Shown here: piece after piece, positions 1-64,000 of the stretch
Numbering within the stretch: the first letter of the stretch is position 1
Layout of the letters: every line of letters begins with the position of its first letter
NCBI GenBank assembly: GCA_027491195.1
Contig: JAIXWQ010000012.1
Location: 310,001 to 374,000, forward strand
From: Cytophagaceae bacterium
GTDB taxonomy: Bacteria; Bacteroidota; Bacteroidia; Cytophagales; Spirosomataceae
Direction of reading: 5' to 3'
DNA: 64,000 bases
The notes under the pieces: model-generated
Databases searched by the model: none
Told to the model about the DNA's origin: nothing
Seen by the model: only the letters and a program-made list of their open reading frames with translations
Translations under genes and position numbers: made by a program

Positions 1-1
1 A

Positions 2-1363
2 GTGACCGAAGTGGCAGAGAATGCGATGCAGCCTAATCCGGAGTTTTGGAAAAATGCGCGACACGAGCCACTAAGCACGCAAGATCTGATGGCGTCTGCG
101 TTAATTGATTCCGTCCAAAACCTTCCCGTAGTTCGCACTTACGTCGAGATTGCAGAGATTATTTTGAGTGGTTACAAGAAGTTTAATGACATTGAAGTCG
201 GTCCTTATGTTTCTAGTTTTGCCATCAATAAAATTGAAGGAGCTCGCTTTAGACTAGGCTTTAGAACCAATGCGAATTTCGATAAGCATTGGATTTTGCG
301 CGGGAATGTGGGATTCGGGACAAAAGATTTAATTCCCAAATATGCCGTTGAAGTAAACTATCTTTTCTCTAGAAAGAAGTGGACCGTTGCAGGTTTAAAA
401 CATTCCTATGATATCGAGCGGGTAGGTTTAACACCAGAGCTCATCGGGGATAATAAATTGTTTTATTCCTTCACCCGTTGGGGAGCGTTTTCTGGTGCAT
501 TTTTCAGACGAGAATCTGAAGCCTTTTTCTCCTCAGAAATCACGAAAGGCCTTCGAGTTACGACCTCACTGAATACCCGGTCCTTTGATCCTTTATTCCG
601 TTTTCAGTTTCGTTTGAATCCGGAATTAGGCCGCGCATCTGCCGTTCAAGACTATTACCAGGAAACGTTTGCGACGGTAGAGTTGCGTTTTGCGAAAAAC
701 GAGACTTTTATCATGAATGGAAATGAGCGGATTACCTTAGCAACGAAGCGTATTCCGGTGGTTACTTTTAAATACCAACACGGCTTCAAAGGATTTTTAG
801 GAGGTGATTTTAACTACGATCGCTTCACCTTGAAAGCGTATCAAACCTTTCGTGTAGGATCCTTAGGTCGTTCCGATTATACCTTTACAGCGGGTTATAC
901 ACCTTCGAATTTACCAGCTCCTTTGTTGTTTCCACATTTAGGTAACGAAACTTTCTTTTTCGTACGCTCTGCGTATTCCACGATGAGCTATTTTGAATTT
1001 GTGAGTGATCGCTATGCCTCTATTCAATACAATCATAACTTCGATGGATTGCTCTTTAATCGCATCCCACTTATCAAGAAATTGAAGTGGAGGTTAATTG
1101 CTTCAGGTAATATTTTGATGGGAAGTCAACGGGCAGCGAATCATGAGATTATGCGGGATGTAAATAGCCCATTGCGCTCTAAATTCCTAGATCAATATGC
1201 CTTTGATTCCTTAGATCCGAATAAGCCTTTTGCAGAGGTAGGTTATGGTATTGATAATATTTTCAAGATTTTACGGGTTCAGGCCTTTCATCGTTTGACC
1301 TATTTAGATCACGGTAATCCCCAAAAATTCAGGCTAATGGCCTCCGTTAATTTCTCTTTTTAG
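2..1363 (+). CDS. DUF5686 family outer-membrane protein, 3' part
   Basis: This is the C-terminal part of a DUF5686-type protein, a Bacteroidota outer-membrane family that usually has an N-terminal carboxypeptidase-regulatory-like domain, which would lie left of the window. The frame is open to the left edge, so the GTG at base 2 is probably an internal valine codon. About 453 residues are visible: a short linker, then alternating amphipathic strands rich in aromatics, ending in a terminal phenylalanine (NFSF) as expected for a beta-barrel insertion signal. The function of the family is not established; a role in envelope assembly or transport is only inferred. Family assignment rests on overall sequence character. 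Confidence 0.75.
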   Translation: MTEVAENAMQPNPEFWKNARHEPLSTQDLMASALIDSVQNLPVVRTYVEIAEIILSGYKKFNDIEVGPYVSSFAINKIEGARFRLGFRTNANFDKHWILRGNVGFGTKDLIPKYAVEVNYLFSRKKWTVAGLKHSYDIERVGLTPELIGDNKLFYSFTRWGAFSGAFFRRESEAFFSSEITKGLRVTTSLNTRSFDPLFRFQFRLNPELGRASAVQDYYQETFATVELRFAKNETFIMNGNERITLATKRIPVVTFKYQHGFKGFLGGDFNYDRFTLKAYQTFRVGSLGRSDYTFTAGYTPSNLPAPLLFPHLGNETFFFVRSAYSTMSYFEFVSDRYASIQYNHNFDGLLFNRIPLIKKLKWRLIASGNILMGSQRAANHEIMRDVNSPLRSKFLDQYAFDSLDPNKPFAEVGYGIDNIFKILRVQAFHRLTYLDHGNPQKFRLMASVNFSF

Positions 1364-1410
1364 AACATTATAAAGACGAAAATTTAAACATTTCAAGAAT
1401 ATTTTTAATG

Positions 1411-1446
1411 TGTTTGATTTCGTAAACTCAGCGACCTATATTTACA
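1411..1446 (+). promoter_or_regulatory. weak promoter candidate before plsY
   Basis: A TTTG at about 1412 is followed after a spacer of roughly 20 bases by TATATTTA, one mismatch from the Bacteroidota -7 box TAnnTTTG. It lies just upstream of the plsY start. It is a sequence match only. Confidence 0.3.
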
Positions 1447-1465
1447 AGGTTCCAATCCAAAATAT

Positions 1466-2110
1466 ATGCTTTTAATACTTGTAGGGCTCAGTTTATTAAG
1501 TTACCTGTTAGGATCAATTCCGACGGCAATTTGGTATGGAGACCGTTACCATGGTATCGACATTCGTCAGCACGGTAGTGGAAATGCAGGTGCGACGAAC
1601 ACCTTCCGGGTGCTAGGTAAAAAAGCGGGTAGCATTGTGTTATTTGTGGATGCCTTGAAAGGATTTGCGGCAGCAAGCTTAGCGACGGTTTTATATACTT
1701 TCAATTTAGTGGACTGGCAAACCTGCGTAACACTGAAGATTTTATTCGGCTTCTTAGCCATTATTGGACATTTACTTCCCGTTTTTTGTGATTTTAAAGG
1801 AGGAAAAGGCGTAGCTACCACCTTAGGAATGGTCATTGCGCTTCATCCCCAGGCCGCTTTAGTTAGTAGTTTGGTCTTCTTGCTCGTCTTTGGGTTTTCA
1901 CATTACGTCTCTTTAGGATCGATGGTAACTTCGTTGGTATTTCCACTATTACTTCAGTTTGGGGTATTTGGGAAGGAATTACCTATTTTGATTTATTTCG
2001 GATTCATCATTTCCTTTTTAGTGATATTTACGCACCGTAAAAATATCGGGCGAATCATTTCAGGAACGGAAAATCGGATGTATCTTATTCCTCGAAAAGG
2101 CCGTTTATAA
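1466..2110 (+). CDS. plsY: glycerol-3-phosphate acyltransferase PlsY
   Basis: PlsY is the membrane acyltransferase that moves an acyl group from acyl-phosphate to glycerol-3-phosphate, the first step of phospholipid synthesis. The 214 residues fit the family. Visible family motifs are GSGNAGATNTFRVLG at residues 37-51 and GGKGVATT at 112-119, and five hydrophobic segments are apparent. The ATG at 1466 puts the first membrane segment at the N-terminus. The acyl-phosphate synthase gene plsX is not in the window. The gene reads toward an M20 dipeptidase 21 bases downstream and may be cotranscribed with it. Confidence 0.95.
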   Translation: MLLILVGLSLLSYLLGSIPTAIWYGDRYHGIDIRQHGSGNAGATNTFRVLGKKAGSIVLFVDALKGFAAASLATVLYTFNLVDWQTCVTLKILFGFLAIIGHLLPVFCDFKGGKGVATTLGMVIALHPQAALVSSLVFLLVFGFSHYVSLGSMVTSLVFPLLLQFGVFGKELPILIYFGFIISFLVIFTHRKNIGRIISGTENRMYLIPRKGRL

Positions 2111-2131
2111 GCCTTTAAATTTTCATTTACT

Positions 2132-3502
2132 ATGCAATCAACACACGAATTTATCGCCTCCCAAAAGGATCGGTTTTTAGCGGAGCTATTAGACTTATTA
2201 CGTATTCCTTCTATTTCAGCAGACCCCGCCTATGCGGGTGATGTGAGAAAGGCAGCGGAGTGGATAGCAGAGAACCTTCGAAATGCGGGTGCAGATCACG
2301 TGAGATTAGAAGAAACATCAGGGTATCCGATTGTTTATGGAGAGAAAATGGTAGATCCTGCCGCTCCCACAGTGCTAGTTTATGGGCACTATGATGTGCA
2401 GCCGGCGGATCCTTTAGAGCTTTGGGATAATCCTCCCTTCGAACCTGTGATTAAAGATGACGTGATATATGCGCGTGGAGCTTGTGATGATAAGGGTCAG
2501 GTTTTTATGCACGTGAAGGCATTCGAGGCCATGTGTGCTACGGGTAATTTAGCCTGCAATGTGAAGTTTATGATCGAGGGAGAAGAGGAAGTGGGCTCAG
2601 ATAACCTGGGAAACTTTGTGGCGGCGAATAAGGAATTGCTAAAAGCAGATGTGATTTTAATCTCTGATACCGCGATTATTGCGAATGATATTCCGTCGAT
2701 TGATGTCGGTTTACGTGGTTTGAGCTACATGGAAGTGGAAGTTCAAGGGCCTAACCGCGATTTACACTCAGGTGTTTATGGTGGCGCGGTGGCGAATCCG
2801 ATTAATATTTTATGCCAAATGATCTCCTCCATGCACGATGAGTTCAATCACATCACGATTCCTGGATTTTACGATGGAGTAATGGAGGTGAGTGCAGCGG
2901 ATCGGGCTGCGATGGCTCAGACGCCTTTTGATTTAGAAGCTTACCAAAAAGATTTAGGCATCGACACCGTTTACGGTGAGAAAGGCTTTACTACATTAGA
3001 GCGTGCTTCTATTCGTCCGACGTTGGATGTCAATGGAATTTGGGGTGGTTATACTGGCGAAGGAGCGAAGACGGTTTTGCCTTCTAAGGCTTTCGCGAAA
3101 ATCTCCATGCGATTAGTGCCTAATCAGTCTTCGGCTGAAATTACGCGTTTGTTTACAGAGCATTTTATTTCGATTGCACCTAAAGGAGTTAAGGTTAAAG
3201 TGACCGCTCACCATGGTGGCGAAGGATATTTAATGCCGACAGACAGTATTGCTTTTCAAGCGGCATCGGATGCGATGACGACGACATTTGGGAAGGAGCC
3301 CATTCCTACACGTGGAGGTGGAAGTATTCCGATTGTGGCCTTATTCGAGAAAGAATTGGGAATTAAATCGATCTTGATGGGTTTTGGCTTAGATTCAGAT
3401 GCGATTCACTCCCCTAACGAGCATTATGGCCTATTTAATTTTTATAAAGGGATAGAAACGATTCCTCATTTCTTCCAAAACTTCGCAGATTTATCGAAAT
3501 AA
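2132..3502 (+). CDS. M20 family dipeptidase
   Basis: Zinc metallopeptidase of the M20/CNDP-like dipeptidase group, expected to cleave di- or short peptides in the cytoplasm. The HYDVQP metal site is visible with H86 and D88, bridging Asp at about 119-120 in ARGACDDKGQ, the catalytic and ligand glutamates in EGEEEVGS (about 150-156), and the late histidine in the HSPNEH segment near the C-terminus. The dimerisation domain sits between the two halves. Its 456 residues match the family. The murQ start codon follows one base after this stop, so the two are probably in one transcript; joint recycling of wall peptide and sugar is plausible but inferred. Confidence 0.88.
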   Translation: MQSTHEFIASQKDRFLAELLDLLRIPSISADPAYAGDVRKAAEWIAENLRNAGADHVRLEETSGYPIVYGEKMVDPAAPTVLVYGHYDVQPADPLELWDNPPFEPVIKDDVIYARGACDDKGQVFMHVKAFEAMCATGNLACNVKFMIEGEEEVGSDNLGNFVAANKELLKADVILISDTAIIANDIPSIDVGLRGLSYMEVEVQGPNRDLHSGVYGGAVANPINILCQMISSMHDEFNHITIPGFYDGVMEVSAADRAAMAQTPFDLEAYQKDLGIDTVYGEKGFTTLERASIRPTLDVNGIWGGYTGEGAKTVLPSKAFAKISMRLVPNQSSAEITRLFTEHFISIAPKGVKVKVTAHHGGEGYLMPTDSIAFQAASDAMTTTFGKEPIPTRGGGSIPIVALFEKELGIKSILMGFGLDSDAIHSPNEHYGLFNFYKGIETIPHFFQNFADLSK

Positions 3503-3503
3503 G

Positions 3504-4328
3504 ATGGCAGAAAACTTAAGTGCTTTAGCGACGGAATCATCCTCGACCTACCAAGATTTAGAAAAACAAACGGTCGACACCATCTTACGCCAAATCAATG
3601 CGGAAGATAAAACCGTGCCATTAGCGGTGGAAAAAGTCATTCCCGCTATCGAGCCACTTGTGCATGAAATCGTGAAACGCATGAAGCAAGGCGGTCGTCT
3701 ATTTTACATTGGTGCCGGTACTTCTGGACGTTTAGGCGTTGTCGATGCGTCCGAATGTCCACCCACTTACGGCGTACCCCATGATTGGGTGATCGGTCTA
3801 ATTGCGGGAGGAGATTCGGCGATTCGAAAAGCAGTGGAGAATGCGGAGGATGATGAAAAACAAGCCTGGTTAGACATGGAGGCCTATGGCATTGATACCT
3901 TAGACACCGTTATCGGAATTGCGGCTTCAGGTCGTACGCCTTATGTGGTGGGAGGATTGCGTGATGCAAATGCTCGTGGAATTCTAACGGGATGCATTGT
4001 CTGCAATGGAGGAAGTGTGGTGGCTGCAGAGGCAAAATACCCGATTGAAGTGATTGTAGGTCCAGAATATGTGACAGGTAGTACAAGAATGAAGTCAGGT
4101 ACGGCCCAAAAACTGGTCTTGAACATGCTTTCCACTGCGGTCATGATTCAGCTAGGTCGTGTTCGGGGGAATAAAATGGTGGATATGCAGTTGAGTAATC
4201 ACAAGTTAGTGTTGCGCGCGATCCGCATGGTACGAGAAGCAACAGGAGTGAGTGATGAGGTGGCTGCGGAACTTTTGGAAAAACACGGCAGCGTGCGAAA
4301 CGCAGTCGATGCAATTCAAGCAAAATAA
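3504..4328 (+). CDS. murQ: N-acetylmuramic acid 6-phosphate etherase
   Basis: MurQ hydrolyses the lactyl ether of MurNAc-6-phosphate to give GlcNAc-6-phosphate and D-lactate, a step in recycling cell-wall sugar. It is a SIS-domain protein: the sugar-phosphate loop GAGTSGRLG is at residues 70-78, followed by DASECPPTYG with the expected active-site glutamate E84. A C-terminal UBA-like helical segment closes the protein. Its 274 residues are slightly shorter than the E. coli enzyme but all core segments are present. The start lies one base after the dipeptidase stop. No anhMurNAc kinase (anmK) is seen in the window. Confidence 0.93.
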   Translation: MAENLSALATESSSTYQDLEKQTVDTILRQINAEDKTVPLAVEKVIPAIEPLVHEIVKRMKQGGRLFYIGAGTSGRLGVVDASECPPTYGVPHDWVIGLIAGGDSAIRKAVENAEDDEKQAWLDMEAYGIDTLDTVIGIAASGRTPYVVGGLRDANARGILTGCIVCNGGSVVAAEAKYPIEVIVGPEYVTGSTRMKSGTAQKLVLNMLSTAVMIQLGRVRGNKMVDMQLSNHKLVLRAIRMVREATGVSDEVAAELLEKHGSVRNAVDAIQAK

Positions 4329-4331
4329 ATT

Positions 4332-4360
4332 GGGATAATAGCGCTTTAATCCCTTTATTT
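4332..4360 (+). terminator. possible weak terminator after murQ
   Basis: GGGAT and ATCCC arms flank an AGCGCT core and are followed by TTTATTT. The stem is short and imperfect, so this is a weak candidate for ending the M20-murQ transcript. Confidence 0.3.
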
Positions 4361-4386
4361 GTAATGTAATTAAATTAATACCTCGT

Positions 4387-4710
4387 ATGAAAAACATATC
4401 TAAACTAATTTTAACGTTCGTATTCGGAACAATTGCTTTCGGTTTTCAAGCAAAAGCGGAAGATTTTCCAGCAGACATCAAACCATTAATGACAAAATAT
4501 ACTTGCTTCGCTTGTCACAAAGTAGACGCTCGTTTAGTAGGTCCAGCTTACAAAGATGTAGCTAAGAAGAAGTATTCAGTAGATAAAATTGTTGCTTTAA
4601 TCGCGAAGCCGCAGCCATCTAACTGGCCAGGTTACCCTCCAATGGCTCCAATGACGGTACCTAAGGATGATGCTGTTAAATTAGCGAAGTACATCAACTC
4701 GTTGAAATAA
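4387..4710 (+). CDS. periplasmic cytochrome c (class I)
   Basis: Small secreted monohaem cytochrome c, an electron carrier in the periplasm. A Sec signal peptide covers roughly residues 1-24 with cleavage after QAKA. The haem-binding motif is CFACH at residues 40-44, with C40 and C43 as thioether sites and H44 as the proximal ligand. A methionine in PPMAPM (M86 or M89) is the likely sixth ligand. The mature length of about 83 residues matches the cytochrome c-551/552 type. It is monocistronic: about 58 bases after murQ and followed by a strong hairpin. Its redox partner is not evident. Confidence 0.92.
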   Translation: MKNISKLILTFVFGTIAFGFQAKAEDFPADIKPLMTKYTCFACHKVDARLVGPAYKDVAKKKYSVDKIVALIAKPQPSNWPGYPPMAPMTVPKDDAVKLAKYINSLK

Positions 4711-4724
4711 TTTATCTGATTGCA

Positions 4725-4759
4725 TAAAAAAGCCTTCGAATTTTTTCGAAGGCTTTTTT
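4725..4759. terminator. bidirectional hairpin terminator
   Basis: A near-perfect inverted repeat: an A-run, GCCTTCGAA arm, T-rich loop, TTCGAAGGC arm, then a T-run. It lies between the convergent cytochrome c and GNAT genes and can terminate both. Confidence 0.85.
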
Positions 4760-4762
4760 GTT

Positions 4763-5239
4763 TTATAGCTCTTTTAACATCCAAATGTCGCAGCCGCAAT
4801 GCCCGCTATTCCCCAAAGGTCCATCGAGCGATTTGAATCCGACTTTCTCGTAAATCGAAACGGCTTTAGTCAGTTCCGGCATCGATTCTAAATACACCTG
4901 GGTATACCCATGTGACTTTGCCCAGCTCATCGACTTTTCCATCAATTGCTTGCCTAGTCCTGTGCCTCTGGCTTCTTTGGCCACATACAATTTCACAAGC
5001 TCACAAGTTCCTTCCGGTAAATTATCGGTCGGGAATATGCCACAACCACCTACCACTTTATGGTCAATGGTGGCTACAAAATAATAGGATCCAGGAGTTC
5101 TGAAAAGCTCATACAAAGCATCCGTGGTCGGATCAAAATAGACCGTTCCCGGTTTGTTTGCCCCAAATTCCGTCAGTGCCGCCCGAATGACCTTCGCCAA
5201 TTCTACGTTATCACCTGGTTCAATGGGCCGAATCTGCAT
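4763..5239 (-). CDS. GNAT family N-acetyltransferase
   Basis: Acetyl-CoA-dependent N-acetyltransferase of the GNAT fold; the substrate cannot be read from sequence. The acetyl-CoA pyrophosphate loop is RGTGLG at residues 91-96, preceded by the beta4 strand ELVKLYVAKEA and followed by the helix KQLMEKSM. Its 158 residues are a complete single domain. The start lies four bases after the stop of the DUF5606 gene, so the two are probably cotranscribed from the promoter near 5770. Confidence 0.85.
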   Translation of the reverse strand: MQIRPIEPGDNVELAKVIRAALTEFGANKPGTVYFDPTTDALYELFRTPGSYYFVATIDHKVVGGCGIFPTDNLPEGTCELVKLYVAKEARGTGLGKQLMEKSMSWAKSHGYTQVYLESMPELTKAVSIYEKVGFKSLDGPLGNSGHCGCDIWMLKEL

Positions 5240-5243
5240 GTGC

Positions 5244-5747
5244 TTATTTTGCTGCTTTTTTCGCGGCAGGCTTTTTTTCTGCTTTTTCAGCTGGAGCTTT
5301 CTCCGCTTTCGGAGCTTTTTCTGCTTTCTCTGCCTTCGCAGCTGCCGGGAATAATTCTGGTGTATTTGCCACTAAAATTAAATACCAGCTTAAGATTTTT
5401 TTGATATCTGATGCAAATACGCGATCCGTATCGTAGTTAGGAACTACCGTTGCTAATGTGCTAAATAACTCCGCATCGCTTGCTTTTTTTGCCTCGATAG
5501 GTAAAACGCCATTGAATTTAGCGTGGATTTGTAAGAATAAGTCTGCTAACGGCAAAGTGCTATCTTGGTGATCGTCTAAGTACAAAGAGATGTCTTTTAA
5601 TACCGAAATACGTGTTTGACCACCTACAACTGATTTTTGTTTTGCTGCGTCCAAAGTCTCCACAATCACTCCCGTGCGTGTAGGCTTTAACACTTTGTAC
5701 AATCCACTTTTTCCCGAGATATGGGCAACTTCATTCAATAAATCCAT
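5244..5747 (-). CDS. DUF5606 protein with Lys/Ala-rich tail
   Basis: Protein of 167 residues whose first 120 or so residues resemble the Bacteroidota family DUF5606 (N-terminus MDLLNEVAHISGKSG). The remaining part, residues about 130-167, is a low-complexity tail built from A, K, E and P, ending in PAAKKAAK. Such tails resemble histone-H1-like, nucleic-acid-binding extensions, but that role is inference. There is no signal peptide or membrane segment, so it is presumably cytoplasmic. It is the first gene of a two-gene unit with the GNAT gene and lies just downstream of engB on the same strand. Confidence 0.8.
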   Translation of the reverse strand: MDLLNEVAHISGKSGLYKVLKPTRTGVIVETLDAAKQKSVVGGQTRISVLKDISLYLDDHQDSTLPLADLFLQIHAKFNGVLPIEAKKASDAELFSTLATVVPNYDTDRVFASDIKKILSWYLILVANTPELFPAAAKAEKAEKAPKAEKAPAEKAEKKPAAKKAAK

Positions 5748-5769
5748 GTTTTTTCGCTTGTTATGGGGG

Positions 5770-5777
5770 CAAAATTA
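5770..5777 (-). promoter_or_regulatory. -7 promoter box for DUF5606-GNAT
   Basis: Minus strand reads TAATTTTG, a full match to TAnnTTTG, with its 3' end 22 bases before the DUF5606 start codon. No clear -33 TTG was found. Confidence 0.5.
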
Positions 5778-5780
5778 GTA

Positions 5781-6419
5781 TTATTTCCCTATTCTGTAAG
5801 GGGATGTCTGAATTAATTCATCGATGGACTTTAAAATATCCTCGCGTCCAACGTGCTTCTCCGCCGACGTAATAAACAACGGAGGCAGTTCATCCCACAT
5901 CTCTAACAAGAAATTCTTGTAAAGCTCGACACTCTCATTCACCTGCTTTTGGGATAATTTATCCGACTTTGTAAAGACAATATAGAACGGAATTTCATCT
6001 TCTACCATCCGGCTCATAAACTCGATATCCACCGCCTGCGGCTTCAAACGAATATCCACCAGCACAAACAAACACGTCAAATTCTCCCGATGAATCAAAT
6101 AATCGAAGATCATCTTCTCAAATTCCTTGCGCTTCTCCTTACTGACTTTGGCAAAACCATAGCCCGGCAAATCCACTAAATACCACTTCTCATCAATAAT
6201 AAAGTGGTTAATCAATTGCGTCTTACCCGGAGTCTGAGACGTTTTCGCCAAACCCTTATGAAAGGTCAACGAATTAATTAATGACGATTTCCCTACATTC
6301 GATCGGCCAATAAAGGCAAATTCAGGAAATTTCGCCGGCGGGCAATTCTTAAAATCGGTGTTACTAGTAACAAATTTAGCGTTAATCTGAGCCATAGGGC
6401 GGGTGATGATGAGGGACAA
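5781..6419 (-). CDS. engB: ribosome biogenesis GTPase EngB (YsxC/YihA)
   Basis: Essential small GTPase needed for assembly of the large ribosomal subunit. All G motifs are visible: G1 GRSNVGKSS at residues 38-46, G3 DLPGYG at 83-88, G4 TKSD at 150-153, and a C-terminal TSAEK as G5. Its 212 residues match the family. Two starts are possible: the ATG at 6419 or the internal methionine at residue 9 (MAQINAKF), which is closer to the usual family N-terminus. The region just upstream is the heptamer array at 6433-6509, so its promoter must lie within or beyond a repeat. Confidence 0.95.
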   Translation of the reverse strand: MSLIITRPMAQINAKFVTSNTDFKNCPPAKFPEFAFIGRSNVGKSSLINSLTFHKGLAKTSQTPGKTQLINHFIIDEKWYLVDLPGYGFAKVSKEKRKEFEKMIFDYLIHRENLTCLFVLVDIRLKPQAVDIEFMSRMVEDEIPFYIVFTKSDKLSQKQVNESVELYKNFLLEMWDELPPLFITSAEKHVGREDILKSIDELIQTSPYRIGK

Positions 6420-6432
6420 AGGTAAGGAAAAT

Positions 6433-6509
6433 AGTCGACAGTCGTCAGTCGCTAGTCGCTAGTCGCTAGTCGCTAGTCGCTAGTCGCTAGTCGCTAGTCG
6501 CTAGTCGAG
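6433..6509 (+). repeat. AGTCGCT heptamer array (left end)
   Basis: Eleven contiguous 7-base units: AGTCGAC, AGTCGTC, eight identical AGTCGCT copies (6447-6502), then AGTCGAG. The eight perfect copies suggest recent expansion or slippage. It starts 13 bases upstream of the engB start codon. Confidence 0.95.
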
Positions 6510-6592
6510 ATAAAAATAGATTACAAGTTAGTTGATAGGATATAAGTTCGCAAAACTGAAACTTTGGTATGTGTATTTCAAAATTGAAGAAT

Positions 6593-6970
6593 ATGAAAAT
6601 TAGAACTTTTGAGGATTTATTGGTTTGGCAAAAAGCCATTGCACACACGATTGAGATATATAAAAGGTTTCAGTTGGTTTCTGATTTTGGTTTTAAGAAT
6701 CAAATTCATCGTGCTTCAATATCTATTTCGAATAATATAGCGGAAGGATTTGAACGAGGTTCTGATCGTGATTTTAGGAGATTTTTATTTATATCACAGG
6801 GGTCCTGCAGTGAAGTAAAATCAATGATTTATATCGCATTGAAATTAAATTATATTTCTCAATGCGAGTTCGCCATAATATACGGCCAATTAAATGAAAT
6901 AGGTAAAATGCTTTTTGGCTTAATAAAAACCTTAAATAGTTCAGAAATTAGAAAATACAGGGCCGACTAG
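6593..6970 (+). CDS. four helix bundle protein (23S rRNA intervening-sequence / Avd-like family)
   Basis: Small all-helical protein of the 23S-IVP-like four-helix-bundle family. Family features seen are FEDLLVWQKA near the N-terminus, a central RASISISNNIAEG stretch, ERGSDRDFRRFL and the following QGS-E segment. The function of the family is not settled; relatives include the Avd accessory protein of diversity-generating retroelements. I chose the ATG at 6593 (MKIRTFED), giving 125 residues, because it matches the family N-terminus; an ATG at 6569 is in frame. The stop codon TAG is the end of the first unit (CGACTAG) of the right-hand heptamer array, so the repeat supplies the gene's terminus. 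Base composition is AT-rich, suggesting acquisition. Confidence 0.9.
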   Translation: MKIRTFEDLLVWQKAIAHTIEIYKRFQLVSDFGFKNQIHRASISISNNIAEGFERGSDRDFRRFLFISQGSCSEVKSMIYIALKLNYISQCEFAIIYGQLNEIGKMLFGLIKTLNSSEIRKYRAD

Positions 6971-7005
6971 TGACTAGCGACTAGTGACTTTCGACTAGTG
7001 ACTTT
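6964..7005 (-). repeat. inverted AGTCGCT-type heptamer array (right end)
   Basis: Six 7-base units on the plus strand: CGACTAG, TGACTAG, CGACTAG, TGACTTT, CGACTAG, TGACTTT. They are the reverse complement of the left array type. The array overlaps the stop of the four-helix-bundle gene and ends seven bases before the hemE promoter box. Confidence 0.9.
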
Positions 7006-7011
7006 TTTCCC

Positions 7012-7019
7012 TATCTTTG
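7012..7019 (+). promoter_or_regulatory. -7 promoter box for hemE
   Basis: TATCTTTG matches TAnnTTTG exactly and ends 16 bases before the hemE start codon. Any -33 element would fall inside the heptamer array, so the repeat forms the upstream half of this promoter. Confidence 0.55.
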
Positions 7020-7035
7020 CAGCTCGAATTAGCAT

Positions 7036-8064
7036 ATGGAAAAACTACAAAACGATCTTCTTCTTCGTGCCGCGCAGGGTCTGCCTGTGGAGCGAATTCC
7101 CGTTTGGGTGATGCGTCAGGCAGGGAGAATTTTACCTGAATATAGAGAAGTGAGAGCGAAGGCGGGGTCCTTTATTGGGCTGGCGACGCATCCAGAGATG
7201 GCGGCGGAGGTGACGATTCAGCCGGTAACGCGTTTTGGGGTGGATGCGGCGATTATCTTTTCAGATATTCTAGTGGTTCCGGAGGCGATGGGTTTGCCCT
7301 ATGTGATGGAGGAGCAGAAGGGGCCAGTTTTTCCGGAGGTGATTCGATCGAAGGCGGATTTAGCAAAAATTAGAGAGGCGAATCCGGAAGAGGATTTGAA
7401 ATATGTGTTGGATGCGATTAAGATTGTGAAGAAGGAGTTAGCTGGCAAGGTTCCATTAATTGGTTTTGCGGGTGCGCCGTTCACGATTTTCTGTTATATG
7501 GTCGAGGGGAAAGGGTCGAAGACTTTTTCGCAGGCCAAAAAAATGTTGTATGCCGAGCCTGAGTTAGCGCATGCTTTATTGCAAAAGATTACGGATTCTA
7601 CGATTTCGTATTTGAAGGCACAAGTAGCGGCCGGGGCTAATTTAGTCCAAATCTTTGATTCTTGGGCCGGGATTTTGTCGCCCGCGCAATATTCGGTGTT
7701 TTCGACGCCATATTTGAAGCAGATTTGCAATGCGGTGACGGAAGTTCCAGTGACGCTTTTTGCGAAAGGTGCTTTCTTCGCTCGTGAAGAGATGGCTGCT
7801 TTGAATTGTGCGACGATTGGTTTGGATTGGAATATGGATATCGCGGAATCGAGAAAACTAGTGGGTCCGAATAAGACCTTGCAAGGTAATCTTGATCCTT
7901 GTGCGTTGTATGGCGACTTCAAGACGGTGGAAGCGGAGACGAAAAAGATGATTGATCAGTTTGGGACGCAGCGTTACATTGCAAATTTAGGACACGGAGT
8001 TTATCCCGATATTGATCCGGATAAGGTGCAGTGTTTTGTAGACACGGTTCAGAATTACAAATAA
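7036..8064 (+). CDS. hemE: uroporphyrinogen decarboxylase
   Basis: HemE decarboxylates the four acetate side chains of uroporphyrinogen III to give coproporphyrinogen III in haem synthesis, in the cytoplasm. The signature [10 protein letters not shown] is at residues 22-31, and the conserved [13 protein letters not shown] segment with the active-site aspartate follows. The C-terminal [10 protein letters not shown] and [13 protein letters not shown] segments are as expected. The length of 342 residues is normal. It is monocistronic, with its own promoter box upstream and a hairpin terminator directly after the stop. No other haem genes are in the window. Confidence 0.96.
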
Positions 8065-8097
8065 AAAAAAGGCCTTGCGATTTGCGAGGCCTTTTTC
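8064..8097. terminator. hairpin terminator between hemE and guaB
   Basis: An A-run, an AGGCCTTGCG arm, a short loop, a GCGAGGCCT arm (with GU pairs) and a T-run. It overlaps the hemE stop and serves the convergent hemE and guaB transcripts. Confidence 0.8.
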
Positions 8098-8114
8098 ATT
8101 GATAAACTAAAAAC

Positions 8115-9584
8115 TTATTTTGCTGAATAGTTAGGCGCTTCTTTCGAGATGCTCACGTCGTGTGGGTGGCTTTCTTTCACACCCGCTGAAGTGATTTTCA
8201 CAAACTTCGCTTGTTGCATTGCTTCGATGGTTGAAGCTCCGCAGTAGCCCATACCGGCTTTTAAGCCACCGACCATTTGGTATAAAATCTCGGTTACGGA
8301 GCCTTTGAATGGTACGCGACCTACGATTCCCTCGGGTACCAATTTCTTAATATCGTCTTCTGCATCTTGGAAGTAGCGGTCTTTCGATCCATCTTCCATG
8401 GCTTCTAAGGAGCCCATTCCGCGGTATGATTTGAATTTACGTCCTTCTAAAATGATCATTTCACCTGGTGCTTCGTCGGTTCCAGCTAAAAGGGAACCCA
8501 TCATAACGGTGCTTGCGCCGCCTGCGATGGCTTTTGCCACATCACCTGAATAACGAATACCGCCGTCAGCGATGACAGGGACTTCGTATTTTTCCAAAGC
8601 TTTGGCAGCCTCATACACCGCCGTCAACTGTGGCATACCCACACCGGCGATAATACGCGTCGTGCAAATACTGCCCGGACCTACACCCACTTTCACAGCA
8701 TCCGCTCCCGCTTCCGCTAAAGCAATGGCCGCTTCACCTGTGGCGATGTTTCCTACGATAACATCTAAAGTAGGGAATGCTTTCTTCACCGATTTCAAGG
8801 CGTCGATTACTCCTTTCGAGTGACCGTGAGCCGTATCGATACTGATTACGTCAACGCCTACTTGCACTAATGCCTGCACGCGGTCTAATAAATCAGGTGT
8901 TACACCTACCGCAGCACCTACGCGAAGGCGTCCTAAGGAATCTTTCGATGCCAACGGGTGCGACTTACGCTTTAAAATATCTTTGTATGTAATCAAACCG
9001 ATCAATTTCCCGTTCTTGTCGATGATGGGTAATTTTTCGATTTTAAATTCTTGTAAAATGCTTTCGGCCTCTTCCATGCTGATTCCTTCTTTGGCCGTAA
9101 TCAAATTATCCTTCGTCATGATCTCCTTCACGGGACGAGCAGTTTGCTTTTGGAAACGTAAATCACGGTTCGTCAAAATCCCCACTAATTTCCCGTCATT
9201 GTCGATCACTGGAATGCCTCCGATCTTGAATTCCTTCATGATACGTTGTGCATCGCCTAAAGTGGAATTGTCTTTCAAGGTCACCGGATCGATGATCATC
9301 CCTGATTCAGAACGCTTTACCTTGCGAACTTGAGCGGCTTGCTGGGCAATCGTCATGTTCTTGTGGATGATTCCTATGCCACCTTCTTGCGCTAAAGCAA
9401 TGGCTAAATCAGCTTCCGTTACCGTGTCCATAGCTGCGGAAACGATCGGAATATTTAACGTAATGTTGCGTGTAAGGCGGGATGAAGTACTTACTTCACG
9501 GGGTAAAACCTCGGAATAAGCGGGAAGCAAAAGTACGTCGTCGTACGTTAAAGCTTCGAAAAGAAATTTGTTGGAATCAAGCAT
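8115..9584 (-). CDS. guaB: IMP dehydrogenase
   Basis: GuaB oxidises IMP to XMP with NAD, the committed step of GMP synthesis. The TIM barrel is split by a Bateman module of two CBS domains at about residues 95-205, which usually bind adenine or guanine nucleotides and regulate the enzyme. The catalytic loop GPGSICTTR carries the active-site cysteine C307. The flap segment with GSLEAM follows. Its 489 residues are standard. It is divergent from nuoA, with a clear promoter box 48 bases upstream. purA, for the AMP branch, lies elsewhere in the window. Confidence 0.97.
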
Positions 9585-9632
9585 AGCAAATAATTTGAAC
9601 CGGGTGTTGAATGAGTGCCCTTATTTGCAGGA

Positions 9633-9640
9633 CAAAATTA
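9633..9640 (-). promoter_or_regulatory. -7 promoter box for guaB
   Basis: Minus strand reads TAATTTTG, an exact TAnnTTTG match, 48 bases before the guaB start. The rest of the 152-base guaB/nuoA spacer holds no gene; I found no equally good box for nuoA. Confidence 0.5.
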
Positions 9641-9736
9641 CACGAAATTTCTGAAATAATTAAATCCTTTTCTGATTTTTTCTCCCAGATTTGGATTTTT
9701 AGCTGTAAATTGCGGCTTGAATTTTAAGCCTTCGTA

Positions 9737-10105
9737 ATGAACTATCAACCTCAGGATTTCCTTCCTATTTTTGTTCAGCTAGCAGCTGCTTTGGCATTTA
9801 TTGTCGCTACTATGGTAGCTACTCACTCATTAGGCCCTAAAAGACATTCGAAAAAGAAAGACGATGCTTTTGAATGTGGTATCGAGTCGATCGGTGATGC
9901 GCGTACACCTATCTCCGTTAAGTACTTTCTGGTAGCCATTCTTTTTGTGCTATTTGATATAGAAATCGTCTTCATGTATCCATGGGCAGTGAATTTCAAA
10001 CAATTATCATGGACAGGTTTCTATGAAATGTTAGTCTTCATGGGCTTGCTTTTAGTGGGCTTTCTATACGTATTGAAAAAAGGAATTTTAAAGTGGGAGA
10101 AATAA
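9737..10105 (+). CDS. nuoA: NADH-quinone oxidoreductase subunit A
   Basis: Membrane subunit A of proton-pumping complex I. Three hydrophobic segments are visible (about residues 12-32, 65-85 and 93-113), with the conserved FECGIESIGDA loop between the first and second. Its 122 residues match NuoA. It is the first gene of a ten-gene nuo cluster on the plus strand. A strong hairpin follows between it and nuoB. The ATG start is the only sensible one, since the first membrane segment follows immediately. Confidence 0.95.
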   Translation: MNYQPQDFLPIFVQLAAALAFIVATMVATHSLGPKRHSKKKDDAFECGIESIGDARTPISVKYFLVAILFVLFDIEIVFMYPWAVNFKQLSWTGFYEMLVFMGLLLVGFLYVLKKGILKWEK

Positions 10106-10130
10106 ACAATCAGGCTTTGCCTTTGTTTAT
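10102..10130 (+). other. intercistronic hairpin between nuoA and nuoB
   Basis: ATAAACAA plus AGGC on the left pairs with GCCT plus TTGTTTAT on the right, with a two-base TC bulge and a three-base loop. It overlaps the nuoA stop. There is no T-run directly after, so it looks more like an mRNA processing or stability element, or an attenuator, than a full terminator. Confidence 0.6.
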
Positions 10131-10150
10131 CAATCATCAGATAAAAAGAT

Positions 10151-10699
10151 ATGAGTAATTCAACTATTAGTGTTGCTGAAGCGCCTCCAGGAATCGAGGG
10201 AGCAGGTTTTTTTGCTACGTCATTAGATAATTTAGTGGGATTGGCGAGAGCTAACTCGCTATGGCCATTGCCTTTCGCTACTTCTTGCTGCGGTATTGAG
10301 TTTATGTCGACGATGGCATCTCACTATGATATTGGTCGTTTTGGAGCGGAACGTTTAAGTTTCTCAGCGCGTCAAGCGGACGTTTTGATGGTAATGGGAA
10401 CGATTTCCAAGAAGATGGCGCCGGTAGTGAAGCAAGTGTATTTACAGATGGCTGAGCCTCGTTGGGTATTGTCAGTAGGTGCTTGTGCATGTTCTGGTGG
10501 TATTTTTGATACCTATTCGGTACTTCAAGGTATTGACCGTATTATTCCAGTAGACGTCTATGTGCCGGGTTGCCCGCCACGTCCGGAGCAAATTTTGGAT
10601 GGCTTTATGCAGATCCAAGAATTAGCGAAGAAAGAGAGCACACGTCGTAGAAATGAGCCAGAGTATAAGGCTCTATTAGCTTCATACGGAATCGAATAA
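10151..10699 (+). CDS. nuoB: NADH-quinone oxidoreductase subunit B
   Basis: Peripheral-arm subunit holding iron-sulphur cluster N2, the last cluster before quinone. The four expected cysteines are present: the tandem C46-C47 in SCCGIEF, C112 in the GACACSGG segment, and C141 in VPGCPPRPE. Its 182 residues match the family. The spacer from nuoA is 45 bases and contains a hairpin; the next gene, nuoC, begins three bases after this stop. Confidence 0.97.
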
Positions 10700-10702
10700 G
10701 AT

Positions 10703-11200
10703 ATGAACGATCAAATAATCGAAGCGCTTCAAGCGCAGTTTGGTGAGGAGGGTGTATATGGCTTAGGGGAGTCTCACGGTATTTTGCAGGTGACGACGGC
10801 GGTTGAGAATATCGTGCCTATGATCCACTTTTTATATGCACATCCTGTTTTCAAGTTCCAGTTTTTGACTGATTTAGCCGGGATTCATTTTCCTGATGCG
10901 AAGGGTCAAGAGTTAGGAGTGATTTACCACTTGCACTCTTTGGAAAACAATGTGCGTCTTTGGATTAAGGCTTATGCGCCTATCGAAGAACCTAATTTCC
11001 CTACGATTACGGGCCTTTTTGCTACGGCAAACTGGATGGAGCGCGAGGCGTTTGATTTTTATGGTATCATCTTTGAAGGTCACCCTAATTTGACCCGTAT
11101 CCTAAATATGGATGAGATGGATTATCACCCGATGCGTAAAGAATATCCGTTAGAGGATGCGACGCGTCATGATAAGATTGATGAATTGTTTGGACGATAA
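10703..11200 (+). CDS. nuoC: NADH-quinone oxidoreductase subunit C
   Basis: The 30-kDa-type subunit of the complex I peripheral arm that packs against NuoD. The family signature is seen as EREAFDFYGIIFEGHPNLTR followed by the MRKEYPLE segment near the C-terminus. Its 165 residues are typical of the separate, non-fused NuoC found in Bacteroidota. It is tightly spaced between nuoB and nuoD. Confidence 0.95.
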   Translation: MNDQIIEALQAQFGEEGVYGLGESHGILQVTTAVENIVPMIHFLYAHPVFKFQFLTDLAGIHFPDAKGQELGVIYHLHSLENNVRLWIKAYAPIEEPNFPTITGLFATANWMEREAFDFYGIIFEGHPNLTRILNMDEMDYHPMRKEYPLEDATRHDKIDELFGR

Positions 11201-11209
11201 TAAAAAGAC

Positions 11210-12445
11210 ATGTCTGAAATAGCTTTAGTAAATAATCCTAATGTAGGTCTAGATAAAACACAAAAAGGGGGACCTTATGTGAATGAATTGTCTACGTTAA
11301 ACTTAGGTCCAACGCACCCGGCTACCCACGGTATTTTCCAAAACATCTTAACGATGGATGGTGAAACGATTGTGGATGCGGAGCAAACGGTAGGATATAT
11401 TCACCGTGCTTTCGAAAAGATCGCAGAGCGTCGTCCTTTCTACCAAATCACGACTTTAACTGACCGCATGAACTACTGTTCAGCTCCTATTAATAATATG
11501 GGCTGGCACATGACGGTGGAGAAATTGTTAGGGATTGAGGTTCCAAAGCGTGCGCAATACATGCGTGTGATCATGATGGAGCTTGCTCGTTTAACGGACC
11601 ACATCGTTTGTAACTCGATTCTAGCGGTAGATACCGGAGCCTTAACGGGTTTCTTGTATGTATACCAATGGAGAGAGTTTATCTATGAGATTTATGAGGA
11701 GATGTGCGGTGCACGTCTAACGACAAATATGGGGCGTTTTGGCGGTATGGAGCGTGATTTTACGCCTGTAGCGATCGAGAAAATCCAAAAATTATTAAAA
11801 GAACTTCCAGCCGCTTTGAAGGAATTCGAAGGCATGGTGATGCGTAACCGTATCTTCATGGATCGTACTCAAAACGTAGGAGGTATTTCAGCTGAGCGCG
11901 CATTAAACTACGGATTCACGGGTCCTAACTTACGTGCGGCCGGTGTAGATTACGATGTGCGTGCCATGAACCCGTATTCTTCTTACGAAGATTTCGAATT
12001 CGATGTGCCGGTAGGAACGAAAGGTGATACCTACGATCGTTTCCTAGTACGTGAAGAGGAGATGTGGCAAAGTTTACGCATCATCCAACAGGCGATGGAT
12101 AACCTTCCAGAAGGATCTTACCACGCGGATGCACCACACTATTATTTACCGAAAAAACAAGACGTCTACCATAACATGGAGGCCTTGATCTACCACTTCA
12201 AAATTGTGATGGGAGAGATCGATGCACCAGTAGGTGAGGTTTATCATTCAGTCGAAGGCGGAAACGGGGAATTAGGTTTCCACTTAGTTTCAGATGGGGG
12301 TCGTACACCGTACCGTTTGAAATTCCGTCGTCCCGGATTTATATATTACCAGGCTTTCCCAGAGATGATCAAGGGAACCACCCTTTCGGATGCGATCGTA
12401 ACGATGTCATCCATGAACGTAATTGCAGGAGAGTTAGATACTTAA
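11210..12445 (+). CDS. nuoD: NADH-quinone oxidoreductase subunit D
   Basis: The 49-kDa-type subunit forming the quinone-reduction site with NuoB. Conserved features are the LGPTHPATHG loop near the N-terminus, with histidines lining the quinone pocket, the YIHRAFEKIAE segment, and the C-terminal DPVMGEVDR-like region seen here as the segment before the SMNVIAGELD end. Its 411 residues are standard. It is separate from nuoC and starts nine bases after it. Confidence 0.96.
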   Translation: MSEIALVNNPNVGLDKTQKGGPYVNELSTLNLGPTHPATHGIFQNILTMDGETIVDAEQTVGYIHRAFEKIAERRPFYQITTLTDRMNYCSAPINNMGWHMTVEKLLGIEVPKRAQYMRVIMMELARLTDHIVCNSILAVDTGALTGFLYVYQWREFIYEIYEEMCGARLTTNMGRFGGMERDFTPVAIEKIQKLLKELPAALKEFEGMVMRNRIFMDRTQNVGGISAERALNYGFTGPNLRAAGVDYDVRAMNPYSSYEDFEFDVPVGTKGDTYDRFLVREEEMWQSLRIIQQAMDNLPEGSYHADAPHYYLPKKQDVYHNMEALIYHFKIVMGEIDAPVGEVYHSVEGGNGELGFHLVSDGGRTPYRLKFRRPGFIYYQAFPEMIKGTTLSDAIVTMSSMNVIAGELDT

Positions 12446-12448
12446 GAC

Positions 12449-12934
12449 ATGAGCAAGATTGTTTTCCCAGCTGAAACGCTGGAATTAGTGAAAAAAATTA
12501 TCGCCCGCTATCCGGAAGGAAAGCAGAAGTCGGCTTTGTTGCCTATTCTTCACTTAGCGCAAGCCGAGTGGAAATGGTGCTCGCCTGAGGTGATGGATTA
12601 TGTAGCTTCTCTACTTTCCATTTCTTCGATCGAGGTATACGAGGTAGCTTCTTTCTACACGATGTTCCACTTGGAGCCGGTAGGAGAGCACGTGATTGAG
12701 TATTGTCGTACAGGTCCTTGTTGCTTAATGGGTGGCGTGGAAGTATACGATCACTTGAAGAAGCGTTTGAAAATTAACACCGGCGAAACGACGAAAGATG
12801 GCAAGTTTACCATCAAAGAAGTAGAATGTTTAGCTGCCTGCGGTTGGGGTCCTGTATTCCAAATCCGCGAGAAATACTACATGCACCTAACTAACGAAAA
12901 GGTGGATGAAATCATTGATGAATTGAGCAAATAA
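12449..12934 (+). CDS. nuoE: NADH-quinone oxidoreductase subunit E
   Basis: The 24-kDa-type subunit of the NADH-dehydrogenase module with a thioredoxin-like fold and a [2Fe-2S] cluster (N1a). The four ligands fit C86 and C91 in CRTGPCC and C127 and C131 in ECLAACGWGP. Its 161 residues are normal. An ATG start lies three bases after the nuoD stop, so translation is probably coupled. Confidence 0.95.
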   Translation: MSKIVFPAETLELVKKIIARYPEGKQKSALLPILHLAQAEWKWCSPEVMDYVASLLSISSIEVYEVASFYTMFHLEPVGEHVIEYCRTGPCCLMGGVEVYDHLKKRLKINTGETTKDGKFTIKEVECLAACGWGPVFQIREKYYMHLTNEKVDEIIDELSK

Positions 12935-12942
12935 GGCCTAGG

Positions 12943-14283
12943 ATGAAGATATTAACGGAACATATAGACGTACCTAACATCGACTCGATTGACGTGTTCA
13001 TGAAACATGGAGGGTATTCAGCGGTCACAAAAGCAATCAAAAAAATGACACCTGATGAAGTAACCGAAGAGGTGAAAAAATCAGGTCTTCGTGGTCGTGG
13101 AGGCGCAGGTTTCCCAGTGGGCATGAAGTGGTCTTTCTTAGCTAAACCAGAGGGTGTACCTCGTTATTTAGTGTGTAATGCGGACGAATCAGAGCCTGGT
13201 ACGTTCAAAGACCACTATTTGATGTGGAAATCTCCACATACCTTAATCGAAGGAATGATTGTTTCTTCGTACGCCTTAGGCGCTAACACCTCGTACATTT
13301 ACGTGCGTGGCGAGTTAATGTATGTGATCAACATCTTAGAAAAAGCGATTCAAGAAGCTTACGATAAAGGTTTATTAGGTAAGAATATTTTGGGTTCAGG
13401 TTACGATCTTGATCTATTTGTTCAGCCTGGTGGTGGAGCGTATATCTGCGGTGAAGAAACGGCCTTGCTAGAGTCTTTGGAAGGTAAAAGAGGGAATCCT
13501 CGTAATAAACCTCCTTTCCCAGCGGTAAAAGGTTTATGGCAATGCCCTACGGTGGTAAACAACGTAGAGTCTATTGCAGCTACTTCTTGGATCGTGAATA
13601 ACGGTGGTGATGCGTATGCAGCCATCGGCGTGGGACGTAGTACAGGAACGAAATTGATTTCGGCATCTGGTCACATCAAGAAACCAGGTGTTTACGAAAT
13701 TCCATTAGGAATTACCGTAGAAGACTTCATCTATTCAGATGAGTGGTGCGGTGGTATTCGCGATGGACATAAATTAAAGGCGGTAGTAGCAGGTGGATCA
13801 TCTGTACCTATTTTGCCGGCAGAATTAATCTTAACGACAGCGGCAGGAGAGAAACGTTTAATGACGTATGAATCCTTGTCTGATGGTGGTTTTGTATCTG
13901 GAACGATGCTGGGCTCGGGAGGTTTTGTCGTGATGGATGAGACGGCTTGTATCGTACACAATACCTTGACTTTTGCGAAATTCTATCACCACGAGTCGTG
14001 TGGGCAATGTTCTCCATGCCGTGAAGGTACAGGTTGGATGGACAAAGTATTGCACCGCATCGAGCACGGTCAAGGCCGCAAAGAGGACATCGATTTGTTA
14101 GTCGATGTGGCAAAGAAAATTGAAGGAAATACGATTTGTCCGTTAGGGGATGCGGCGTCTTGGCCAGTGGCTGCGGCAATCCGTCACTTCCGTGATGAGT
14201 TTGAATGGCATATTGAGCACCCAGAATTAGCGACAAAACCAGGCGCGGTATTTATGCGCAAGGGGGCTAGTTGGACTAAATAA
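12943..14283 (+). CDS. nuoF: NADH-quinone oxidoreductase subunit F
   Basis: Subunit F binds NADH and FMN and carries [4Fe-4S] cluster N3. The FMN/NADH glycine-rich loop is RGRGGAGFPVGMKW, followed by the CGEETALLESLEGKRG segment. The N3 cysteines are in ESCGQCSPCREG with the fourth in NTICPLGD. Its 446 residues are standard. It sits between nuoE and nuoG, completing the E-F-G dehydrogenase module. Confidence 0.97.
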   Translation: MKILTEHIDVPNIDSIDVFMKHGGYSAVTKAIKKMTPDEVTEEVKKSGLRGRGGAGFPVGMKWSFLAKPEGVPRYLVCNADESEPGTFKDHYLMWKSPHTLIEGMIVSSYALGANTSYIYVRGELMYVINILEKAIQEAYDKGLLGKNILGSGYDLDLFVQPGGGAYICGEETALLESLEGKRGNPRNKPPFPAVKGLWQCPTVVNNVESIAATSWIVNNGGDAYAAIGVGRSTGTKLISASGHIKKPGVYEIPLGITVEDFIYSDEWCGGIRDGHKLKAVVAGGSSVPILPAELILTTAAGEKRLMTYESLSDGGFVSGTMLGSGGFVVMDETACIVHNTLTFAKFYHHESCGQCSPCREGTGWMDKVLHRIEHGQGRKEDIDLLVDVAKKIEGNTICPLGDAASWPVAAAIRHFRDEFEWHIEHPELATKPGAVFMRKGASWTK

Positions 14284-14303
14284 TTTGGCAGAAATTAACG
14301 AAT

Positions 14304-15335
14304 ATGAAAGTTACGATAGATAATATCACCCTTGAGGTAGAACCAGGAACCACCATCATGCAGGCAGCTCGCATGATCGGGCCTGAGGTTGCTCCGCCAG
14401 CAATGTGCTACTATGAGCCTTTGAAGGGTTCAGGTGGAAAATGCCGTGCTTGTTTAGTAAAGGTGACAGCGGGATCGGAGAAAGACCCTCGCCCCATGCC
14501 TAAATTAGTTCCAGCCTGCATTACAGCCGTTCAAGACGGGATGATCGTAGAAAATACGGTGAACGAAGACGTGTTAGAAACGCGCAAAGGCATCGTGGAA
14601 TTCTTGTTATTAAACCACCCATTGGATTGCCCGGTGTGTGACCAAGCGGGTGAGTGTCACTTGCAAGACTTCTCGTTCGAGCACGGTGTTTCATCGACTC
14701 GTACCGTAGAGGAGCGCAACACGTTTGAACCGACAGATTTAGGTCCGAACATCCAGTTGAACATGAACCGCTGCATCTTGTGCTACCGTTGTGTGTACAC
14801 AGTAGATCAAATCACAGATGGCCGTGTTCACGGGGTGATGCACCGCGGAGATCACGCGGAAATCAGCACCTATATTGAGAAAGCGATTGATAATGATTTC
14901 TCTGGTAACGTAATTGATGTGTGTCCAGTGGGCGCATTGACAGATAAAACGTATCGTTTCAAGAGCCGTGTTTGGTTCTCGAAGCCAGTAGATGCGCATT
15001 GCGAGTGTGAGAAATGTTCTGGAAAGGCAACCATCTGGTACAAAGGCGACGAAGTGATTCGCGTGACGGGTCGTAAGAATATGTGGGGCGAGGTGACGGA
15101 TTTCATTTGCAACGGCTGTCGTTTTGATAAGAAAAAGACGTCTGATTGGGTGATTGAAGGACCGACGAATGTGTCTCGTCATTCGGTGATTTCAGCGAAT
15201 AAATATGGTGCGAATTTGATTAAGCCTGCTTTCCCCGTGTTGCAAGCGGCACGCGATTACAAGCAAATCAATGACGATCGTGACCGTAGTTTTTTAGGCA
15301 TTCAACCTGCTTTACCTAAATCTAAAAAGAAATAG
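14304..15335 (+). CDS. nuoG: NADH-quinone oxidoreductase subunit G, short form
   Basis: Electron-transfer subunit of the NADH module. The N-terminal ferredoxin domain has [2Fe-2S] ligands C35, C47, C50 and C72. A His-Cys3 segment (DCPVCDQAGECHLQD) and a two-cluster segment (NRCILCYRC and CPVGALTDK) follow, then an extra cysteine group (CECEKC and CNGC). At 343 residues it lacks the large molybdopterin-oxidoreductase-like C-terminal domain found in E. coli NuoG of about 900 residues. Short forms are, to my knowledge, found in this phylum. There is no sign of a frameshift: nuoH starts directly at the stop. Confidence 0.93.
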   Translation: MKVTIDNITLEVEPGTTIMQAARMIGPEVAPPAMCYYEPLKGSGGKCRACLVKVTAGSEKDPRPMPKLVPACITAVQDGMIVENTVNEDVLETRKGIVEFLLLNHPLDCPVCDQAGECHLQDFSFEHGVSSTRTVEERNTFEPTDLGPNIQLNMNRCILCYRCVYTVDQITDGRVHGVMHRGDHAEISTYIEKAIDNDFSGNVIDVCPVGALTDKTYRFKSRVWFSKPVDAHCECEKCSGKATIWYKGDEVIRVTGRKNMWGEVTDFICNGCRFDKKKTSDWVIEGPTNVSRHSVISANKYGANLIKPAFPVLQAARDYKQINDDRDRSFLGIQPALPKSKKK

Positions 15336-16460
15336 ATGAACTTACTTGATTCAGTTTTTATTGCCAAAGCATCTTTCATCGGTGTCATCTTTTTGATCAC
15401 CTTAGGGGTAGCGGCTTATTCCACGTATTTCGAGCGTAAGATCGCGGCCTTCATGCAAGACCGTATTGGTCCAGATCGCGCAGGTCCTTTTGGTATCTTG
15501 CAACCTTTAGCGGATGCAGTAAAGATGTTCATGAAGGAGGATTTCATTCCTGCTAACTCGAACAAGTGGTTGTTTATCATGGGACCTTGTTTGTCCATGT
15601 TAACGGCTTTGATGACTTCGGCAGTGGTGCCTTTTGGTGATACCTTAACGCTAGGTGGAGTTACTTTTGACTTGCAAGGTATTGATGTGAACATCGGTAT
15701 TTTATGGGTATTCGGTATCGTTTCTTTAGGCGTTTATGGCATCCTAATCGGTGGCTGGGCGTCGAATAACAAGTATTCTCTATTAGGTGCGATTCGTGCG
15801 GCTTCCCAAAACATCTCCTACGAGCTTGCCATGGGACTTTCTATCATCGCGATTTTGATGATGACGGGTTCTCTTTCTACGAAGGCTATTGTGGAGGCAC
15901 AACAAAACGGTCACTGGAACATTTTGTACCAACCGATGGGCTTCATTATCTTCTTGATTTGTGCGTTTGCTGAGTGTAACCGTACGCCATTCGACTTACC
16001 TGAGTGTGAGACGGAATTAATCGGAGGTTATCACACGGAGTACTCATCAATGAAATTAGGCTTCTATTTGTTCGCGGAATACATCAACATGTTTATTTCG
16101 GGAGCGGTGATGGCGACGCTTTATTTTGGAGGTTATGATTATCCAGGTGTGGATTTTGTAACGGCTCAATTAGGTGCTACCGCTGCGACCTTAATCGGAA
16201 TGGGGGCATTGATTGGTAAGGCTTTGGCCTTCGTATTCATTTTCATGTGGGTACGCTGGACTCTACCTCGTTTCCGTTACGATCAATTAATGGGCTTAGG
16301 CTGGTCAGGCTTAATTCCATTAGCGATGTTTAACGTAGTCGTGACTGGATTAGGTGTTTTATTAAACCAACAGATTCTCGTAGGAATCGGTGGAGTAGTC
16401 GTTTTCATCGCGGGAATCGTGGTGTACGATCAATTATTTGTGAAGAAAAAATTAGCATAG
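15336..16460 (+). CDS. nuoH: NADH-quinone oxidoreductase subunit H
   Basis: Membrane subunit H that forms the junction between the two arms and part of the quinone channel. Multiple membrane segments are visible through its 374 residues. The family signature ERKIAAFMQDRIGPDRAGP is at about residues 29-47, and the conserved acidic loop with AECNRTPFDLPE is present. The ATG follows the nuoG stop directly, with no spacer. Confidence 0.96.
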   Translation: MNLLDSVFIAKASFIGVIFLITLGVAAYSTYFERKIAAFMQDRIGPDRAGPFGILQPLADAVKMFMKEDFIPANSNKWLFIMGPCLSMLTALMTSAVVPFGDTLTLGGVTFDLQGIDVNIGILWVFGIVSLGVYGILIGGWASNNKYSLLGAIRAASQNISYELAMGLSIIAILMMTGSLSTKAIVEAQQNGHWNILYQPMGFIIFLICAFAECNRTPFDLPECETELIGGYHTEYSSMKLGFYLFAEYINMFISGAVMATLYFGGYDYPGVDFVTAQLGATAATLIGMGALIGKALAFVFIFMWVRWTLPRFRYDQLMGLGWSGLIPLAMFNVVVTGLGVLLNQQILVGIGGVVVFIAGIVVYDQLFVKKKLA

Positions 16461-16464
16461 CGAT

Positions 16465-16983
16465 ATGAAATTAAGTAACAGAACGAAGGTAGTAGAGCAA
16501 GGCGAAATGACTTTAGCGGAGCGTATGTATCTTCCTGCGATTGTAGGGGGTATGGCGACGACGTTAAAGCACTTTTTCTCCAAACCTGTTACCATCCGTT
16601 ATCCTGAGCAACAACGTTATTTAGGTCCTATTTACCGCGGTCACCACATCTTGAAGAAAGATGAGCAAGGGGCTGAGCGTTGCACGGCTTGTGGTCTTTG
16701 TGCCGTAGCTTGTCCTGCGGAGGCTATTTCGATGGTCGCTGAAGAGCGCAAGAAGGGTGAAGAGAAATTGTACCGCGAGGAGAAGTATGCCAAAGTATAC
16801 GAGATCAACATGTTACGTTGCATTTTCTGCGGTCTTTGTGAGGAGGCTTGCCCTAAAGAGGCGATCTTCTTACGCCACGATCAAATGGTTCCTGTATTCA
16901 ATAGCCGCGATGAGGTGATTTACGGGAAAGATAAATTAGTTGAAAAAATGGACCAGCGCTACTTGCGTGAGGGCTGGAAATAA
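16465..16983 (+). CDS. nuoI: NADH-quinone oxidoreductase subunit I
   Basis: Subunit I carries two [4Fe-4S] clusters (N6a and N6b) that pass electrons toward NuoB. The two ferredoxin motifs are CTACGLCAVACP (C73, C76, C79, C83) and CIFCGLCEEACP (C119, C122, C125, C129). Its 172 residues are normal. It is four bases after nuoH and eight bases before nuoJ. Confidence 0.97.
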   Translation: MKLSNRTKVVEQGEMTLAERMYLPAIVGGMATTLKHFFSKPVTIRYPEQQRYLGPIYRGHHILKKDEQGAERCTACGLCAVACPAEAISMVAEERKKGEEKLYREEKYAKVYEINMLRCIFCGLCEEACPKEAIFLRHDQMVPVFNSRDEVIYGKDKLVEKMDQRYLREGWK

Positions 16984-16990
16984 GATAATT

Positions 16991-17506
16991 ATGGAAGTTT
17001 CTAATATTTGGTATTTTCTTTCTGGTTTAACCCTACTTAGCGCCCTCATGGTCGTTTTAGCGAAGAACCCTATCCACTCGGTTTTATACCTGGTGTTTAC
17101 CTTTTTCTGCATCTCAGGACATTACGTTCTTTTAAATGCACAATTCTTGATGGCCGTAAACATCATCGTTTACGCCGGTGCCATCATGGTTCTATTCCTT
17201 TTCGTGATCATGATGTTCGATTTGCGTAAGAATCAACCTGAATCGAAATCAAACCTAACCAAGCTAGCTGGCTCAGTAGTTGCCGGTTCTCTTTTAGTGG
17301 TATTAATCGCATTAGTTCGTCAAAACAACTTCCAAACCCCTCAGGCTGATGGTTTTGTTTCCCAAACGGGTATGGTCGAAAACCTAGGTAAGGTCTTGTA
17401 TTCTGAATACTTATTGCCTTTCGAACTAGTTTCTATCTTGTTCTTCGTGGCGATGGTAGGAGCGGTGTTGTTAGGAAAGAGAGAGGCAGGAGAGAGGAAC
17501 TTCTAG
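16991..17506 (+). CDS. nuoJ: NADH-quinone oxidoreductase subunit J
   Basis: Membrane subunit J of complex I, with five hydrophobic segments over 171 residues and the conserved NAQFLMAVNIIVYAGAIMVL stretch in the middle. I use the ATG at 16991 (MEVSNIWYFLSG) because it puts the first membrane segment at the N-terminus and avoids overlap with nuoI; an upstream in-frame ATG at 16940 lies inside nuoI. nuoK-N, which normally follow, are absent; five bases after the stop a heptamer array begins. The remaining membrane subunits must be encoded elsewhere. Confidence 0.94.
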   Translation: MEVSNIWYFLSGLTLLSALMVVLAKNPIHSVLYLVFTFFCISGHYVLLNAQFLMAVNIIVYAGAIMVLFLFVIMMFDLRKNQPESKSNLTKLAGSVVAGSLLVVLIALVRQNNFQTPQADGFVSQTGMVENLGKVLYSEYLLPFELVSILFFVAMVGAVLLGKREAGERNF

Positions 17507-17510
17507 TTTA

Positions 17511-17584
17511 AAAGAATAAAGCATAAAGCACAAAGAATAAAGTTTGAATCCGCTTCGCGGATACGTTTATGAAATGTGTTTCAT
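17511..17584 (+). repeat. AAAGAAT/AAAGCAC heptamer array with hairpin
   Basis: Five 7-base units (AAAGAAT, AAAGCAT, AAAGCAC, AAAGAAT, AAAGTTT; 17511-17545) followed by GAATCCGC-type hairpin (arms ATCCGC and GCGGAT, 17548-17562) and a second small hairpin (arms ATGAAA and TTTCAT, 17569-17584). The array begins five bases after the nuoJ stop. Confidence 0.85.
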
Positions 17585-17590
17585 GAAATC

Positions 17591-17627
17591 ATTAAAAAAG
17601 GGAACCCGAAAGGTTCCCTTTTTTAAT
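17591..17627. terminator. perfect bidirectional terminator
   Basis: ATTA6GGGAACC on the left is matched perfectly by GGTTCCCT6AAT on the right around a CGAAA loop. It ends the nuo transcript and the convergent gene at 17673. It lies midway between two inverted heptamer arrays. Confidence 0.9.
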
Positions 17628-17632
17628 ACCAA

Positions 17633-17693
17633 CTTTGTTCTTTTTGCTTTGTTCTTTGTGCTTTGTTTTTGATTATCGCTTTTTGCGATAATC
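17633..17693 (-). repeat. inverted CTTTGTT/CTTTGTG heptamer array with hairpin
   Basis: Five units on the plus strand (CTTTGTT, CTTTTTG, CTTTGTT, CTTTGTG, CTTTGTT; 17633-17667) followed by a hairpin with 9-base arms GATTATCGC and GCGATAATC (17671-17693). The hairpin contains the stop codon of the gene that ends at 17673. Confidence 0.85.
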
Positions 17694-18320
17694 AAAAACC
17701 CCCAGCTTCACCCCAATCGTTCCAGCAGCTCTCGACATTCCTGGAGTCTTCTCTTCTCCAAAAGCGAAACGGTAGTTAGCACCACCAAATACTTTAACGT
17801 ATTTAAAAAGGTTTACTTCTAGGTTAATACCAGGTTGAACGCCGAGGGTATTTGGACCTCGTCTATCATGGCGATACCCTGGACCCGGTTGTGGCATGTA
17901 ACTACTCGAATAGTTGATGATGGGAGATTCCTCTTGAATCCGACCTATAGCTAACGGGAAACTTAAGTGGAATACCTTGTTTGCCATAGGAGTGGCTTCC
18001 ATCGTGAAGGCTGTAAAGCGGCGGCGTGGTTCATCGCTATACCGATTCGGGTCATCGTTTCGCGGGTTAGAGTGGAAGGAGGCAATACCTAGGGATAATT
18101 TATTGTTCAAATGCAGTTGAACTCCCATACCACGTTCTGGGCCACCTTTGCCGAAAAGTACTTGGGATTGAAAAGATAATCCGATTGACTGTAGTTTGGC
18201 AGGTTTGAAAAGTGTCTTCATCGAAGAAGAGGTGTCTTTCTTGATTTTGATAAGGGTTTCTTGGCCGAAGCTGGTGAATCCTACAAAAAGGAAGGCGATT
18301 AGGCGGATTGACATATTCAT
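17673..18320 (-). CDS. secreted protein, probable small outer-membrane beta-barrel
   Basis: I do not recognise a named family. An N-terminal signal peptide is visible (hydrophobic IRLIAFLFVGFTSFG, cleavage near residue 20). The rest of the 215 residues has alternating strands, glycine- and aromatic-rich turns, and a proline/arginine-rich loop, as in small outer-membrane barrel proteins of Bacteroidota. It ends in FDYRKKR, which is encoded by the hairpin of the adjacent repeat, so the native C-terminus may have been altered. It is divergent from the histidine kinase gene; any functional link is unproven. Confidence 0.65.
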   Translation of the reverse strand: MNMSIRLIAFLFVGFTSFGQETLIKIKKDTSSSMKTLFKPAKLQSIGLSFQSQVLFGKGGPERGMGVQLHLNNKLSLGIASFHSNPRNDDPNRYSDEPRRRFTAFTMEATPMANKVFHLSFPLAIGRIQEESPIINYSSSYMPQPGPGYRHDRRGPNTLGVQPGINLEVNLFKYVKVFGGANYRFAFGEEKTPGMSRAAGTIGVKLGVFDYRKKR

Positions 18321-18434
18321 ATGTTGTGTTGTTTTTTTTACGAAAGTACAATTTTATTCAATTGCTTAAATCTATTTAGATGCATGTCCTAATTTTGAAG
18401 ATTAATGGTCGGATTCTATCGATGAAGGGCAGGT

Positions 18435-19535
18435 GTGGATTACGTAGATTTAGCTAGATTTGTAAAAACATGGCAACTTATGTGGAGAGCGGAAAATTTT
18501 AGAAAAACGAAGCGCAGTTTTCAGGTATTGTTTAACCTACTCCTTTGGGGGATGTGGATGGGTCTTCCTTTATTAAGTCCGGTGCACCAAACTCATGAGA
18601 ATCCACATCCGCATCCACATCAGAATCCAGAATTTTCAGAGCATATTTGGGTGGAGTTGATGACTGTGATGCCTCTTTTTTATGTCATCACGTTGGTTTT
18701 GATTCCGTATGTATTTAAGAAAAAGGGGGTTTGGTTGTTTTGTGCTTCGTTGATTATAACGAATGTGGGATTCTTTTTTCTACAAACCCTTTACCATCAC
18801 TTGTTCCTTGAATTTGAACACCAGCATGGAATAGGACCTGAAATGTTAGGTGTATTTCCCTTAATTATGGTCTCAGCGATTGCTTCAGCTTATGGTCTAT
18901 TAGTGGAATATTCGGAGCAGGAGTCCCGAAAAGTAGAAAAGGCAAGGGAACAGATGAGTGCCGAATTAGCTTTTTTGCGCTCTCAGATCAGTCCTCACTT
19001 TATTTTCAATATCCTGAATAGTATTGTGTATTTGATCAGAACGAAAGCTTCAGAGCAAGCTGAGGACGTGACGATGCGTTTATCTTCACTAATGCGGTAC
19101 ATGCTGTATGATTCTGACCAAACGATGGTCCCATTAACGAATGAAATGGCCTATTTGGAAAATTATATAGACCTTCAAAAAATGCGCTTCGATGGAAATG
19201 TAGATTTCATTTTTAACGTTAAGGGTGATGCTGCTGGTCAGTTAATAGAACCTATGTTATTGATTCCTTTTGTGGAGAATGCGGTGAAACATGGTGTAGG
19301 TTTAGTTAATAAGCCTTTCATTCACATCGACTTAGAATTTATAAATCAAGGTTTGCATTTTCAGGTAAAAAATAAAAAGGGAAAAGAGGAGCAAGTGTTT
19401 AAGGACCCAAGTTCTGGCATTGGATTGAAAAATGTGAAACGCCGTTTGGAATTATTGTACCCCGAAAAGCATCAGCTAACTATTCAGGAAGATGAACTAA
19501 ATTTCTCCGTGGATCTAACCTTAACTTTGAAATAA
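18435..19535 (+). CDS. LytS-type sensor histidine kinase with His-rich periplasmic loops
   Basis: Membrane sensor kinase of the His_kinase (LytS/YehU) family. Four membrane segments lie at about residues 31-49, 72-94, 99-119 and 137-156. Positive residues (23-27 and 96-98) place the two loops 50-71 and 120-136 in the periplasm. Loop 1 carries H51, H54, H58, H60, H62 and H70; loop 2 carries H121, H122, H129 and H131. The phospho-accepting H188 is in SQISPHFIFN, and the ATP-binding N box is PFVENAVKHG. The annotated GTG start at 18435 is uncertain; an in-frame ATG at 18480 would also keep all membrane segments. The LytTR regulator starts two bases downstream. Metal sensing is my inference from the histidines. 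Confidence 0.88.
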   Translation: MDYVDLARFVKTWQLMWRAENFRKTKRSFQVLFNLLLWGMWMGLPLLSPVHQTHENPHPHPHQNPEFSEHIWVELMTVMPLFYVITLVLIPYVFKKKGVWLFCASLIITNVGFFFLQTLYHHLFLEFEHQHGIGPEMLGVFPLIMVSAIASAYGLLVEYSEQESRKVEKAREQMSAELAFLRSQISPHFIFNILNSIVYLIRTKASEQAEDVTMRLSSLMRYMLYDSDQTMVPLTNEMAYLENYIDLQKMRFDGNVDFIFNVKGDAAGQLIEPMLLIPFVENAVKHGVGLVNKPFIHIDLEFINQGLHFQVKNKKGKEEQVFKDPSSGIGLKNVKRRLELLYPEKHQLTIQEDELNFSVDLTLTLK

Positions 19536-19536
19536 G

Positions 19537-20253
19537 ATGGTAAAAATGAATTGCATAGTTGTTGACGACGAAGTGATGGGTCGGAAATTGCTGGAAGATA
19601 ATGTGAAGCAGATTCCATTTTTGAATTTAGTGGGTTCTTGTGGGAATGCGTTTGAGGCGATGGAAGTGCTACAAAAGGAAAAAGTAGATCTGCTCTTTCT
19701 CGATATTCAGATGCCGGGTTTGCTAGGGACATCGTTTATTTCTTCTTTGGCCGTAAAACCACTCGTAGTTTTCGTCACAGCCTATGCTAATTATGCGGTG
19801 GAAAGCTATAACCTCGATGCAGTGGATTATCTAATGAAACCCGTAAGTTTAGATCGTTTTGCATTAAGTGCAAATAAGGCTTACCATATTTTTATGGGCA
19901 AATCGGTGGTGGAAAATGAGCCTTTAGAAGATTTCTTCTTTGTGAATGTCGAGTATTCGCTTGTACGTATTTCGATCCCCTTGATTAGTCACATTGAAGG
20001 CTTGAAGGATTACGTGAAGATTTATGTGGAGGGGGAGCGGCATCCGATTTTGACGAAGCAGACGATGAAGAGTGTAGAGGCCAAAGTCATGCCACACGGT
20101 TTCATGCGGGTTCACAAATCGTTCATTGTGAATTTAAAGAAGATTGAATCGATTAAGCAGCAGCGTATAAAAATAGGAAACCATGAGATTGCCGTCAGCG
20201 ATTCGCACATCGCCGAATTAATGGAGCGTCTGAATGCTAATAGGCTACATTAA
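19537..20253 (+). CDS. LytTR-family response regulator
   Basis: Response regulator partner of the upstream kinase. The receiver domain (about residues 1-120) has the acidic pair D10-D11, phospho-acceptor D56 in LFLDIQMPG and K101 in LMKPVS. The LytTR DNA-binding domain (about 135-235) contains the typical HGFMRVHKSFIVNL segment. Its 238 residues are full length. It starts two bases after the kinase stop and overlaps the convergent TonB-receptor gene by 17 bases at the 3' end, so the two transcripts collide. Confidence 0.93.
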   Translation: MVKMNCIVVDDEVMGRKLLEDNVKQIPFLNLVGSCGNAFEAMEVLQKEKVDLLFLDIQMPGLLGTSFISSLAVKPLVVFVTAYANYAVESYNLDAVDYLMKPVSLDRFALSANKAYHIFMGKSVVENEPLEDFFFVNVEYSLVRISIPLISHIEGLKDYVKIYVEGERHPILTKQTMKSVEAKVMPHGFMRVHKSFIVNLKKIESIKQQRIKIGNHEIAVSDSHIAELMERLNANRLH

Positions 20254-22138
20254 CTTGCAGTCCCACATGGAAATTTCTGCCGGGGGAAGGATTATAAAAT
20301 CGGCCTCCTGTGGCATTTAAATCAGGTCCAGAGCTATAGAGTTCATTGCCTAGATTATCGATTGAGGCCCATAATGTCCATTTCTTGTGTGTATATGTCA
20401 CCTTTGTATTCCAAAGTCGATACGATCCCATTTGCTCCGTATTCGCATCATTCAAGAATTGATAATCTACGAATTGAAAGTTTTGGATGAAGCTTAGGCC
20501 ACTGGGATGCTTCCATAACACACTAGTTGATTGCAGAAAGGGACTCGTCCCCGTTAAGAAATTTCCGTTTGCAAATCGAAAGTCCTGCCAAGTCGTAGCT
20601 TGCTCGAGTTGTAATTGCTTCGAAAGTAGCCAGCTTGTCATCAGCTCAAGTCCCTGCTGTATCGTAGAACCCGCATTGACAAAATAATCCGACCCATCCT
20701 CTCTGCGTCGAACCACAATCGTTTCGTTCAGATTGAATTGATAAACACTTAGATCCCAGTTAAACTTGGCGTATTTCCCCCGGTAAGTAAGCTCCTGATT
20801 CCAGCCTTTCTCTGCCTTTAAACTTGTATTAATTTTATCATAAGCTGATGGTCGCACCTCTGCAATGCTAGGTGGGGAATAGCCATGTGCTATTTTAGCA
20901 ACGATACTTTGGTGATTGCTTATTTTGCTTAAGATGGCAAGGCGAGGGGAGAAGATTGTTTCGTTGCCTACGTACTCTGTCCAGTAGCTTCCTAGACTTC
21001 CAGAGAAGGTGAAAATCCAGTTATTAAGACCTATGTACTCATTTTGTAGAAACAGACTCCCCTGTTGTACATGCATGTCTTGCCTATAATTTAATACCTC
21101 TTTTACCCCAAAGCGATTGCTGTAGGTAGAACTATTCATCTGGCCCGCCTGATATTCAAATCCAAAATCGGTGTTTATTTGCCCTTTGTGGTGAAGAACT
21201 CCACGAGTGGAATAAGTGGGCTCATGGCGAATTTCGTAATTCCTTATCGTAGGATTTTCGATGTCATTCATTTGAACCGATTGGCTGAGATCCCATGCCC
21301 AAGCTGGAGAAATCACTCGGGCGGCTTTTGCGCTAAGTCCAAAACTTTTGATTTTAAAGGTCGCTCCTTGTTCTTGCGCACTTTTAAATAAACCAGAGGC
21401 AGGTCTAGCCTGTGTAGGATTCGCTCCATATTGTGCTTTCGTGAGTCCTCCGGGAGTTTGATAGGCTAAATCCACATAATAGGTATTCAGATCTAGATTC
21501 AATTCGTTCGAAAACTGGTGATGGAATTCGTAGGAAAGCCATTGCTTCTTCATGGCAGAATGATCGCGATATCCCTCTTGCTGATTGAAAGAAGCATACA
21601 GTCGGTGATTATCGCTAGATAAGTCGATGCTCGTTTTTAAACCTCCAAGGGAATGGTAAACGGTCTCAGCGTTTAAATTATTACCTCGTGGCTTGCTTTC
21701 AAAAAGCAAAACACCACCCGTACCGGCTCCATAAATTCCGGCTGACGGACCTTTTGTGATGGTTAATCCAGAAAATAGTCCTGGCTCTAAAATAGATATA
21801 TAGGTATTGTTTCCGGCATCCGTAAAGGGAATGGAATTCCAATAGACTTTGGTATTTCTAACGCCAAAAGGGGCCCGCAAAGAACTTCCTCGAATCGCAA
21901 TTCGGTAACTCCCAGGTGATCGTTCTTCCATCCTGACACCTGCCATTGAATTAAGGGAAGCTACGAAAGAGGTGGAACTCAATCTTTGCAAATCAGTGGT
22001 TCTGACAAAGGCATCGGGGGTGCTTAGTGGACTACGCTTTTGTTCAAAAACATAGACTTTTACTTCGTCTAACACTTTTGTTGAATCAGTTTGTGCTAAC
22101 GAGGGGAGCCAGAAGAGAAGTAATAGGATTTTCTTCAT
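20237..22138 (-). CDS. TonB-dependent outer-membrane receptor
   Basis: TonB-dependent transporter of 633 residues. A short signal peptide ends near QT; a TonB-box-like LDEVKVYV follows, then the plug domain with RIAIRGSSLRAPFGVRN and a 22-strand-type barrel rich in aromatic residues. It lacks the N-terminal carboxypeptidase-like domain of SusC proteins, and no SusD partner is adjacent, so it is more like a metal-, siderophore- or cofactor-type receptor; the substrate cannot be read. It starts two bases after the neighbouring membrane-protein gene on the same strand and converges on a two-component system with His-rich sensor loops. Confidence 0.9.
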   Translation of the reverse strand: MKKILLLLFWLPSLAQTDSTKVLDEVKVYVFEQKRSPLSTPDAFVRTTDLQRLSSTSFVASLNSMAGVRMEERSPGSYRIAIRGSSLRAPFGVRNTKVYWNSIPFTDAGNNTYISILEPGLFSGLTITKGPSAGIYGAGTGGVLLFESKPRGNNLNAETVYHSLGGLKTSIDLSSDNHRLYASFNQQEGYRDHSAMKKQWLSYEFHHQFSNELNLDLNTYYVDLAYQTPGGLTKAQYGANPTQARPASGLFKSAQEQGATFKIKSFGLSAKAARVISPAWAWDLSQSVQMNDIENPTIRNYEIRHEPTYSTRGVLHHKGQINTDFGFEYQAGQMNSSTYSNRFGVKEVLNYRQDMHVQQGSLFLQNEYIGLNNWIFTFSGSLGSYWTEYVGNETIFSPRLAILSKISNHQSIVAKIAHGYSPPSIAEVRPSAYDKINTSLKAEKGWNQELTYRGKYAKFNWDLSVYQFNLNETIVVRRREDGSDYFVNAGSTIQQGLELMTSWLLSKQLQLEQATTWQDFRFANGNFLTGTSPFLQSTSVLWKHPSGLSFIQNFQFVDYQFLNDANTEQMGSYRLWNTKVTYTHKKWTLWASIDNLGNELYSSGPDLNATGGRFYNPSPGRNFHVGLQVNVAY

Positions 22139-22139
22139 T

Positions 22140-22901
22140 TTAGAAGAAATAGGTCAACAAGGTGGAGGGGATAATGGCTTGAGAAGCCTGTATCGACTTT
22201 GAATTTGGGTTTTCTGCTCCACCTAGATTTAATACCTCAACAATTAGTCTTAGTCCAAACTGACCATGATTCACATCTGCCCTCAGTTTGTAATTAGGTA
22301 GTTTATCTGATACCAGCGATTGGTAAGGTACTCCCACGTAGCGCCCGTATAAGGTAACCTCTTCGTACAAGGGTTCAAAAATTTTAGCTTGAAAGCTTAG
22401 ACTTGTTTTGCCTGGGATAAAAATGCCAATACCAGCACTGATCCCATGAAGTGAATACTTTTCTTCTTCAATATATTCTGATCTGGCTGAACTGATCTTT
22501 CGTGCGATGGATTTGCTGTAGAAGCTTAAACTAGGGATAAGACTAATCTTGTTATGGCTAGACCAGCTGATGCCTGCCTCTGCCTGACCTCCTCGGTATT
22601 GCGCTACTAATTCCTCAGAAGGAGAAATAGGTTGATTTCTAGGATTTACTGGGGGTTCTATAAAGGTATATTGGCTTCGATTGATAGGGCTGCCGCTAAC
22701 ATTTCCCATCGTTTTTAATTCCACGAAAATTTTATGCTTTTTTCCTGGGTTTTGGAATGAAATTCCAGCTGCTAAATCTAAAGTGGCTTGACTTTCGTGC
22801 CAAGAGATTAGGGAGGACCCGATGCTGGAATTAAATCGAATTTTTTGGCCAAAAACTCCGACAGAAATAAACAAGAAAAATAGTATACCTAAAAACCGCA
22901 T
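22140..22901 (-). CDS. secreted protein, probable outer-membrane beta-barrel
   Basis: Not assigned to a named family. It has a signal peptide (hydrophobic ILFFLFISVGVFG, cleavage near residue 18) and about 235 mature residues with alternating polar/hydrophobic strands, ending in STLLTYFF with a terminal phenylalanine, which supports an outer-membrane barrel. The TonB receptor gene starts two bases after its stop, so they form one transcript and may act together. The cargo is unknown. Confidence 0.65.
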   Translation of the reverse strand: MRFLGILFFLFISVGVFGQKIRFNSSIGSSLISWHESQATLDLAAGISFQNPGKKHKIFVELKTMGNVSGSPINRSQYTFIEPPVNPRNQPISPSEELVAQYRGGQAEAGISWSSHNKISLIPSLSFYSKSIARKISSARSEYIEEEKYSLHGISAGIGIFIPGKTSLSFQAKIFEPLYEEVTLYGRYVGVPYQSLVSDKLPNYKLRADVNHGQFGLRLIVEVLNLGGAENPNSKSIQASQAIIPSTLLTYFF

Positions 22902-22906
22902 AGAAA

Positions 22907-22914
22907 CAAATATA
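22907..22914 (-). promoter_or_regulatory. -7 box candidate for the barrel/TonB-receptor pair
   Basis: Minus strand reads TATATTTG, an exact TAnnTTTG match, only five bases before the start codon at 22901. If used, the mRNA would be almost leaderless. No convincing -33 TTG was found. Confidence 0.35.
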
Positions 22915-22920
22915 GACTTT

Positions 22921-23685
22921 TTACCAATACTTCCCTTGTTTTTTCAGGGCAAAAATCAGGCCCCTTAGTACAATAATGAGGTGATTTACTATATTCGGGA
23001 TGAGCCCAAAATGCGATTTCAGCACATCATATCGCTCGTTCCAGGACTTTTTCAAATTTTGAACAGAGGCCCCACCCATTAAGTAGTTGCAAATAGGAGC
23101 CTTCGATTTCAGGATGGTCTGGCTTTTCTTCAGCACTTGAATCTCCCAGTCAATGTCAGAACTGAGTTTATAACTCAAATTGAAGAGGGGAGAGATACTG
23201 CGTTTTGCGATAAAAGCCTGGTGACAAATTAACATTCCGAATCGGAAGTCCTTCCAAGTCAAAGAGGTTGGCAATTTATGGGGTGTTGCTTCACTGCGCA
23301 AACCGATAGATTCACCGTCGTTATTGACAAAAACTGCCTCACCGTAAAGTACATCCGGATTTTGATCTAGTTCTTGTAGGATATTTTTCAAGGTCGTAGC
23401 CGATGCAAATGTGTCGCCTGCATTTAAGAAGAGTAAATAATCCCCTTTCGCTAATTGCATCCCTTTGTTCATCGCATCGTAGATGCCTTTGTCTTTTTCA
23501 GAGATGAATTGTTGGATGTGTTGTTTATTCGCCTCGATGATTTCCAAAGTTCGATCTTTCGAAGCTCCATCCACCACTACATAGTCGATCTCATCAGCGC
23601 ATCCCTGTTCAACAACACTTTTCAGCGTTCGTTCTAGGTAGGCCTCTGCCTGAAAGGTGATGGTGATGATACTAAGCTTGGGCAT
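22921..23685 (-). CDS. family 2 glycosyltransferase (WcaE-like)
   Basis: GT-A fold glycosyltransferase of family 2. It opens with SIITITFQAEAYLERTLKSV, has the nucleotide-sugar DGASKD motif, the KDKGIYDAMNKG segment typical of WcaE-like exopolysaccharide transferases, and the metal-binding DxD-like NAGD. Its 254 residues are full length. Sugar specificity is not readable. It is the last gene of a minus-strand polysaccharide operon; its start overlaps the end of the next transferase by 14 bases. Confidence 0.88.
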   Translation of the reverse strand: MPKLSIITITFQAEAYLERTLKSVVEQGCADEIDYVVVDGASKDRTLEIIEANKQHIQQFISEKDKGIYDAMNKGMQLAKGDYLLFLNAGDTFASATTLKNILQELDQNPDVLYGEAVFVNNDGESIGLRSEATPHKLPTSLTWKDFRFGMLICHQAFIAKRSISPLFNLSYKLSSDIDWEIQVLKKSQTILKSKAPICNYLMGGASVQNLKKSWNERYDVLKSHFGLIPNIVNHLIIVLRGLIFALKKQGKYW

Positions 23686-24877
23686 AATAAGCGAGGTGTT
23701 GTTGTGCCACCGTTTTTTGGTCGTATAATTGTATGGCGCGTGTTCGAGCTTTCTCTCCTGCTTTTTGATTTTCTAAGCACCACAGAATGCCTTTCGCTAA
23801 ATCTTCCGGATCAAAGGCTCTTGCCACATAGCCTGTTTGCTGATTCTCAACCATTTCGGGAATCCCGCCTACCTCGAAACCTACACAAGCAGTGCCACAA
23901 GCCATGGCTTCCATGATCGTATTCGGTAGATTTTCTTCCAAAGAAGGAGTCACAAACACGTCTGCTGCGGCATAGATGTCGCGCATTTTCGAAGGATCGG
24001 TTACCTGCCCAAAACTATGCGATTTCAACGGAAGTTCTTCCGTCATTTCTCCTCCCACGATAAGTAATTCTGTCGTCTTAGGGTCTAAATAAGCTAAGGC
24101 CTCTTTCAATAAATGGAAACCTTTCGCTGGGGCATTTACGCGCATGGCGACGAATAAGACGTAATTTTTGTTCGGATCCAATCCTAAATCCGTTGTATTT
24201 GGCGAGAAGAATGCTGTGTCGATGGCATTCGGGATAGTCTTAATCGAATACCCCCCTAAAATGCTGCTCTGCTTCGCTCGATTCCCTAACCAGTCACTAC
24301 ACGTGATAATATGAAGGTTTTTATCTTTAAATCCGTTTTTCTTCGCTTCCCATAGGCGATGTGAAAGGTCATTTGGATTCGGATTTTTTAAGAATTTGCA
24401 ATCCCCACAACTAAGCTGGAAATGTTCGCAAGTTCCACTATGGTGGCATCCACCCGTAAAGGCCCACATATCATGCAAGGTCCAAAAAATAGGTTTGTTC
24501 AATCGAGTCAAGGAGGCAATATCATCTACAGACAGAAAGCCAAAATTCACCCAATGCAAATGCAAGATATCAGCTTGCTGGATGAGGGGATGCTTCGAAA
24601 TGTCACTTCCGAAAATACCCGGATTAAATAGGAATCGGATCGATTTGTCTTTTTCAAATCGTAAGAAAAATAAGCGTTCCGCGATGAATTTCAGCCAAGA
24701 AACGAGTCCATTTCCGAACTTAATTGAGTTAGAAGTACTCGCTTTTTCTCTCACCAAATAATCCACTCGATGTCCTTCGCTTTCTAAAGCTACTTTCAAT
24801 CGTCCCGCTGCTATACCCGCCCCGCCATTGCTGTCGTGGTAGGAAAGTAGGACGATATGTAGCTTTTTATTGGACAT
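23672..24877 (-). CDS. family 4 glycosyltransferase with Cys-rich motif
   Basis: GT-B fold, GT4-type glycosyltransferase of 401 residues. The N-terminal domain has the glycine-rich SNGGAGIAAGRL and the HDMWAFTGGCHHSGTCEHF stretch with four cysteines, a hallmark of a group of polysaccharide GT4 enzymes. The C-terminal Rossmann domain carries the conserved E-x7-E region (SLEENLPNTIMEAMACG). It overlaps wecB by one base (TAATG) and the GT2 gene by 14, so the three are translationally coupled. Acceptor and donor are unknown. Confidence 0.88.
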   Translation of the reverse strand: MSNKKLHIVLLSYHDSNGGAGIAAGRLKVALESEGHRVDYLVREKASTSNSIKFGNGLVSWLKFIAERLFFLRFEKDKSIRFLFNPGIFGSDISKHPLIQQADILHLHWVNFGFLSVDDIASLTRLNKPIFWTLHDMWAFTGGCHHSGTCEHFQLSCGDCKFLKNPNPNDLSHRLWEAKKNGFKDKNLHIITCSDWLGNRAKQSSILGGYSIKTIPNAIDTAFFSPNTTDLGLDPNKNYVLFVAMRVNAPAKGFHLLKEALAYLDPKTTELLIVGGEMTEELPLKSHSFGQVTDPSKMRDIYAAADVFVTPSLEENLPNTIMEAMACGTACVGFEVGGIPEMVENQQTGYVARAFDPEDLAKGILWCLENQKAGEKARTRAIQLYDQKTVAQQHLAYYAQA

Positions 24878-25995
24878 TAAGCGAAGATTTCAGCCAGTTT
24901 AGCTGCGATACGTTCTGCTGCTTTTCCATCCCAAAGCGGTGGAATGCTTCCTTTCTTCACCTTGCCAGCCAAGATTTCTTTAAGCGCGGCATAGGTTTTC
25001 TTTGGGTCTAAATCAGATAATAATTGATTTGTTCCTAAAGTCACCGTAATTGGTCTTTCCGTTGAATCACGGAAGGTCAAGCAGGGAACTCCTAAATAGG
25101 TGGTTTCCTCTTGAATACCGCCTGAATCGGTTAAAATCGCAGTGGCATTTGACATCAATTGAATGAATTCTAAATAGCCCAAAGGCTCGGTCATAATCAA
25201 GTTTTTGGCCTGATCAAGACGATCCGCGAGCCCAAATTTCTCCATATGTGCCCGTGTTCTCGGGTGAATAGGGAAGATAATCTTCGTGTCTTGACTACTC
25301 AATTCGATTAATTCTAGGATAGATTGCAAACCTTTTTCGGTGTCCACGTTCGCAGGGCGGTGCATGGTCATGACGATGTAGTCACTAGTCGCTAGTCGGG
25401 AGTCGTTAGTCGATAGTCCTAAGTCTTCTAGTATCGTGGTGGTTTTTGCTTTCTCTTGGTAGCGAACTAAAGAGTCAATCATCACATTTCCTGCGAAGAA
25501 TACGCGTTCATCCGCCACACCCTCATTTTTCAAATGTTGCATTCCACTTTCCTCCGTCACAAATAGATAATCCGCCACGCTGTCCGTCAAAATACGGTTC
25601 AGTTCTTCTGGCATTGTACGGTCGAAGCTACGTAAACCCGCCTCTACGTGAGCCACTTTGATACCCATTTTAATCGCGACTAAAGTACAGGCCAAAGTCG
25701 AAGTAACATCCCCCACCACAATAATTAAGTCTGGTTTCTCGGCCTCTACAATTTTCTCAAAAGCCACCATGATTTTCGCCGTCACTTCTGTATGGCTTCC
25801 GCCCCCAATCCCAAGGAAAAAATCCGGTTCAGGTAATTCCAATTGAGTGAAAAAGACATCGCTCATTTTCGCATCAAAATGCTGTCCCGTGTGAACTATT
25901 TTCGATGTCCAACCGGCTAACTTTTGGATTGCACGATGTAGCGGAGCTACTTTCATGAAATTGGGACGTGCTCCCACGACTTGAATTACTTTCAT
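24877..25995 (-). CDS. wecB: UDP-N-acetylglucosamine 2-epimerase (non-hydrolysing), with heptamer insert
   Basis: Interconverts UDP-GlcNAc and UDP-ManNAc, providing ManNAc-type precursors for surface polysaccharide. Family motifs are GARPNFMKVAPLHRA near the N-terminus, VAHVEAGLRSFDRTMPEE in the middle, and TDSGGIQEE near the C-terminus. Its 372 residues are normal length. Residues about 190-206, between DLGL and YIVMTMHRP, are encoded by seven AGTCxxx heptamers (minus strand), so the linker before the second domain is built from repeat sequence while the frame stays open. The active-site motifs lie outside it. It heads the tightly overlapping part of the operon. Confidence 0.93.
   Translation of the reverse strand: MKVIQVVGARPNFMKVAPLHRAIQKLAGWTSKIVHTGQHFDAKMSDVFFTQLELPEPDFFLGIGGGSHTEVTAKIMVAFEKIVEAEKPDLIIVVGDVTSTLACTLVAIKMGIKVAHVEAGLRSFDRTMPEELNRILTDSVADYLFVTEESGMQHLKNEGVADERVFFAGNVMIDSLVRYQEKAKTTTILEDLGLSTNDSRLATSDYIVMTMHRPANVDTEKGLQSILELIELSSQDTKIIFPIHPRTRAHMEKFGLADRLDQAKNLIMTEPLGYLEFIQLMSNATAILTDSGGIQEETTYLGVPCLTFRDSTERPITVTLGTNQLLSDLDPKKTYAALKEILAGKVKKGSIPPLWDGKAAERIAAKLAEIFA
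25380..25428 (+). repeat. AGTCGCT-type heptamer array inside wecB
   Basis: Seven contiguous 7-base units on the plus strand: AGTCACT, AGTCGCT, AGTCGGG, AGTCGTT, AGTCGAT, AGTCCTA, AGTCTTC. They are translated in frame as part of WecB on the minus strand. The unit matches the arrays at 6433 and 61721. Confidence 0.9.
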
Positions 25996-26037
25996 TTGAA
26001 ATGATTTCTAAGCTTTAAAGTTACGAAGAAACTTAAT

Positions 26038-26080
26038 AAAGAATAGAGCATAAAGCACAAAGTAGGAAACCCCTTCGGGG
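26038..26080 (+). repeat. AAAGCAC heptamer array with hairpin
   Basis: Units AAAGAAT, AGAGCAT, AAAGCAC, AAAGTAG (26038-26065), then GAAA and a hairpin with arms CCCC and GGGG around TTC (26070-26080), followed by a TGAAACGT stretch. The arrangement parallels the copies at 17511 and 39123. It lies in the 111-base spacer upstream of wecB. Confidence 0.85.
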
Positions 26081-26104
26081 AAGAACTCGTGAAACGTAAA
26101 ATCT

Positions 26105-26153
26105 CTTTATTCTTTATTCTTTGTGCTTTGTGCTTTGGAGTCCAAAGGACTCC
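26105..26153 (-). repeat. inverted CTTTATT/CTTTGTG heptamer array with hairpin, overlapping a CDS end
   Basis: Plus-strand units CTTTATT, CTTTATT, CTTTGTG, CTTTGTG, CTTTGGA (26105-26139) run into a hairpin with perfect 7-base arms GGAGTCC and GGACTCC (26137-26153). It supplies the final residues and stop codon of the glycosyltransferase ending at 26107. Confidence 0.9.
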
Positions 26154-27339
26154 TCGTCGCTCCGCGAAACGCTTCCATATAGTTAGATAGCACCGAATGA
26201 ATATTAATCTCCTTCTCAATAATCTCCCTCGAACGCTGTCCCATTAAGGTGATTTTTTCTGGCTTTGCGAAAAGCTTCTCAATAACTGACTGCAAGCTAG
26301 ATAAAGACCCAGATTCAAAATAATGTCCATTATATCCTTCGCGAACGAGGCGTTTTTCGGTTCCATCTGCGACGGAACAAACGACTGGTTTCGAGAAACA
26401 CATGGCCTCATTGATGGACAAACCACCCATGCCAGCTAGGACATAGATTCCTGATTCGCAGGTGATTTTGCCTAATTCTTTGGGGTCATAGATACCTCCA
26501 TGAAACTGAATGAAATCGTGGCCCGCAGCCTGCGCCTTCAAAGCTTCCAGTTCTGGACCATCGCCCACAATACTTAATTCCGTCTGTGGGAATTTCGCGC
26601 GCAAGGCAATGGCTGCCTCGATCAATAAATCCACCTGCTTCCATTTGACTAAACGCCCAATGTGCAAAAGCCGGAAAGGGTTCGGTTGAATATCTTTTAA
26701 CTCGTTTGCCGTAGCTAATAAGGCATCCGTATCTGGGGAGTTCGCCGTGATAAATACCTTTTCAGCGGGAACACCATAGCTGCCATGCAGAGCTATTGCC
26801 TCGTCTAAATAATTTATATGGGCATCCACCAAATTTGAGAATCGCTTTCTGGTTTCGCGAACAATCAAGAACTTCAAACGAGCCAGTAAAGATGGGTTCG
26901 ATTGGTGGGCTTGGTTGTTTTCCGTTACTCCGCCTCCCTGTAAATAATAGGAGATGGCATTTTCATAATGGGGTACTTGAAAGGGGATTTCTTTCGAAAT
27001 AAGCGCCACTTTATGTAGTCTCAAAAAGCGGTACCAGCCCGGATAGAAAACAAATGAGGCTTGGTAGGGCCAGTTGACCATCAAGACGTCTGGTTTTTCT
27101 GCCAAAATCAATTCCTTCAGCCCTCTGAAAAACTTCTTCCCATAATAGGTTGTATACTCTTCTCTGCGAAAAACCTTGAATTCAATGCCTTTATCTGAGG
27201 TATAGACCCCAGCACCTAAGGTAGCCCCTTTTTCTGTAGGCACCACCACGCAAACCTCCACCCCATAATCGCGTTGCAATTTATTCAGGACTAGGTTATA
27301 ATAGTGAGGAAGGCCACCGGCCAGGGACATTATTTTCAT
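26107..27339 (-). CDS. GT4-type glycosyltransferase with repeat-encoded C-terminus
   Basis: GT-B fold glycosyltransferase of 410 residues. The C-terminal domain has the conserved HIGRLVKWKQVDLLIEAA donor-binding segment, VGDGPELEALK, and the acidic GLSINEAMCFSKP region. The N-terminal domain begins with SLAGGLPHYYNL. The last residues, from about PLDSKAQS to the terminal KNKE, are encoded by a hairpin plus heptamer repeat, so the native tail was apparently replaced. It overlaps the flippase gene by four bases (ATGA type), indicating one transcript. Sugar specificity is unknown. Confidence 0.87.
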   Translation of the reverse strand: MKIMSLAGGLPHYYNLVLNKLQRDYGVEVCVVVPTEKGATLGAGVYTSDKGIEFKVFRREEYTTYYGKKFFRGLKELILAEKPDVLMVNWPYQASFVFYPGWYRFLRLHKVALISKEIPFQVPHYENAISYYLQGGGVTENNQAHQSNPSLLARLKFLIVRETRKRFSNLVDAHINYLDEAIALHGSYGVPAEKVFITANSPDTDALLATANELKDIQPNPFRLLHIGRLVKWKQVDLLIEAAIALRAKFPQTELSIVGDGPELEALKAQAAGHDFIQFHGGIYDPKELGKITCESGIYVLAGMGGLSINEAMCFSKPVVCSVADGTEKRLVREGYNGHYFESGSLSSLQSVIEKLFAKPEKITLMGQRSREIIEKEINIHSVLSNYMEAFRGATRSPLDSKAQSTKNKE

Positions 27340-28832
27340 TTCTTAAACCAATTAATAACTAGCTCGCTGATGTCAGGAGAGAGTTTGAATTTCGTGACCG
27401 CGAGGATAAATAATCCTCCGATGGCCGCAGTTCGAACACCCACATTTAAAATCCAGGCAACCAAAGGACTCCCTTCGATAACCGGGATTTGGGAAACCAC
27501 TAGGTAGATGAGCACACTGACTAGGAGGATGCCTAGTGATCGAAAATCGAAGGGTTGCAAGTCTAATTTCCACCAAATGAAACCGAATTTCAACACATTA
27601 TAACCCGCTAAAGCGATTAGGGAGGCTAATGCCGCGCCGTTATACGAATACAATGGAATGAGAATCAAATTTCCCACGACTAATCCGATGGCTAAAATGA
27701 TGTAGAAAATGAGGTCGTATCGGTAGTATTTCGAGTTGATTAATACTTCAGAATTTAAGCCCGTTCCCATGTCGATAATCTTGCTTAATCCGACCATTAG
27801 CACTACCCAGCGACCAGCTTCGTAGATTTCATGGCGCGGGATAATCGTATAAATGAAGTCCAAATTACACCAGATCAACAGAAAAAGGACGCAACCGATG
27901 AGGAGGAGGTTGAGGGAGGATTTTTGGTAAATATCCTGAATATTTTCGCGGTCATTTCGGTTCCAGGCCTGCGCTAAAATAGGTGCTGCAATCGCTGCAA
28001 TCACGTTTCTAGGAATGGAAATCATAATGGCCATCCGGGAATTAATGTCAAAAATCGCAGTCGTTCCTAGGCCCCCCATGTAGGCAGGTAACATCACCTT
28101 TTCAATGTGCTGAATCAACGTAAAACTCGCACCAGCCAAAATCACCCACCCCCCATAGGACAACATTTCCTTGAAAATCGGAGTGCGTAAAAATGAGAAA
28201 TCTACTTTGGTATAAAAGCGCTTTAACTGCTTGATATAGGCTAATAAACCGGCGACTGCTACCACATAAGAAAGGGTAATAGCTAAAATGAGTTGATTAA
28301 AGGTCAAATAACCGAAGGCAAAAGCGATGACTAAAACCCCATTAGAGACCCGCAAATACAATTCTCGAATGATGGCAGGCACCACAATGCGCAAATGCAC
28401 CCGGGCATAGGCCTCCAGCACGCTCATGTATAAATAACTAGCCGTCAGCGGGATGATGTAGTAAAAATAGGCCGGTAATAAGGGGGAATTCGTGTTGTAA
28501 ATTTCGAAAAAGACCGGCTTTAGTGCAAGATAGCCTAGCACAAAAAGACTCAATCCGAATAGTGGGGCCACTAATAAAAAGGTGAAAAAGCCCTTGTGGC
28601 CATTCGCTGGATCATCGAAATGCGGAAAAAAACGAACGGCAATGTGCGGAATTCCCAGTTGGGTAAACGAAGCGAAAATGAGCGGAATGCTCACTAAGGC
28701 ACCGGCAATTAATCCGACTTGCTCTTGTGAAAGAAACTTATTGTACAGGAAGATCACATTAAATGTCCCGATCGCTGTCCCCAAATAGGTAACGATAGAG
28801 CCCTTTAAACTTTGTCGGATGACGATCCCCAT
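27336..28832 (-). CDS. Wzx-type polysaccharide flippase
   Basis: Integral membrane protein of 498 residues with about 14 hydrophobic segments, resembling the MOP-superfamily polysaccharide biosynthesis (Wzx/RfbX) transporters that flip lipid-linked oligosaccharide across the inner membrane. The N-terminal LKGSIVTYLGTAIGTFNV segment and charged residues inside helices are typical. It has its own promoter box 22 bases upstream and heads an operon with the GT4, wecB, GT4 and GT2 genes. No Wzy polymerase is recognisable next to it. Confidence 0.85.
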   Translation of the reverse strand: MGIVIRQSLKGSIVTYLGTAIGTFNVIFLYNKFLSQEQVGLIAGALVSIPLIFASFTQLGIPHIAVRFFPHFDDPANGHKGFFTFLLVAPLFGLSLFVLGYLALKPVFFEIYNTNSPLLPAYFYYIIPLTASYLYMSVLEAYARVHLRIVVPAIIRELYLRVSNGVLVIAFAFGYLTFNQLILAITLSYVVAVAGLLAYIKQLKRFYTKVDFSFLRTPIFKEMLSYGGWVILAGASFTLIQHIEKVMLPAYMGGLGTTAIFDINSRMAIMISIPRNVIAAIAAPILAQAWNRNDRENIQDIYQKSSLNLLLIGCVLFLLIWCNLDFIYTIIPRHEIYEAGRWVVLMVGLSKIIDMGTGLNSEVLINSKYYRYDLIFYIILAIGLVVGNLILIPLYSYNGAALASLIALAGYNVLKFGFIWWKLDLQPFDFRSLGILLVSVLIYLVVSQIPVIEGSPLVAWILNVGVRTAAIGGLFILAVTKFKLSPDISELVINWFKK

Positions 28833-28854
28833 GCCTTGTTTTGAATGTAATTTA

Positions 28855-28862
28855 CAAAAATA
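28855..28862 (-). promoter_or_regulatory. -7 promoter box for the flippase-led operon
   Basis: Minus strand reads TATTTTTG, an exact TAnnTTTG match, 22 bases before the flippase start codon. Confidence 0.5.
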
Positions 28863-28881
28863 CGATTTTGCGGGGCATTCT

Positions 28882-29976
28882 TTATACGAGGAGGCCTTTG
28901 ATTTTAGCCGACAGCTTTACCACGTCATAATGCGCTTCCATGTGTTCTCTCGCGGCGACACCCATTAGGCGTGTCTTTTTTAGATCTCTTGCCAAGTCCT
29001 TCAGCGCAGAAGCCATTCCCTCCACATCGTGCTCATCCACTAAAAGTCCTGTTTTCCCTTCCACAACAGCGTCCGGAATGCCTGCATGCCGCGTTGAACA
29101 AATAGCTAATCCACAAGCGGAGGCTTCTAGAATGGCTACCGGAGTTCCCTCTGAATCCCCGCTAGGTGTTAAAACGGAATGCTGAATAAATACATTGGAT
29201 TCTTGCAACAAAGGCAAATAATCGGACTGTCCCATGGCGCCTAAGAAATGGATGTTGCTGGAAAGCCCGTGAGCGGTAACATATTCCTTTGCTTCTTCCC
29301 AAAGAGGTCCATCTCCCACCATGCGTAATTGAGCATCAGGAAAATCCTGTAGTAAAATCTCGAACGCTTTAATACTTTTTAAGGAACCTTTCTTCTCTGC
29401 AAAACGAGCCACCGAAATGACATTAAATCCTTCGCGCGAAGTTCCAGGCGTAAACCTGGACACATCCACCCCACACGGAATCACATGTAAATTAGGCAAA
29501 GGACCCGCAATGGCTTCCAAGTTTGCCCGCATGGATTCTGCCACACAGATGATGGCTTTTGCCCGTGGCAAATAGGTCGCGTAACGGGAACCATAGGTGT
29601 CGAGTGTTTTCTTTTCTGCTGCATCGAAGCCGAGAAAAACGACGGAATAGGGGATGCCCTCAGCCGCGCATGCTTCATAGATATTGGCACCTAAAGGTCC
29701 ATAATTCGCTAGGAAGGCGTCTATTTTCTGTTCGCGTAAAAAACGCTGGAGGTAATACGTGTAAATTTTCTGGTAAAGTCCCGGTAGCGCACGTCGTAGA
29801 ACGCCTCTCACAGCTAGTATCGAAAAGGGAATGGGGTAAATGGAACCACCACCTTTCAGACGGCTGGGTTGCCATCCCTCGTATAACACATCGACAGGTT
29901 CTAATTGGTTGATTTGCTCCTCGATGAAAGTCTCGGAATAAGAAAAGAAATTAGAGCGGGCAATGATTAAACGCAT
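28882..29976 (-). CDS. GT4-type glycosyltransferase (WcaL-like)
   Basis: GT-B fold transferase of 364 residues resembling colanic-acid-type WcaL enzymes. Visible features are the donor-site ISVARFAEKKGSLKSIKAF segment, the MVGDGPLWEEAKEY stretch and the SGDSEGTPVAILEASACG acidic motif. It is transcribed on the minus strand 49 bases upstream of the flippase and divergent from the epimerase gene. The spacer to the epimerase has only imperfect promoter boxes. Substrate not readable. Confidence 0.87.
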   Translation of the reverse strand: MRLIIARSNFFSYSETFIEEQINQLEPVDVLYEGWQPSRLKGGGSIYPIPFSILAVRGVLRRALPGLYQKIYTYYLQRFLREQKIDAFLANYGPLGANIYEACAAEGIPYSVVFLGFDAAEKKTLDTYGSRYATYLPRAKAIICVAESMRANLEAIAGPLPNLHVIPCGVDVSRFTPGTSREGFNVISVARFAEKKGSLKSIKAFEILLQDFPDAQLRMVGDGPLWEEAKEYVTAHGLSSNIHFLGAMGQSDYLPLLQESNVFIQHSVLTPSGDSEGTPVAILEASACGLAICSTRHAGIPDAVVEGKTGLLVDEHDVEGMASALKDLARDLKKTRLMGVAAREHMEAHYDVVKLSAKIKGLLV

Positions 29977-30024
29977 TCAGGGCTGATTTTTAATCTAAAA
30001 CCGAAATTAGCTAAATTTTTCGGC

Positions 30025-30032
30025 TATTTTTA
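30025..30032 (+). promoter_or_regulatory. weak -7 box candidate for the epimerase gene
   Basis: TATTTTTA, one mismatch from TAnnTTTG, ends 15 bases before the start codon at 30048. Confidence 0.3.
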
Positions 30033-30047
30033 CAGCAAATACGCGTC

Positions 30048-30974
30048 ATGGAGAAAAATTTAGTCGTAGGTGGGAGTGGTTTTTTGGGGCTAAACTGGCT
30101 GGAATATTTGCAGCAGCAGGGTTCCGAAAATGAGGTCGTTGTTTTCGCGCACGAGAAACCTGAGGGGGTCGAGTTCCCTCCTTTTGTTACGTTTGTGGCG
30201 GGGGATTATGCGGATGCGCAGGCTTTGGACGACTTATTTACAAAGCATTCTTTTGATCGCGTATTTCATTTCGCGTCTTCGATTATTCCCGCGATTTCCT
30301 CCGAAAATATTCGTCAAGATATCGAATCTAATTTATTGCCTACCATCGGTTTGATGGAGATGATGAAGAAACACCAAGTTTCAAAGTTACTTTATCTGTC
30401 TACGGGCGGGGCCGTTTACGGAAACGTCAATCAGGAAAAAGTGCCCGAAGACTATCCCTGCAAGCCTATTTCTTCCTACGGAATTATCAAGCTGGCCGTG
30501 GAGCATTACATCGAATTGTATGCGAAATTATACCAGATTGATTACTTGATTTTGCGTTTGTCGAATCCTTTTGGTTCGTTTCACCGTTCTCCTAAACAAG
30601 GGGTGATTAACATTGCGGTGAGAAAGGCGTTGAAAGGGGAGGTGATGACGGTTTGGGGCGATGGGTCGCAAGCGAAGGATTATATTTATGCAGGCGATAT
30701 TGGCCATGCGATGGCAGGGTTGATCAAGGCCGGGGTGAAAAATGAGACCATCAATGTGGGCTCGGGAGAGTCGCTGACCTTGCAAACGATTATCGAACGT
30801 ATTCAAGCGAAACTACCCGCATTCCAAGTTGAGTACAAAGAGGCTAAGGTGACGGATGTGCAAAAGATCTGCTTAGATACCTCGAAATTAGCCGCACTCG
30901 TAAATTGGGCCCCAATGCAATTTGATCAAGCCTTAGAAGCTACCATCGCTTACGAAAAAGCTAGACTTTCTTAG
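30048..30974 (+). CDS. NAD-dependent epimerase/dehydratase (extended SDR)
   Basis: Extended short-chain dehydrogenase acting on nucleotide sugars, likely a 4-epimerase-type enzyme supplying a donor to the polysaccharide genes. The NAD-binding glycine motif GGSGFLG is at residues 8-14. The catalytic YxxxK is in SSYGIIKLAVEHY, with the upstream serine region STGGAVYGN. Its 308 residues are complete. It is the only plus-strand gene in this cluster and overlaps the convergent methyltransferase by 14 bases. Confidence 0.88.
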   Translation: MEKNLVVGGSGFLGLNWLEYLQQQGSENEVVVFAHEKPEGVEFPPFVTFVAGDYADAQALDDLFTKHSFDRVFHFASSIIPAISSENIRQDIESNLLPTIGLMEMMKKHQVSKLLYLSTGGAVYGNVNQEKVPEDYPCKPISSYGIIKLAVEHYIELYAKLYQIDYLILRLSNPFGSFHRSPKQGVINIAVRKALKGEVMTVWGDGSQAKDYIYAGDIGHAMAGLIKAGVKNETINVGSGESLTLQTIIERIQAKLPAFQVEYKEAKVTDVQKICLDTSKLAALVNWAPMQFDQALEATIAYEKARLS

Positions 30975-31662
30975 CCACTAACACAAATGTGCAGGCATCT
31001 TCATTGCGGGATTTCGCCGTGATGATTTTGTCGAAAAAGATAATCAAGGGTTGTAGGATCAAGGACAAGATAAAGCGCAAGGGTTTTGGCAGTTTAAATA
31101 GTAAACCATCCTGAAATAGTTGCAATCCCATCGCGGAGCGGCCTAAAATTCCTTCAAAATAAACCACCTCGAATCCTGCTTCGGTTACGATCTTCTTCAA
31201 TCCCGTCGATGTCCAACGCCAAAAATCCGTCGGATCCGGATGGAACATCCAATAGCCGTGCGTAGATAAAATCAATTTGCCTTCTTTTTCTAAAATGCGG
31301 TGTGCCTCTTTTAGGTAGGCTTTCGGATCTTCTACATGTTCTAAAACCTGCGTCGATAGTACGAAACCGACGCTTTCTTCGGGCATATCAATGATGCCGG
31401 CTGGATCGACTACCACGTCTGCTTTCGTGTTATAAGCTAAATCTAAACCGATGTATTGCTCCACAAAAGGCTTGAACAAAGGTTCGTAAGGCTTATTTCC
31501 GCAACCATAATCCGCCAATAATTGATGCGGGGAATTGCGCACATAAAGGGAAATTACACGTTCGAGCTGTTTACGAAGCTGAATTAAATAATAATAACGT
31601 GCGGACATGCGCCCCGTAATTTTAGGGTATAATCGTTCGATTCCAGCTTCTCTACTTTCCAT
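30961..31662 (-). CDS. class I SAM-dependent methyltransferase
   Basis: Methyltransferase of 233 residues. The SAM-binding motif I is LADYGCGNKPYEPLF; the acidic residue of motif II is in IGLDLAY; a VLSTQVLEHVEDP segment matches the Methyltransf_11-type fold. A hydrophobic stretch near the C-terminus (RFILSLILQPLIIFF) suggests membrane association, which fits modification of lipid-linked sugars. It overlaps the TPR gene by 11 bases. The target is unknown; polysaccharide decoration is inferred from context. Confidence 0.82.
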   Translation of the reverse strand: MESREAGIERLYPKITGRMSARYYYLIQLRKQLERVISLYVRNSPHQLLADYGCGNKPYEPLFKPFVEQYIGLDLAYNTKADVVVDPAGIIDMPEESVGFVLSTQVLEHVEDPKAYLKEAHRILEKEGKLILSTHGYWMFHPDPTDFWRWTSTGLKKIVTEAGFEVVYFEGILGRSAMGLQLFQDGLLFKLPKPLRFILSLILQPLIIFFDKIITAKSRNEDACTFVLVAKKV

Positions 31663-32761
31663 GATTCAGGCGTTTGTACTCGATTAACGAGTTTTTATAC
31701 TCAATAAAATCCGCAGATTGTTTCAGGTATTTTCTAAATAAGTGGTACTTTTTTTCACGATAAGAAATACGAGCGAGTCCCAGATAAGCGAGACCTCTGA
31801 TGTCTTTCGTGAGGCGTTCTTCAAAAGGGAAATGGATCGATTTTGCATACCAATACTCCGCTTTTCGTAAGTCTTTTCTTTCTACTTCCTCCCGCATACC
31901 ACGAAGGGTACAGGCCGCGCCCGAATAATAGGGTGATTTTAAAGCCTCCATTTTGTCGATAAAGGGTTCAGCTTCTTCGAATTTGCCAGCTAGGGTAAGC
32001 AATTCAGCCCGCTGGAGTAGATACCAGTGGTTGTTTGGGAAGTTTTCGCTGAGGATTTGATTGTAGGCTAAAGCCCGCAAAGGGTTGCCTTCGTATTTGT
32101 TTTGGACATATCCCATATAGAAAAGGGATTCATTCTTTACGAAAGTGGTTTTACGCGTTCCTGCCTCTAGTTGGTTTAATCCCAGGCGTTTATTGCCATC
32201 CTGAAATAGAAACATGAAGGGTTTTAATACCGGGTGTAATTCGGGATAGGCAACGCTGTAATAGTTGTACATCCCTGTTGAATAAAGAAACTCTGGCTGT
32301 TTTTCTGTGTTTTGCAAACCGATTTTCAAGAAGCTGTAAGCCTTCTTGGCATAGGAAACGACCTTCATGAAATTCTGTTCGTCCGCCTCATAAGCTGCTA
32401 AAAAACCGAGCGAAGCCGTGCAAAAGAAGGAGGCTTCTAGGTTAGTCTCATCTTCATCATATTGTTGTTGAGCTAACTCGTAGGCCTTTTCTAAGTGGGT
32501 TAAATAGAGGCGACTTTGGGCTGGATGATCTTTTAGCGGAAAATACTGTTGCTCCCATTGCATCGCTAATAACAAATAGGGTGCTGGGTGGCGGGGGTAT
32601 TTCGCTTTCATGGAATTGAAAATGGCCGTCGACTCTTTGAAATCGTATTGGTATAAATTCGTGAGGCCTAGGGTAATCTGTGCTTTCGACACCGGATCCT
32701 GTAAAAGCTGTGCTTTCAAAGTCGATGCAAAAAGGAGTAGGAGAAAAATGGCCCGAATCAT
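31652..32761 (-). CDS. secreted tetratricopeptide-repeat protein
   Basis: Protein of 369 residues with a signal peptide (hydrophobic AIFLLLLFASTLKAQ, cleavage near residue 18). The mature part is all-helical with TPR-like pairs, for example ALAYNQILSENFPNNHWYLLQ and AEYWYAKSIHFP. TPRs mediate protein contacts; no catalytic motif is seen. It is presumably periplasmic or outer-membrane attached. It has a strong promoter box upstream and overlaps the methyltransferase gene, so the two are probably cotranscribed, although a functional link is not obvious. Confidence 0.75.
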   Translation of the reverse strand: MIRAIFLLLLFASTLKAQLLQDPVSKAQITLGLTNLYQYDFKESTAIFNSMKAKYPRHPAPYLLLAMQWEQQYFPLKDHPAQSRLYLTHLEKAYELAQQQYDEDETNLEASFFCTASLGFLAAYEADEQNFMKVVSYAKKAYSFLKIGLQNTEKQPEFLYSTGMYNYYSVAYPELHPVLKPFMFLFQDGNKRLGLNQLEAGTRKTTFVKNESLFYMGYVQNKYEGNPLRALAYNQILSENFPNNHWYLLQRAELLTLAGKFEEAEPFIDKMEALKSPYYSGAACTLRGMREEVERKDLRKAEYWYAKSIHFPFEERLTKDIRGLAYLGLARISYREKKYHLFRKYLKQSADFIEYKNSLIEYKRLNHGK

Positions 32762-32778
32762 GAGAAATGTTTACCGCG

Positions 32779-32786
32779 CAAATTTA
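32779..32786 (-). promoter_or_regulatory. -7 promoter box for the TPR gene
   Basis: Minus strand reads TAAATTTG, an exact TAnnTTTG match, 17 bases before the start codon at 32761. Confidence 0.5.
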
Positions 32787-32818
32787 GTTAAGCTATGTGG
32801 TTTTTGGGTCGATTTTTT

Positions 32819-32826
32819 TACTTTTG
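32819..32826 (+). promoter_or_regulatory. -7 promoter box for the M16-ispF-RSH operon
   Basis: TACTTTTG, an exact TAnnTTTG match, ends 17 bases before the M16 peptidase start. A TTTTTG lies upstream at 32801-32806 but is closer than the usual spacing. Confidence 0.5.
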
Positions 32827-32843
32827 TTTATAATCCCTAAGAC

Positions 32844-34085
32844 ATGATTTCATTCGAACAATTTACCCTCGCAAACGGCCTTCAAGTAATCGTGCATGAA
32901 GATTCGGCAACGACGATGGCGGTGGTAGACGTGATCTACAATGTAGGCTCACGGGATGAGGACGAGAATCTGACGGGATTTGCGCATTTATTTGAGCACC
33001 TAATGTTCGGTGGCTCAGAAAATATTCCCTCGTTCGATACCCCTTTACAAAAGGTAGGTGGCGAAAATAATGCCTTTACGACCCCTGACTTAACGAATTA
33101 CTATATTTCGGTTCCAGCCCAAAACATCGAAACCGCTTTTTGGCTTGAATCGGATCGCATGAAGCAATTAGCTTTTCATACGCAAAGTTTAGAGACGCAG
33201 CGCAAAGTGGTGATCGAGGAATTTAAACAACGCTATTTGAATCAGCCCTATGGCGATGTTTGGTTGAAATTTAGACCGTTGATTTATACGAAACATCCCT
33301 ACCGCTGGCCCACCATCGGAGCAGGAATTCAGCATATTGAGGAAGCCAAAATGGAAGATGTAAAAGCCTTCTTCCAGAAACATTACGTACCTAGTAATGC
33401 GGTGCTCGTGGTGGCGGGTCGAGTGAAACTCTCAGAAGTAAAAGCCCTCGCTGAGAAATGGTTTGGCCCTATCGCCTCAGGTGTTAAACCTGTTCGTCAT
33501 TTACCGCAAGAGCCTGAGCAACAAGAGGACCGTACAATGGAAATCGTGGCAGATGTACCTGCGAATCGGATTTACAAGGCATATCGTGTCGTGGGGCGCT
33601 ATGAACCGGGATATCATGCGATTGATTTAATGGCCGATTTGCTCGGCAGAGGGGAGTCCTCTTATCTCTATGAGCATTTAGTGCAAAAGCAACGTCTTTT
33701 CGATACGATAGGTACTTACCAAACAAGTTCCATAGATCCAGGTCTTTTAATCGTCCAAGGGCAGGTAAGTGATGAGGTGGAAATTGAAAAAGCGGAGGCT
33801 GCTTTAGAGAAGGCCATCTACGATTTCGCCAAGTCGCAGATCTCTGAAAAGGATTTGCAGATGGTGAAAAATCAATCCGAGGCGAGCTTAGTTTTCGGGG
33901 AGGTAGAAGTCTTAAATCGCGCGATGAATTTAGCCATGGCGGCGAACGCTGGTGATGCTAATTTAGTAAATACGGAGGCTGCGAAAATAGAACAAGTTCA
34001 GCAAGAGGAAGTGCAAAAATGGGCTCAACACTTGTTTATCGAAGGGAAAACGAATACCTTATACTATAAAAAAATAGCCAAATGA
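32844..34085 (+). CDS. M16 family zinc metallopeptidase
   Basis: Insulinase/processing-peptidase-type protease. The inverted zinc motif HLFEH is present with H48, E51 and H52; the third ligand is a glutamate in VVIEEFKQR (E125 or E126). Its 413 residues are one two-domain M16 half, complete with the C-terminal inactive domain (LMADLLGRGESSYLYEHL). No signal peptide is evident, so it is predicted cytoplasmic unless exported otherwise. The ispF start overlaps the stop (ATGA), marking the beginning of a long plus-strand operon. Confidence 0.9.
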   Translation: MISFEQFTLANGLQVIVHEDSATTMAVVDVIYNVGSRDEDENLTGFAHLFEHLMFGGSENIPSFDTPLQKVGGENNAFTTPDLTNYYISVPAQNIETAFWLESDRMKQLAFHTQSLETQRKVVIEEFKQRYLNQPYGDVWLKFRPLIYTKHPYRWPTIGAGIQHIEEAKMEDVKAFFQKHYVPSNAVLVVAGRVKLSEVKALAEKWFGPIASGVKPVRHLPQEPEQQEDRTMEIVADVPANRIYKAYRVVGRYEPGYHAIDLMADLLGRGESSYLYEHLVQKQRLFDTIGTYQTSSIDPGLLIVQGQVSDEVEIEKAEAALEKAIYDFAKSQISEKDLQMVKNQSEASLVFGEVEVLNRAMNLAMAANAGDANLVNTEAAKIEQVQQEEVQKWAQHLFIEGKTNTLYYKKIAK

Positions 34086-34561
34086 AAATTCGCGTAGGAC
34101 AAGGATATGATGTGCATCGCTGGGTAGAGGGCAGACCTTGTATCCTAGGAGGTGTGGAGATTCCGTCAGATAAAGGACCTCTAGGTCATTCAGATGCGGA
34201 TGTGGTGTGTCACGTTTTGTGCGATGCACTATTAGGTGCCGCAAATATGCGCAATATCGGCTACCATTTTTCAGATAAGGATCCCATGTGGAAGGGCGTT
34301 GCCTCGACACTCTTATTGAAAAAAGTGATGGAAATGATTCGCGAAGCCGGCTGGGAATTAGCGAATGCGGATGTGACGGTGATTCTAGATCAACCGAAAT
34401 TAAACCCAATCATCCCGGCTATTAAAGATAATTTAGCGCTTGTGATGGGCGTGGAGGTAGACCAAATTTCGGTCAAAGCCACCACTTCTGAGGGTCTGGG
34501 TTTTGTGGGAAGATCAGAAGGGATTTCTGCCATGGCAGTTGCCTTGATACAAAAGGATTAA
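34082..34561 (+). CDS. ispF: 2-C-methyl-D-erythritol 2,4-cyclodiphosphate synthase
   Basis: IspF cyclises CDP-ME-2-phosphate to MEcPP in the MEP isoprenoid pathway. The metal-binding DVH motif is at residues 10-12 and the GHSDADVVCHVLCDALLGA segment follows, with the KATTSEGLGFVGR loop near the C-terminus. Its 159 residues are standard. It overlaps the M16 gene by four bases and precedes the RSH gene by one base, so all three are coupled. No other isoprenoid gene is in the window. Confidence 0.96.
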   Translation: MKIRVGQGYDVHRWVEGRPCILGGVEIPSDKGPLGHSDADVVCHVLCDALLGAANMRNIGYHFSDKDPMWKGVASTLLLKKVMEMIREAGWELANADVTVILDQPKLNPIIPAIKDNLALVMGVEVDQISVKATTSEGLGFVGRSEGISAMAVALIQKD

Positions 34562-34562
34562 G

Positions 34563-36815
34563 ATGCAGATAGATTTAGAAAAGGAACGTTTAGAGATTTT
34601 GAAACGCTACCGCAAATTACTGCGGACAGCGAAGCCTTTTTTAAAGGATGATGATGCGAAGCAAATCAAGAAAGCCTTCTTGATCTCTGCGGAGGCTCAT
34701 AAAGAGATGCGCCGTAAATCGGGCGAACCCTATATCTACCATCCGTTAGCCGTAGCCCAGATTTGTGTAGAGGAAATTGGATTAGGCACCACGTCGATTA
34801 TATCCGCTTTATTGCATGATGTGGTTGAGGATACGGATACGACTTTGGCCGATATTGAAAAACAATTCAATCCTAAAATCGCCTCCATTATCGATGGCTT
34901 GACGAAGATCGCGGGAACATTCGAATATGGAACTTCGCAACAAGCGGAGAATTTCCGGAAGATGCTATTGACGCTATCTGATGACATTCGGGTAATCCTA
35001 ATCAAACTCGCAGATCGCTTGCACAACATGCGTACGCTGACGAGTATGGCCAAAGAAAAGCAGTTGAAAATCGCCTCAGAAACGATCTATTTATATGCTC
35101 CTTTAGCCCATCGCCTCGGTTTGAATGCCATTAAAACGGAGCTAGAAGATTTAGGTCTAAAGCACACGGAGCCAGAAGCTTACAAAGAAATTGCCGATAA
35201 GCTGAATGAAAACAAACGGATTCGGGAAGGCTTTGTAGATAATTTTATCAAGCCCATTAAAAAGACCTTGGATGAGCGCGGTCTGAATTATAGCATTAAA
35301 GGCCGTCCCAAATCCATCTTTTCCATTTACAATAAAATCAAAAAAGGGAATACCCCTTTTGAGAAAATATACGATCTTTTTGCGGTGCGTGTCGTGTTAG
35401 ATGTGCCGGTCGAAAGAGAGAAATCAGATTGCTGGGAGGTATATTCCGTCGTGACAGATCATTACCGCCCTAACCCGAGTCGCTTGAAAGACTGGGTATC
35501 TACCCCAAAATCAAATGGTTACGAATCTTTGCACACCACGGTGATGAGCAAACCTTTTGCGCATGACAAAGAAGGTCGTTGGGTGGAGGTGCAAATTCGT
35601 TCGAAACGCATGGATGAGATTGCGGAGAAAGGGGTGGCGGCACACTTTAAATACAAAGGCACGGATACGCGGACGAGCGAGGCTTTCGAATCTTGGTTAT
35701 CCCAGGTGCGCGAGGCGATCGAAGCCAATGACAAGAGCCAGTCTGCCGTGGAATTAGTGGAGGATATCAAGAACTCCCTGTACCATGAAGAGGTTTTTGT
35801 TTTTAGTCCAAAAGGGAAGTTGATTGTATTGCAATCCGGCGCTACGGCTTTGGACTTCGCATTCGAGATTCACTCGGAGGTAGGTGCCCGCTGTATTGGG
35901 GCGAAAGTGGGAGGTAAATTAGTTCCTCTATCACACAAATTGCAGAATGGGGATCAGATCGAAATCTTGACTTCGTCGAAGCAAAAGCCATCCGAAGATT
36001 GGTTGCGCATCGTTTTTACCACGAAGGCGAAAGCGCAAATTAAGAATTACATCAAGGAGGAGAACAAGTCCCACTTGATAAAAGGCCGCGATTTAATCGA
36101 GCAAAGACTGAAGCATTTAGGTTATCCGATCTTGTCTTTAGAGATTACGAATCAGTTGCGCGCCTATTTTAATGCCAAAGATGCAAACGATTTATTCTAC
36201 CGTTTTGGCAAGGCCTACATCAACATTGATCAACTAAAACACTGGAAGTTAGATCGGGAATTACACGAGCGAAAGCAGGCAGAGAAAGCGATTCAAGCAC
36301 CGATTACCGATGGCAAATCCTTCAAAAAGGAGATGCAACAATACCACAAGGAGCGTAAGGAATCGGATACGCTGTTAATCGGTGAAGATATGGATAAGGT
36401 GGATTATACGCTGGCGAAGTGTTGTAATCCAATCTCAGGAGATGAAGTGTTCGGATTTGTGACCATCAATGAGGGGATCAAAATTCACCGCGCCGCGTGC
36501 CCTAACTCGCCAGAATTACTTTCTCGTCACGGGGATCGCGTAATCAAAGCCCAGTGGACCTCCCAAATCGCCATGTCTTTTGTGGTTGATTTAATCATCC
36601 GAGGTATCGACCGCGTAGGTTTAGTCAATGACGTAACGCGCTTGATTTCAGAGAAGTTGCAAGTGAACATAACGGCCTTGACGATCGGGGTGAAAGATGG
36701 ATTATTTGAAGGTCAAATTTCACTTATGGTACAAGACACAGCGCACCTAGATAACCTAAGTGCTGAAATGGAACAAGTTCCAGGTGTAATCGAAGTAGAG
36801 CGGAAAGTTTCTTAG
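34563..36815 (+). CDS. bifunctional (p)ppGpp synthetase/hydrolase (RSH, SpoT-type)
   Basis: Long RelA/SpoT homologue of 750 residues that makes and degrades (p)ppGpp. An intact HD hydrolase domain is indicated by YHPLAVAQI and LLHDVVEDT. The synthetase domain has GRPKSIFSIYNKI and the STPKSNGYESLHTTVM segment. TGS (EVFVFSPKGKLIVLQSGATA), a zinc/helical region (KCCNPISGDEV) and a C-terminal ACT domain follow. Because both catalytic domains look intact, it is probably the bifunctional enzyme. fur and purA lie directly downstream on the same strand. Confidence 0.95.
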   Translation: MQIDLEKERLEILKRYRKLLRTAKPFLKDDDAKQIKKAFLISAEAHKEMRRKSGEPYIYHPLAVAQICVEEIGLGTTSIISALLHDVVEDTDTTLADIEKQFNPKIASIIDGLTKIAGTFEYGTSQQAENFRKMLLTLSDDIRVILIKLADRLHNMRTLTSMAKEKQLKIASETIYLYAPLAHRLGLNAIKTELEDLGLKHTEPEAYKEIADKLNENKRIREGFVDNFIKPIKKTLDERGLNYSIKGRPKSIFSIYNKIKKGNTPFEKIYDLFAVRVVLDVPVEREKSDCWEVYSVVTDHYRPNPSRLKDWVSTPKSNGYESLHTTVMSKPFAHDKEGRWVEVQIRSKRMDEIAEKGVAAHFKYKGTDTRTSEAFESWLSQVREAIEANDKSQSAVELVEDIKNSLYHEEVFVFSPKGKLIVLQSGATALDFAFEIHSEVGARCIGAKVGGKLVPLSHKLQNGDQIEILTSSKQKPSEDWLRIVFTTKAKAQIKNYIKEENKSHLIKGRDLIEQRLKHLGYPILSLEITNQLRAYFNAKDANDLFYRFGKAYINIDQLKHWKLDRELHERKQAEKAIQAPITDGKSFKKEMQQYHKERKESDTLLIGEDMDKVDYTLAKCCNPISGDEVFGFVTINEGIKIHRAACPNSPELLSRHGDRVIKAQWTSQIAMSFVVDLIIRGIDRVGLVNDVTRLISEKLQVNITALTIGVKDGLFEGQISLMVQDTAHLDNLSAEMEQVPGVIEVERKVS

Positions 36816-36826
36816 TTTATGTCGGT

Positions 36827-36834
36827 TATTTTTG
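36827..36834 (+). promoter_or_regulatory. -7 promoter box for fur
   Basis: TATTTTTG, an exact TAnnTTTG match, 28 bases before the fur start codon, inside the 47-base spacer after the RSH gene. fur-purA may therefore have its own promoter as well as read-through. Confidence 0.5.
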
Positions 36835-36862
36835 CTTATTTTACGTCGTTTTTTTTCCATAA

Positions 36863-37348
36863 ATGTCCCAAGAATTAGATAAACTAGATTCAGTAAAAAA
36901 GATCTTCACTGCCTACCTGGAAAACAAGGGTTTGCGGAAGACTCCGGAGCGCTTTGCGATCCTGGAAGAGATCTATTTACGGGACGATCACTTCGATGTG
37001 GAGGAGTTGTATATCTCCATGAAAAACAAGAAATACCAAGTCTCTAGAGCTACGGTTTACAACACTCTCGATGTATTAGTGGAATGCGATTTAGTGGTAA
37101 AACATCAGTTTGGTCGCAATCAAGCACAATTCGAGAAGTCCTACGGACGTCGGCAACACGATCATTTAATCTGTACCGATTGCCACAAAGTGACCGAATT
37201 TTGTGATCCTCGAGTGCAGACTATCCAAAGTTTAGTAGGTGAAATGTTGCAATTCAATGTGATGCACCATTCCCTTATTTTTTACGGCTCTTGCACGAAT
37301 AAGAATTGTGAGCATAGAGCGAATTATCAAGCAAGAAATCAAGAATAA
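36863..37348 (+). CDS. fur: Fur-family transcriptional regulator
   Basis: Metal-dependent winged-helix repressor. The DNA-binding part includes [14 protein letters not shown] and the recognition segment [12 protein letters not shown]. Metal or structural-zinc residues are visible: H43, the HDHLICTDC stretch with C104 and C107, and a second CxxxxC pair, C144 and C149. Its 161 residues are full length. Whether it is Fur, Zur or PerR cannot be settled from sequence alone; the fur symbol is provisional. The Fur-purA neighbourhood recurs in Bacteroidota as far as I recall. Confidence 0.88.
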
Positions 37349-37357
37349 AACAATATT

Positions 37358-38638
37358 ATGGCAGTTGATGTATTATTAGGCTTACAATGGGGTGATGAGG
37401 GGAAAGGAAAGATCGTAGACGTTCTAGCACCGAAGTATCAAGTAGTAGCTCGTTTTCAAGGAGGACCTAACGCCGGTCACACCTTAGAATTCGACGGTTT
37501 TAAGCACGTTTTGCATCAAATTCCATCCGGAATTTTCCGCCAAGAAGTTCAAAATATCATCGGTAACGGTGTCGTTTTAGACCCCATCATCTTCAAAAAA
37601 GAGATCGATGGCTTAGCGCATTTCAACCTAGATCTTCGCAAGAATTTAGAAATTTCTAAAAAGGCATCGATCATCTTACCTACGCACCGTTTATTAGACG
37701 CGGCTTACGAAAAGTCAAAAGGCGATGCGAAAATTGGATCTACCTTAAAAGGGATTGGACCTACTTACACAGACAAAATCTCGCGTCAGGGATTACGTGT
37801 AGGGGATATGATTTCACCTGATTTTTCTGCCAAATACAAAGCTTTAGTCGATCGCCACAAAGCGATTTTGGACGTCTATAAATTCGAATATGATTTAGCG
37901 GCGGCTGAGAAGGAGTTCTTCGAGGCGGTTGCTTTCATGAAAGAGTTCCACTTAGTGGATTCAGAATACTCCGTGAACCACGCCATCAACGCGGGTAAAA
38001 CTATTTTAGCGGAAGGAGCTCAAGGGTCACTTCTTGATGTGGACTTTGGTTCTTATCCTTTCGTAACTTCTTCTAACACGATCACCGCAGGTGCTTGTAC
38101 CGGTTTAGGTGTGGCACCTAAGAACATCGGTGAGGTTTTTGGAATCTTCAAAGCGTACGCAACACGCGTAGGTTCAGGTCCATTCCCAACGGAATTAGAA
38201 GATGAAGTAGGCGAGAGAATGCGTGTGGAAGGCCGTGAGTTCGGTTCTACGACAGGTCGTCCGCGCCGTTGTGGTTGGATTGATTTACCTGCCTTGAAAT
38301 ACGCAATGATGATCAATGGGGTAACTCAATTGATTATGATGAAGGCAGACGTCTTGAATATCTTTGACGAGATTCAAGTATGTACCGCTTACGAAATGCC
38401 AGATGGCACCATCACCGACCAAATCCCTTTCGAAATCACCGATATCAAAGTGAAGCCGGTATACGAAACCTTGAAAGGTTGGGCTTGTAGCCTAGAAGGC
38501 ATGCGCGACTTTAACGAGTTGCCAGTGGAGCTTGCAGACTACATCAAATTCTTAGAAAAGCACTTGAACTTACCTATTAACTTCATCTCGACAGGTCCAG
38601 ACCGCGAGGCATGTGTGTTAAGAGGTTCTCTAGCATAA
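37358..38638 (+). CDS. purA: adenylosuccinate synthetase
   Basis: PurA joins IMP and aspartate using GTP, the first step to AMP. The N-terminal signature QWGDEGKGKIVD includes the catalytic Asp and the GTP-binding loop. The IMP-binding segment with RPRRCGWID and the GPFPTELEDE stretch are present. Its 426 residues are standard. It starts ten bases after fur, and a gene of unknown function follows four bases later. Confidence 0.97.
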   Translation: MAVDVLLGLQWGDEGKGKIVDVLAPKYQVVARFQGGPNAGHTLEFDGFKHVLHQIPSGIFRQEVQNIIGNGVVLDPIIFKKEIDGLAHFNLDLRKNLEISKKASIILPTHRLLDAAYEKSKGDAKIGSTLKGIGPTYTDKISRQGLRVGDMISPDFSAKYKALVDRHKAILDVYKFEYDLAAAEKEFFEAVAFMKEFHLVDSEYSVNHAINAGKTILAEGAQGSLLDVDFGSYPFVTSSNTITAGACTGLGVAPKNIGEVFGIFKAYATRVGSGPFPTELEDEVGERMRVEGREFGSTTGRPRRCGWIDLPALKYAMMINGVTQLIMMKADVLNIFDEIQVCTAYEMPDGTITDQIPFEITDIKVKPVYETLKGWACSLEGMRDFNELPVELADYIKFLEKHLNLPINFISTGPDREACVLRGSLA

Positions 38639-38642
38639 ACAA

Positions 38643-39131
38643 ATGGAAGGGGTTTCTTTAGCTGATTTGTACAAGTTCGACGAGATCTATTGGGTCCCGC
38701 AGGATAAGACTGAATCCCAGCTAGCAGAAACCCCGGCTATTGAAGTCGCTTCTGACACAATCGCGGAGGTTAAGTCTAAGATTTCTACTCCTTGGGTCGT
38801 TGTAGGCCAAATCGCCGATGCCGAACTCTCCCGCCTTAAACTTATTTTTTCTGCTCCTCCTTTAGTATTAGGACCCACCGATTGGTCTGTGTATACTCCA
38901 TCGGAGGAAGAACCAAGTCTTTCTGAATTCTTAAAAGACACTAGCGCTCAGCGTTATATCTTCATAGGTCAACAACCAGCCGCTTGGCAAGGCGAACTGC
39001 CTACGACGGAGATCGAAAAGGTTGAATCAAAAATTGTCTATTTCTTCCCTCGCTATATTTCGTCGTTAACGGATGCGGAGAAGACGCTGAAGATGGCGTT
39101 TTGGAATGCGTTAAAAGAAATGAAAGCATAG
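38643..39131 (+). CDS. unrecognised protein downstream of purA
   Basis: A 162-residue protein I cannot assign to a family. It has no signal peptide or long membrane segment, is acidic, and alternates short strands and helices (for example STPWVVVGQIADAELSR). It starts four bases after purA and is probably cotranscribed with it. Its end, EMKA followed by TAG, comes from the first unit (AAAGCAT, then AGAGCAC) of a heptamer array, so its native C-terminus may have been modified. The reading frame looks real because of spacing and codon bias like its neighbours. Confidence 0.7.
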   Translation: MEGVSLADLYKFDEIYWVPQDKTESQLAETPAIEVASDTIAEVKSKISTPWVVVGQIADAELSRLKLIFSAPPLVLGPTDWSVYTPSEEEPSLSEFLKDTSAQRYIFIGQQPAAWQGELPTTEIEKVESKIVYFFPRYISSLTDAEKTLKMAFWNALKEMKA

Positions 39132-39219
39132 AGCACAAAGTATAAAGCACAAAGTAGGAATCGCCGAAGGCGATGGAATTGTGAAATGTTTAAAGCACAA
39201 AGCATAAAGAATAAAGGTT
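39123..39219 (+). repeat. double AAAGCAC heptamer array around a hairpin
   Basis: Five units (AAAGCAT, AGAGCAC, AAAGTAT, AAAGCAC, AAAGTAG; 39123-39157), then a hairpin with arms ATCGCC and GGCGAT (39160-39174), a TGAAATGT stretch, and four more units (AAAGCAC, AAAGCAT, AAAGAAT, AAAGGTT; 39192-39219). The first unit contains the stop codon region of the gene ending at 39131. Confidence 0.9.
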
Positions 39220-39221
39220 GA

Positions 39222-39253
39222 ATCAAAAAAGCGGCAATTGCCGCTTTTTTGAT
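39222..39253. terminator. perfect 32-base palindromic terminator
   Basis: A-run, GCGGC, central AATT, GCCGC and T-run form a perfect palindrome (ATCA6 to T6GAT). It separates the convergent purA-side transcript and tsaD, and lies between the two inverted heptamer arrays. Confidence 0.9.
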
Positions 39254-39277
39254 GATTATAGAAATATTTCTGAATGT

Positions 39278-39326
39278 ATCCCCGATAGGGGATTCCAACT
39301 TTATTCTTTGTGCTTTATGCTTTGTG
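39278..39326 (-). repeat. inverted heptamer array with hairpin, overlapping the tsaD end
   Basis: A hairpin with arms ATCCCC and GGGGAT (39278-39293), then plus-strand units CTTTATT, CTTTGTG, CTTTATG, CTTTGTG (39299-39326). Read on the minus strand the units encode the last residues and stop codon of TsaD. Confidence 0.9.
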
Positions 39327-40325
39327 ATCTAGACTCATCCTCGCTAGCGGACTCACATCCTGCCCACAAAATTCTCTCGCTTCTGCTTTGAAATGTCCAG
39401 CCATGGCGATCATGCCCGCGTTATCGGTGCAATAACTGAAGGCTGGAATGAATACTTCCCAACCCATTTCTGTGCCCATTTCTGTTAAGCGAGTGCGCAA
39501 GCCGGAGTTCGCGGAAACGCCACCGGCGATGGCGATTTGCATACAATTCATCTCCTTCATAGCCTTCTTCGTTTTGCGAAGGAGCATGTCGATGAGAGAT
39601 TTTTGAACGGAGGCGCAGATGTCTGCTTTGTTTTCTTCGATGAAGTTTGGGTTATTTTTGACTTCTTTTTGGAGGAAGTAGAGGATGGCGGTTTTGATGC
39701 CGGAAAAGCTGAAGTTTAGGCCGGGCATTTCACCTAATGAGAAGGGGAATCGGTCGGGGTTCCCTTCTTTGGCCAACTTATCAATCAATGGGCCACCTGG
39801 GTAAGGAAGTCCGATCAGCTTCGCCGTCTTGTCGAAAGCCTCGCCTACCGCATCGTCCTGCGTTTCGCCGATGACCTCCATGTCGAGGGCGGATTTCACC
39901 CAAACTAATTGGGTGTGACCACCACTGACGGTCAGGCAAAGGAAAGGGAAAGAGGGTTTCGGATCCTCAATAAAATGCGCCAAAACGTGCGCCTGCATAT
40001 GATTCACCTCGATTAACGGAATATTCAGACTAAGCGCCAAAGACTTCGCAAACGAGGTGCCGATTAATAAAGCTCCTAAAAGCCCAGGGCCCCTTGTGAA
40101 GGCAATGGCATTCAGTTCATTTTTGTTTATATTTGCTTTTTGCAGGGCCTCTGTCACTACAGGGATGATCGATTTTTGATGAGCTCTGCTGGCTAATTCG
40201 GGAACAACGCCTCCCCACTCGGTGTGGATGAGTTGAGTCGAGATGATATTGGACTTCAAAACGCCGTCCACCATCACGGCAGCCGAAGTTTCATCGCAAG
40301 AAGATTCAATAGCCAGTAGCTTCAT
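39315..40325 (-). CDS. tsaD: tRNA threonylcarbamoyladenosine synthase subunit TsaD
   Basis: TsaD transfers the threonylcarbamoyl group to A37 of ANN-decoding tRNAs together with TsaB and TsaE. The metal ligands H109 and H113 are in NHMQAHVLAH, and the ASKHA-fold nucleotide-binding segments DDAVGEAFDKTAKLIGLPYP and GGVSANSGLR are present. Its 336 residues are normal. The last residues, HKA and the TAA stop, are made by heptamer units (CACAAAG, CATAA), so the repeat entered at the very end without removing a domain. The start is supported by a promoter with both elements 17 bases upstream. Confidence 0.96.
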   Translation of the reverse strand: MKLLAIESSCDETSAAVMVDGVLKSNIISTQLIHTEWGGVVPELASRAHQKSIIPVVTEALQKANINKNELNAIAFTRGPGLLGALLIGTSFAKSLALSLNIPLIEVNHMQAHVLAHFIEDPKPSFPFLCLTVSGGHTQLVWVKSALDMEVIGETQDDAVGEAFDKTAKLIGLPYPGGPLIDKLAKEGNPDRFPFSLGEMPGLNFSFSGIKTAILYFLQKEVKNNPNFIEENKADICASVQKSLIDMLLRKTKKAMKEMNCMQIAIAGGVSANSGLRTRLTEMGTEMGWEVFIPAFSYCTDNAGMIAMAGHFKAEAREFCGQDVSPLARMSLDHKA

Positions 40326-40342
40326 AAAAATAGAATTCTGCG

Positions 40343-40375
40343 CAAAAATACGGCAATATGGTCAAATATCTCAAA
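40343..40375 (-). promoter_or_regulatory. tsaD promoter (-33 and -7)
   Basis: Minus strand reads TTTG (40372-40375), a 21-base spacer, then TATTTTTG (40343-40350), matching the Bacteroidota consensus in both boxes. The -33 box lies inside the start of the divergent TamB-like gene. Confidence 0.65.
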
Positions 40376-43300
40376 ATCTTCGTCAAAACAATCCTCTACG
40401 GATTGCTGGGGATTTTTTTGTTGATTTTTGCAGCCATTCTTCTGCTCAGAGCCCCCATCAATCAGACCTTATTAGCAAATTATTTAGCACCTAAAGTGGA
40501 AAAGGCGATCGGATACCCCGTCAAGATGAAGGGGATACAAATCAAATTTTTCGATGAATTAAGTGTCTACGATTTGGAGGTAAAAGACCCCTGGGGCGCG
40601 AAAATGATCCAAATCGAACAGTTAGATGTTAATTTTAGCATCTCCCATTTATTCCTACAACCTGGTAAACCAAGCCTAGATTATACACGTTTAACACGTC
40701 CGAATGTCCATCTGATTTTTGAAAAAAAGACAGGTAAAATGAACATTGAAGAGTTTATTATTCGACTAGAAAACTGGATTACAGGAGGCGTCAAAACGGT
40801 GAAAAAAGGTCCTTCTTCCATTTTTACCATACCGGAAGCGGAGGTAATTGATGGCTCTTTCTCACTCGATGATAACACGAGAAAGAGTGAAGCAACCCGC
40901 CGTCACTTCGATATTTCCCACTTTACACTAGGGAAGGTCTATTCGAAAGTCAAGAATTTCTACATTAAGAATGATACGCTTGGACTACAGGCCATAGGGC
41001 TAAGAACGAAGGATCCTTTGACTGGGTTCGATGTGAAAAGTCTGAATACTGTTTTCATGATTTCGGATCGCCAGATGCGTTTTGATCAATTGGATTTGCG
41101 CTTTAATGATTCCCGCGTCACACGGAAATTCGTGGTGAATTACCGTGATATGAGCTCGATGACACGTTGGATTACAGACGTAGACATGCAAGCGGACTTT
41201 AATGGAGCCTTAGTTAAAGGGGAGGATTTAGGCCGATTTGTAGAGGCGATGTACGAATACAAAGGCATGTATCGCTTGAAGGGAGCCCTTAGTGGTACGG
41301 TGGCGAAATTGAATTTGAAGAAATTTGAATTAGGCTTTGGGGCGAAGAGTGTTTTGAGGGGAGATTTTGGTTTTAAGGGACTACCTGATGTGGACAAGAC
41401 AGACATGGATTTCACGATGAGATCGTCTCTTTTTTATCCCGAAGATTTAGGTAATTACATCACGAAGTCTGCGGCAGAAAACATGGTTATTCTAGGTCCT
41501 GTGGCTTTTGATGGTTTGTTCAAGGGGAATAATACGGTGTTTAGAACGGCCGGAAAATTAAAGACGGGTTTGGGTTATGTGGAGGCAGATGTCAAGATGA
41601 ATCTGAAAGATTCGATGGCTTTTTCTCGCTATGACGGGAAGATCAAATTGCAAAAGTTTAAGTTAGGTAAGTTGTTAGGAATGGAGTCTATTCTGGGGAC
41701 TTTGGATGCAGAAGGGGAATTGAAAGGCAATGGCTTTGCGAAGAAATCGGCTAATATCGACTTTGATGGGAAGATCTCAGAGATCTATTTTAATCAGTAT
41801 TTATACCACAAGATTGCCTTGAAAGGCAATTTTCAGAAGCAATTATTCAAGGGTGAAGTGGTCGCTAAAGATACCAATTTAGTGGGCACGATGAGCGGTT
41901 TAATTGACCTTCGGGGAGCGAAACCGGTATACAAAATGCAGGGAGAAATCACCCACTCAAACTTGCACACTATTCGTTTGATGGATCCTCAGGTCAGCTT
42001 GTCTACCGATTTTGAATTGGATTTCAAGGGTGATCGGTTTGATGATTTAGAGGGTCGGACGGTTTTCTATAATTCGAAATTGCGTACCCCGAATAAGCCG
42101 GACTTGCATGTCGAGTTAGTTACCCTCACTTCTGAGAATGGACCGGGTCAGAAACGTCATTATAAGTTGACGTCCGATTTAATTTCCGCAGAAATAAGTG
42201 GTGAGTTTACCCCTAGTATTTTACAAGCTCACTTACGTCAAGTTGCTGAGGAATATGCGCTGTATTTCCAAAAAGGGTCAGACGAGCGTTGGGGTTATTA
42301 TGCGACTCGGAAACACGAAATTGACACTAAATACAAGGCCGATTTTACGGTGATTTGCCACCGGGCAGACCCTATTTTAGCTCGCTTTTTCCCTTCTGTT
42401 CAGATCGGCGAGAACACGGTTTTCTCCGGTAATATTTCGAAAGGACGTACGCTTTCACTCAGTTTAGAGGCCTATCCGGATACTTTGGTTTTGGGCGGTT
42501 ACCACTTTTATCAATCCGTATTTTCTTTCCAAAGTTCTAAATTCTTAGGTGCTCCTGAGGTTTCCTCTAGTCTCGTTTTTACATCTCGTAAGCAGCAATT
42601 AAACTTTTTGACGCCTACAGAGAATTTCAAGTTGGATGCCCTTTGGGATCAAGATCGGATCAATTTTGGTCTAGATTTTAAACAACAAGGAGAAGAGAAT
42701 TTAGCCCATTTAGCAGGAGCTTGGAACTTCGAAGACGAGGGTTTATCACTGAAATTTAAGGATACGTATTTCCGGATTTTAGGCCAAGACTGGGCAATGG
42801 ATCCAGCCAATAAAATCACCATTCAGGGGCAGGAATGGAAGGCGGATCGGGTTGTGGTTTCGAATCAAAACCAGTCGATTTCCTTGCAAGGAAGTCTTTC
42901 AACAGACACGACAGAGACCATTAAATTACGGGCAAATCACTTTCAATTGTCTACCCTAAAACCGTTGTTTTCCACGAAGACACAAGGGGAGTTAAATGGA
43001 GAAATAGCCATTCAAGATTGGTATAACCACACGCGTTTAGATTCCTGGTTATTAGTGGATTCCTTGCGATTGAATACCTTTTTTATCGGAAACTTACAGG
43101 GCGTAGGAACCTATCTCGCAGATGAAAAAGCGATGGATTTGAATTTGAATTTGAACCGTTTGGGTGAGTCCGTAATGTCTCTAACTGGGGCTTACAAGCC
43201 TTTCGAGGAGGACCAAAAACTGAACATAAAAGCGGAATTGAATCAGACGGATTTGCAGATTTTGGAACCCTTTACTTCTGGTATTTTCTCTAATTTGAAA

Positions 43301-44839
43301 GGGTCGGCTTCTGGAAATTTACACATCGGAGGCTTCCCTACGAAGCCTGAAATTACGGGAGATATGGTGTTTTCCAAGGCTGGTGCGGTATTTGATTATT
43401 TGAAAACAAGCATGTCTGTTTCGGATACGGTAAACTTTACGCCGAGGCATATTACTGCGAAAAATTGGACTGTGGTAGACCCGGAAGGTAATAAAGCCTT
43501 AGTGAATACAAGTTTGTACTTTCCGGAGGGCAAGCCCTTTGAACTGGACATTCAAGCTAATTTAGATCATTATAAATTGTTGAACACGACACGTGAACCT
43601 AATTCGATTTACTATGGATTAGGCTATGCCACGGGACCTATGCGTGTTTCGGGTACAGTCGATAATTTATTGGTTTCGGCAGACCTGAAATCAGAAAAAG
43701 GGACGCGTTTGTTTATCCCGTTGGACCGAGAAGAGGATGTGACGCAGGGAGAGGATTATTCATTTGTATCGGAATTGAATACCTTGAATATCGACCAAAA
43801 TCTATCCACCGTCTCCTCTAAATTACAAGAGGATGGTATCACCTTAGACCTGCGTTTAGCCTTAACACCTGAGGCCTATGGTGAGGTGCAGTTTGATGCG
43901 AAAAAAGGGGATGTGATGCGGATGTATGGATCGGGAGCGATTAAGATGAATTTGGACAAAAAAGGAGCCTTTAAAATGGTGGGTGATTATGCCATCGATC
44001 AAGGGGATTATACCTTCACGCTTCAAAACTTGATTAACAAGAAGTTTGCGATTCAACGCGGATCCAAGATCACTTGGACTGGAGACCCACTGGAAGCTAA
44101 CGTCAATATTAAGGCGATTTACACCCAATATGCGTCTCTATTTCCTATCCTTTTAGACACGACGAATAAGGGAAATATGCCGGAATTTAAGAGGAGATAT
44201 CCGGTGGATGTGACGATTAGTTTACAAGATCGCTTAATGTCGCCTACGGTTAATTTTGATATTGGAATTCGGGATTACCCGAAAGATATGACGTTGAATG
44301 GGGCAGTTACAGCCTTCGCAAATCGCATCAAAACGGATGATCAAGAGTTAACACGGCAGGTGAGTAACCTCTTGCTTTTTGGACAGCTGGTTTCTCCCTT
44401 CGGTGGAAGTGGTATAGCCTTAGGGAATTTAATGGGTAATTTCACCGAAATGCTTTCGAATCAGTTAAGTAATTTGGCCTCCAAAATCAATAAAGATTTA
44501 GACATTTCTGTGTCCTTAGGCGGGGGAATTTTGAATCAAGATATCTTGTCGAACCTACAGTTGCGGGCATCCTACAATTTTAATGATCGACTGCGCATTA
44601 CGCGAAGTGGTGGATTTACGGATGCCAGAAATCAAACGAGTCCGCAGATCTTATTAGGGGATTGGGCATTGGAATGGTTTGTGCGTCCGGACGGAAGTCT
44701 ACGCCTAAAGACCTATAATCGCAACGTCCAAACGACGATCTTAGGCTCCTTCAACTCCTACCAAATCAACCAAACCCTAGGGGCTAGTTTATTGTACAAT
44801 AAAGGATTTAACACCTTCTTTTGGCAGAAGAAGAAATAA
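40358..44839 (+). CDS. TamB-like (DUF490) translocation/assembly protein
   Basis: Very large envelope protein of 1493 residues. An N-terminal membrane anchor is at about residues 5-30, then an AsmA-like region and a long repetitive beta-rich (beta-helix-like) middle, ending in a TamB/DUF490-type C-terminal domain (about 1090-1490, containing GDYTFTLQNLINKKFAIQRG and VSLGGGI segments). TamB-type proteins bridge inner and outer membranes and act in lipid transport or in outer-membrane protein insertion with a BamA-like partner. No tamA gene adjoins it here; it shares only a 32-base divergent spacer with tsaD. A terminator hairpin follows the stop. Confidence 0.88.
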   Translation: MVKYLKIFVKTILYGLLGIFLLIFAAILLLRAPINQTLLANYLAPKVEKAIGYPVKMKGIQIKFFDELSVYDLEVKDPWGAKMIQIEQLDVNFSISHLFLQPGKPSLDYTRLTRPNVHLIFEKKTGKMNIEEFIIRLENWITGGVKTVKKGPSSIFTIPEAEVIDGSFSLDDNTRKSEATRRHFDISHFTLGKVYSKVKNFYIKNDTLGLQAIGLRTKDPLTGFDVKSLNTVFMISDRQMRFDQLDLRFNDSRVTRKFVVNYRDMSSMTRWITDVDMQADFNGALVKGEDLGRFVEAMYEYKGMYRLKGALSGTVAKLNLKKFELGFGAKSVLRGDFGFKGLPDVDKTDMDFTMRSSLFYPEDLGNYITKSAAENMVILGPVAFDGLFKGNNTVFRTAGKLKTGLGYVEADVKMNLKDSMAFSRYDGKIKLQKFKLGKLLGMESILGTLDAEGELKGNGFAKKSANIDFDGKISEIYFNQYLYHKIALKGNFQKQLFKGEVVAKDTNLVGTMSGLIDLRGAKPVYKMQGEITHSNLHTIRLMDPQVSLSTDFELDFKGDRFDDLEGRTVFYNSKLRTPNKPDLHVELVTLTSENGPGQKRHYKLTSDLISAEISGEFTPSILQAHLRQVAEEYALYFQKGSDERWGYYATRKHEIDTKYKADFTVICHRADPILARFFPSVQIGENTVFSGNISKGRTLSLSLEAYPDTLVLGGYHFYQSVFSFQSSKFLGAPEVSSSLVFTSRKQQLNFLTPTENFKLDALWDQDRINFGLDFKQQGEENLAHLAGAWNFEDEGLSLKFKDTYFRILGQDWAMDPANKITIQGQEWKADRVVVSNQNQSISLQGSLSTDTTETIKLRANHFQLSTLKPLFSTKTQGELNGEIAIQDWYNHTRLDSWLLVDSLRLNTFFIGNLQGVGTYLADEKAMDLNLNLNRLGESVMSLTGAYKPFEEDQKLNIKAELNQTDLQILEPFTSGIFSNLKGSASGNLHIGGFPTKPEITGDMVFSKAGAVFDYLKTSMSVSDTVNFTPRHITAKNWTVVDPEGNKALVNTSLYFPEGKPFELDIQANLDHYKLLNTTREPNSIYYGLGYATGPMRVSGTVDNLLVSADLKSEKGTRLFIPLDREEDVTQGEDYSFVSELNTLNIDQNLSTVSSKLQEDGITLDLRLALTPEAYGEVQFDAKKGDVMRMYGSGAIKMNLDKKGAFKMVGDYAIDQGDYTFTLQNLINKKFAIQRGSKITWTGDPLEANVNIKAIYTQYASLFPILLDTTNKGNMPEFKRRYPVDVTISLQDRLMSPTVNFDIGIRDYPKDMTLNGAVTAFANRIKTDDQELTRQVSNLLLFGQLVSPFGGSGIALGNLMGNFTEMLSNQLSNLASKINKDLDISVSLGGGILNQDILSNLQLRASYNFNDRLRITRSGGFTDARNQTSPQILLGDWALEWFVRPDGSLRLKTYNRNVQTTILGSFNSYQINQTLGASLLYNKGFNTFFWQKKK

Positions 44840-44868
44840 AAAAAGGCCACCCTTTCGGATGGCCTCTT
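44838..44868. terminator. hairpin terminator after the TamB-like gene
   Basis: An A-run, GGCCACCC arm, short loop and GGATGGCC arm (one mismatch) followed by a pyrimidine run. It lies between the convergent TamB-like and coiled-coil genes. Confidence 0.7.
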
Positions 44869-44887
44869 CTGAAATTATTATAGGTAA

Positions 44888-45832
44888 TTATTTTACCTCA
44901 AATGCACCCGTTCCGATTTGGAAACCTTCTGCATATAATTCTACTGAATATTTACCTGGCTTGTACGCAACACCACCACGAGGGTAAGTTACCGCAACTG
45001 TTTGGCTATCATTTGTGTATTCGAATGTTTGCTTAGCTGTATAAGTCAATTCTTTTCCGTTGATGCTGATACGACCAGAACCGATCGCTTCATCTGATAA
45101 AGTAGCGCCTTCGCCATCGATCACTCGTACGTAAACTGTCTTGTTTTCTAATTTCGTGATTGGGTTCGTCGCTAAGCTAAATACTACTTTTAACTTCTCG
45201 ATTTTCTTTCCGTTCAAACGAGAACGTTCTGTTTCTTTCCCTTTTGCGTTAACAGCTAACACTTTCAAGTTTTGCGCTTTTAAAGCGGCAGCGATGCTCA
45301 CTTTACGTGCTAATTCTTTGTTGCGTTGGCTTACAGAAGAAAGCGTATCGTTCAACGTTTGGTTCTGCGATTTTAAACCAGAGTTCTCTGTGTTCAAGGT
45401 GGCGTTTTGCGTTGTTAACGTTTGGTTGCTTTCTGTTAAGATGCCGTTTTGCTTCTTTAATTCAACGATTTCACCATCTTTAGTTGTCAATACCGCGTTG
45501 TATTCCTTGATCTTAGCTTCGTAAGAGGCGATAGTCGCGTGGTTTGAATTCTTTAAAGAGGCTTTGTCTTGCTCTAATTGAACTTTTAATGCTTCTAAAT
45601 CAGCTACTTGACCGCCTAAAGATTTGATCTCTGCGATTTTAGCATCTAATTGAGTAGAAATCGAGTCCAAAGAAGAACGTGTATTAGCTAATTCAGTTGC
45701 TTTTTCCTCGATTTGTGTAGCTTGATCTTTCGTCGTTTGGTACGAACGGAAGTACAATACACCTAATACTGCCGTTAGCACAGCTAAGACAATAATGGCG
45801 GTTTTGGAATTGTTGTTAGGCGAATTTTCCAT
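44888..45832 (-). CDS. membrane-anchored coiled-coil protein
   Basis: Protein of 314 residues without a recognised family. It has one N-terminal membrane segment (residues about 10-28, TAIIVLAVLTAVLGVLYF), a long heptad-rich coiled coil at about 30-190 with many Leu, Lys, Glu, Asn and Thr residues, and a beta-rich C-terminal domain at about 200-314. Topology suggests most of the protein is periplasmic. A structural or scaffold role is likely but not shown. It is monocistronic, with a clear promoter box 43 bases upstream. Confidence 0.78.
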   Translation of the reverse strand: MENSPNNNSKTAIIVLAVLTAVLGVLYFRSYQTTKDQATQIEEKATELANTRSSLDSISTQLDAKIAEIKSLGGQVADLEALKVQLEQDKASLKNSNHATIASYEAKIKEYNAVLTTKDGEIVELKKQNGILTESNQTLTTQNATLNTENSGLKSQNQTLNDTLSSVSQRNKELARKVSIAAALKAQNLKVLAVNAKGKETERSRLNGKKIEKLKVVFSLATNPITKLENKTVYVRVIDGEGATLSDEAIGSGRISINGKELTYTAKQTFEYTNDSQTVAVTYPRGGVAYKPGKYSVELYAEGFQIGTGAFEVK

Positions 45833-45875
45833 TGATTATAAATTGATTTTTAAGGGTTTATATTTTTTAATGCCG

Positions 45876-45883
45876 CAAATCTA
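45876..45883 (-). promoter_or_regulatory. -7 promoter box for the coiled-coil gene
   Basis: Minus strand reads TAGATTTG, an exact TAnnTTTG match, 43 bases before the start at 45832. The nadB side of this 118-base spacer has only a near-match (TTAATTTG). Confidence 0.45.
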
Positions 45884-45950
45884 CAAAATAAAGTCGACAT
45901 TTCGGTTTGAAGGCTCTTTTTGATTAATTTGCATTCCATTTATTCATCCT

Positions 45951-47531
45951 ATGCCTACATACGATTTTATTGTCATCGGTTCTGGAATTGCGGGTTTATC
46001 CTACACGGTTAAAGTTGCGGACTATTTTAAGGAAAGAGATATTCCGGTAAAAATAGCCTTGATCACGAAGACCGTGGCGGAGGAAACGAACACAAAGTAC
46101 GCGCAAGGCGGGATTGCCACGGTGTGGGATTCTGCTGATTCTTTTGAAAAACACATTGATGATACGATGGTTGCCGGCGACTTTGTGAGTGATCGAAAAG
46201 TTGTGGAAATCGTTGTGAAAGAAGCACCTGAGCGCTTAAAAGAGTTGATCGCTTATGGCACGGATTTCGATCGCCAGGCAGATGGTTCTTTTGATTTAGT
46301 AAAGGAAGGTGGCCATTCAGATAAGCGCATTCTGCACCATAAGGATTCCACAGGGAATGAAATAGAAAGGGCACTTTTAGCGAAAGTAAAGGCCTACAAA
46401 AGTGTGGATTTTTTCACACATTATTTTGCTGTTGACTTAATTACTCAGCACCATTTGGGTGAAAAAGTTACGAAAGATACGCCTGGTAAGAAGTGTTTTG
46501 GCGTCTATGTCTTGAATCTTAAGACGAATAAAATTGAAACTTTTTTAGGTAAAACTACGCTTTTAGCCACTGGTGGAATCGGTCAAGTCTATCAATCGAC
46601 GACCAATCCAACGATCGCAACAGGCGACGGGATTGCCATGGCCTATCGCGCCAAAGCCTTCGTTCAAGGCATGGAATTCATTCAGTTTCACCCGACGGCC
46701 TTGTATAATCCGGGGAAGAAACCCTCCTTCTTGATTTCGGAGGCCGTTCGCGGACATGGAGGCATTCTAAAGAACCAAGATGGATCTACTTTCATGGAAA
46801 AGTACGATTCTCGTCTATCCTTAGCCCCTCGGGACATTGTCGCTCGTGCGATCGATTCCGAAATGAAAAAGAATGGAACGGAGCACGTATTTTTAGATAC
46901 ACGACATATTCCGAAGGAGGAAATCCTGCAGCATTTCCCGATGATTTATGATCACTGCCTACGGGTTTTGGGAATAGATATGTCCAATGAAATGATTCCA
47001 GTCGTACCTGCACAACACTATTTATGCGGTGGTATTATTGTGAATGAATATAGCCAAACCAATATCGAAAACCTCTATGCTGCCGGCGAATGTTCGTTTA
47101 CGGGATTACATGGTGCGAATCGTTTGGCCTCCAATTCTTTATTAGAAGCCATTGTTTATGCGCATCGGGCCTTCGAGAAATCGATCGAAGAATATGGTAC
47201 GCAAGTCTTGCCTGAGGGCATTCCATCCTGGAATGATGACGGAACGCGTCACCCAGAGGAGATGGTATTAGTGACCGAAATGACCCGAGAATTAGAGTCG
47301 ATTATGTCGAATTACGTGGGAATTGTTCGCACGGATCGCCGTTTGAAAAGAGCCTATGATCGTTTGGAATTAATCTACTTAGAGCACGAAGAATTGTACC
47401 GTCAATCGAAGATCACCGTTCCTTTGTGTGAATTAAGAAACATGATTAACGTGGCCTATTTGATTATCAAACATGCTCGCGCCCAGCGAGAAAATAAAGG
47501 ATTGCACTATAACCTAGATCTGATTCTTTAG
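45951..47531 (+). CDS. nadB: L-aspartate oxidase
   Basis: NadB oxidises L-aspartate to iminoaspartate, the first step of de novo NAD synthesis. The FAD-binding dinucleotide motif GSGIAG is at residues 10-15, and the succinate-dehydrogenase-like substrate segments KYAQGGIATVW, HPTALYNPG and GLHGANRLASNSLLEA are present. Its 526 residues are standard. It is separate from nadA and nadC, which lie about 12 kb downstream on the other strand. Its 3' end overlaps the convergent udk gene by 18 bases. Confidence 0.96.
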   Translation: MPTYDFIVIGSGIAGLSYTVKVADYFKERDIPVKIALITKTVAEETNTKYAQGGIATVWDSADSFEKHIDDTMVAGDFVSDRKVVEIVVKEAPERLKELIAYGTDFDRQADGSFDLVKEGGHSDKRILHHKDSTGNEIERALLAKVKAYKSVDFFTHYFAVDLITQHHLGEKVTKDTPGKKCFGVYVLNLKTNKIETFLGKTTLLATGGIGQVYQSTTNPTIATGDGIAMAYRAKAFVQGMEFIQFHPTALYNPGKKPSFLISEAVRGHGGILKNQDGSTFMEKYDSRLSLAPRDIVARAIDSEMKKNGTEHVFLDTRHIPKEEILQHFPMIYDHCLRVLGIDMSNEMIPVVPAQHYLCGGIIVNEYSQTNIENLYAAGECSFTGLHGANRLASNSLLEAIVYAHRAFEKSIEEYGTQVLPEGIPSWNDDGTRHPEEMVLVTEMTRELESIMSNYVGIVRTDRRLKRAYDRLELIYLEHEELYRQSKITVPLCELRNMINVAYLIIKHARAQRENKGLHYNLDLIL

Positions 47532-48137
47532 GTAAGAAACGATAACCTCAAGTCCTTTTTCGAAGTGGTGATTATTCGGAATCACGATATCACAAGAGCG
47601 TTTGTGAGGTCTGATATATTCCTCATACGTCGGCTTTACGTGGTATTTCCAGCGGTACATCACATCTTGTAAATCGTATCCGCGTTCTTCATTATCTCGC
47701 TTGATTCTGCGCTTTAACTTGATTTTATCTTGCGCATCGATGAAGATTTTCAGGTCCAAAAGCTGTGCCACCTCCGGAAAGTGAAACACAAAAATCCCTT
47801 CTACCACCAGAATTTTCCGCGGATGGAAATGCAGTAAGTCAGGTACTTTTTCGGAATTATTAAAGGTATATTCAACCCGGCTGACCACTTCCCCGTTGCG
47901 CAATTTTTCAATATCGGCTGCAAAAGCTTGATCATCAATAGCTCCTGGTAAGTCGAAATTTTCGATCCCATTGTGATCTTTCGTCTGCTGGTCGATAGGT
48001 CGATAGTAATTGTCTTGTGATAAAAGACAGATATCATCTGACTTGAACTGTTCCATTAATCGGCTTAAGAAGAGTGTTTTACCCGAGGCGCTACCTCCGG
48101 TGATACCGATAATAAAAGGACGTTCGATTGTTGACAT
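47514..48137 (-). CDS. udk: uridine kinase
   Basis: Udk phosphorylates uridine and cytidine for pyrimidine salvage. The P-loop is GGSASGKT at residues 14-21, followed by SQDNYYRPID and the REYTFNNSEKVPDLLHFHP-like segment (seen here with VEYTFNNSEKVP). Its 207 residues match the family. It is convergent with nadB and overlaps it by 18 bases. Its own upstream region is a 60-base spacer with a near-match promoter box. Confidence 0.93.
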   Translation of the reverse strand: MSTIERPFIIGITGGSASGKTLFLSRLMEQFKSDDICLLSQDNYYRPIDQQTKDHNGIENFDLPGAIDDQAFAADIEKLRNGEVVSRVEYTFNNSEKVPDLLHFHPRKILVVEGIFVFHFPEVAQLLDLKIFIDAQDKIKLKRRIKRDNEERGYDLQDVMYRWKYHVKPTYEEYIRPHKRSCDIVIPNNHHFEKGLEVIVSYLKNQI

Positions 48138-48197
48138 GTGTGTTTAATTCGGATGCAAATTTGCGAAAAGGTTTTTATTTAAGCTAAAAAACGCCTT

Positions 48198-48731
48198 TCA
48201 TTTTCGAAATTTCAGATACACGGCTACCTCGTCTTTCGTCTTTGTAGCTATATATTGAAAGCCGCCCTGGGTGAATTCGGCAATGATTTCTTTTTCAAAA
48301 AATAAGTCCTTCCCACAGCCATCGTGTTGTAATCGGTGGTATTTTGAAATTTCTTCTTCTATGATCACGGTACCGCCTTCATGTAAGGCCTTGTGTATTT
48401 TCGCTAACATGGCTGGGCGATCCTCGAATTCATGCCAGGCGTTAAAGATCCAAATTTGGTCTTTTTCTACGATTTTTTCTGGGTTTAATTCGACCTCTGT
48501 TTTCCAAGTCAAGCCTGTTTTTTCGGTGAAATAGGCAATACTTTCATCGATGTCCTCCTTTTCTACTAGGGGGTCTACAAAGGCCATCTTCTTCGCGGGA
48601 TAGTGCAGGCAAAGGCTCACTTCCCACCAGCCATATCCACATCCGATCGAAGCGATATGATCCTCATTTTGCCAAAGCGCAAATTCGTAGAATTCTTTCA
48701 TAGACCCGCAATTTAAGGTATATTTGGCCAA
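48198..48731 (-). CDS. SAM-dependent methyltransferase-like protein
   Basis: A 177-residue protein with a methyltransferase-type Rossmann core. Motif I is ASIGCGYGWWEVSL (about residues 27-40), an acidic AFVDPLVEKEDI end of strand 2 follows, and WIFNAWHEFEDRP plus EGGTVIIEEEIS match motifs IV and V. It is shorter than many methyltransferases and has no specific substrate domain. It is divergent from the gamma-carbonic anhydrase gene, with only 14 bases between the start codons. Confidence 0.78.
   Translation of the reverse strand: MAKYTLNCGSMKEFYEFALWQNEDHIASIGCGYGWWEVSLCLHYPAKKMAFVDPLVEKEDIDESIAYFTEKTGLTWKTEVELNPEKIVEKDQIWIFNAWHEFEDRPAMLAKIHKALHEGGTVIIEEEISKYHRLQHDGCGKDLFFEKEIIAEFTQGGFQYIATKTKDEVAVYLKFRK
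48719..48726 (+). promoter_or_regulatory. -7 promoter box for the gamma-carbonic anhydrase operon
   Basis: TATATTTG, an exact TAnnTTTG match, 19 bases before the start at 48746. A TTTC lies 18 bases upstream as a weak -33. The box overlaps the start of the divergent methyltransferase gene. Confidence 0.5.
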
Positions 48732-48745
48732 TAAAATAAAACAAG

Positions 48746-49246
48746 ATGGCTATTTTTATTGCACCTACGGCTAGCGTGATGGGCCGGGTTTTCATCTCCA
48801 AAGACGTATCTGTTTGGTACGGCGCTGTCATTCGAGCAGATGTCGAAGAAATTCATTTAGGTGAGGGCTGCAACATCCAAGATAACGCTGTTTTGCATGC
48901 AGATGAAGGAGACAAAACCATCATCGGCGCACACGTTACGGTGGGTCATGGCGCCATTGTTCATGGAGCAGAAATAGGGGAGGGTAGTCTCGTAGGAATG
49001 CAAGCGACGGTTTTGAACAGGGCCAAAGTAGGCAAATTCTGCCTCATCGGAGCCCATGCTCTCGTGACGGAAGGAATGGAAATTCCGGATTATTCCCTTG
49101 TTTTAGGAACCCCTGCTAAAGTCGTAAAAACCTTAAATGAAGATCAAATCAATCGATTGAAATTTGGTCCACCTCATTATGTTAAAATGGGTGCTGAACA
49201 CAAAGCCGGCAAATTTCCTTTATTAACCGCAGCAGACTTCGAATAA
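48746..49246 (+). CDS. gamma-class carbonic anhydrase-like hexapeptide protein
   Basis: Left-handed beta-helix protein of the YrdA/PaaY gamma-carbonic anhydrase group. Hexapeptide repeats run through most of its 166 residues. Three histidines expected to bind the metal are H51, H68 and H73 (the GHGAIVHG segment holds the last two). It may hydrate CO2 or have another hydrolase or transferase role; members differ. The sixA gene starts at the last base of its stop codon, so the two are coupled. Confidence 0.9.
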   Translation: MAIFIAPTASVMGRVFISKDVSVWYGAVIRADVEEIHLGEGCNIQDNAVLHADEGDKTIIGAHVTVGHGAIVHGAEIGEGSLVGMQATVLNRAKVGKFCLIGAHALVTEGMEIPDYSLVLGTPAKVVKTLNEDQINRLKFGPPHYVKMGAEHKAGKFPLLTAADFE

Positions 49247-49695
49247 TGGAACTCATAATTATTAGACACGCCCACGCTGGGCCCTACACTGACGATGACA
49301 AAGGTCGACACTTGTCTGAGCGAGGAATCGAAGAGGCTTTGTTATTAGGCGAATGGATGCATTTGAAGCAATTTCCAGCTGGATTTTGGCTTATTTCAGA
49401 TGCGATTCGTACCCGCGAAACTGCAGAACTTTTAGGTAAACCCTTCTCTGAGTTTGAGCTATCTGATTTTTGGTATGTGTCTAGCGGACCTGATTATTTA
49501 ACTGAAATAACTAAAAGAACAGAACCTATTTTATACTTGGTTGCGCACAATCCCTCCGTTTCATATCTCGCCTCTTATTTATCCGGCGAAATGATTCAAA
49601 TGGAAACAGCCGGATGTGTATATTTGCAGTTCCCAGGATTAAGTTCTTGGTCAGAAATTTCCCAAGGTTCCGCCTCTATACTTCATCAACTATGA
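49246..49695 (+). CDS. SixA-type histidine phosphatase
   Basis: Small histidine phosphatase superfamily protein of 149 residues. The RHAHAGP catalytic motif is at residues 7-13 (H8 as nucleophile), and the second histidine is in YLVAHNPSVS. It resembles SixA, which dephosphorylates phosphohistidine in HPt domains, but the substrate is not certain. It starts at the stop of the carbonic anhydrase gene, and a short membrane-protein gene starts at its own stop (ATGA overlap), giving a three-gene unit. Confidence 0.85.
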   Translation: MELIIIRHAHAGPYTDDDKGRHLSERGIEEALLLGEWMHLKQFPAGFWLISDAIRTRETAELLGKPFSEFELSDFWYVSSGPDYLTEITKRTEPILYLVAHNPSVSYLASYLSGEMIQMETAGCVYLQFPGLSSWSEISQGSASILHQL

Positions 49696-49838
49696 ACAAA
49701 AATCAAAAAATCTTTCGCTGGGTACTAATTCTGTTCACGCTGCTGATGATTGCGTTAGCGGTGCAGATGGCGGTGAATACGACGGCCCCGTGGAATAAGA
49801 AATCGAGTTTAAAATCTCAAAATCGTGCTGCGCAATGA
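49692..49838 (+). CDS. 48-residue single-pass membrane protein
   Basis: A short gene starting with an ATG that overlaps the sixA stop (ATGA), which supports real translation by coupling. The 48-residue product begins MNKNQKIFRWV, has one hydrophobic segment (about residues 10-30), and a lysine-containing C-terminal tail that would face outward or inward depending on topology. I do not recognise it. An in-frame upstream ATG at 49614 lies inside sixA and is not preferred. Position suggests a role with the carbonic anhydrase/SixA pair, unproven. Confidence 0.65.
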   Translation: MNKNQKIFRWVLILFTLLMIALAVQMAVNTTAPWNKKSSLKSQNRAAQ

Positions 49839-49897
49839 TTTTTTAGATTTCAAACTCGATTTCTATCTAGAGAGCTAGAAAATTATACCCTAAATGC

Positions 49898-49952
49898 ATC
49901 GCCGGTGGCGATACCATTTCTATGCTTTATTCTTTGTGCTTTATGCTTTAAA
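49898..49952 (-). repeat. inverted AAAGCAC heptamer array with hairpin
   Basis: Hairpin with arms ATCGCC and GGCGAT around GGT (49898-49912), then plus-strand units CTTTATT, CTTTGTG, CTTTATG, CTTTAAA (49925-49952). It matches the other copies in reverse orientation. Confidence 0.85.
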
Positions 49953-49987
49953 TCTCTACTCTCTACTCTATTATCTCTAATCTAAAG
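49953..49987 (+). repeat. TCTCTAC heptamer array
   Basis: Five 7-base units: TCTCTAC, TCTCTAC, TCTATTA, TCTCTAA, TCTAAAG. It joins the CTTTAAA array directly and contains the stop codon of the DinB-like gene ending at 49982. Confidence 0.8.
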
Positions 49988-50509
49988 AACCGAAGCAATG
50001 TGCTTCAAGTGATGCACGCAATGCCACGCATAAATCCCCAAAACCTTATCCATCGTATAAGTAATCCCTCTCTCTGGATGCAGGTAGGTCTTTTTCCAAT
50101 CTTCTTCTTTCAAAGTTTCCATCAAGTAAACCCAACGTAAGTGGATGTAGCGTAAACCCTCAATGGACCAAGCAATGGGCGCTTGATTGCCGTCTGGCAT
50201 AGATGCCCAATCATCTTCGCTGTATGGTTTGATGGTCGGATTGTCCTCCGTAAGTGCCATTTTGAAACGGATGTAGCTGTTCATGTGGCTGTCCATCAAA
50301 TGGTGAATCACTTTACGAGCTGACCAGCTGCCTTCGCGGTAAGGCTTCTCTAACAAGGTTTCGTCTACGTCTTTTAAAAGAGCGGCTAAATCATCGGGTG
50401 TTGAAGCGATAATTTTGATCCATTCTGCTCTGATTTCAGGGGTAATCACCTCTGGGTTTTTGTATTTCCCGATTGGGTATTGCAATGGGTTAAGTTCCGT
50501 ATTAGACAT
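49982..50509 (-). CDS. DinB/YfiT-type putative metal-dependent transferase
   Basis: Four-helix DinB-superfamily protein of 175 residues, resembling the YfiT/BstA group of thiol S-transferases and metal-dependent hydrolases. Candidate metal-binding histidines are H69, H70 and H75 in the HHLMDSH segment and H163, H166 and H167 near the C-terminus (AWHCVHH). Which thiol cofactor it would use is unknown. It overlaps the ddl gene by eight bases and is the last gene of a six-gene minus-strand operon. Its stop codon is formed by the TCTAAAG unit of the adjoining array. Confidence 0.82.
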   Translation of the reverse strand: MSNTELNPLQYPIGKYKNPEVITPEIRAEWIKIIASTPDDLAALLKDVDETLLEKPYREGSWSARKVIHHLMDSHMNSYIRFKMALTEDNPTIKPYSEDDWASMPDGNQAPIAWSIEGLRYIHLRWVYLMETLKEEDWKKTYLHPERGITYTMDKVLGIYAWHCVHHLKHIASVL

Positions 50510-52202
50510 TGGTGTAAAATTTAGTGATTTCGATAGCTGCCTGACGTGTGTGGGCTATCAAGGGGTGGACACCCGTTTTGATGGCTTCTAGCATTTCTTT
50601 GGCGGAATCTTTTCCTACATGGGCTACGTGCAAGTTGACTAAAGTTTCGCCTTCTTCGATTTCCAAAGGTGTGCAAACGCGAACGTTCTCCGTTCCTAAA
50701 GCCGCAAGTTCAGCCGCTTGGCTTTTTACAGCCTGGAAGCTTGCTTCCAATTCGGCTTCATTCGCACCGCTGATCTCTAATACTTGTACATCTCGTTCCG
50801 CTTTCGCCTGTAAACAAGCGGCAATGGCTGCGTCTAAGGCCTTTAGTTGCTGATTTAGGAAATAGTAATTTTTGCCGGTTCTTAATCGCTCCCGGATGGA
50901 TTGGCGGATGAAATAGGTTAATGAATCTGTTACATTAAGCCCGATTTCGGCCATTTGCTTGAAGATCAAAGAGCTAGGGGACATGCCTGGGATCGTGTTA
51001 GGGTCGTGTAAAACGACCACGCCGTTCGTATCCAGGAATCCATCGATACGGGTACAAACCCCAAAACCTAGGTCTTCAAAAGCCTTCTTCACCTGTGCTT
51101 GAATCACTTGTAGGTGAGCTAAGCTCGCATGCATCGGAATGCGCTTGCGCGTTAATTTCGATTTGTATTTGGCATTAAAATCAAACACCTCTACCGAATC
51201 ATCGATGACAATCTCCGTCGGAGGAAGGGCAACCGCCTCGCCTGATGGAGTTTGAATCACGCCGCAGCTGAATTCGTTCCCGTTCACAAATGATTCAAGT
51301 AAAATCGCATCCTCCGAATGAATCGATTGAATGCTAGCTTTCGTCACCGTGTGCGTGAAATAGTCGCGAAGGGCGATCAATAATGCCGAAGGATGGTAAT
51401 ACACTTGTTTCTGGAATACGACTGGGAAGCCGATTCCTTCGTCTAGGTTGACCATTTTTTGCAACAAAGCAACTTGGTCATCCTCGGTTAATTTTAACCA
51501 ATCCTCGCGGTAGATTTCATCGATAAAAAGACATTTCTTGATGGCTTTATCAAAAATCTCAAGTGAATCTTCTTTCACAAAAGCTAGGCCGATGGAGGAC
51601 CCTTGGTGTGGAGCTTTGGCCACAAAAGGAATACCAATTTCCTTCTTGACTTGCTCAAAAAGGGTTTCTCTGCCGTACTTTGTATAATCGTCTCGTTGTA
51701 GAACGAAGAATTTCTTCTCTAAACCAACGGATTTCTTAAGCCACTCGTTTTGTTTGGCCTTATCGATACCGATGGCAGATCCTAAAACGCTAGGGCCTGA
51801 ATAGGGAATGTTGTACCACTCTAAAAGACCTTGGATACTGCCATCCTCTGCGCCAGGGCCGTGCATGGCAATGAATGCAAAGTCAAAATGGGATGCAAAA
51901 TCAGCCGGTTGAATGATTGTTCCTACTTCTTTTAGTAAGGCTGTCGCATCTGCTTCAGGCAAAGATTCAATATATACGTTGAATGGCGCGGTTTGAAGGC
52001 GTTTTGGCGGATAAAAAGAACGAATTGATTCCTCGAAAATAAGCTCTTCCTTGATCAAAATAAAGTTGCCTAAGCTATCCACGAAAACGGGGATGGGCTG
52101 AAACAAGGCCTTGTTCAGGTGAGCCATAGCGGTTTTACCCCCTAAAAAACTGATTTCCCGTTCACGCGCGGGACCGCCAAAAAATATTCCTATCCGCATC
52201 AT
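50502..52202 (-). CDS. ddl: D-alanine--D-alanine ligase, extended form
   Basis: ATP-grasp ligase making D-Ala-D-Ala for peptidoglycan. N-terminal FFGGPAREREIS matches the family, followed by the HGPGAEDGSIQG segment (114-125), the glycine loop HQGSSIGL (199-206), and the catalytic DPNTIPG (400-406). At 566 residues it is far longer than the usual 300-370: there is extra sequence at about 220-300, and a C-terminal extension of about 126 residues after 440. The catalytic residues look intact. The extension has no family I recognise. It sits between nfu and the DinB-like gene in one operon. Confidence 0.88.
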   Translation of the reverse strand: MMRIGIFFGGPAREREISFLGGKTAMAHLNKALFQPIPVFVDSLGNFILIKEELIFEESIRSFYPPKRLQTAPFNVYIESLPEADATALLKEVGTIIQPADFASHFDFAFIAMHGPGAEDGSIQGLLEWYNIPYSGPSVLGSAIGIDKAKQNEWLKKSVGLEKKFFVLQRDDYTKYGRETLFEQVKKEIGIPFVAKAPHQGSSIGLAFVKEDSLEIFDKAIKKCLFIDEIYREDWLKLTEDDQVALLQKMVNLDEGIGFPVVFQKQVYYHPSALLIALRDYFTHTVTKASIQSIHSEDAILLESFVNGNEFSCGVIQTPSGEAVALPPTEIVIDDSVEVFDFNAKYKSKLTRKRIPMHASLAHLQVIQAQVKKAFEDLGFGVCTRIDGFLDTNGVVVLHDPNTIPGMSPSSLIFKQMAEIGLNVTDSLTYFIRQSIRERLRTGKNYYFLNQQLKALDAAIAACLQAKAERDVQVLEISGANEAELEASFQAVKSQAAELAALGTENVRVCTPLEIEEGETLVNLHVAHVGKDSAKEMLEAIKTGVHPLIAHTRQAAIEITKFYTNV

Positions 52203-52209
52203 ATGCCTA

Positions 52210-52452
52210 TTAGGGTTTTACTTCTTCTACTGCTGTTATTTCTGGGACATCCCTGCGGATGGCCTCTTCTACCCCTGCTCTAAAGGTCATTGCTGACATA
52301 TTGCAGGACTGGCAATTGCCCGTTAAGCTTAGTCTCAACACATTATCTGCGGTGATTTCTGTAATTTCGACATTGCCACCATCCGCCACTAAATAGGGGC
52401 GAATGCTGTCTAGCGCGGTTTGTATGCGGGAATATAAAGGATGATTTTCCAT
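52210..52452 (-). CDS. NifU-like C-terminal (Nfu) iron-sulphur protein
   Basis: An 80-residue Nfu-domain protein. The CxxC motif GNCQSC carries C47 and C50, which bind a [4Fe-4S] cluster at a dimer interface. It delivers clusters to target proteins. The gene starts at the stop of the mrp gene (shared base at 52452), which fits a joint role in iron-sulphur cluster delivery. It lacks the N-terminal scaffold domain of full NifU. Confidence 0.92.
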   Translation of the reverse strand: MENHPLYSRIQTALDSIRPYLVADGGNVEITEITADNVLRLSLTGNCQSCNMSAMTFRAGVEEAIRRDVPEITAVEEVKP

Positions 52453-53531
52453 TAGGAGGCTTGTTTCGCGTTAGAAATGGCTACCTGTTGTGCTAAATTA
52501 GCGGCGATAGAGGCAAATGCATCAGCGCTAGGACCTTCTGTCGAGGCGATCGGTTTTCCTTCGTCACCTGCCTCACGAATCGCCTGAATTAAAGGCACCT
52601 CACCGAGGAAAGGAACGGCATATTTTTCTGCTAACTGCTTTCCGCCATCTTTACCGAACAAATAGTATTTGTTTTCAGGTAATTCAGCCGGTGTGAAATA
52701 GGCCATGTTCTCTACTAGGCCTAACAAAGGAACATTGATTCCGGCTTGCTTAAAGAACGCTAAACCTTTGGTCGCATCAGATAAAGCGACTTTTTGAGGA
52801 GTCGTTACGATCACCGCACCTGTTAATTTAATCAACTGCACCAGTGTTAAATGGATGTCTGAGGTTCCTGGAGGGAGGTCAATCAATAAATAATCTAATT
52901 CATCCCAGTTTGTATCACCAAAAAACTGACGCAAAGCCTGCGTCATCATCGGGCCTCTCCAGGGCACAGGACTTTCAGTAGGAGCTAAAAAGCCCATCGA
53001 AATCATCTTGATGCCATATTGCATAATGGGTTGAATGCGATTCTTGCCATCTACTTCCGTCACGAGTGGTTGCAAATCTTCTGCCCCAAACATCACTGGA
53101 ATAGAGGGGCCAGAAATATCAGCATCCAGGATTCCGACCTTAGCTCCCGCATTTTTCAAGGCCATCGCTAAGTTTGCCGTTACAGTTGATTTACCTACAC
53201 CACCTTTACCAGATGCTACAGCAATCACGTTTTTAACTCCAGGAATTAAAGGGTCTTTAGACGTTAAGGTGGTTACCTCAGCCGTCATATTGATAACGAT
53301 TTTGAGGTCTGGATGCACTAAATTATGAATCGCATCCTCGCAATCTTTTCTAATCTTCTCTTTTAGTGGACAAGCTGGTGTCGTTAACACAACGGTGAAG
53401 CGAACTTCACCCACGCCTAATTCCACGTCTTTAATCATGTTCAAGGTCACTAAATCCTTCTTTAGATCAGGCTCTTGAACGGTGCTTAGGGCACCTAAAA
53501 TAATCTCTTTGCTTACGCTTAATTCTCCCAT
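52452..53531 (-). CDS. Mrp/NBP35-type ATP-binding iron-sulphur carrier
   Basis: P-loop ATPase of the Mrp/ApbC family, implicated in iron-sulphur cluster delivery. An N-terminal MIP18-like (DUF59) domain covers about residues 1-95, then the deviant Walker A GKGGVGKST at 108-116, with the SIDLPPGTSD-like segment (LIDLPPGTSD). The CxxC expected near the end of the family is absent: the equivalent place reads ENMAYFTPAELPENK, as I recall for other Bacteroidota members. I start at the ATG giving MGELSVSK (53531); an upstream ATG at 53558 would overlap the GSCFA gene. It precedes nfu. Confidence 0.9.
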   Translation of the reverse strand: MGELSVSKEIILGALSTVQEPDLKKDLVTLNMIKDVELGVGEVRFTVVLTTPACPLKEKIRKDCEDAIHNLVHPDLKIVINMTAEVTTLTSKDPLIPGVKNVIAVASGKGGVGKSTVTANLAMALKNAGAKVGILDADISGPSIPVMFGAEDLQPLVTEVDGKNRIQPIMQYGIKMISMGFLAPTESPVPWRGPMMTQALRQFFGDTNWDELDYLLIDLPPGTSDIHLTLVQLIKLTGAVIVTTPQKVALSDATKGLAFFKQAGINVPLLGLVENMAYFTPAELPENKYYLFGKDGGKQLAEKYAVPFLGEVPLIQAIREAGDEGKPIASTEGPSADAFASIAANLAQQVAISNAKQAS

Positions 53532-53554
53532 GAATCTCTTTTCCTTTTCAAACC

Positions 53555-54517
53555 TCAAATATAGGTGTTTTTTATTTCATGCGCGACGTATTCGGCGATT
53601 TTGCACGTATCTATTTCTTGGTATTTTTCTTCATTTAGTTCTGCCAAAAGCACCTCTAACACCCTTCGGTGATCAATCAATTTTGCCGGATGAGGTCGAT
53701 GACCTAGCGTTCGGTAAATGGAATCCCATTTTTTCGAAATGGAAAGCAGTTCTGTATCAAAATAGGACGCTTTAAATCGCTCCCAAATATAGGCTTGCGC
53801 CTGCTCGTTTGGGTGGATTAGATCAGCCTCATAAAAACGGTAATCCCGTAATTCATCCAGCATAATCTCGAAAGCTGGGAAATAGTGGACGTTTTCAAAG
53901 CGTTTCGAAACGATATCTGCCGCTAGACGTAGCGTGGATTTAGAAACTTGATTCTCCAACATGCCGTCTTTCGTGTGTCGAACAGGGGAGACGGTTAGTA
54001 CCACGTGGGTGGTAGATGGGAGAGTAGAGAGTAGAGCGCTGAAGTTTTCTACGATTTCATCTACGCTAGATAATCTCTTTTCGAAACGATCTGCCGGCAT
54101 CTTGTGGCAGTTAGCTACCGATTCATTTAGATATTTGTCAAAATAACTAAATGGCGTTCCCCAGGTAAGAAGCAGAAAGTCCGTATCAGCGATAAAGTTC
54201 GACACTTCGGCACCTACTGATCGCACATCATCCAGCAACTCGTCTGCCGTCGTCGCTGTAAAAACCGAATGATAATCTGGATGTAAAAAATACCCGTTTT
54301 GTTCGTAAACCTCTTCTGAAACGCTTCCCGAAAGAGCGCGCGTTATAGCAAAAGGGTGAAATAAAGTCCCGAAAGGCTGCGTCTTCACCTCTAATGGCAA
54401 TAAGCTTAAGCGCGCACCCATGGAGGCTGAAAAACAAGAACCCATCGTCAGCACCTTGCTCCGATGATTCATCAGAACAGGTGCTGCAGGAATGGGAAAT
54501 GTCGTCGTTAATTGCAT
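53555..54517 (-). CDS. GSCFA domain protein
   Basis: A 320-residue protein with the GSCFA domain, an SGNH-hydrolase-like family whose function is uncertain. The name-giving MGSCFSASMG segment is at about residues 23-32, and a conserved LTVSPVRHTKDG block lies in the middle. I use the ATG at 54517 (MQLTTTF), which overlaps the upstream stop as TAATG; an upstream in-frame ATG at 54538 would extend into that gene. An (AGAGTAG)2 heptamer at 54021-54036 is inside the coding region. It lies in the DUF885-to-DinB operon. Confidence 0.85.
   Translation of the reverse strand: MQLTTTFPIPAAPVLMNHRSKVLTMGSCFSASMGARLSLLPLEVKTQPFGTLFHPFAITRALSGSVSEEVYEQNGYFLHPDYHSVFTATTADELLDDVRSVGAEVSNFIADTDFLLLTWGTPFSYFDKYLNESVANCHKMPADRFEKRLSSVDEIVENFSALLSTLPSTTHVVLTVSPVRHTKDGMLENQVSKSTLRLAADIVSKRFENVHYFPAFEIMLDELRDYRFYEADLIHPNEQAQAYIWERFKASYFDTELLSISKKWDSIYRTLGHRPHPAKLIDHRRVLEVLLAELNEEKYQEIDTCKIAEYVAHEIKNTYI
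54021..54036 (+). repeat. short AGAGTAG heptamer in the GSCFA gene
   Basis: Two identical 7-base units plus two bases (AGAGTAG twice, then AG). The reverse complement is a rotation of the TCTCTAC unit at 49953. It is short and may be chance. Confidence 0.4.
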
Positions 54518-56277
54518 TATTTTACAGAAGAAGCCCAAGCATTCATTTTGGTCTCCAATACATCTAAAGGCATGTTTCCATCCTTCAAAACTTCGTCATG
54601 GAAATCAGATAATTTGAATTTAGGACCCATTTCTTTTGTTAAACGCTCACGAATCTCGCGAATTTTCAAGGCTCCTATTTTATAACTCAATGCCTGTGCT
54701 GGGATGGCCATATAGCGCTCGATTTCGGCGATAGTACCCTCTTCGCTTAAGGGTTCGTTATCCATCATGTACTTGATAGCTTCTTCACGCGTCATGTTTT
54801 TCGAGTGCATCCCCGCATCCACGACTAAACGAATCGCTCGGTGAATTTCATCCCCTAAAGCGCCCATGTATTGGTATGGATCGGTATATAGGCCTAATTC
54901 TTTGCCTAAACTTTCGGTGTAAAGTGCCCAGCCCTCTGCATATGCGGAGTTTCCTCCGAAGCGGCGGAACTTAGGTAAGGAGCTATTCTCTTGTTGCAGG
55001 CTGATTTGGTAATGGTGGCCAGGAATCGCTTCGTGTAAGAACAAGCTTTCCATGCCAGAGGTTAAATTGAATTTTTTGGCATCCAAAATAGGTACATAAA
55101 ATATCCCTGGACGTGTTCCGTCTTCCGAACCTTGGAAGTATTCCGCAGAAGCTGATGCCGCACGGAATGCCTCTGTCTGGCGAATTTCGAACGGCGTTTT
55201 AGGCACTCGACCAAACATCGTCTTCAAAGAGGGCTCCATCTTTTTGTGAATCGCATGGAAAGCAGCTAGCACCTCCGCTGGCGTTTTATAAGGATAGAAT
55301 TTAGGATCTGTCTTCATGTGTGTGAAGAATTCCGCTAATGTCCCTTTGAAACCCACCGCATTTTTCGTCTTCTCCATTTCCGTACGAATACGCTTCACTT
55401 CGCTCAAACCCGTTTGGTAAATTTCATCAGCCGGCTTTTCCGTCGTCGTTAACACGCGGATCAAATATTGGTAATAAGCGGCACCGTTTTTCAAAGCACT
55501 GATGCCTGTGCTAGTACGTGCTTTTGGCAAGTATTCGTTCTGTAGGAAGTCAGCTACGCGAGCATAAGCAGGAATAACTTCGTTTTGAATAGCTGCCGTA
55601 TACTCGGTTGTAAAACGCTTCTTGTCAGCCTCAGAGAAGGAAGCGGGAAACTGCTTTAAAGGACCATAGAAAGTAGATTCTTTCACGTCTTTCACCGCAA
55701 ATGAGGTGAATTGAGGGATCATTTTAAGGACCAAAGCACGTGGCAACACATAGTCCTGAGCCATGCCTTTGCGGAAATAAACGATCGACGAGTCTAAATA
55801 GGCCACGCCTTTCTTCATTCGCTTCGCCCAATTTTCGTAGTCTTTCACCGTCTTAAAAGGTTGAATAACCTGTCCTGATCCTAATTGCGCGAAGGTTAAA
55901 TGAAAGCCATAAAACTGGTTCAATGGGGTTAGGTTATCGGGATAAGTCAAGCCTTCTAATCCTAATTTGATGTCACGTGTAAGTAAATCATAGGTGATTT
56001 GATCGTTCGCGTTTAGATCGGCTCTATTTAGTGCGCCTAAAGAGGCTTGGTATTTTTCTAAAACCGATTTGACTAAAGCGCGGTGGCTGTCCGTAAAATC
56101 GATGTTTAATTGATCATTATAGCGATTGTCGCCGTTTGCGGTGGCGGAACCAGGATTCAGTTTTAATTGCTCTTCATAGTATTCGTCTACAATTTTTGCA
56201 AGTTCTGAAGAAGGTTGATCGTTCTTTTTGCAAGCAAAAAAGGTCAACGCTAGGCTTAAATAGAGGAGTTTTTTCAT
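54517..56277 (-). CDS. DUF885 family lipoprotein, putative metallopeptidase
   Basis: A 586-residue lipoprotein with a lipobox ending FFAC (cleavage before C16), so it is anchored in the envelope. The family has a gluzincin-like zinc site: HEAIPGHH in the second half and a downstream glutamate in AYAEGWALYTESLG are visible. DUF885 members are poorly studied peptidase-like proteins. It is the first gene of the operon with GSCFA, mrp, nfu, ddl and DinB; the GSCFA start overlaps its stop. It diverges from the GH63-type gene. Confidence 0.88.
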   Translation of the reverse strand: MKKLLYLSLALTFFACKKNDQPSSELAKIVDEYYEEQLKLNPGSATANGDNRYNDQLNIDFTDSHRALVKSVLEKYQASLGALNRADLNANDQITYDLLTRDIKLGLEGLTYPDNLTPLNQFYGFHLTFAQLGSGQVIQPFKTVKDYENWAKRMKKGVAYLDSSIVYFRKGMAQDYVLPRALVLKMIPQFTSFAVKDVKESTFYGPLKQFPASFSEADKKRFTTEYTAAIQNEVIPAYARVADFLQNEYLPKARTSTGISALKNGAAYYQYLIRVLTTTEKPADEIYQTGLSEVKRIRTEMEKTKNAVGFKGTLAEFFTHMKTDPKFYPYKTPAEVLAAFHAIHKKMEPSLKTMFGRVPKTPFEIRQTEAFRAASASAEYFQGSEDGTRPGIFYVPILDAKKFNLTSGMESLFLHEAIPGHHYQISLQQENSSLPKFRRFGGNSAYAEGWALYTESLGKELGLYTDPYQYMGALGDEIHRAIRLVVDAGMHSKNMTREEAIKYMMDNEPLSEEGTIAEIERYMAIPAQALSYKIGALKIREIRERLTKEMGPKFKLSDFHDEVLKDGNMPLDVLETKMNAWASSVK

Positions 56278-56365
56278 TGTTTATTTGCTGATTTTAGGGG
56301 CAATTTACGTAAATTGGTCATTGCATTTATACCTAAGTAGAAATTTATACATCAAACAATTGATT

Positions 56366-59008
56366 ATGTCAGGATTGGGAGCTGAGCGCGCACGATTACA
56401 ATTAAGGAACGATAATAAAGGTTGGAAAAAATGGGGGCCCTATTTGACGGAACGTCAGTGGGGAACTGTGAGAGAGGATTATTCCGCACATGGTAACGCT
56501 TGGGGTACGATTACACACGATATGGCTCGTTCGAAGGCTTATCGCTGGGGCGAAGAGGGGATCGCGGGTATTTCAGATAATAAACAACACGTTTGTTTTG
56601 CTTTTGCTTTTTGGAATCACCGGGATCATATCTTGAAAGAACGGTTTTTTGGTTTAACAGGTGCAGAATCGAATCACGGCGAGGATGTAAAGGAATTGTA
56701 TTATTACCAAGATTCGACGCCGACGCATTCGTATCAAAAGATGCTTTATAAGTATCCGCAGCAAACATTTCCCTATCAAAAACTGATCGATGAGTCGAAA
56801 AAGCGGAATCGCCAGGAGCCGGAATATGAGCTATTAGATACCGGCATTTTTGACAATAATGAATACTTCGACATTTCGATTGAATACGCGAAAGCGGATG
56901 AACAAGATATTTTAATTAAAGTGACCGTGGAGAATCGCTCGAAAGTGGCAGCTCCTATCACGGTTTTGCCTACGATTTGGTATAGAAATACTTGGTGCTG
57001 GGGTTACGAAAAGTATAATTATAAGCCGCTTTTGACGGGTGTAGGCAATTCCTTCATTGAGGTGGACCACCGCGTGGTGGGTCGCTTTAAGTTATATGCG
57101 GAAGATGCGGATGAGTTCCTTTTCTGCGACAATGAGACCAATTTTCAGCGCTTACACAACTCTGATAACTTGTCGCATTTCACGAAGGACGGCATTAATG
57201 AGTACATCGTTAATAAAAACAAGCACGCGGTTAATCCGAACCACATTGGGACGAAGGCTTCTGTAAAATATACCGATAAAATCCCAGCGGGAGAGAAGAA
57301 GGTATACCGTCTGCGTTTGAGTAATGTGACTCAGCGTGAACCATTTGCTGATTTTGACCAAATTTTCGAAGACCGCATCATCGACGCTGATCAATTCTAC
57401 GCGGAATTGCAGAAGGGTATAGAAGATGATAATTTACGATCCCTACAACGTCAGGCTTATGCCGGGATGCTGTGGACGAAGCAATGGTATTATTATAATG
57501 TATTCGAATGGATTAAGGGTGATCCGTCTATGCCGAAGCCGGATGCGAGCCGTAAAAATGGCCGAAATAGCACGTGGAGGCATATGTATGCAGCGAATAT
57601 CTTGTCGATGCCGGATAAGTGGGAATACCCGTGGTTTGCGGCTTGGGACTTAGCGTTTCATACCCTTCCTTTGGCTCGTTTAGATCCTGATTTTGCCAAA
57701 AGACAGCTTGCCGTTATCCTCCGCGAATATTACATGCACCCGAACGGCCAAATTCCGGCCTATGAGTGGTCTTTCTCCGACGTAAATCCACCAGTGCACG
57801 CTTGGGCAACTTGGAAAGTCTACGAGATTGATAAAGAAATGAATGGCGGGAAAGGGGACGTGATCTTCTTGGAACGTATTTTTCATAAGCTATTATTGAA
57901 CTTCACCTGGTGGGTGAATCTGAAAGACGAGGGAGGAAACAATATTTTTGGTGGTGGATTCTTAGGGATGGATAATATCGGGGTATTCGATCGCTCCGCG
58001 GAATTACCCACCGGAGGTCACTTAGAGCAAGCCGATGGAACAGGTTGGATGGCTATGTATAGCTTAAATATGCTGCGTATTGCCTGCGAAATCGCCATTG
58101 AAAATCCCGTTTACCAGGACATGGCTTCGAAGTTTTTCGAGCACTTCTTGCACATCGCCGGTGCGATGCAATCCATCGGTGGAGATAAATTGAATCTGTG
58201 GGACGAGGACGACCAATTCTATTATGACATGTTGCATAAAGAAGATGGGTCAGCCGAATTATTGAAGGTGCGTTCGATGGTCGGTTTGATTCCATTATTT
58301 GCGGTAGAGACCTTGACCTCTGAGATGCTCGAAAAATTACCTGCTTTCAAGCGTCGAGTAGAATGGGTATTAGCTAACCGTCCAGACTTAGCCAATTTGA
58401 TTTCACGTTGGTACGAACCTGGAAAAGGGGAGTCGCGATTGCTTTCCATCTTGCGTGGCCATCGAATGAAGATGATCATGAAGCGGATGTTCGATGAGAC
58501 GGAATTCTTATCTGACTTCGGTATTCGTTCCTTGTCAAAATACCACAAAGAAAATCCGTATAAATTCGCTTACGAAGGCGGTACGCTGCAGGTAGATTAT
58601 ACGCCGGCGGAGTCTACGGGCGATATGTTTGGGGGGAATTCGAACTGGCGTGGACCTATCTGGTTCCCGATGAACTATTTGATTTTGGACTCCTTATCGA
58701 AGTTCTCTGATTATTATGGATCAGATTATGAGGTGGAATTTCCGACGAATTCAGGCGAAATGATGAACATTAAAGAGGCAGCACGCGGTGTTTCTGAGCG
58801 TTTATTAGCGATGTTCGTACCCGGAAAAGATGGAAAGATTCCAATGTATGGGGACTACAAAAAGTTCCAAGACCCCCATTTTAAAGATTCACACCTCTTC
58901 TTCGAATACTTCGATGGAGACACCGGAAAAGGTTTAGGCGCAAACCACCAAACAGGCTGGACAGGCTTAATCTCTGAAATAATCAGACAACTACATGGCA
59001 AAAACTAG
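56366..59008 (+). CDS. GH63-like glucosidase (MGH1-type)
   Basis: Large glycoside hydrolase of about 880 residues with an (alpha/alpha)6 catalytic domain similar to GH63/YgjK-type glucosidases (segments FAAWDLAFHTLPLARLDPDF and NPPVHAWATWKVYE). It likely removes alpha-linked glucose from oligosaccharides. I use the ATG at 56366 (MSGLGAERARLQL); the ATG at 56285 would add 27 residues that do not look like a signal peptide. No signal peptide is seen, so it is predicted cytoplasmic. A ridA-like gene overlaps its end by 14 bases. Confidence 0.85.
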   Translation: MSGLGAERARLQLRNDNKGWKKWGPYLTERQWGTVREDYSAHGNAWGTITHDMARSKAYRWGEEGIAGISDNKQHVCFAFAFWNHRDHILKERFFGLTGAESNHGEDVKELYYYQDSTPTHSYQKMLYKYPQQTFPYQKLIDESKKRNRQEPEYELLDTGIFDNNEYFDISIEYAKADEQDILIKVTVENRSKVAAPITVLPTIWYRNTWCWGYEKYNYKPLLTGVGNSFIEVDHRVVGRFKLYAEDADEFLFCDNETNFQRLHNSDNLSHFTKDGINEYIVNKNKHAVNPNHIGTKASVKYTDKIPAGEKKVYRLRLSNVTQREPFADFDQIFEDRIIDADQFYAELQKGIEDDNLRSLQRQAYAGMLWTKQWYYYNVFEWIKGDPSMPKPDASRKNGRNSTWRHMYAANILSMPDKWEYPWFAAWDLAFHTLPLARLDPDFAKRQLAVILREYYMHPNGQIPAYEWSFSDVNPPVHAWATWKVYEIDKEMNGGKGDVIFLERIFHKLLLNFTWWVNLKDEGGNNIFGGGFLGMDNIGVFDRSAELPTGGHLEQADGTGWMAMYSLNMLRIACEIAIENPVYQDMASKFFEHFLHIAGAMQSIGGDKLNLWDEDDQFYYDMLHKEDGSAELLKVRSMVGLIPLFAVETLTSEMLEKLPAFKRRVEWVLANRPDLANLISRWYEPGKGESRLLSILRGHRMKMIMKRMFDETEFLSDFGIRSLSKYHKENPYKFAYEGGTLQVDYTPAESTGDMFGGNSNWRGPIWFPMNYLILDSLSKFSDYYGSDYEVEFPTNSGEMMNIKEAARGVSERLLAMFVPGKDGKIPMYGDYKKFQDPHFKDSHLFFEYFDGDTGKGLGANHQTGWTGLISEIIRQLHGKN

Positions 59009-59468
59009 TCCAGAAGAGAATTTTGCGGCCTTAGGCCTAACACTTCCACCAGCTCCTAAGCCTTTGGGTGTTTACAAACCGGGTTTGCAGGTAGATCATT
59101 TCTATTACGTATCTGGTCACGGAACGGTTCAGGCGGATGGGTCGTTGATTATCGGCCGCATTGGGGTAGATCTAGATATAGAGGAAGGGAAATTAGCGGC
59201 GCGTCAGGTGGGTTTAGCGATTTTGGCCACCTTAAAAGCGCAATTAGGGTCCTTGAATCGCATTAAACGCGTTATCAAAGTTTTAGGCATGGTGAATGCG
59301 ACGGAAGATTTCTTGCGTCATCCTTATGTCATCAACGGATGCAGTGAATTGTTCGCCCAGGTTTGGGGAGAAGAAAATGGTATCGGTGTTCGTTCCGCAG
59401 TGGGAATGGGTTCTTTGCCAGACAATATTCCGGTTGAAATCGAGGCTGTTTTCGAGCTAAACGATTAA
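58995..59468 (+). CDS. RidA family protein
   Basis: A 157-residue RidA/YjgF-type protein. Family features are the NLVYVSGHG-like start (seen as YYVSGHGTVQADGS) and the RVIKVLGMVNATEDF stretch, ending in VEIEAVFEL. Classic RidA deaminates reactive 2-aminoacrylate, but this longer form (about 153-157 residues) is a separate subgroup whose substrate is uncertain. It starts 14 bases before the GH63-type stop and is translationally coupled to it. Its stop overlaps the convergent nadA stop by four bases. Confidence 0.88.
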   Translation: MAKTSPEENFAALGLTLPPAPKPLGVYKPGLQVDHFYYVSGHGTVQADGSLIIGRIGVDLDIEEGKLAARQVGLAILATLKAQLGSLNRIKRVIKVLGMVNATEDFLRHPYVINGCSELFAQVWGEENGIGVRSAVGMGSLPDNIPVEIEAVFELND

Positions 59469-60451
59469 GCAGAGACTTCTAACATCGCTTTCAAGGCCTT
59501 GTAGGCAGGAATGCGTGTTTCCTCAGCTAAATTGATCTCCGGCAATTCGTAATACAAAGCGTTATACAATTTCTCCAGTGTATTCATCTTCATGTACGGG
59601 CACTCGCTGCACGCACAGGTATTTTGCTCATTCGCAGGAGCAGGAATCAAATGCTTGTGCGGAACCGATTGCTTCATCTTGTGCAAGATGCCAGCCTCCG
59701 TCGCCACGATGAAAGTTGAGTTAGGTGATGTTTCCACGAATTTCAAAAGTGCCGTCGTAGATCCTACATAATCCGCTTCTTTCAAAATAACCTCCTTGCA
59801 TTCAGGATGGGCAATCAAAAGGGCATCCGGATATTCTTGCTTCAAAACCGCTAATTTCTCTAAAGAAATATCGATATGTACCATACATGCGCCTTCCCAA
59901 AGAATCAGCTCACGTCCCGTCTTGTGCGCCACATAGCGACCTAAATTCGCATCCGGAGCGAAGATAATTTCGCGATCTGCTGGGATTGATTCCACGATTT
60001 GTACCGCATTCGACGAGGTACAAATAATGTCCGTCATTGCCTTGATATCAGCTGAACAGTTGATATAGGAAACCACTACTGCATTGGGGTGCTTCGCTTT
60101 TAATGCAGCGAATTCAGCTACTGGAACTGAATCAGCCAAAGAGCAACCCGCATTGAAATCGGGTACCACTACTTTCTTTGTCGGATTCAAGATTTTAGCC
60201 GTTTCTCCCATGAAGTGAACGCCACAAAAGACGATTAAATCTGCCTCCGTTTTTTCTGCCGCTTGCGATAAACCCAAACTATCTCCCACATAATCAGCTA
60301 GTTCTTGGATCTCGCCATCCACGTAGTAATGCGCTAAAATTACCGCGTTTTTCTCCTTCTTTAAGCGTTGGATTTCGGTAATTAATTCCACGCCTTTCGG
60401 GGTAGAACGGGCAATGTAGCCCACAGAGGTTGCTTCGTCTATTAAATTCAT
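59465..60451 (-). CDS. nadA: quinolinate synthase
   Basis: NadA condenses iminoaspartate with dihydroxyacetone phosphate to quinolinate, with a [4Fe-4S] cluster. Candidate cluster cysteines are in the FCGVHFMGETAK segment, and the C-terminal NTCACSECPYMKMNTLEK group. Its 328 residues are standard. It overlaps nadC by four bases (ATGA), so nadC-nadA form one transcript; nadB is at 45951. Together they make NAD de novo from aspartate. Confidence 0.96.
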   Translation of the reverse strand: MNLIDEATSVGYIARSTPKGVELITEIQRLKKEKNAVILAHYYVDGEIQELADYVGDSLGLSQAAEKTEADLIVFCGVHFMGETAKILNPTKKVVVPDFNAGCSLADSVPVAEFAALKAKHPNAVVVSYINCSADIKAMTDIICTSSNAVQIVESIPADREIIFAPDANLGRYVAHKTGRELILWEGACMVHIDISLEKLAVLKQEYPDALLIAHPECKEVILKEADYVGSTTALLKFVETSPNSTFIVATEAGILHKMKQSVPHKHLIPAPANEQNTCACSECPYMKMNTLEKLYNALYYELPEINLAEETRIPAYKALKAMLEVSA

Positions 60452-61302
60452 TTCGCTTTTAGGCTTAAATCTAAACTCTTCACTTGGTGGGTTAATGCCC
60501 CCACGGATATATAATCAACCCCGGTTTCGCCATAGGCACGGAGTGTTTTTTCAGTTATTCCACCAGACGCTTCGGTGGCAAATCGTCCGTCAATTTTTCG
60601 AATCGCATCGCGTAGTCGATCGGGCGTAAAGTTGTCTAGCATAATGCGTTTCACGCCACCAATGGCTAAAACCTGTTCAAGTTCTGTCTCGTTTCTGACC
60701 TCGATCATTACATCCAAAGGTTTCGCTAAGGCCTTATTATAGGCAAAAGATTGATCTAAAGCCTGCTTAATTCCTCCTGCAAAATCCACATGATTATCCT
60801 TGATTAAGATCATGTCAAACAAACCGTAGCGATGATTCACCGCGCCGCCTATTTTACAAGCCCATTTTTCCGCTAAACGGAAATTAGGCGTGGTTTTTCT
60901 CGTATCTAATAGTTTCGCTCGAGTCCCTTCTAGGATGTTGACCAAAGACCGGGTATAGGTTGCAATCCCCGACATACGTTGCATGCAATTCAACACTAAA
61001 CGCTCTGCTTTCAGGATGGATTGCGAAGATCCACTCACCTCTAAAACGACTTGGCCTGGTTCGATCCAAGTCCCATCTGGAATGAAAACCTGTACTTGAA
61101 GGGATGAATCAACTTCCTTGAAAATAGCTAGAGCTAATTCCACGCCCGCCAGCACGCCTCTATCCTTTACCTTAAGTTCTGCCGTACCCGTAGCATCAGC
61201 TGGTACAGTAGAAAGGGAGGTATGATCTCCATCACCCACATCTTCCCGAAGGGCGGATTGGATGAAAGCTTTCACATAAGAGGGTTCTGTGTAGTCGAAC
61301 AT
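60448..61302 (-). CDS. nadC: nicotinate-nucleotide pyrophosphorylase (quinolinate phosphoribosyltransferase)
   Basis: NadC converts quinolinate and PRPP into nicotinate mononucleotide with loss of CO2. The DTRKTTPNFRLAEKWA motif, which carries arginine and lysine of the active site, and the GGAVNHRYGLFDMILIKDNH segment are present. The length of 284 residues is normal. It is the first gene of the nadC-nadA unit, with a promoter box 18 bases upstream, and divergent from a small membrane-protein gene. Confidence 0.96.
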   Translation of the reverse strand: MFDYTEPSYVKAFIQSALREDVGDGDHTSLSTVPADATGTAELKVKDRGVLAGVELALAIFKEVDSSLQVQVFIPDGTWIEPGQVVLEVSGSSQSILKAERLVLNCMQRMSGIATYTRSLVNILEGTRAKLLDTRKTTPNFRLAEKWACKIGGAVNHRYGLFDMILIKDNHVDFAGGIKQALDQSFAYNKALAKPLDVMIEVRNETELEQVLAIGGVKRIMLDNFTPDRLRDAIRKIDGRFATEASGGITEKTLRAYGETGVDYISVGALTHQVKSLDLSLKAK

Positions 61303-61320
61303 AGGGGTGTTTTATCGCCC

Positions 61321-61328
61321 CAAAATTA
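61321..61328 (-). promoter_or_regulatory. -7 promoter box for nadC-nadA
   Basis: Minus strand reads TAATTTTG, an exact TAnnTTTG match, 18 bases before the nadC start codon. Confidence 0.5.
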
Positions 61329-61346
61329 CGAAAATTACCCGGAGAA

Positions 61347-61376
61347 TTGATTTCTAAGAAAAATATCCTATTTTTG
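61347..61376 (+). promoter_or_regulatory. promoter before the small membrane-protein gene (-33 and -7)
   Basis: TTG at 61347-61349, a 19-base spacer, then TATTTTTG at 61369-61376. Both boxes match the Bacteroidota consensus. The box lies downstream of the in-frame ATG at 61347 and so supports the start at 61386. Confidence 0.65.
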
Positions 61377-61385
61377 CTACTCTCA

Positions 61386-61715
61386 ATGCAAAAGAAGGTC
61401 AAAATATCCCATCTTATTCTGTTTATCCCCGTGCTTTTTTGGCTCGTGGCTAAACCCATCTCGCTGTTCGCAGTAGAAAAAGGGGCAGTGAAGACGGAAA
61501 AGACTTCGAAGCAAACGATTGTAAAGGCTGAGCAGCACGTTTATCAAGTTGCTACGAACTTACAACTCGATTTTCCACAAGATTGGAACTTCTCAAGCCC
61601 TACGGAATTCTTCGTAGCGCGCTCGATGCAAGCCATTAAATTGCCTACATTCACTCATCGTACGCAATTCTTACGAATTTTATTTACCCAATTTATCGCC
61701 ACTCTGGCGCCGTGA
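61386..61715 (+). CDS. small membrane-anchored or secreted protein
   Basis: A 109-residue protein I do not recognise. It starts MQKKVKISH and has one hydrophobic segment (about residues 10-28) that may be an anchor or uncleaved signal, then a charged region and a C-terminal part with aromatics. The ATG at 61386 is chosen because a two-box promoter ends nine bases before it; an upstream in-frame ATG at 61347 overlaps that promoter. An AGTCGCT array begins six bases after its stop codon. secDF follows on the same strand. Confidence 0.65.
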   Translation: MQKKVKISHLILFIPVLFWLVAKPISLFAVEKGAVKTEKTSKQTIVKAEQHVYQVATNLQLDFPQDWNFSSPTEFFVARSMQAIKLPTFTHRTQFLRILFTQFIATLAP

Positions 61716-61720
61716 GGGGT

Positions 61721-61769
61721 AGTCGCTAGTCACTAGTCGGGAGTCGCTAGTCGCTAGTCACTAGTCTGT
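61721..61769 (+). repeat. AGTCGCT-type heptamer array
   Basis: Seven units: AGTCGCT, AGTCACT, AGTCGGG, AGTCGCT, AGTCGCT, AGTCACT, AGTCTGT. Same unit type as at 6433 and 25380. It starts six bases after the stop of the gene at 61386-61715. Confidence 0.92.
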
Positions 61770-61773
61770 AGGG

Positions 61774-61815
61774 ACCACCCACCATTTACCATTCACCATT
61801 TATCATTTACCATTT
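61774..61815 (+). repeat. ACCATTT heptamer array
   Basis: Six units: ACCACCC, ACCATTT, ACCATTC, ACCATTT, ATCATTT, ACCATTT. It follows the AGTCGCT array after four bases and ends 11 bases before the secDF start, so it forms most of the secDF leader. No promoter box was found between the two arrays and secDF. Confidence 0.88.
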
Positions 61816-61826
61816 AATTTAAAGTT

Positions 61827-64000
61827 ATGCGTTACAAAAGTGCCATTATTTGGCTGTCTACGATTATTTCAGCCTTATGTATATTCTTCCTATCGTTTAC
61901 GTGGAAGTCTAATCAATTAAAAGAACAAGCTATCAAGTATGCCACTACGGCGGATGGCAAAATAGATGTAGCGAAGCGTTTGCATTTCATTGATTCCCTT
62001 TGGAAACAACCGGTATATATTGGTTATACCTTACAAGAAGTGACTCAGTATGCGTTGCAAAAAGGTCTTGACTTGGAAGGTGGTTTGCACGCGGTTTTAG
62101 AGGTTTCTCCAGCAGAAATCTTACGTGCTTTATCTGGAAAGTCAAACGATCCAGCATTTGAGAAAGCATTAGCAGCGGCAGGTGCGGCGCAAGCAACTTC
62201 GACACAATCGTTTAACGAATTGTTCTACGAAGAATTTGCGAAGGCGGCTCCTAACCAAACTTTGGCATCCGTATTCGCTAATTCAGTGAACCGCGGAAAA
62301 ATCTCATCTACTTCTACTGATTCGCAAGTGAAGAAGGTGATCGATGCGGAGATCGACGGTGCGGTAGATCGCGTTTACAAGATCATCCAAGCACGTATCG
62401 ATAAATTCGGTGTAGCTAACCCGAACATCCAACGTCTTCCAGGTACGAACCGTATCCAGGTAGAATTACCAGGTGTGGAGAACCCAGAGCGTGCACGTAA
62501 ATTATTATCTGGTGCGGCGAAATTAGAATTCGTTGAGTGCTATGAATTAAATGAATATGGCGGAGGCTTAAATGCGTTAGGTGCTTTATTAGATAGAGAA
62601 GCAAAAGCGCCAGTAGCGGCTGCACCAGTAGCGGCAACAGCGGCGAAGGATACGGCTGCAAATGCTTTGGCAAACAAATTAGCAGCGGCTCCAGCTACGA
62701 AAGATTCAGGAAAAGCGAAAGCAGATACGTCTGCAGGTTCTGCTTTAACGAAGTTATTCTTGCCTTTAGGAAATAACATCGGAGTATACGTAAAAGATAC
62801 AGCTCGTGTGAACGCTTTATTTGCTCGTGCAGATGTAAAAGCGATGTTCCCTGCGAACTTAACGTTTGCTTGGGCAGCGAAAGGAATTCCAGCTAAAAAT
62901 GGCGACGAGATTCTTTCTTTAGAAGCATTGAAAAAAGGCGAAGGCCAATCAGCTCCATTAGAGGGTGATGTAATTACAGATGCGGCGCAAGATTTCGATC
63001 AAGCAGGTCGTCCAGAGGTAACAATGGCGATGAACGGAACGGGTGCTCGTCTTTGGAAAAACTTAACAGGTGCTAACATCGGACGTCGTATCGCGATCGT
63101 TTTAGATGGGTATGTGTACTCTGCTCCAGTAATCAACGGTGAGATTCCAGGTGGTCGTTCTTCGATCTCAGGTAGTTTCTCTGTAGAGGAGGCAAAAGAT
63201 TTAGCGAACGTATTGAAAGCAGGTAAATTACCAGCTCCGACACGTATCGTAGAAGATGCGTTCGTAGGACCTTCTTTAGGTGCGGAGGCAATCAACCAAG
63301 GTTATTTATCGATGGCATTGGGTTTATTATTAGTGATCGTGTTCATGATCGGTTACTATGGTACTCCAGGTTGGATGGCGAACTTAGCCTTGTTCTTTAA
63401 CGTCTTCTTTATCGCCGGTGTTTTAGTCCAAATCCAAGCGGCATTAACCCTTCCAGGTATCGCAGGTATCGTTTTAACATTAGGTATGGCGGTCGATGCG
63501 AACGTATTGATTAACGAGCGTATCCGCGAGGAATTACGCAAAGGAAAGGGATTGCTAGATGCGATAAATTTAGGTTACGAGAAGGCCTTGAGTGCGATTT
63601 TGGATGGTAACATCACAACAGTATTGATCGGTGTGATCTTAATTATCTTCGGTTCTGGTTCTGTGAAAGGTTTCGGTGTGACACTTTGTATCGGTTTAGT
63701 TACGTCAGTATTTACAGCGGTGTACATCTCTCATATCTTAGTGGATTGGATGGCAAAACGCGCTATCAAGGCAGGTAAGGAGAAAGAGATGACATTCGAG
63801 ACATTCATTTCTCGTGATCTTTTCAAAGGAATGAACTTCGACTTTATCGGAAAACGTAAGTATTCGTACTGGTTCTCTTGGGCTTTAATCGCTGCGGGTG
63901 GTATCGTTCTATTTCTACAAGGAGGATTTAACTTAGGTGTGGATTTCAAAGGAGGTCGTTCGTACGTGGTTGAATTCAACCAAGCGGTTCCGACTGATAA
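61827..64000 (+). CDS. secDF: SecDF protein-export fusion, 5' part
   Basis: Start of a fused SecD-SecF membrane protein that uses the proton gradient to aid Sec export. It runs off the right edge after about 724 codons. The N-terminal membrane segment is at about 5-25; the GLDLEGGLHAVLEV motif of SecD lies near residue 80. The periplasmic P1 domain contains an Ala/Lys/Pro-rich insert at about 258-312 (rich in AAP and AKDTA). Membrane segments with the SecD AVDANVLINERIREE signature follow. The SecF half begins near residue 670 (NFDFIGKRKYSYWFS), reaching FNLGVDFKGGRSYV at the edge. The start codon is ATG at 61827. Confidence 0.95.
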   Translation, partial: MRYKSAIIWLSTIISALCIFFLSFTWKSNQLKEQAIKYATTADGKIDVAKRLHFIDSLWKQPVYIGYTLQEVTQYALQKGLDLEGGLHAVLEVSPAEILRALSGKSNDPAFEKALAAAGAAQATSTQSFNELFYEEFAKAAPNQTLASVFANSVNRGKISSTSTDSQVKKVIDAEIDGAVDRVYKIIQARIDKFGVANPNIQRLPGTNRIQVELPGVENPERARKLLSGAAKLEFVECYELNEYGGGLNALGALLDREAKAPVAAAPVAATAAKDTAANALANKLAAAPATKDSGKAKADTSAGSALTKLFLPLGNNIGVYVKDTARVNALFARADVKAMFPANLTFAWAAKGIPAKNGDEILSLEALKKGEGQSAPLEGDVITDAAQDFDQAGRPEVTMAMNGTGARLWKNLTGANIGRRIAIVLDGYVYSAPVINGEIPGGRSSISGSFSVEEAKDLANVLKAGKLPAPTRIVEDAFVGPSLGAEAINQGYLSMALGLLLVIVFMIGYYGTPGWMANLALFFNVFFIAGVLVQIQAALTLPGIAGIVLTLGMAVDANVLINERIREELRKGKGLLDAINLGYEKALSAILDGNITTVLIGVILIIFGSGSVKGFGVTLCIGLVTSVFTAVYISHILVDWMAKRAIKAGKEKEMTFETFISRDLFKGMNFDFIGKRKYSYWFSWALIAAGGIVLFLQGGFNLGVDFKGGRSYVVEFNQAVPTD

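Follow-up and report, generated by a model that had tools for sequence, protein, structure and literature searches.

Seven-base tandem repeat arrays as probable terminal and scattered sequences of small elements built around a PF05635 gene

Tandem arrays with a strict period of 7 bases recur along the 64-kb stretch of Cytophagaceae DNA analyzed here (the window, numbered from its first base), and the unrelated sequences of their units raise the question of what could hold the period constant while the unit changes. The original prediction held that unrelated units with one period point to a common process rather than to shared descent of the sequence, an argument that is upheld here, the common factor being the protein family PF05635, whose members are flanked by inverted arrays with a unit type of their own. 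The arrays were located by both TRF and a self-shift score; ten have period 7 at a score of at least 12, compared with none for periods 5, 8 and 9, one for period 6 and 0.0 arrays per copy in ten shuffled copies of the window. They are thus real and most positions stand as first listed, apart from an array assigned to 39278, which really lies at 39299-39326, and one at 54021, which is weak with only 2.4 units, while the four unit types first counted grow to about a dozen in the genus (by eye from tree labels).

The predicted excess of period 7 over other periods holds both in the window and in a sample of its own genome consisting of 20 stretches of 20 kb, their places fixed in advance (400 kb of 2.49 Mb). 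At a score of at least 13, this sample contains 19 arrays of period 7, one each of periods 6 and 3, none of periods 5, 8 and 9, two of period 15 and 14 of period 14, the last presumably being period-7 arrays re-read. At a laxer score of 11, the midpoint falls outside ORFs of at least 150 aa for 21 of 24 arrays, such ORFs covering 87% of the sampled bases. When typed by the best match of their commonest unit (6/7 or better), these arrays comprise 15 of AAAG type, six TCTCTAC, two ACCATTT and one other (CAGTGGT); AGTCGCT-type arrays are absent from the 24, and many are listed elsewhere in the same genome. A same-family partner on the opposite strand lies within 450 bp for 12/24 arrays, a same-strand partner for 0/24, and all six adjacent opposite-strand pairs have the identical order. 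A chance origin of the arrays was ruled out by shuffles, control periods and control positions.

The AGTCGCT pair in the window is inverted and brackets a PF05635 gene; the inverted pairing and the enclosed gene had both been missed earlier. The left terminal array, (AGTCGCT)n, occupies 6432-6508 on the plus strand, and its inverted copy, the right terminal array, occupies 6964-7005 on the minus strand (both by TRF and self-shift score). The gene between them (6593-6970, plus strand; hereafter the IVP gene) matches the PF05635 profile ("23S rRNA IVP", S23p) with an E value of 3.2e-33 and 114.5 bits against a curated cut-off of 33.8, and the own genome holds four matches above that cut-off. Its reading frame is open from 6569 onward, relatives G001 and G037 share the start at 6593, and its stop codon lies inside the first unit of the right array. 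The inverted match extends beyond the arrays, through an outer half-palindrome CAAAGGTAAGGAAAA at 6417-6431 (no strand assigned) with its partner at 7005-7019, into the region between the starts of the neighboring genes, a GTPase gene (engB) and hemE. This position between engB and hemE places the window IVP outside the 23S rRNA gene, and at ten wider Rhizobiales-type loci a location in 23S rRNA was likewise ruled out, Rfam giving tRNA matches only and no rRNA match.

Other arrays of the window have no gene between them. An array-only, MITE-like element of AAAG type lies between convergent genes, with a left arm at 17511-17542 (plus), an inverted right arm of CTTTGTT/CTTTGTG units at 17633-17671 (minus; TRF) and an interior at 17543-17632 that contains a 6-bp hairpin (ATCCGC-TTC-GCGGAT) 5 nt from the array as well as, by eye, a TGAAAT block and a terminator-like hairpin. 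A shorter AAAG-type pair (26036-26062, plus; 26104-26137, minus; TRF) encloses a 42-nt interior with a hairpin, and a further array-only element has arms at 39191-39216 (plus) and at the corrected 39299-39326 (minus), next to a separate AAAG-type array at 39123-39156 (plus; all TRF). At 49921-49950 an AAAG-type array adjoins a TCTCTAC-type array at 49951-49983 (both minus; TRF), and relatives G023 and G009 possess an IVP gene between TCTCTAC-type arrays. The 2.4 units of GAGAGTA inside a GSCFA gene (54020-54036, plus; TRF) are of doubtful membership. Toward the end of the window, the self-shift score detects an AGTC-type array at 61720-61766 (plus), a site at which relatives have AGTCGAT/AGTCGGG (G001), AGTAGTC/AGTGGGC (G012) or AGTGGGC units (G017), and an ACCATTT-type array at 61774-61816 (minus), a type that brackets an IVP gene elsewhere in the same genome (C6:70883-71182). 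An AGTC-type array (25379-25425, plus) also lies inside an Epimerase_2 gene (24877-25995, minus strand), and among relatives its length varies in whole units, by 3 (21 nt) and 12 (84 nt), with the frame kept.

The association of IVP genes with flanking inverted arrays extends well beyond this locus. In the genus, 60 PF05635 matches were found in 28 of 38 genomes, of which 53 had at least 300 bp on both sides (seven were dropped for short flanks); four of the 60, having in-frame stops, were kept in this flank test and left out of the tree. The inverted-repeat score exceeds the 99th percentile of controls at 53/53 loci, with a median of 31 versus 9.5 at 301 control positions and 9.5 for direct repeats. 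Period-7 arrays on both sides occur at 32/53 loci and arrays of other periods from 4 to 12 at 0/53, while control positions have period-7 arrays on both sides in 2/782 cases and on either side in 46. The plasmid set comprised 19 loci, 17 from Cyanobacteriota plus Riemerella and Azospirillum, 8 of 27 records being left out (H4, H5, H7, H10, H14, H24, H25 and H27; some from organisms already included); inverted repeats above control were present at 17/19 and absent at two, with period-7 arrays on both sides at 15/19 (low threshold). Since cyanobacterial plasmids thus bear PF05635 genes flanked by tandem heptamers of STRR type, the original pointer to those repeats proved apt. Among 78 named genome loci from many phyla (two of 80 dropped for short flanks), 62 have an inverted repeat above control and 16 do not; both-sided arrays are of period 7 at 33 loci, period 8 at nine and other periods from 4 to 13 at none, against 3, 0 and 0 of 723 controls. 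Direct-repeat scores exceed control at 3/78 of these loci, and the direct repeat outscores the inverted one at L134 and L195. Some repeat-flanked IVP genes lie between cas6 and cas4, between cas10 and cmr3, or between ribonucleotide-reductase genes. Because the species are related to one another, such counts and trees do not rest on independent observations.

Array unit type also agrees with protein clade, as seen in a tree of 56 IVPs from the genus. A Mantel-type correlation gave r = 0.429 over 125 loci, the largest of 2000 permutations being 0.084, and with the genus left out (74 loci) r was 0.425 (30 of 155 loci, with too few period-7 units or a stop, were left out). At different sites, IVPs with at least 75% identity have unit similarities of 6.16 of 7 (31 pairs) and 6.46 (4 pairs), and at the same site IVPs below 60% identity have 4.25-5.0. 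Site affects unit type somewhat too: among genus IVPs that are 60-75% identical, the 41 pairs sharing a site reach a unit similarity of 5.52 and the 18 pairs from different sites 4.59. The choice between periods 7 and 8 likewise follows the IVP tree, with 11 changes versus 17.4 when shuffled and none of 300 shuffles as low (10 of 97 loci, unlabelled, were left out).

For two unit types, pattern matches across genomes track a resident IVP of the matching group. With matches defined as three AGTCGMT units, so that long arrays are counted several times, six genomes with that group have 19, 35, 22, 9, 16 and 39 matches (13, 19, 11, 0, 8 and 17 of them outside the IVP locus) and the other 32 have 0-2; GAATGWA matches number 46, 182, 63 and 221 in four genomes with the group and 0-3 in the other 34. 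On the other hand, it is conceivable that the arrays arose by unrelated slippage and that IVP elements home into pre-existing arrays of matching type, as would fit the length of the epimerase-gene array, which varies in unit multiples, and arrays without a resident IVP. TAGGTAA matches, for example, occur in 12 genomes, only four of which yielded a matching IVP, and G007 and G026 (98% complete) have arrays and no PF05635 match; for the TCTCTAC arrays (6/24 in the sample), no IVP of that type was found in their own genome. AAAG- or TCTCTAC-type arrays also stand at window sites B, D and F in several relatives in which no IVP of that group was found. The AGTAGWC pattern is noisy and too loose for a clean test: G003 (44 matches) and G021 (28 matches) lack a matching IVP, and G016 and G017, which do have an IVP of that group, give 0 and 4 matches. 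Slippage gives no reason for periods of 7 or 8 only, nor for inverted pairing, and two unit types are almost absent from genomes lacking the matching IVP, so that we consider it quite unlikely.

Orthologous sites show turnover, carrying a full element, an array-only pair, another family or nothing. Between engB and hemE, an IVP is present at 15/30 loci; these IVPs fall into three groups (5, 4 and 6 loci) with a distinct array type for each and occur in either orientation, and host sequence contributes to the inverted match. At the site of the AAAG-type IVP, both flanks matched in eight genomes, the own genome included: three carry the AAAG-IVP, two a TCTCTAC-IVP, two an array-only pair of ACCATTT type and one a remnant of 36 nt; the distant genus genomes L255-L276 were dropped as empty sites and left uncounted because their right-hand neighbor could not be matched. 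When the window was aligned with four relatives, all alignment breaks fell at array loci, and the arrays, as opposed to being absent or randomly placed, are kept at the same sites in close relatives. A classical IS or MITE has single terminal inverted repeats and a target-site duplication; at the sites compared here the ends are tandem arrays, and neither a target-site duplication nor an exact single-copy insertion with one was established.

The nature of the protein bears on how these patterns might arise. The IVP is predicted to be a four-helix bundle (AlphaFold2 pLDDT 89.9), with best structure matches to 2gsc and 2rld, which contain five chains each. PF05635 is not known to contain a catalytic domain. 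The median dN/dS of 0.098 (23 pairs; 2 of 25 with saturated dS left out) places the protein under purifying selection, and one protein query of a phage collection returned no IVP match. A passage on the S23p protein of Xanthomonas calls it a homopentamer (PMC4990558). Such a protein could be a sequence-specific regulator of DNA or RNA, with the arrays as operators or mRNA control sites of its own gene and a regulon and no mobility involved, in line with the purifying selection, the 21/24 sampled arrays outside long ORFs, the resemblance of its fold to the RNA-linked Avd and the regulatory role given to heptamers in passages on Geobacter (PMC2700814) and Beggiatoaceae (PMC4679880). However, arrays also lie between convergent genes and within coding sequence, the same site in sister species may hold a full element, an array-only pair or another family, and settings such as those between cas or ribonucleotide-reductase genes fit a regulator poorly, which makes this explanation unlikely.

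Hairpins accompany the arrays and are read as signs of a single-stranded state. Within one IVP group, exact hairpins make up 37 of the 49 gaps that separate GACTAA cores, versus 0.4 by shuffling, with 10 different stems of 9-13 nt, although the five loci of this group adjoin the same genes and are therefore not independent; in array-only AAAG elements, a hairpin lies near the array in 14/17 cases versus 1.1 by shuffling.

We favor, at a probability of roughly 70%, the reading that the heptamer arrays are terminal and scattered recognition sequences of small elements with PF05635 as their only gene. Such an element, about 0.6-0.8 kb long, would have one of two mutually inverted arrays on each side of the IVP gene; array-only inverted pairs, with an interior rich in hairpins, would be non-autonomous copies, and single arrays remnants. 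From the patterns above we infer that the IVP forms a ring of five protomers, each a four-helix bundle, which binds the arrays in a single-stranded, folded state with one repeat unit per protomer; the ring geometry would impose a period of 7, or of 8 in some clades, and the bases read would vary between clades. Host replication and repair might then act in trans to copy bound arrays elsewhere and to extend or replace them, and a few sites suggest that inverted repeats already present, for instance terminators, divergent promoters or older elements, may be preferred. The fuller version, a transposase-free mobile element whose five-fold ring would recognize single-stranded DNA in words of 7 or 8 bases, one per subunit, and rely on host replication to copy its own gene and gene-less arrays around the genome, is more tentative, at a little short of an even chance. 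Neither a Y1 transposase nor an RVT_1 reverse transcriptase is common to all carriers, as judged from the two families searched. It might otherwise be proposed that the arrays are moved by a Y1 transposase of the REP/RAYT kind or by a reverse transcriptase, with the IVP as passenger or cofactor, given that in REP systems a single-copy gene likewise serves dispersed hairpins and that Avd, a fold relative of the IVP, works with a reverse transcriptase; but PF01797 matches occur in only 12/38 genomes (none in G000, G001 and G012) and PF00078 in only 5/38 (G000 and G012 among them), being absent from the array-rich G001, G005, G013 and G022. These two Pfam families across 38 genomes disfavor both models, which we regard as very improbable.

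Paired ends around one helical protein gene offer an origin for a repeat class that had none. Passages on heptamer arrays in cyanobacteria, Xanthomonas, Beggiatoaceae, Geobacter and other bacteria name no gene partner (PMC4692102, PMC4679880, PMC2700814), and our literature search found no paper making a general link between such arrays and PF05635 genes. PF05635 is widespread, its Pfam name describes rRNA intervening sequences only, and the arrays give it a partner. If the arrays are a read-out of the protein's sequence preference, the preference of natural variants becomes predictable from flanking DNA, a link testable with short oligonucleotides and one purified protein. Confirmed mobility would mean movement without a known transposase, and the transposase-free reading, if true, would account for the heptamer excess in many bacteria, STRRs included, as well as for the presence of S23p ORFs in the intervening sequences of 23S rRNA.

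Several known systems invite comparison with these elements. In phase-variable simple sequence repeats, the tract switches a contingency gene; here most arrays lie outside genes, and the single coding array compared among relatives changes in 21-nt steps that preserve the frame. In REP/REPIN systems with RAYT, a low-copy gene serves inverted repeats that are dispersed, non-autonomous and accompanied by hairpins. The present arrays would work in a similar way, as dispersed repeats with a low-copy serving gene, but the own genome has no PF01797 match, the protein fold is unrelated and the repeats are tandem 7- or 8-mers. A resemblance of PF05635 to Avd is mentioned in a passage of PMC10053308. 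The modeled IVP matches Avd (4dwl, 8ub7) with Foldseek probabilities of 0.99-1.00, TM to target of 0.69-0.86 and E values of 0.04-0.43, yet a diversity-generating retroelement differs in its reverse transcriptase: PF00078 matches in only five of the 38 genus genomes, the own genome has one match on another contig, and the window IVP, with engB and hemE as neighbors, has none adjacent.

The STRR heptamers of heterocystous cyanobacteria are tandem, mostly intergenic and of several units. The arrays of the window genome, whose gene content suggests Bacteroidota, share this trait, being tandem heptamers mostly outside ORFs. In passages of PMC4692102 and PMC2670836, STRRs stand as repeats without a gene partner, whereas they are linked to one here. 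The GGGAATC heptamers of Xanthomonas form 70 and 75 inverted pairs in two genomes and, according to the same passage, generally have no association with mobile elements (PMC4692102); the solved S23p structure 2gsc comes from Xanthomonas campestris. In the 23S rRNA intervening sequence (IVS) of Coxiella, as a passage of PMC4990558 relates, two or three tandem GACAGAT heptamers plus a degenerate one lie upstream of an S23p ORF and vary between strains, the passage offering no explanation. The two are alike in their PF05635 family, their inverted ends, an IVS feature present around the S23p ORF at 53/53 genus loci, and the selfish nature ascribed to the IVS (PMC4990558). The Coxiella IVS is located within a helix of the rRNA, from which RNase III excises it, whereas window-type elements lie between or inside protein genes, bear heptamer arrays in inverted orientation at their two ends and also exist as array-only copies.

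Tandem arrays of 7-base units stand at the positions claimed in the original prediction, with small corrections. The window holds ten arrays at period 7, one at period 6 and none at periods 5, 8 and 9 (self-shift score of at least 12), compared with 0.0 arrays in shuffled copies, and a sample of 20 stretches covering 400 kb of the same genome holds 19 at period 7, one at period 6, one at period 3 and none at 5, 8 or 9. At a score of 11, 21 of the 24 arrays in this sample lie outside long open reading frames, which make up 87% of its bases; 12 of the 24 have a same-family partner on the opposite strand within 450 bp and none has one on the same strand, the order of adjacent opposite-strand pairs being identical in six out of six.

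The original prediction also read a common process into these arrays, and this reading was correct, since period 7 is favoured and the arrays are tied to genes of the PF05635 family (23S rRNA IVP or S23p, here IVP). The most likely common process is a family of elements centred on IVP, and to the association itself we assign a probability of about 0.95. In the window, a PF05635 gene located between engB and hemE is enclosed by an inverted pair of AGTCGCT arrays (6432-7005). Three of the four PF05635 matches in this genome lie between inverted period-7 arrays, with units AGTCGCT, AAATGGT (that is, ACCATTT) and AAAGCAT, so that three of the four unit types first described have a resident IVP, and the fourth match is flanked by arrays composed of a TTAGTC(G) core and small hairpins in alternation. 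An IVP of the TCTCTAC type is present in two relatives, G009 and G023, exactly where this genome has its AAAG-type IVP. Two contigs of the assembly end about 70 bases or less from AGTCGCT arrays (C6, array 540582-540637, contig end 540707; C8, array 71-119), and assembly breaks may thus hide more IVP elements.

The association extends well beyond this genome. PF05635 has 60 matches in 28 of 38 genomes of the genus, and at all 53 loci with sufficient flank, four of which carry in-frame stops, inverted flanks exceeded the 99th percentile of control positions; period-7 arrays were present on both sides at 32 of the 53, and arrays of any other period from 4 to 12 at none. Among 19 plasmid loci, compared out of 27 records with a relative, inverted flanks were above control at 17, the exceptions being L143 and L148, and both-sided period-7 arrays were found at 15 (at a low threshold), with period 8 at L145 and L149 and direct repeats outscoring inverted ones at L134. 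The plasmid locations include the space between ribonucleotide reductase subunits and, with flanking repeats, CRISPR-Cas operons (L134; L135, 3001-3370; L145, 3001-3357), in the cas6/cas4 gap of Pseudanabaena and Anabaena plasmids and the cas10/cmr3 gap of Picosynechococcus, where IVP genes could be taken for Cas accessory genes. Among named genomes, a scan limited to the 80 best loci out of at least 576 gave 78 loci with flanks, 62 of which passed the inverted-repeat test and 16 failed it, both-sided arrays having period 7 at 33 and period 8 at nine (L168, L173, L184, L186, L189, L191, L209, L217 and L222), with none at the remaining periods between 4 and 13. The period-8 loci come from several Rhizobiales (Brucella relatives among them), a Desulfosarcina, a Bacteroidaceae and others, and period 7 versus 8 tracks the protein tree (11 changes versus 17.4 when shuffled; none of 300 shuffles as low).

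The sequence of the unit follows the protein more than the place, and place has some effect. In a tree of 56 proteins, with groups set by eye, few columns and many forks unresolved, protein groups agree with unit type (AGTCGCT, AGTAGTC/AGTGGTC, AGTCCG, TTAGTC-hairpin, GGACGTT, AATAGGT, AAATGGT, AGAGAGT, AAAGCAT, CAAAGTT, GAATGTA and others). One group (L040, L041, L045, L048 and L049) mixes 7- and 15-nt spacing (AGTCCGAAG GGAAAG), matching neither plain heptamers nor clear hairpins. Protein identity correlates with unit similarity at r = 0.429 over 125 loci (permutation maximum 0.084) and at r = 0.425 over the 74 loci outside the genus. Proteins at different sites with at least 75% identity have units agreeing at 6.16 of 7 (31 pairs) and 6.46 of 7 (4 pairs), and those at the same site with less than 60% identity at 4.25-5.0 of 7; for 60-75% identity within the genus, the 41 same-site pairs agree at 5.52 positions and the 18 different-site pairs at 4.59. 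Between engB and hemE, an IVP is present at 15 of 30 loci, in three groups, each with arrays of its own group and with both orientations seen; array-like repeats were recognized by eye at 13 of the 15 loci lacking the gene, and two (L073 and L082) have none.

Match counts in the 38 genomes support a trans action of IVP for two of the unit types. Three AGTCGMT units have 19, 35, 22, 9, 16 and 39 matches in the six genomes with the corresponding IVP group (13, 19, 11, 0, 8 and 17 excluding the IVP locus) and no more than 2 in any of the remaining 32, and GAATGWA has 46, 182, 63 and 221 in genomes with its group and no more than 3 in any of the remaining 34. The AGTAGWC search was noisy. TAGGTAA gave 17, 53, 55 and 25 matches in four genomes with the matching IVP and 4-83 in eight without PF05635 (G006, G007, G008, G011, G018, G026, G032 and G035), two of which are 98% complete, indicating that arrays can outlive the gene or that the gene fell in assembly gaps.

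Turnover is seen at orthologous sites, as all alignment breaks between the window and four syntenic relatives fall at array loci, some arrays being without a break. In place of the AGTC array at 61720, G012 and G017 carry AGTAGTC/AGTGGGC or AGTGGGC units, and both genomes possess IVPs of the group that matches these units. At 39123, G001 has CAAAGTTC instead, and G012, G017 and G037 have hairpin arrays, in agreement with the IVPs of G001, G012 and G017; in G037 (80% complete) no IVP matching its hairpin arrays was found. Agreement is poorer at window sites B, D and F, where relatives without a known IVP of the group carry AAAG- or TCTCTAC-type arrays. The array at 25379-25425 lies inside an Epimerase_2 coding sequence, differs in length by 21 and 84 nt among relatives, in steps of 21 nt that preserve the frame, and is absent in G012. 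Eight genomes, this one included, match both flanks of its AAAG-IVP site: three have an AAAG-IVP, two a TCTCTAC-IVP, two an array-only ACCATTT pair and one a 36-nt remnant. By eye, the AAAG element at 17511-17686 appears to have its interior flipped between the window and G001, an outcome that recombination across inverted arrays would be expected to give.

These elements are probably mobile, with an IVP acting in trans. Median dN/dS of the IVP is 0.098 (23 of 25 pairs; maximum 0.535), indicating that the protein is maintained, and we know of no catalytic domain in PF05635. Neither a Y1 transposase (12 of 38 genus genomes; none in G000, the present genome, G001 or G012) nor a PF00078 reverse transcriptase (5 of 38, including G000 and G012) is common to carriers. 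A reverse transcriptase domain occurs in G000 at C4:3957-4445, inside a 1476-aa frame. With both families set aside, the remaining option is that arrays would be copied by host replication or repair, and we infer such host-driven copying together with a single-strand requirement. The latter is suggested by the TTAGTC-hairpin group (L124, L093, L094, L098 and L100), in which perfect mini-hairpins replace the plain heptamer layout: at these five loci, which adjoin the same genes and are non-independent, 37 of 49 gaps between consecutive GACTAA cores are exact hairpins (0.4 by shuffling) of 9, 11 or 13 nt, built on 10 distinct stems. Cores lie 15-19 bp apart in duplex DNA; once a single strand has folded, successive hairpins would be separated by no more than the 6-nt core (7 if one base opens), approximating plain heptamer spacing. 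The loop is GAA or GTA in 30 of the 37, and GNA triloops are very stable in single-stranded DNA. A hairpin lies near an array in 14 of 17 array-only AAAG elements (1.1 by shuffling).

In the accessible portions of the open-licence full-text literature, no paper linking heptamer arrays with PF05635 in general was found. Tandem heptamers precede the S23p ORF in the Coxiella IVS (PMC4990558), a heptamer excess and Xanthomonas inverted pairs have been reported generally without a mobile-element link (PMC4692102), and tandem heptamers of Geobacter are given as putative regulator sites (PMC2700814). TAACTGA arrays have been described in a paper in which neither S23 nor a four-helix bundle is mentioned (PMC4679880), the IVP domain is named in a figure legend of a paper on CRISPR systems (PMC10910872), and the resemblance of PF05635 to Avd has been noted (PMC10053308). 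The predicted model of the window IVP (pLDDT 89.9, pTM 0.83) matches 2gsc and 2rld, each deposited with five chains, followed by Avd of diversity-generating retroelements (4dwl and 8ub7; E-values of at least 0.04). A protein whose geometry is fixed and whose base preference evolves is the simplest explanation for a constant period combined with free sequence, and it is possible, at slightly less than even odds, that a five-fold IVP ring would bind one unit per protomer, fixing the period. Such a ring would read spaced units much as TRAP reads spaced triplets.
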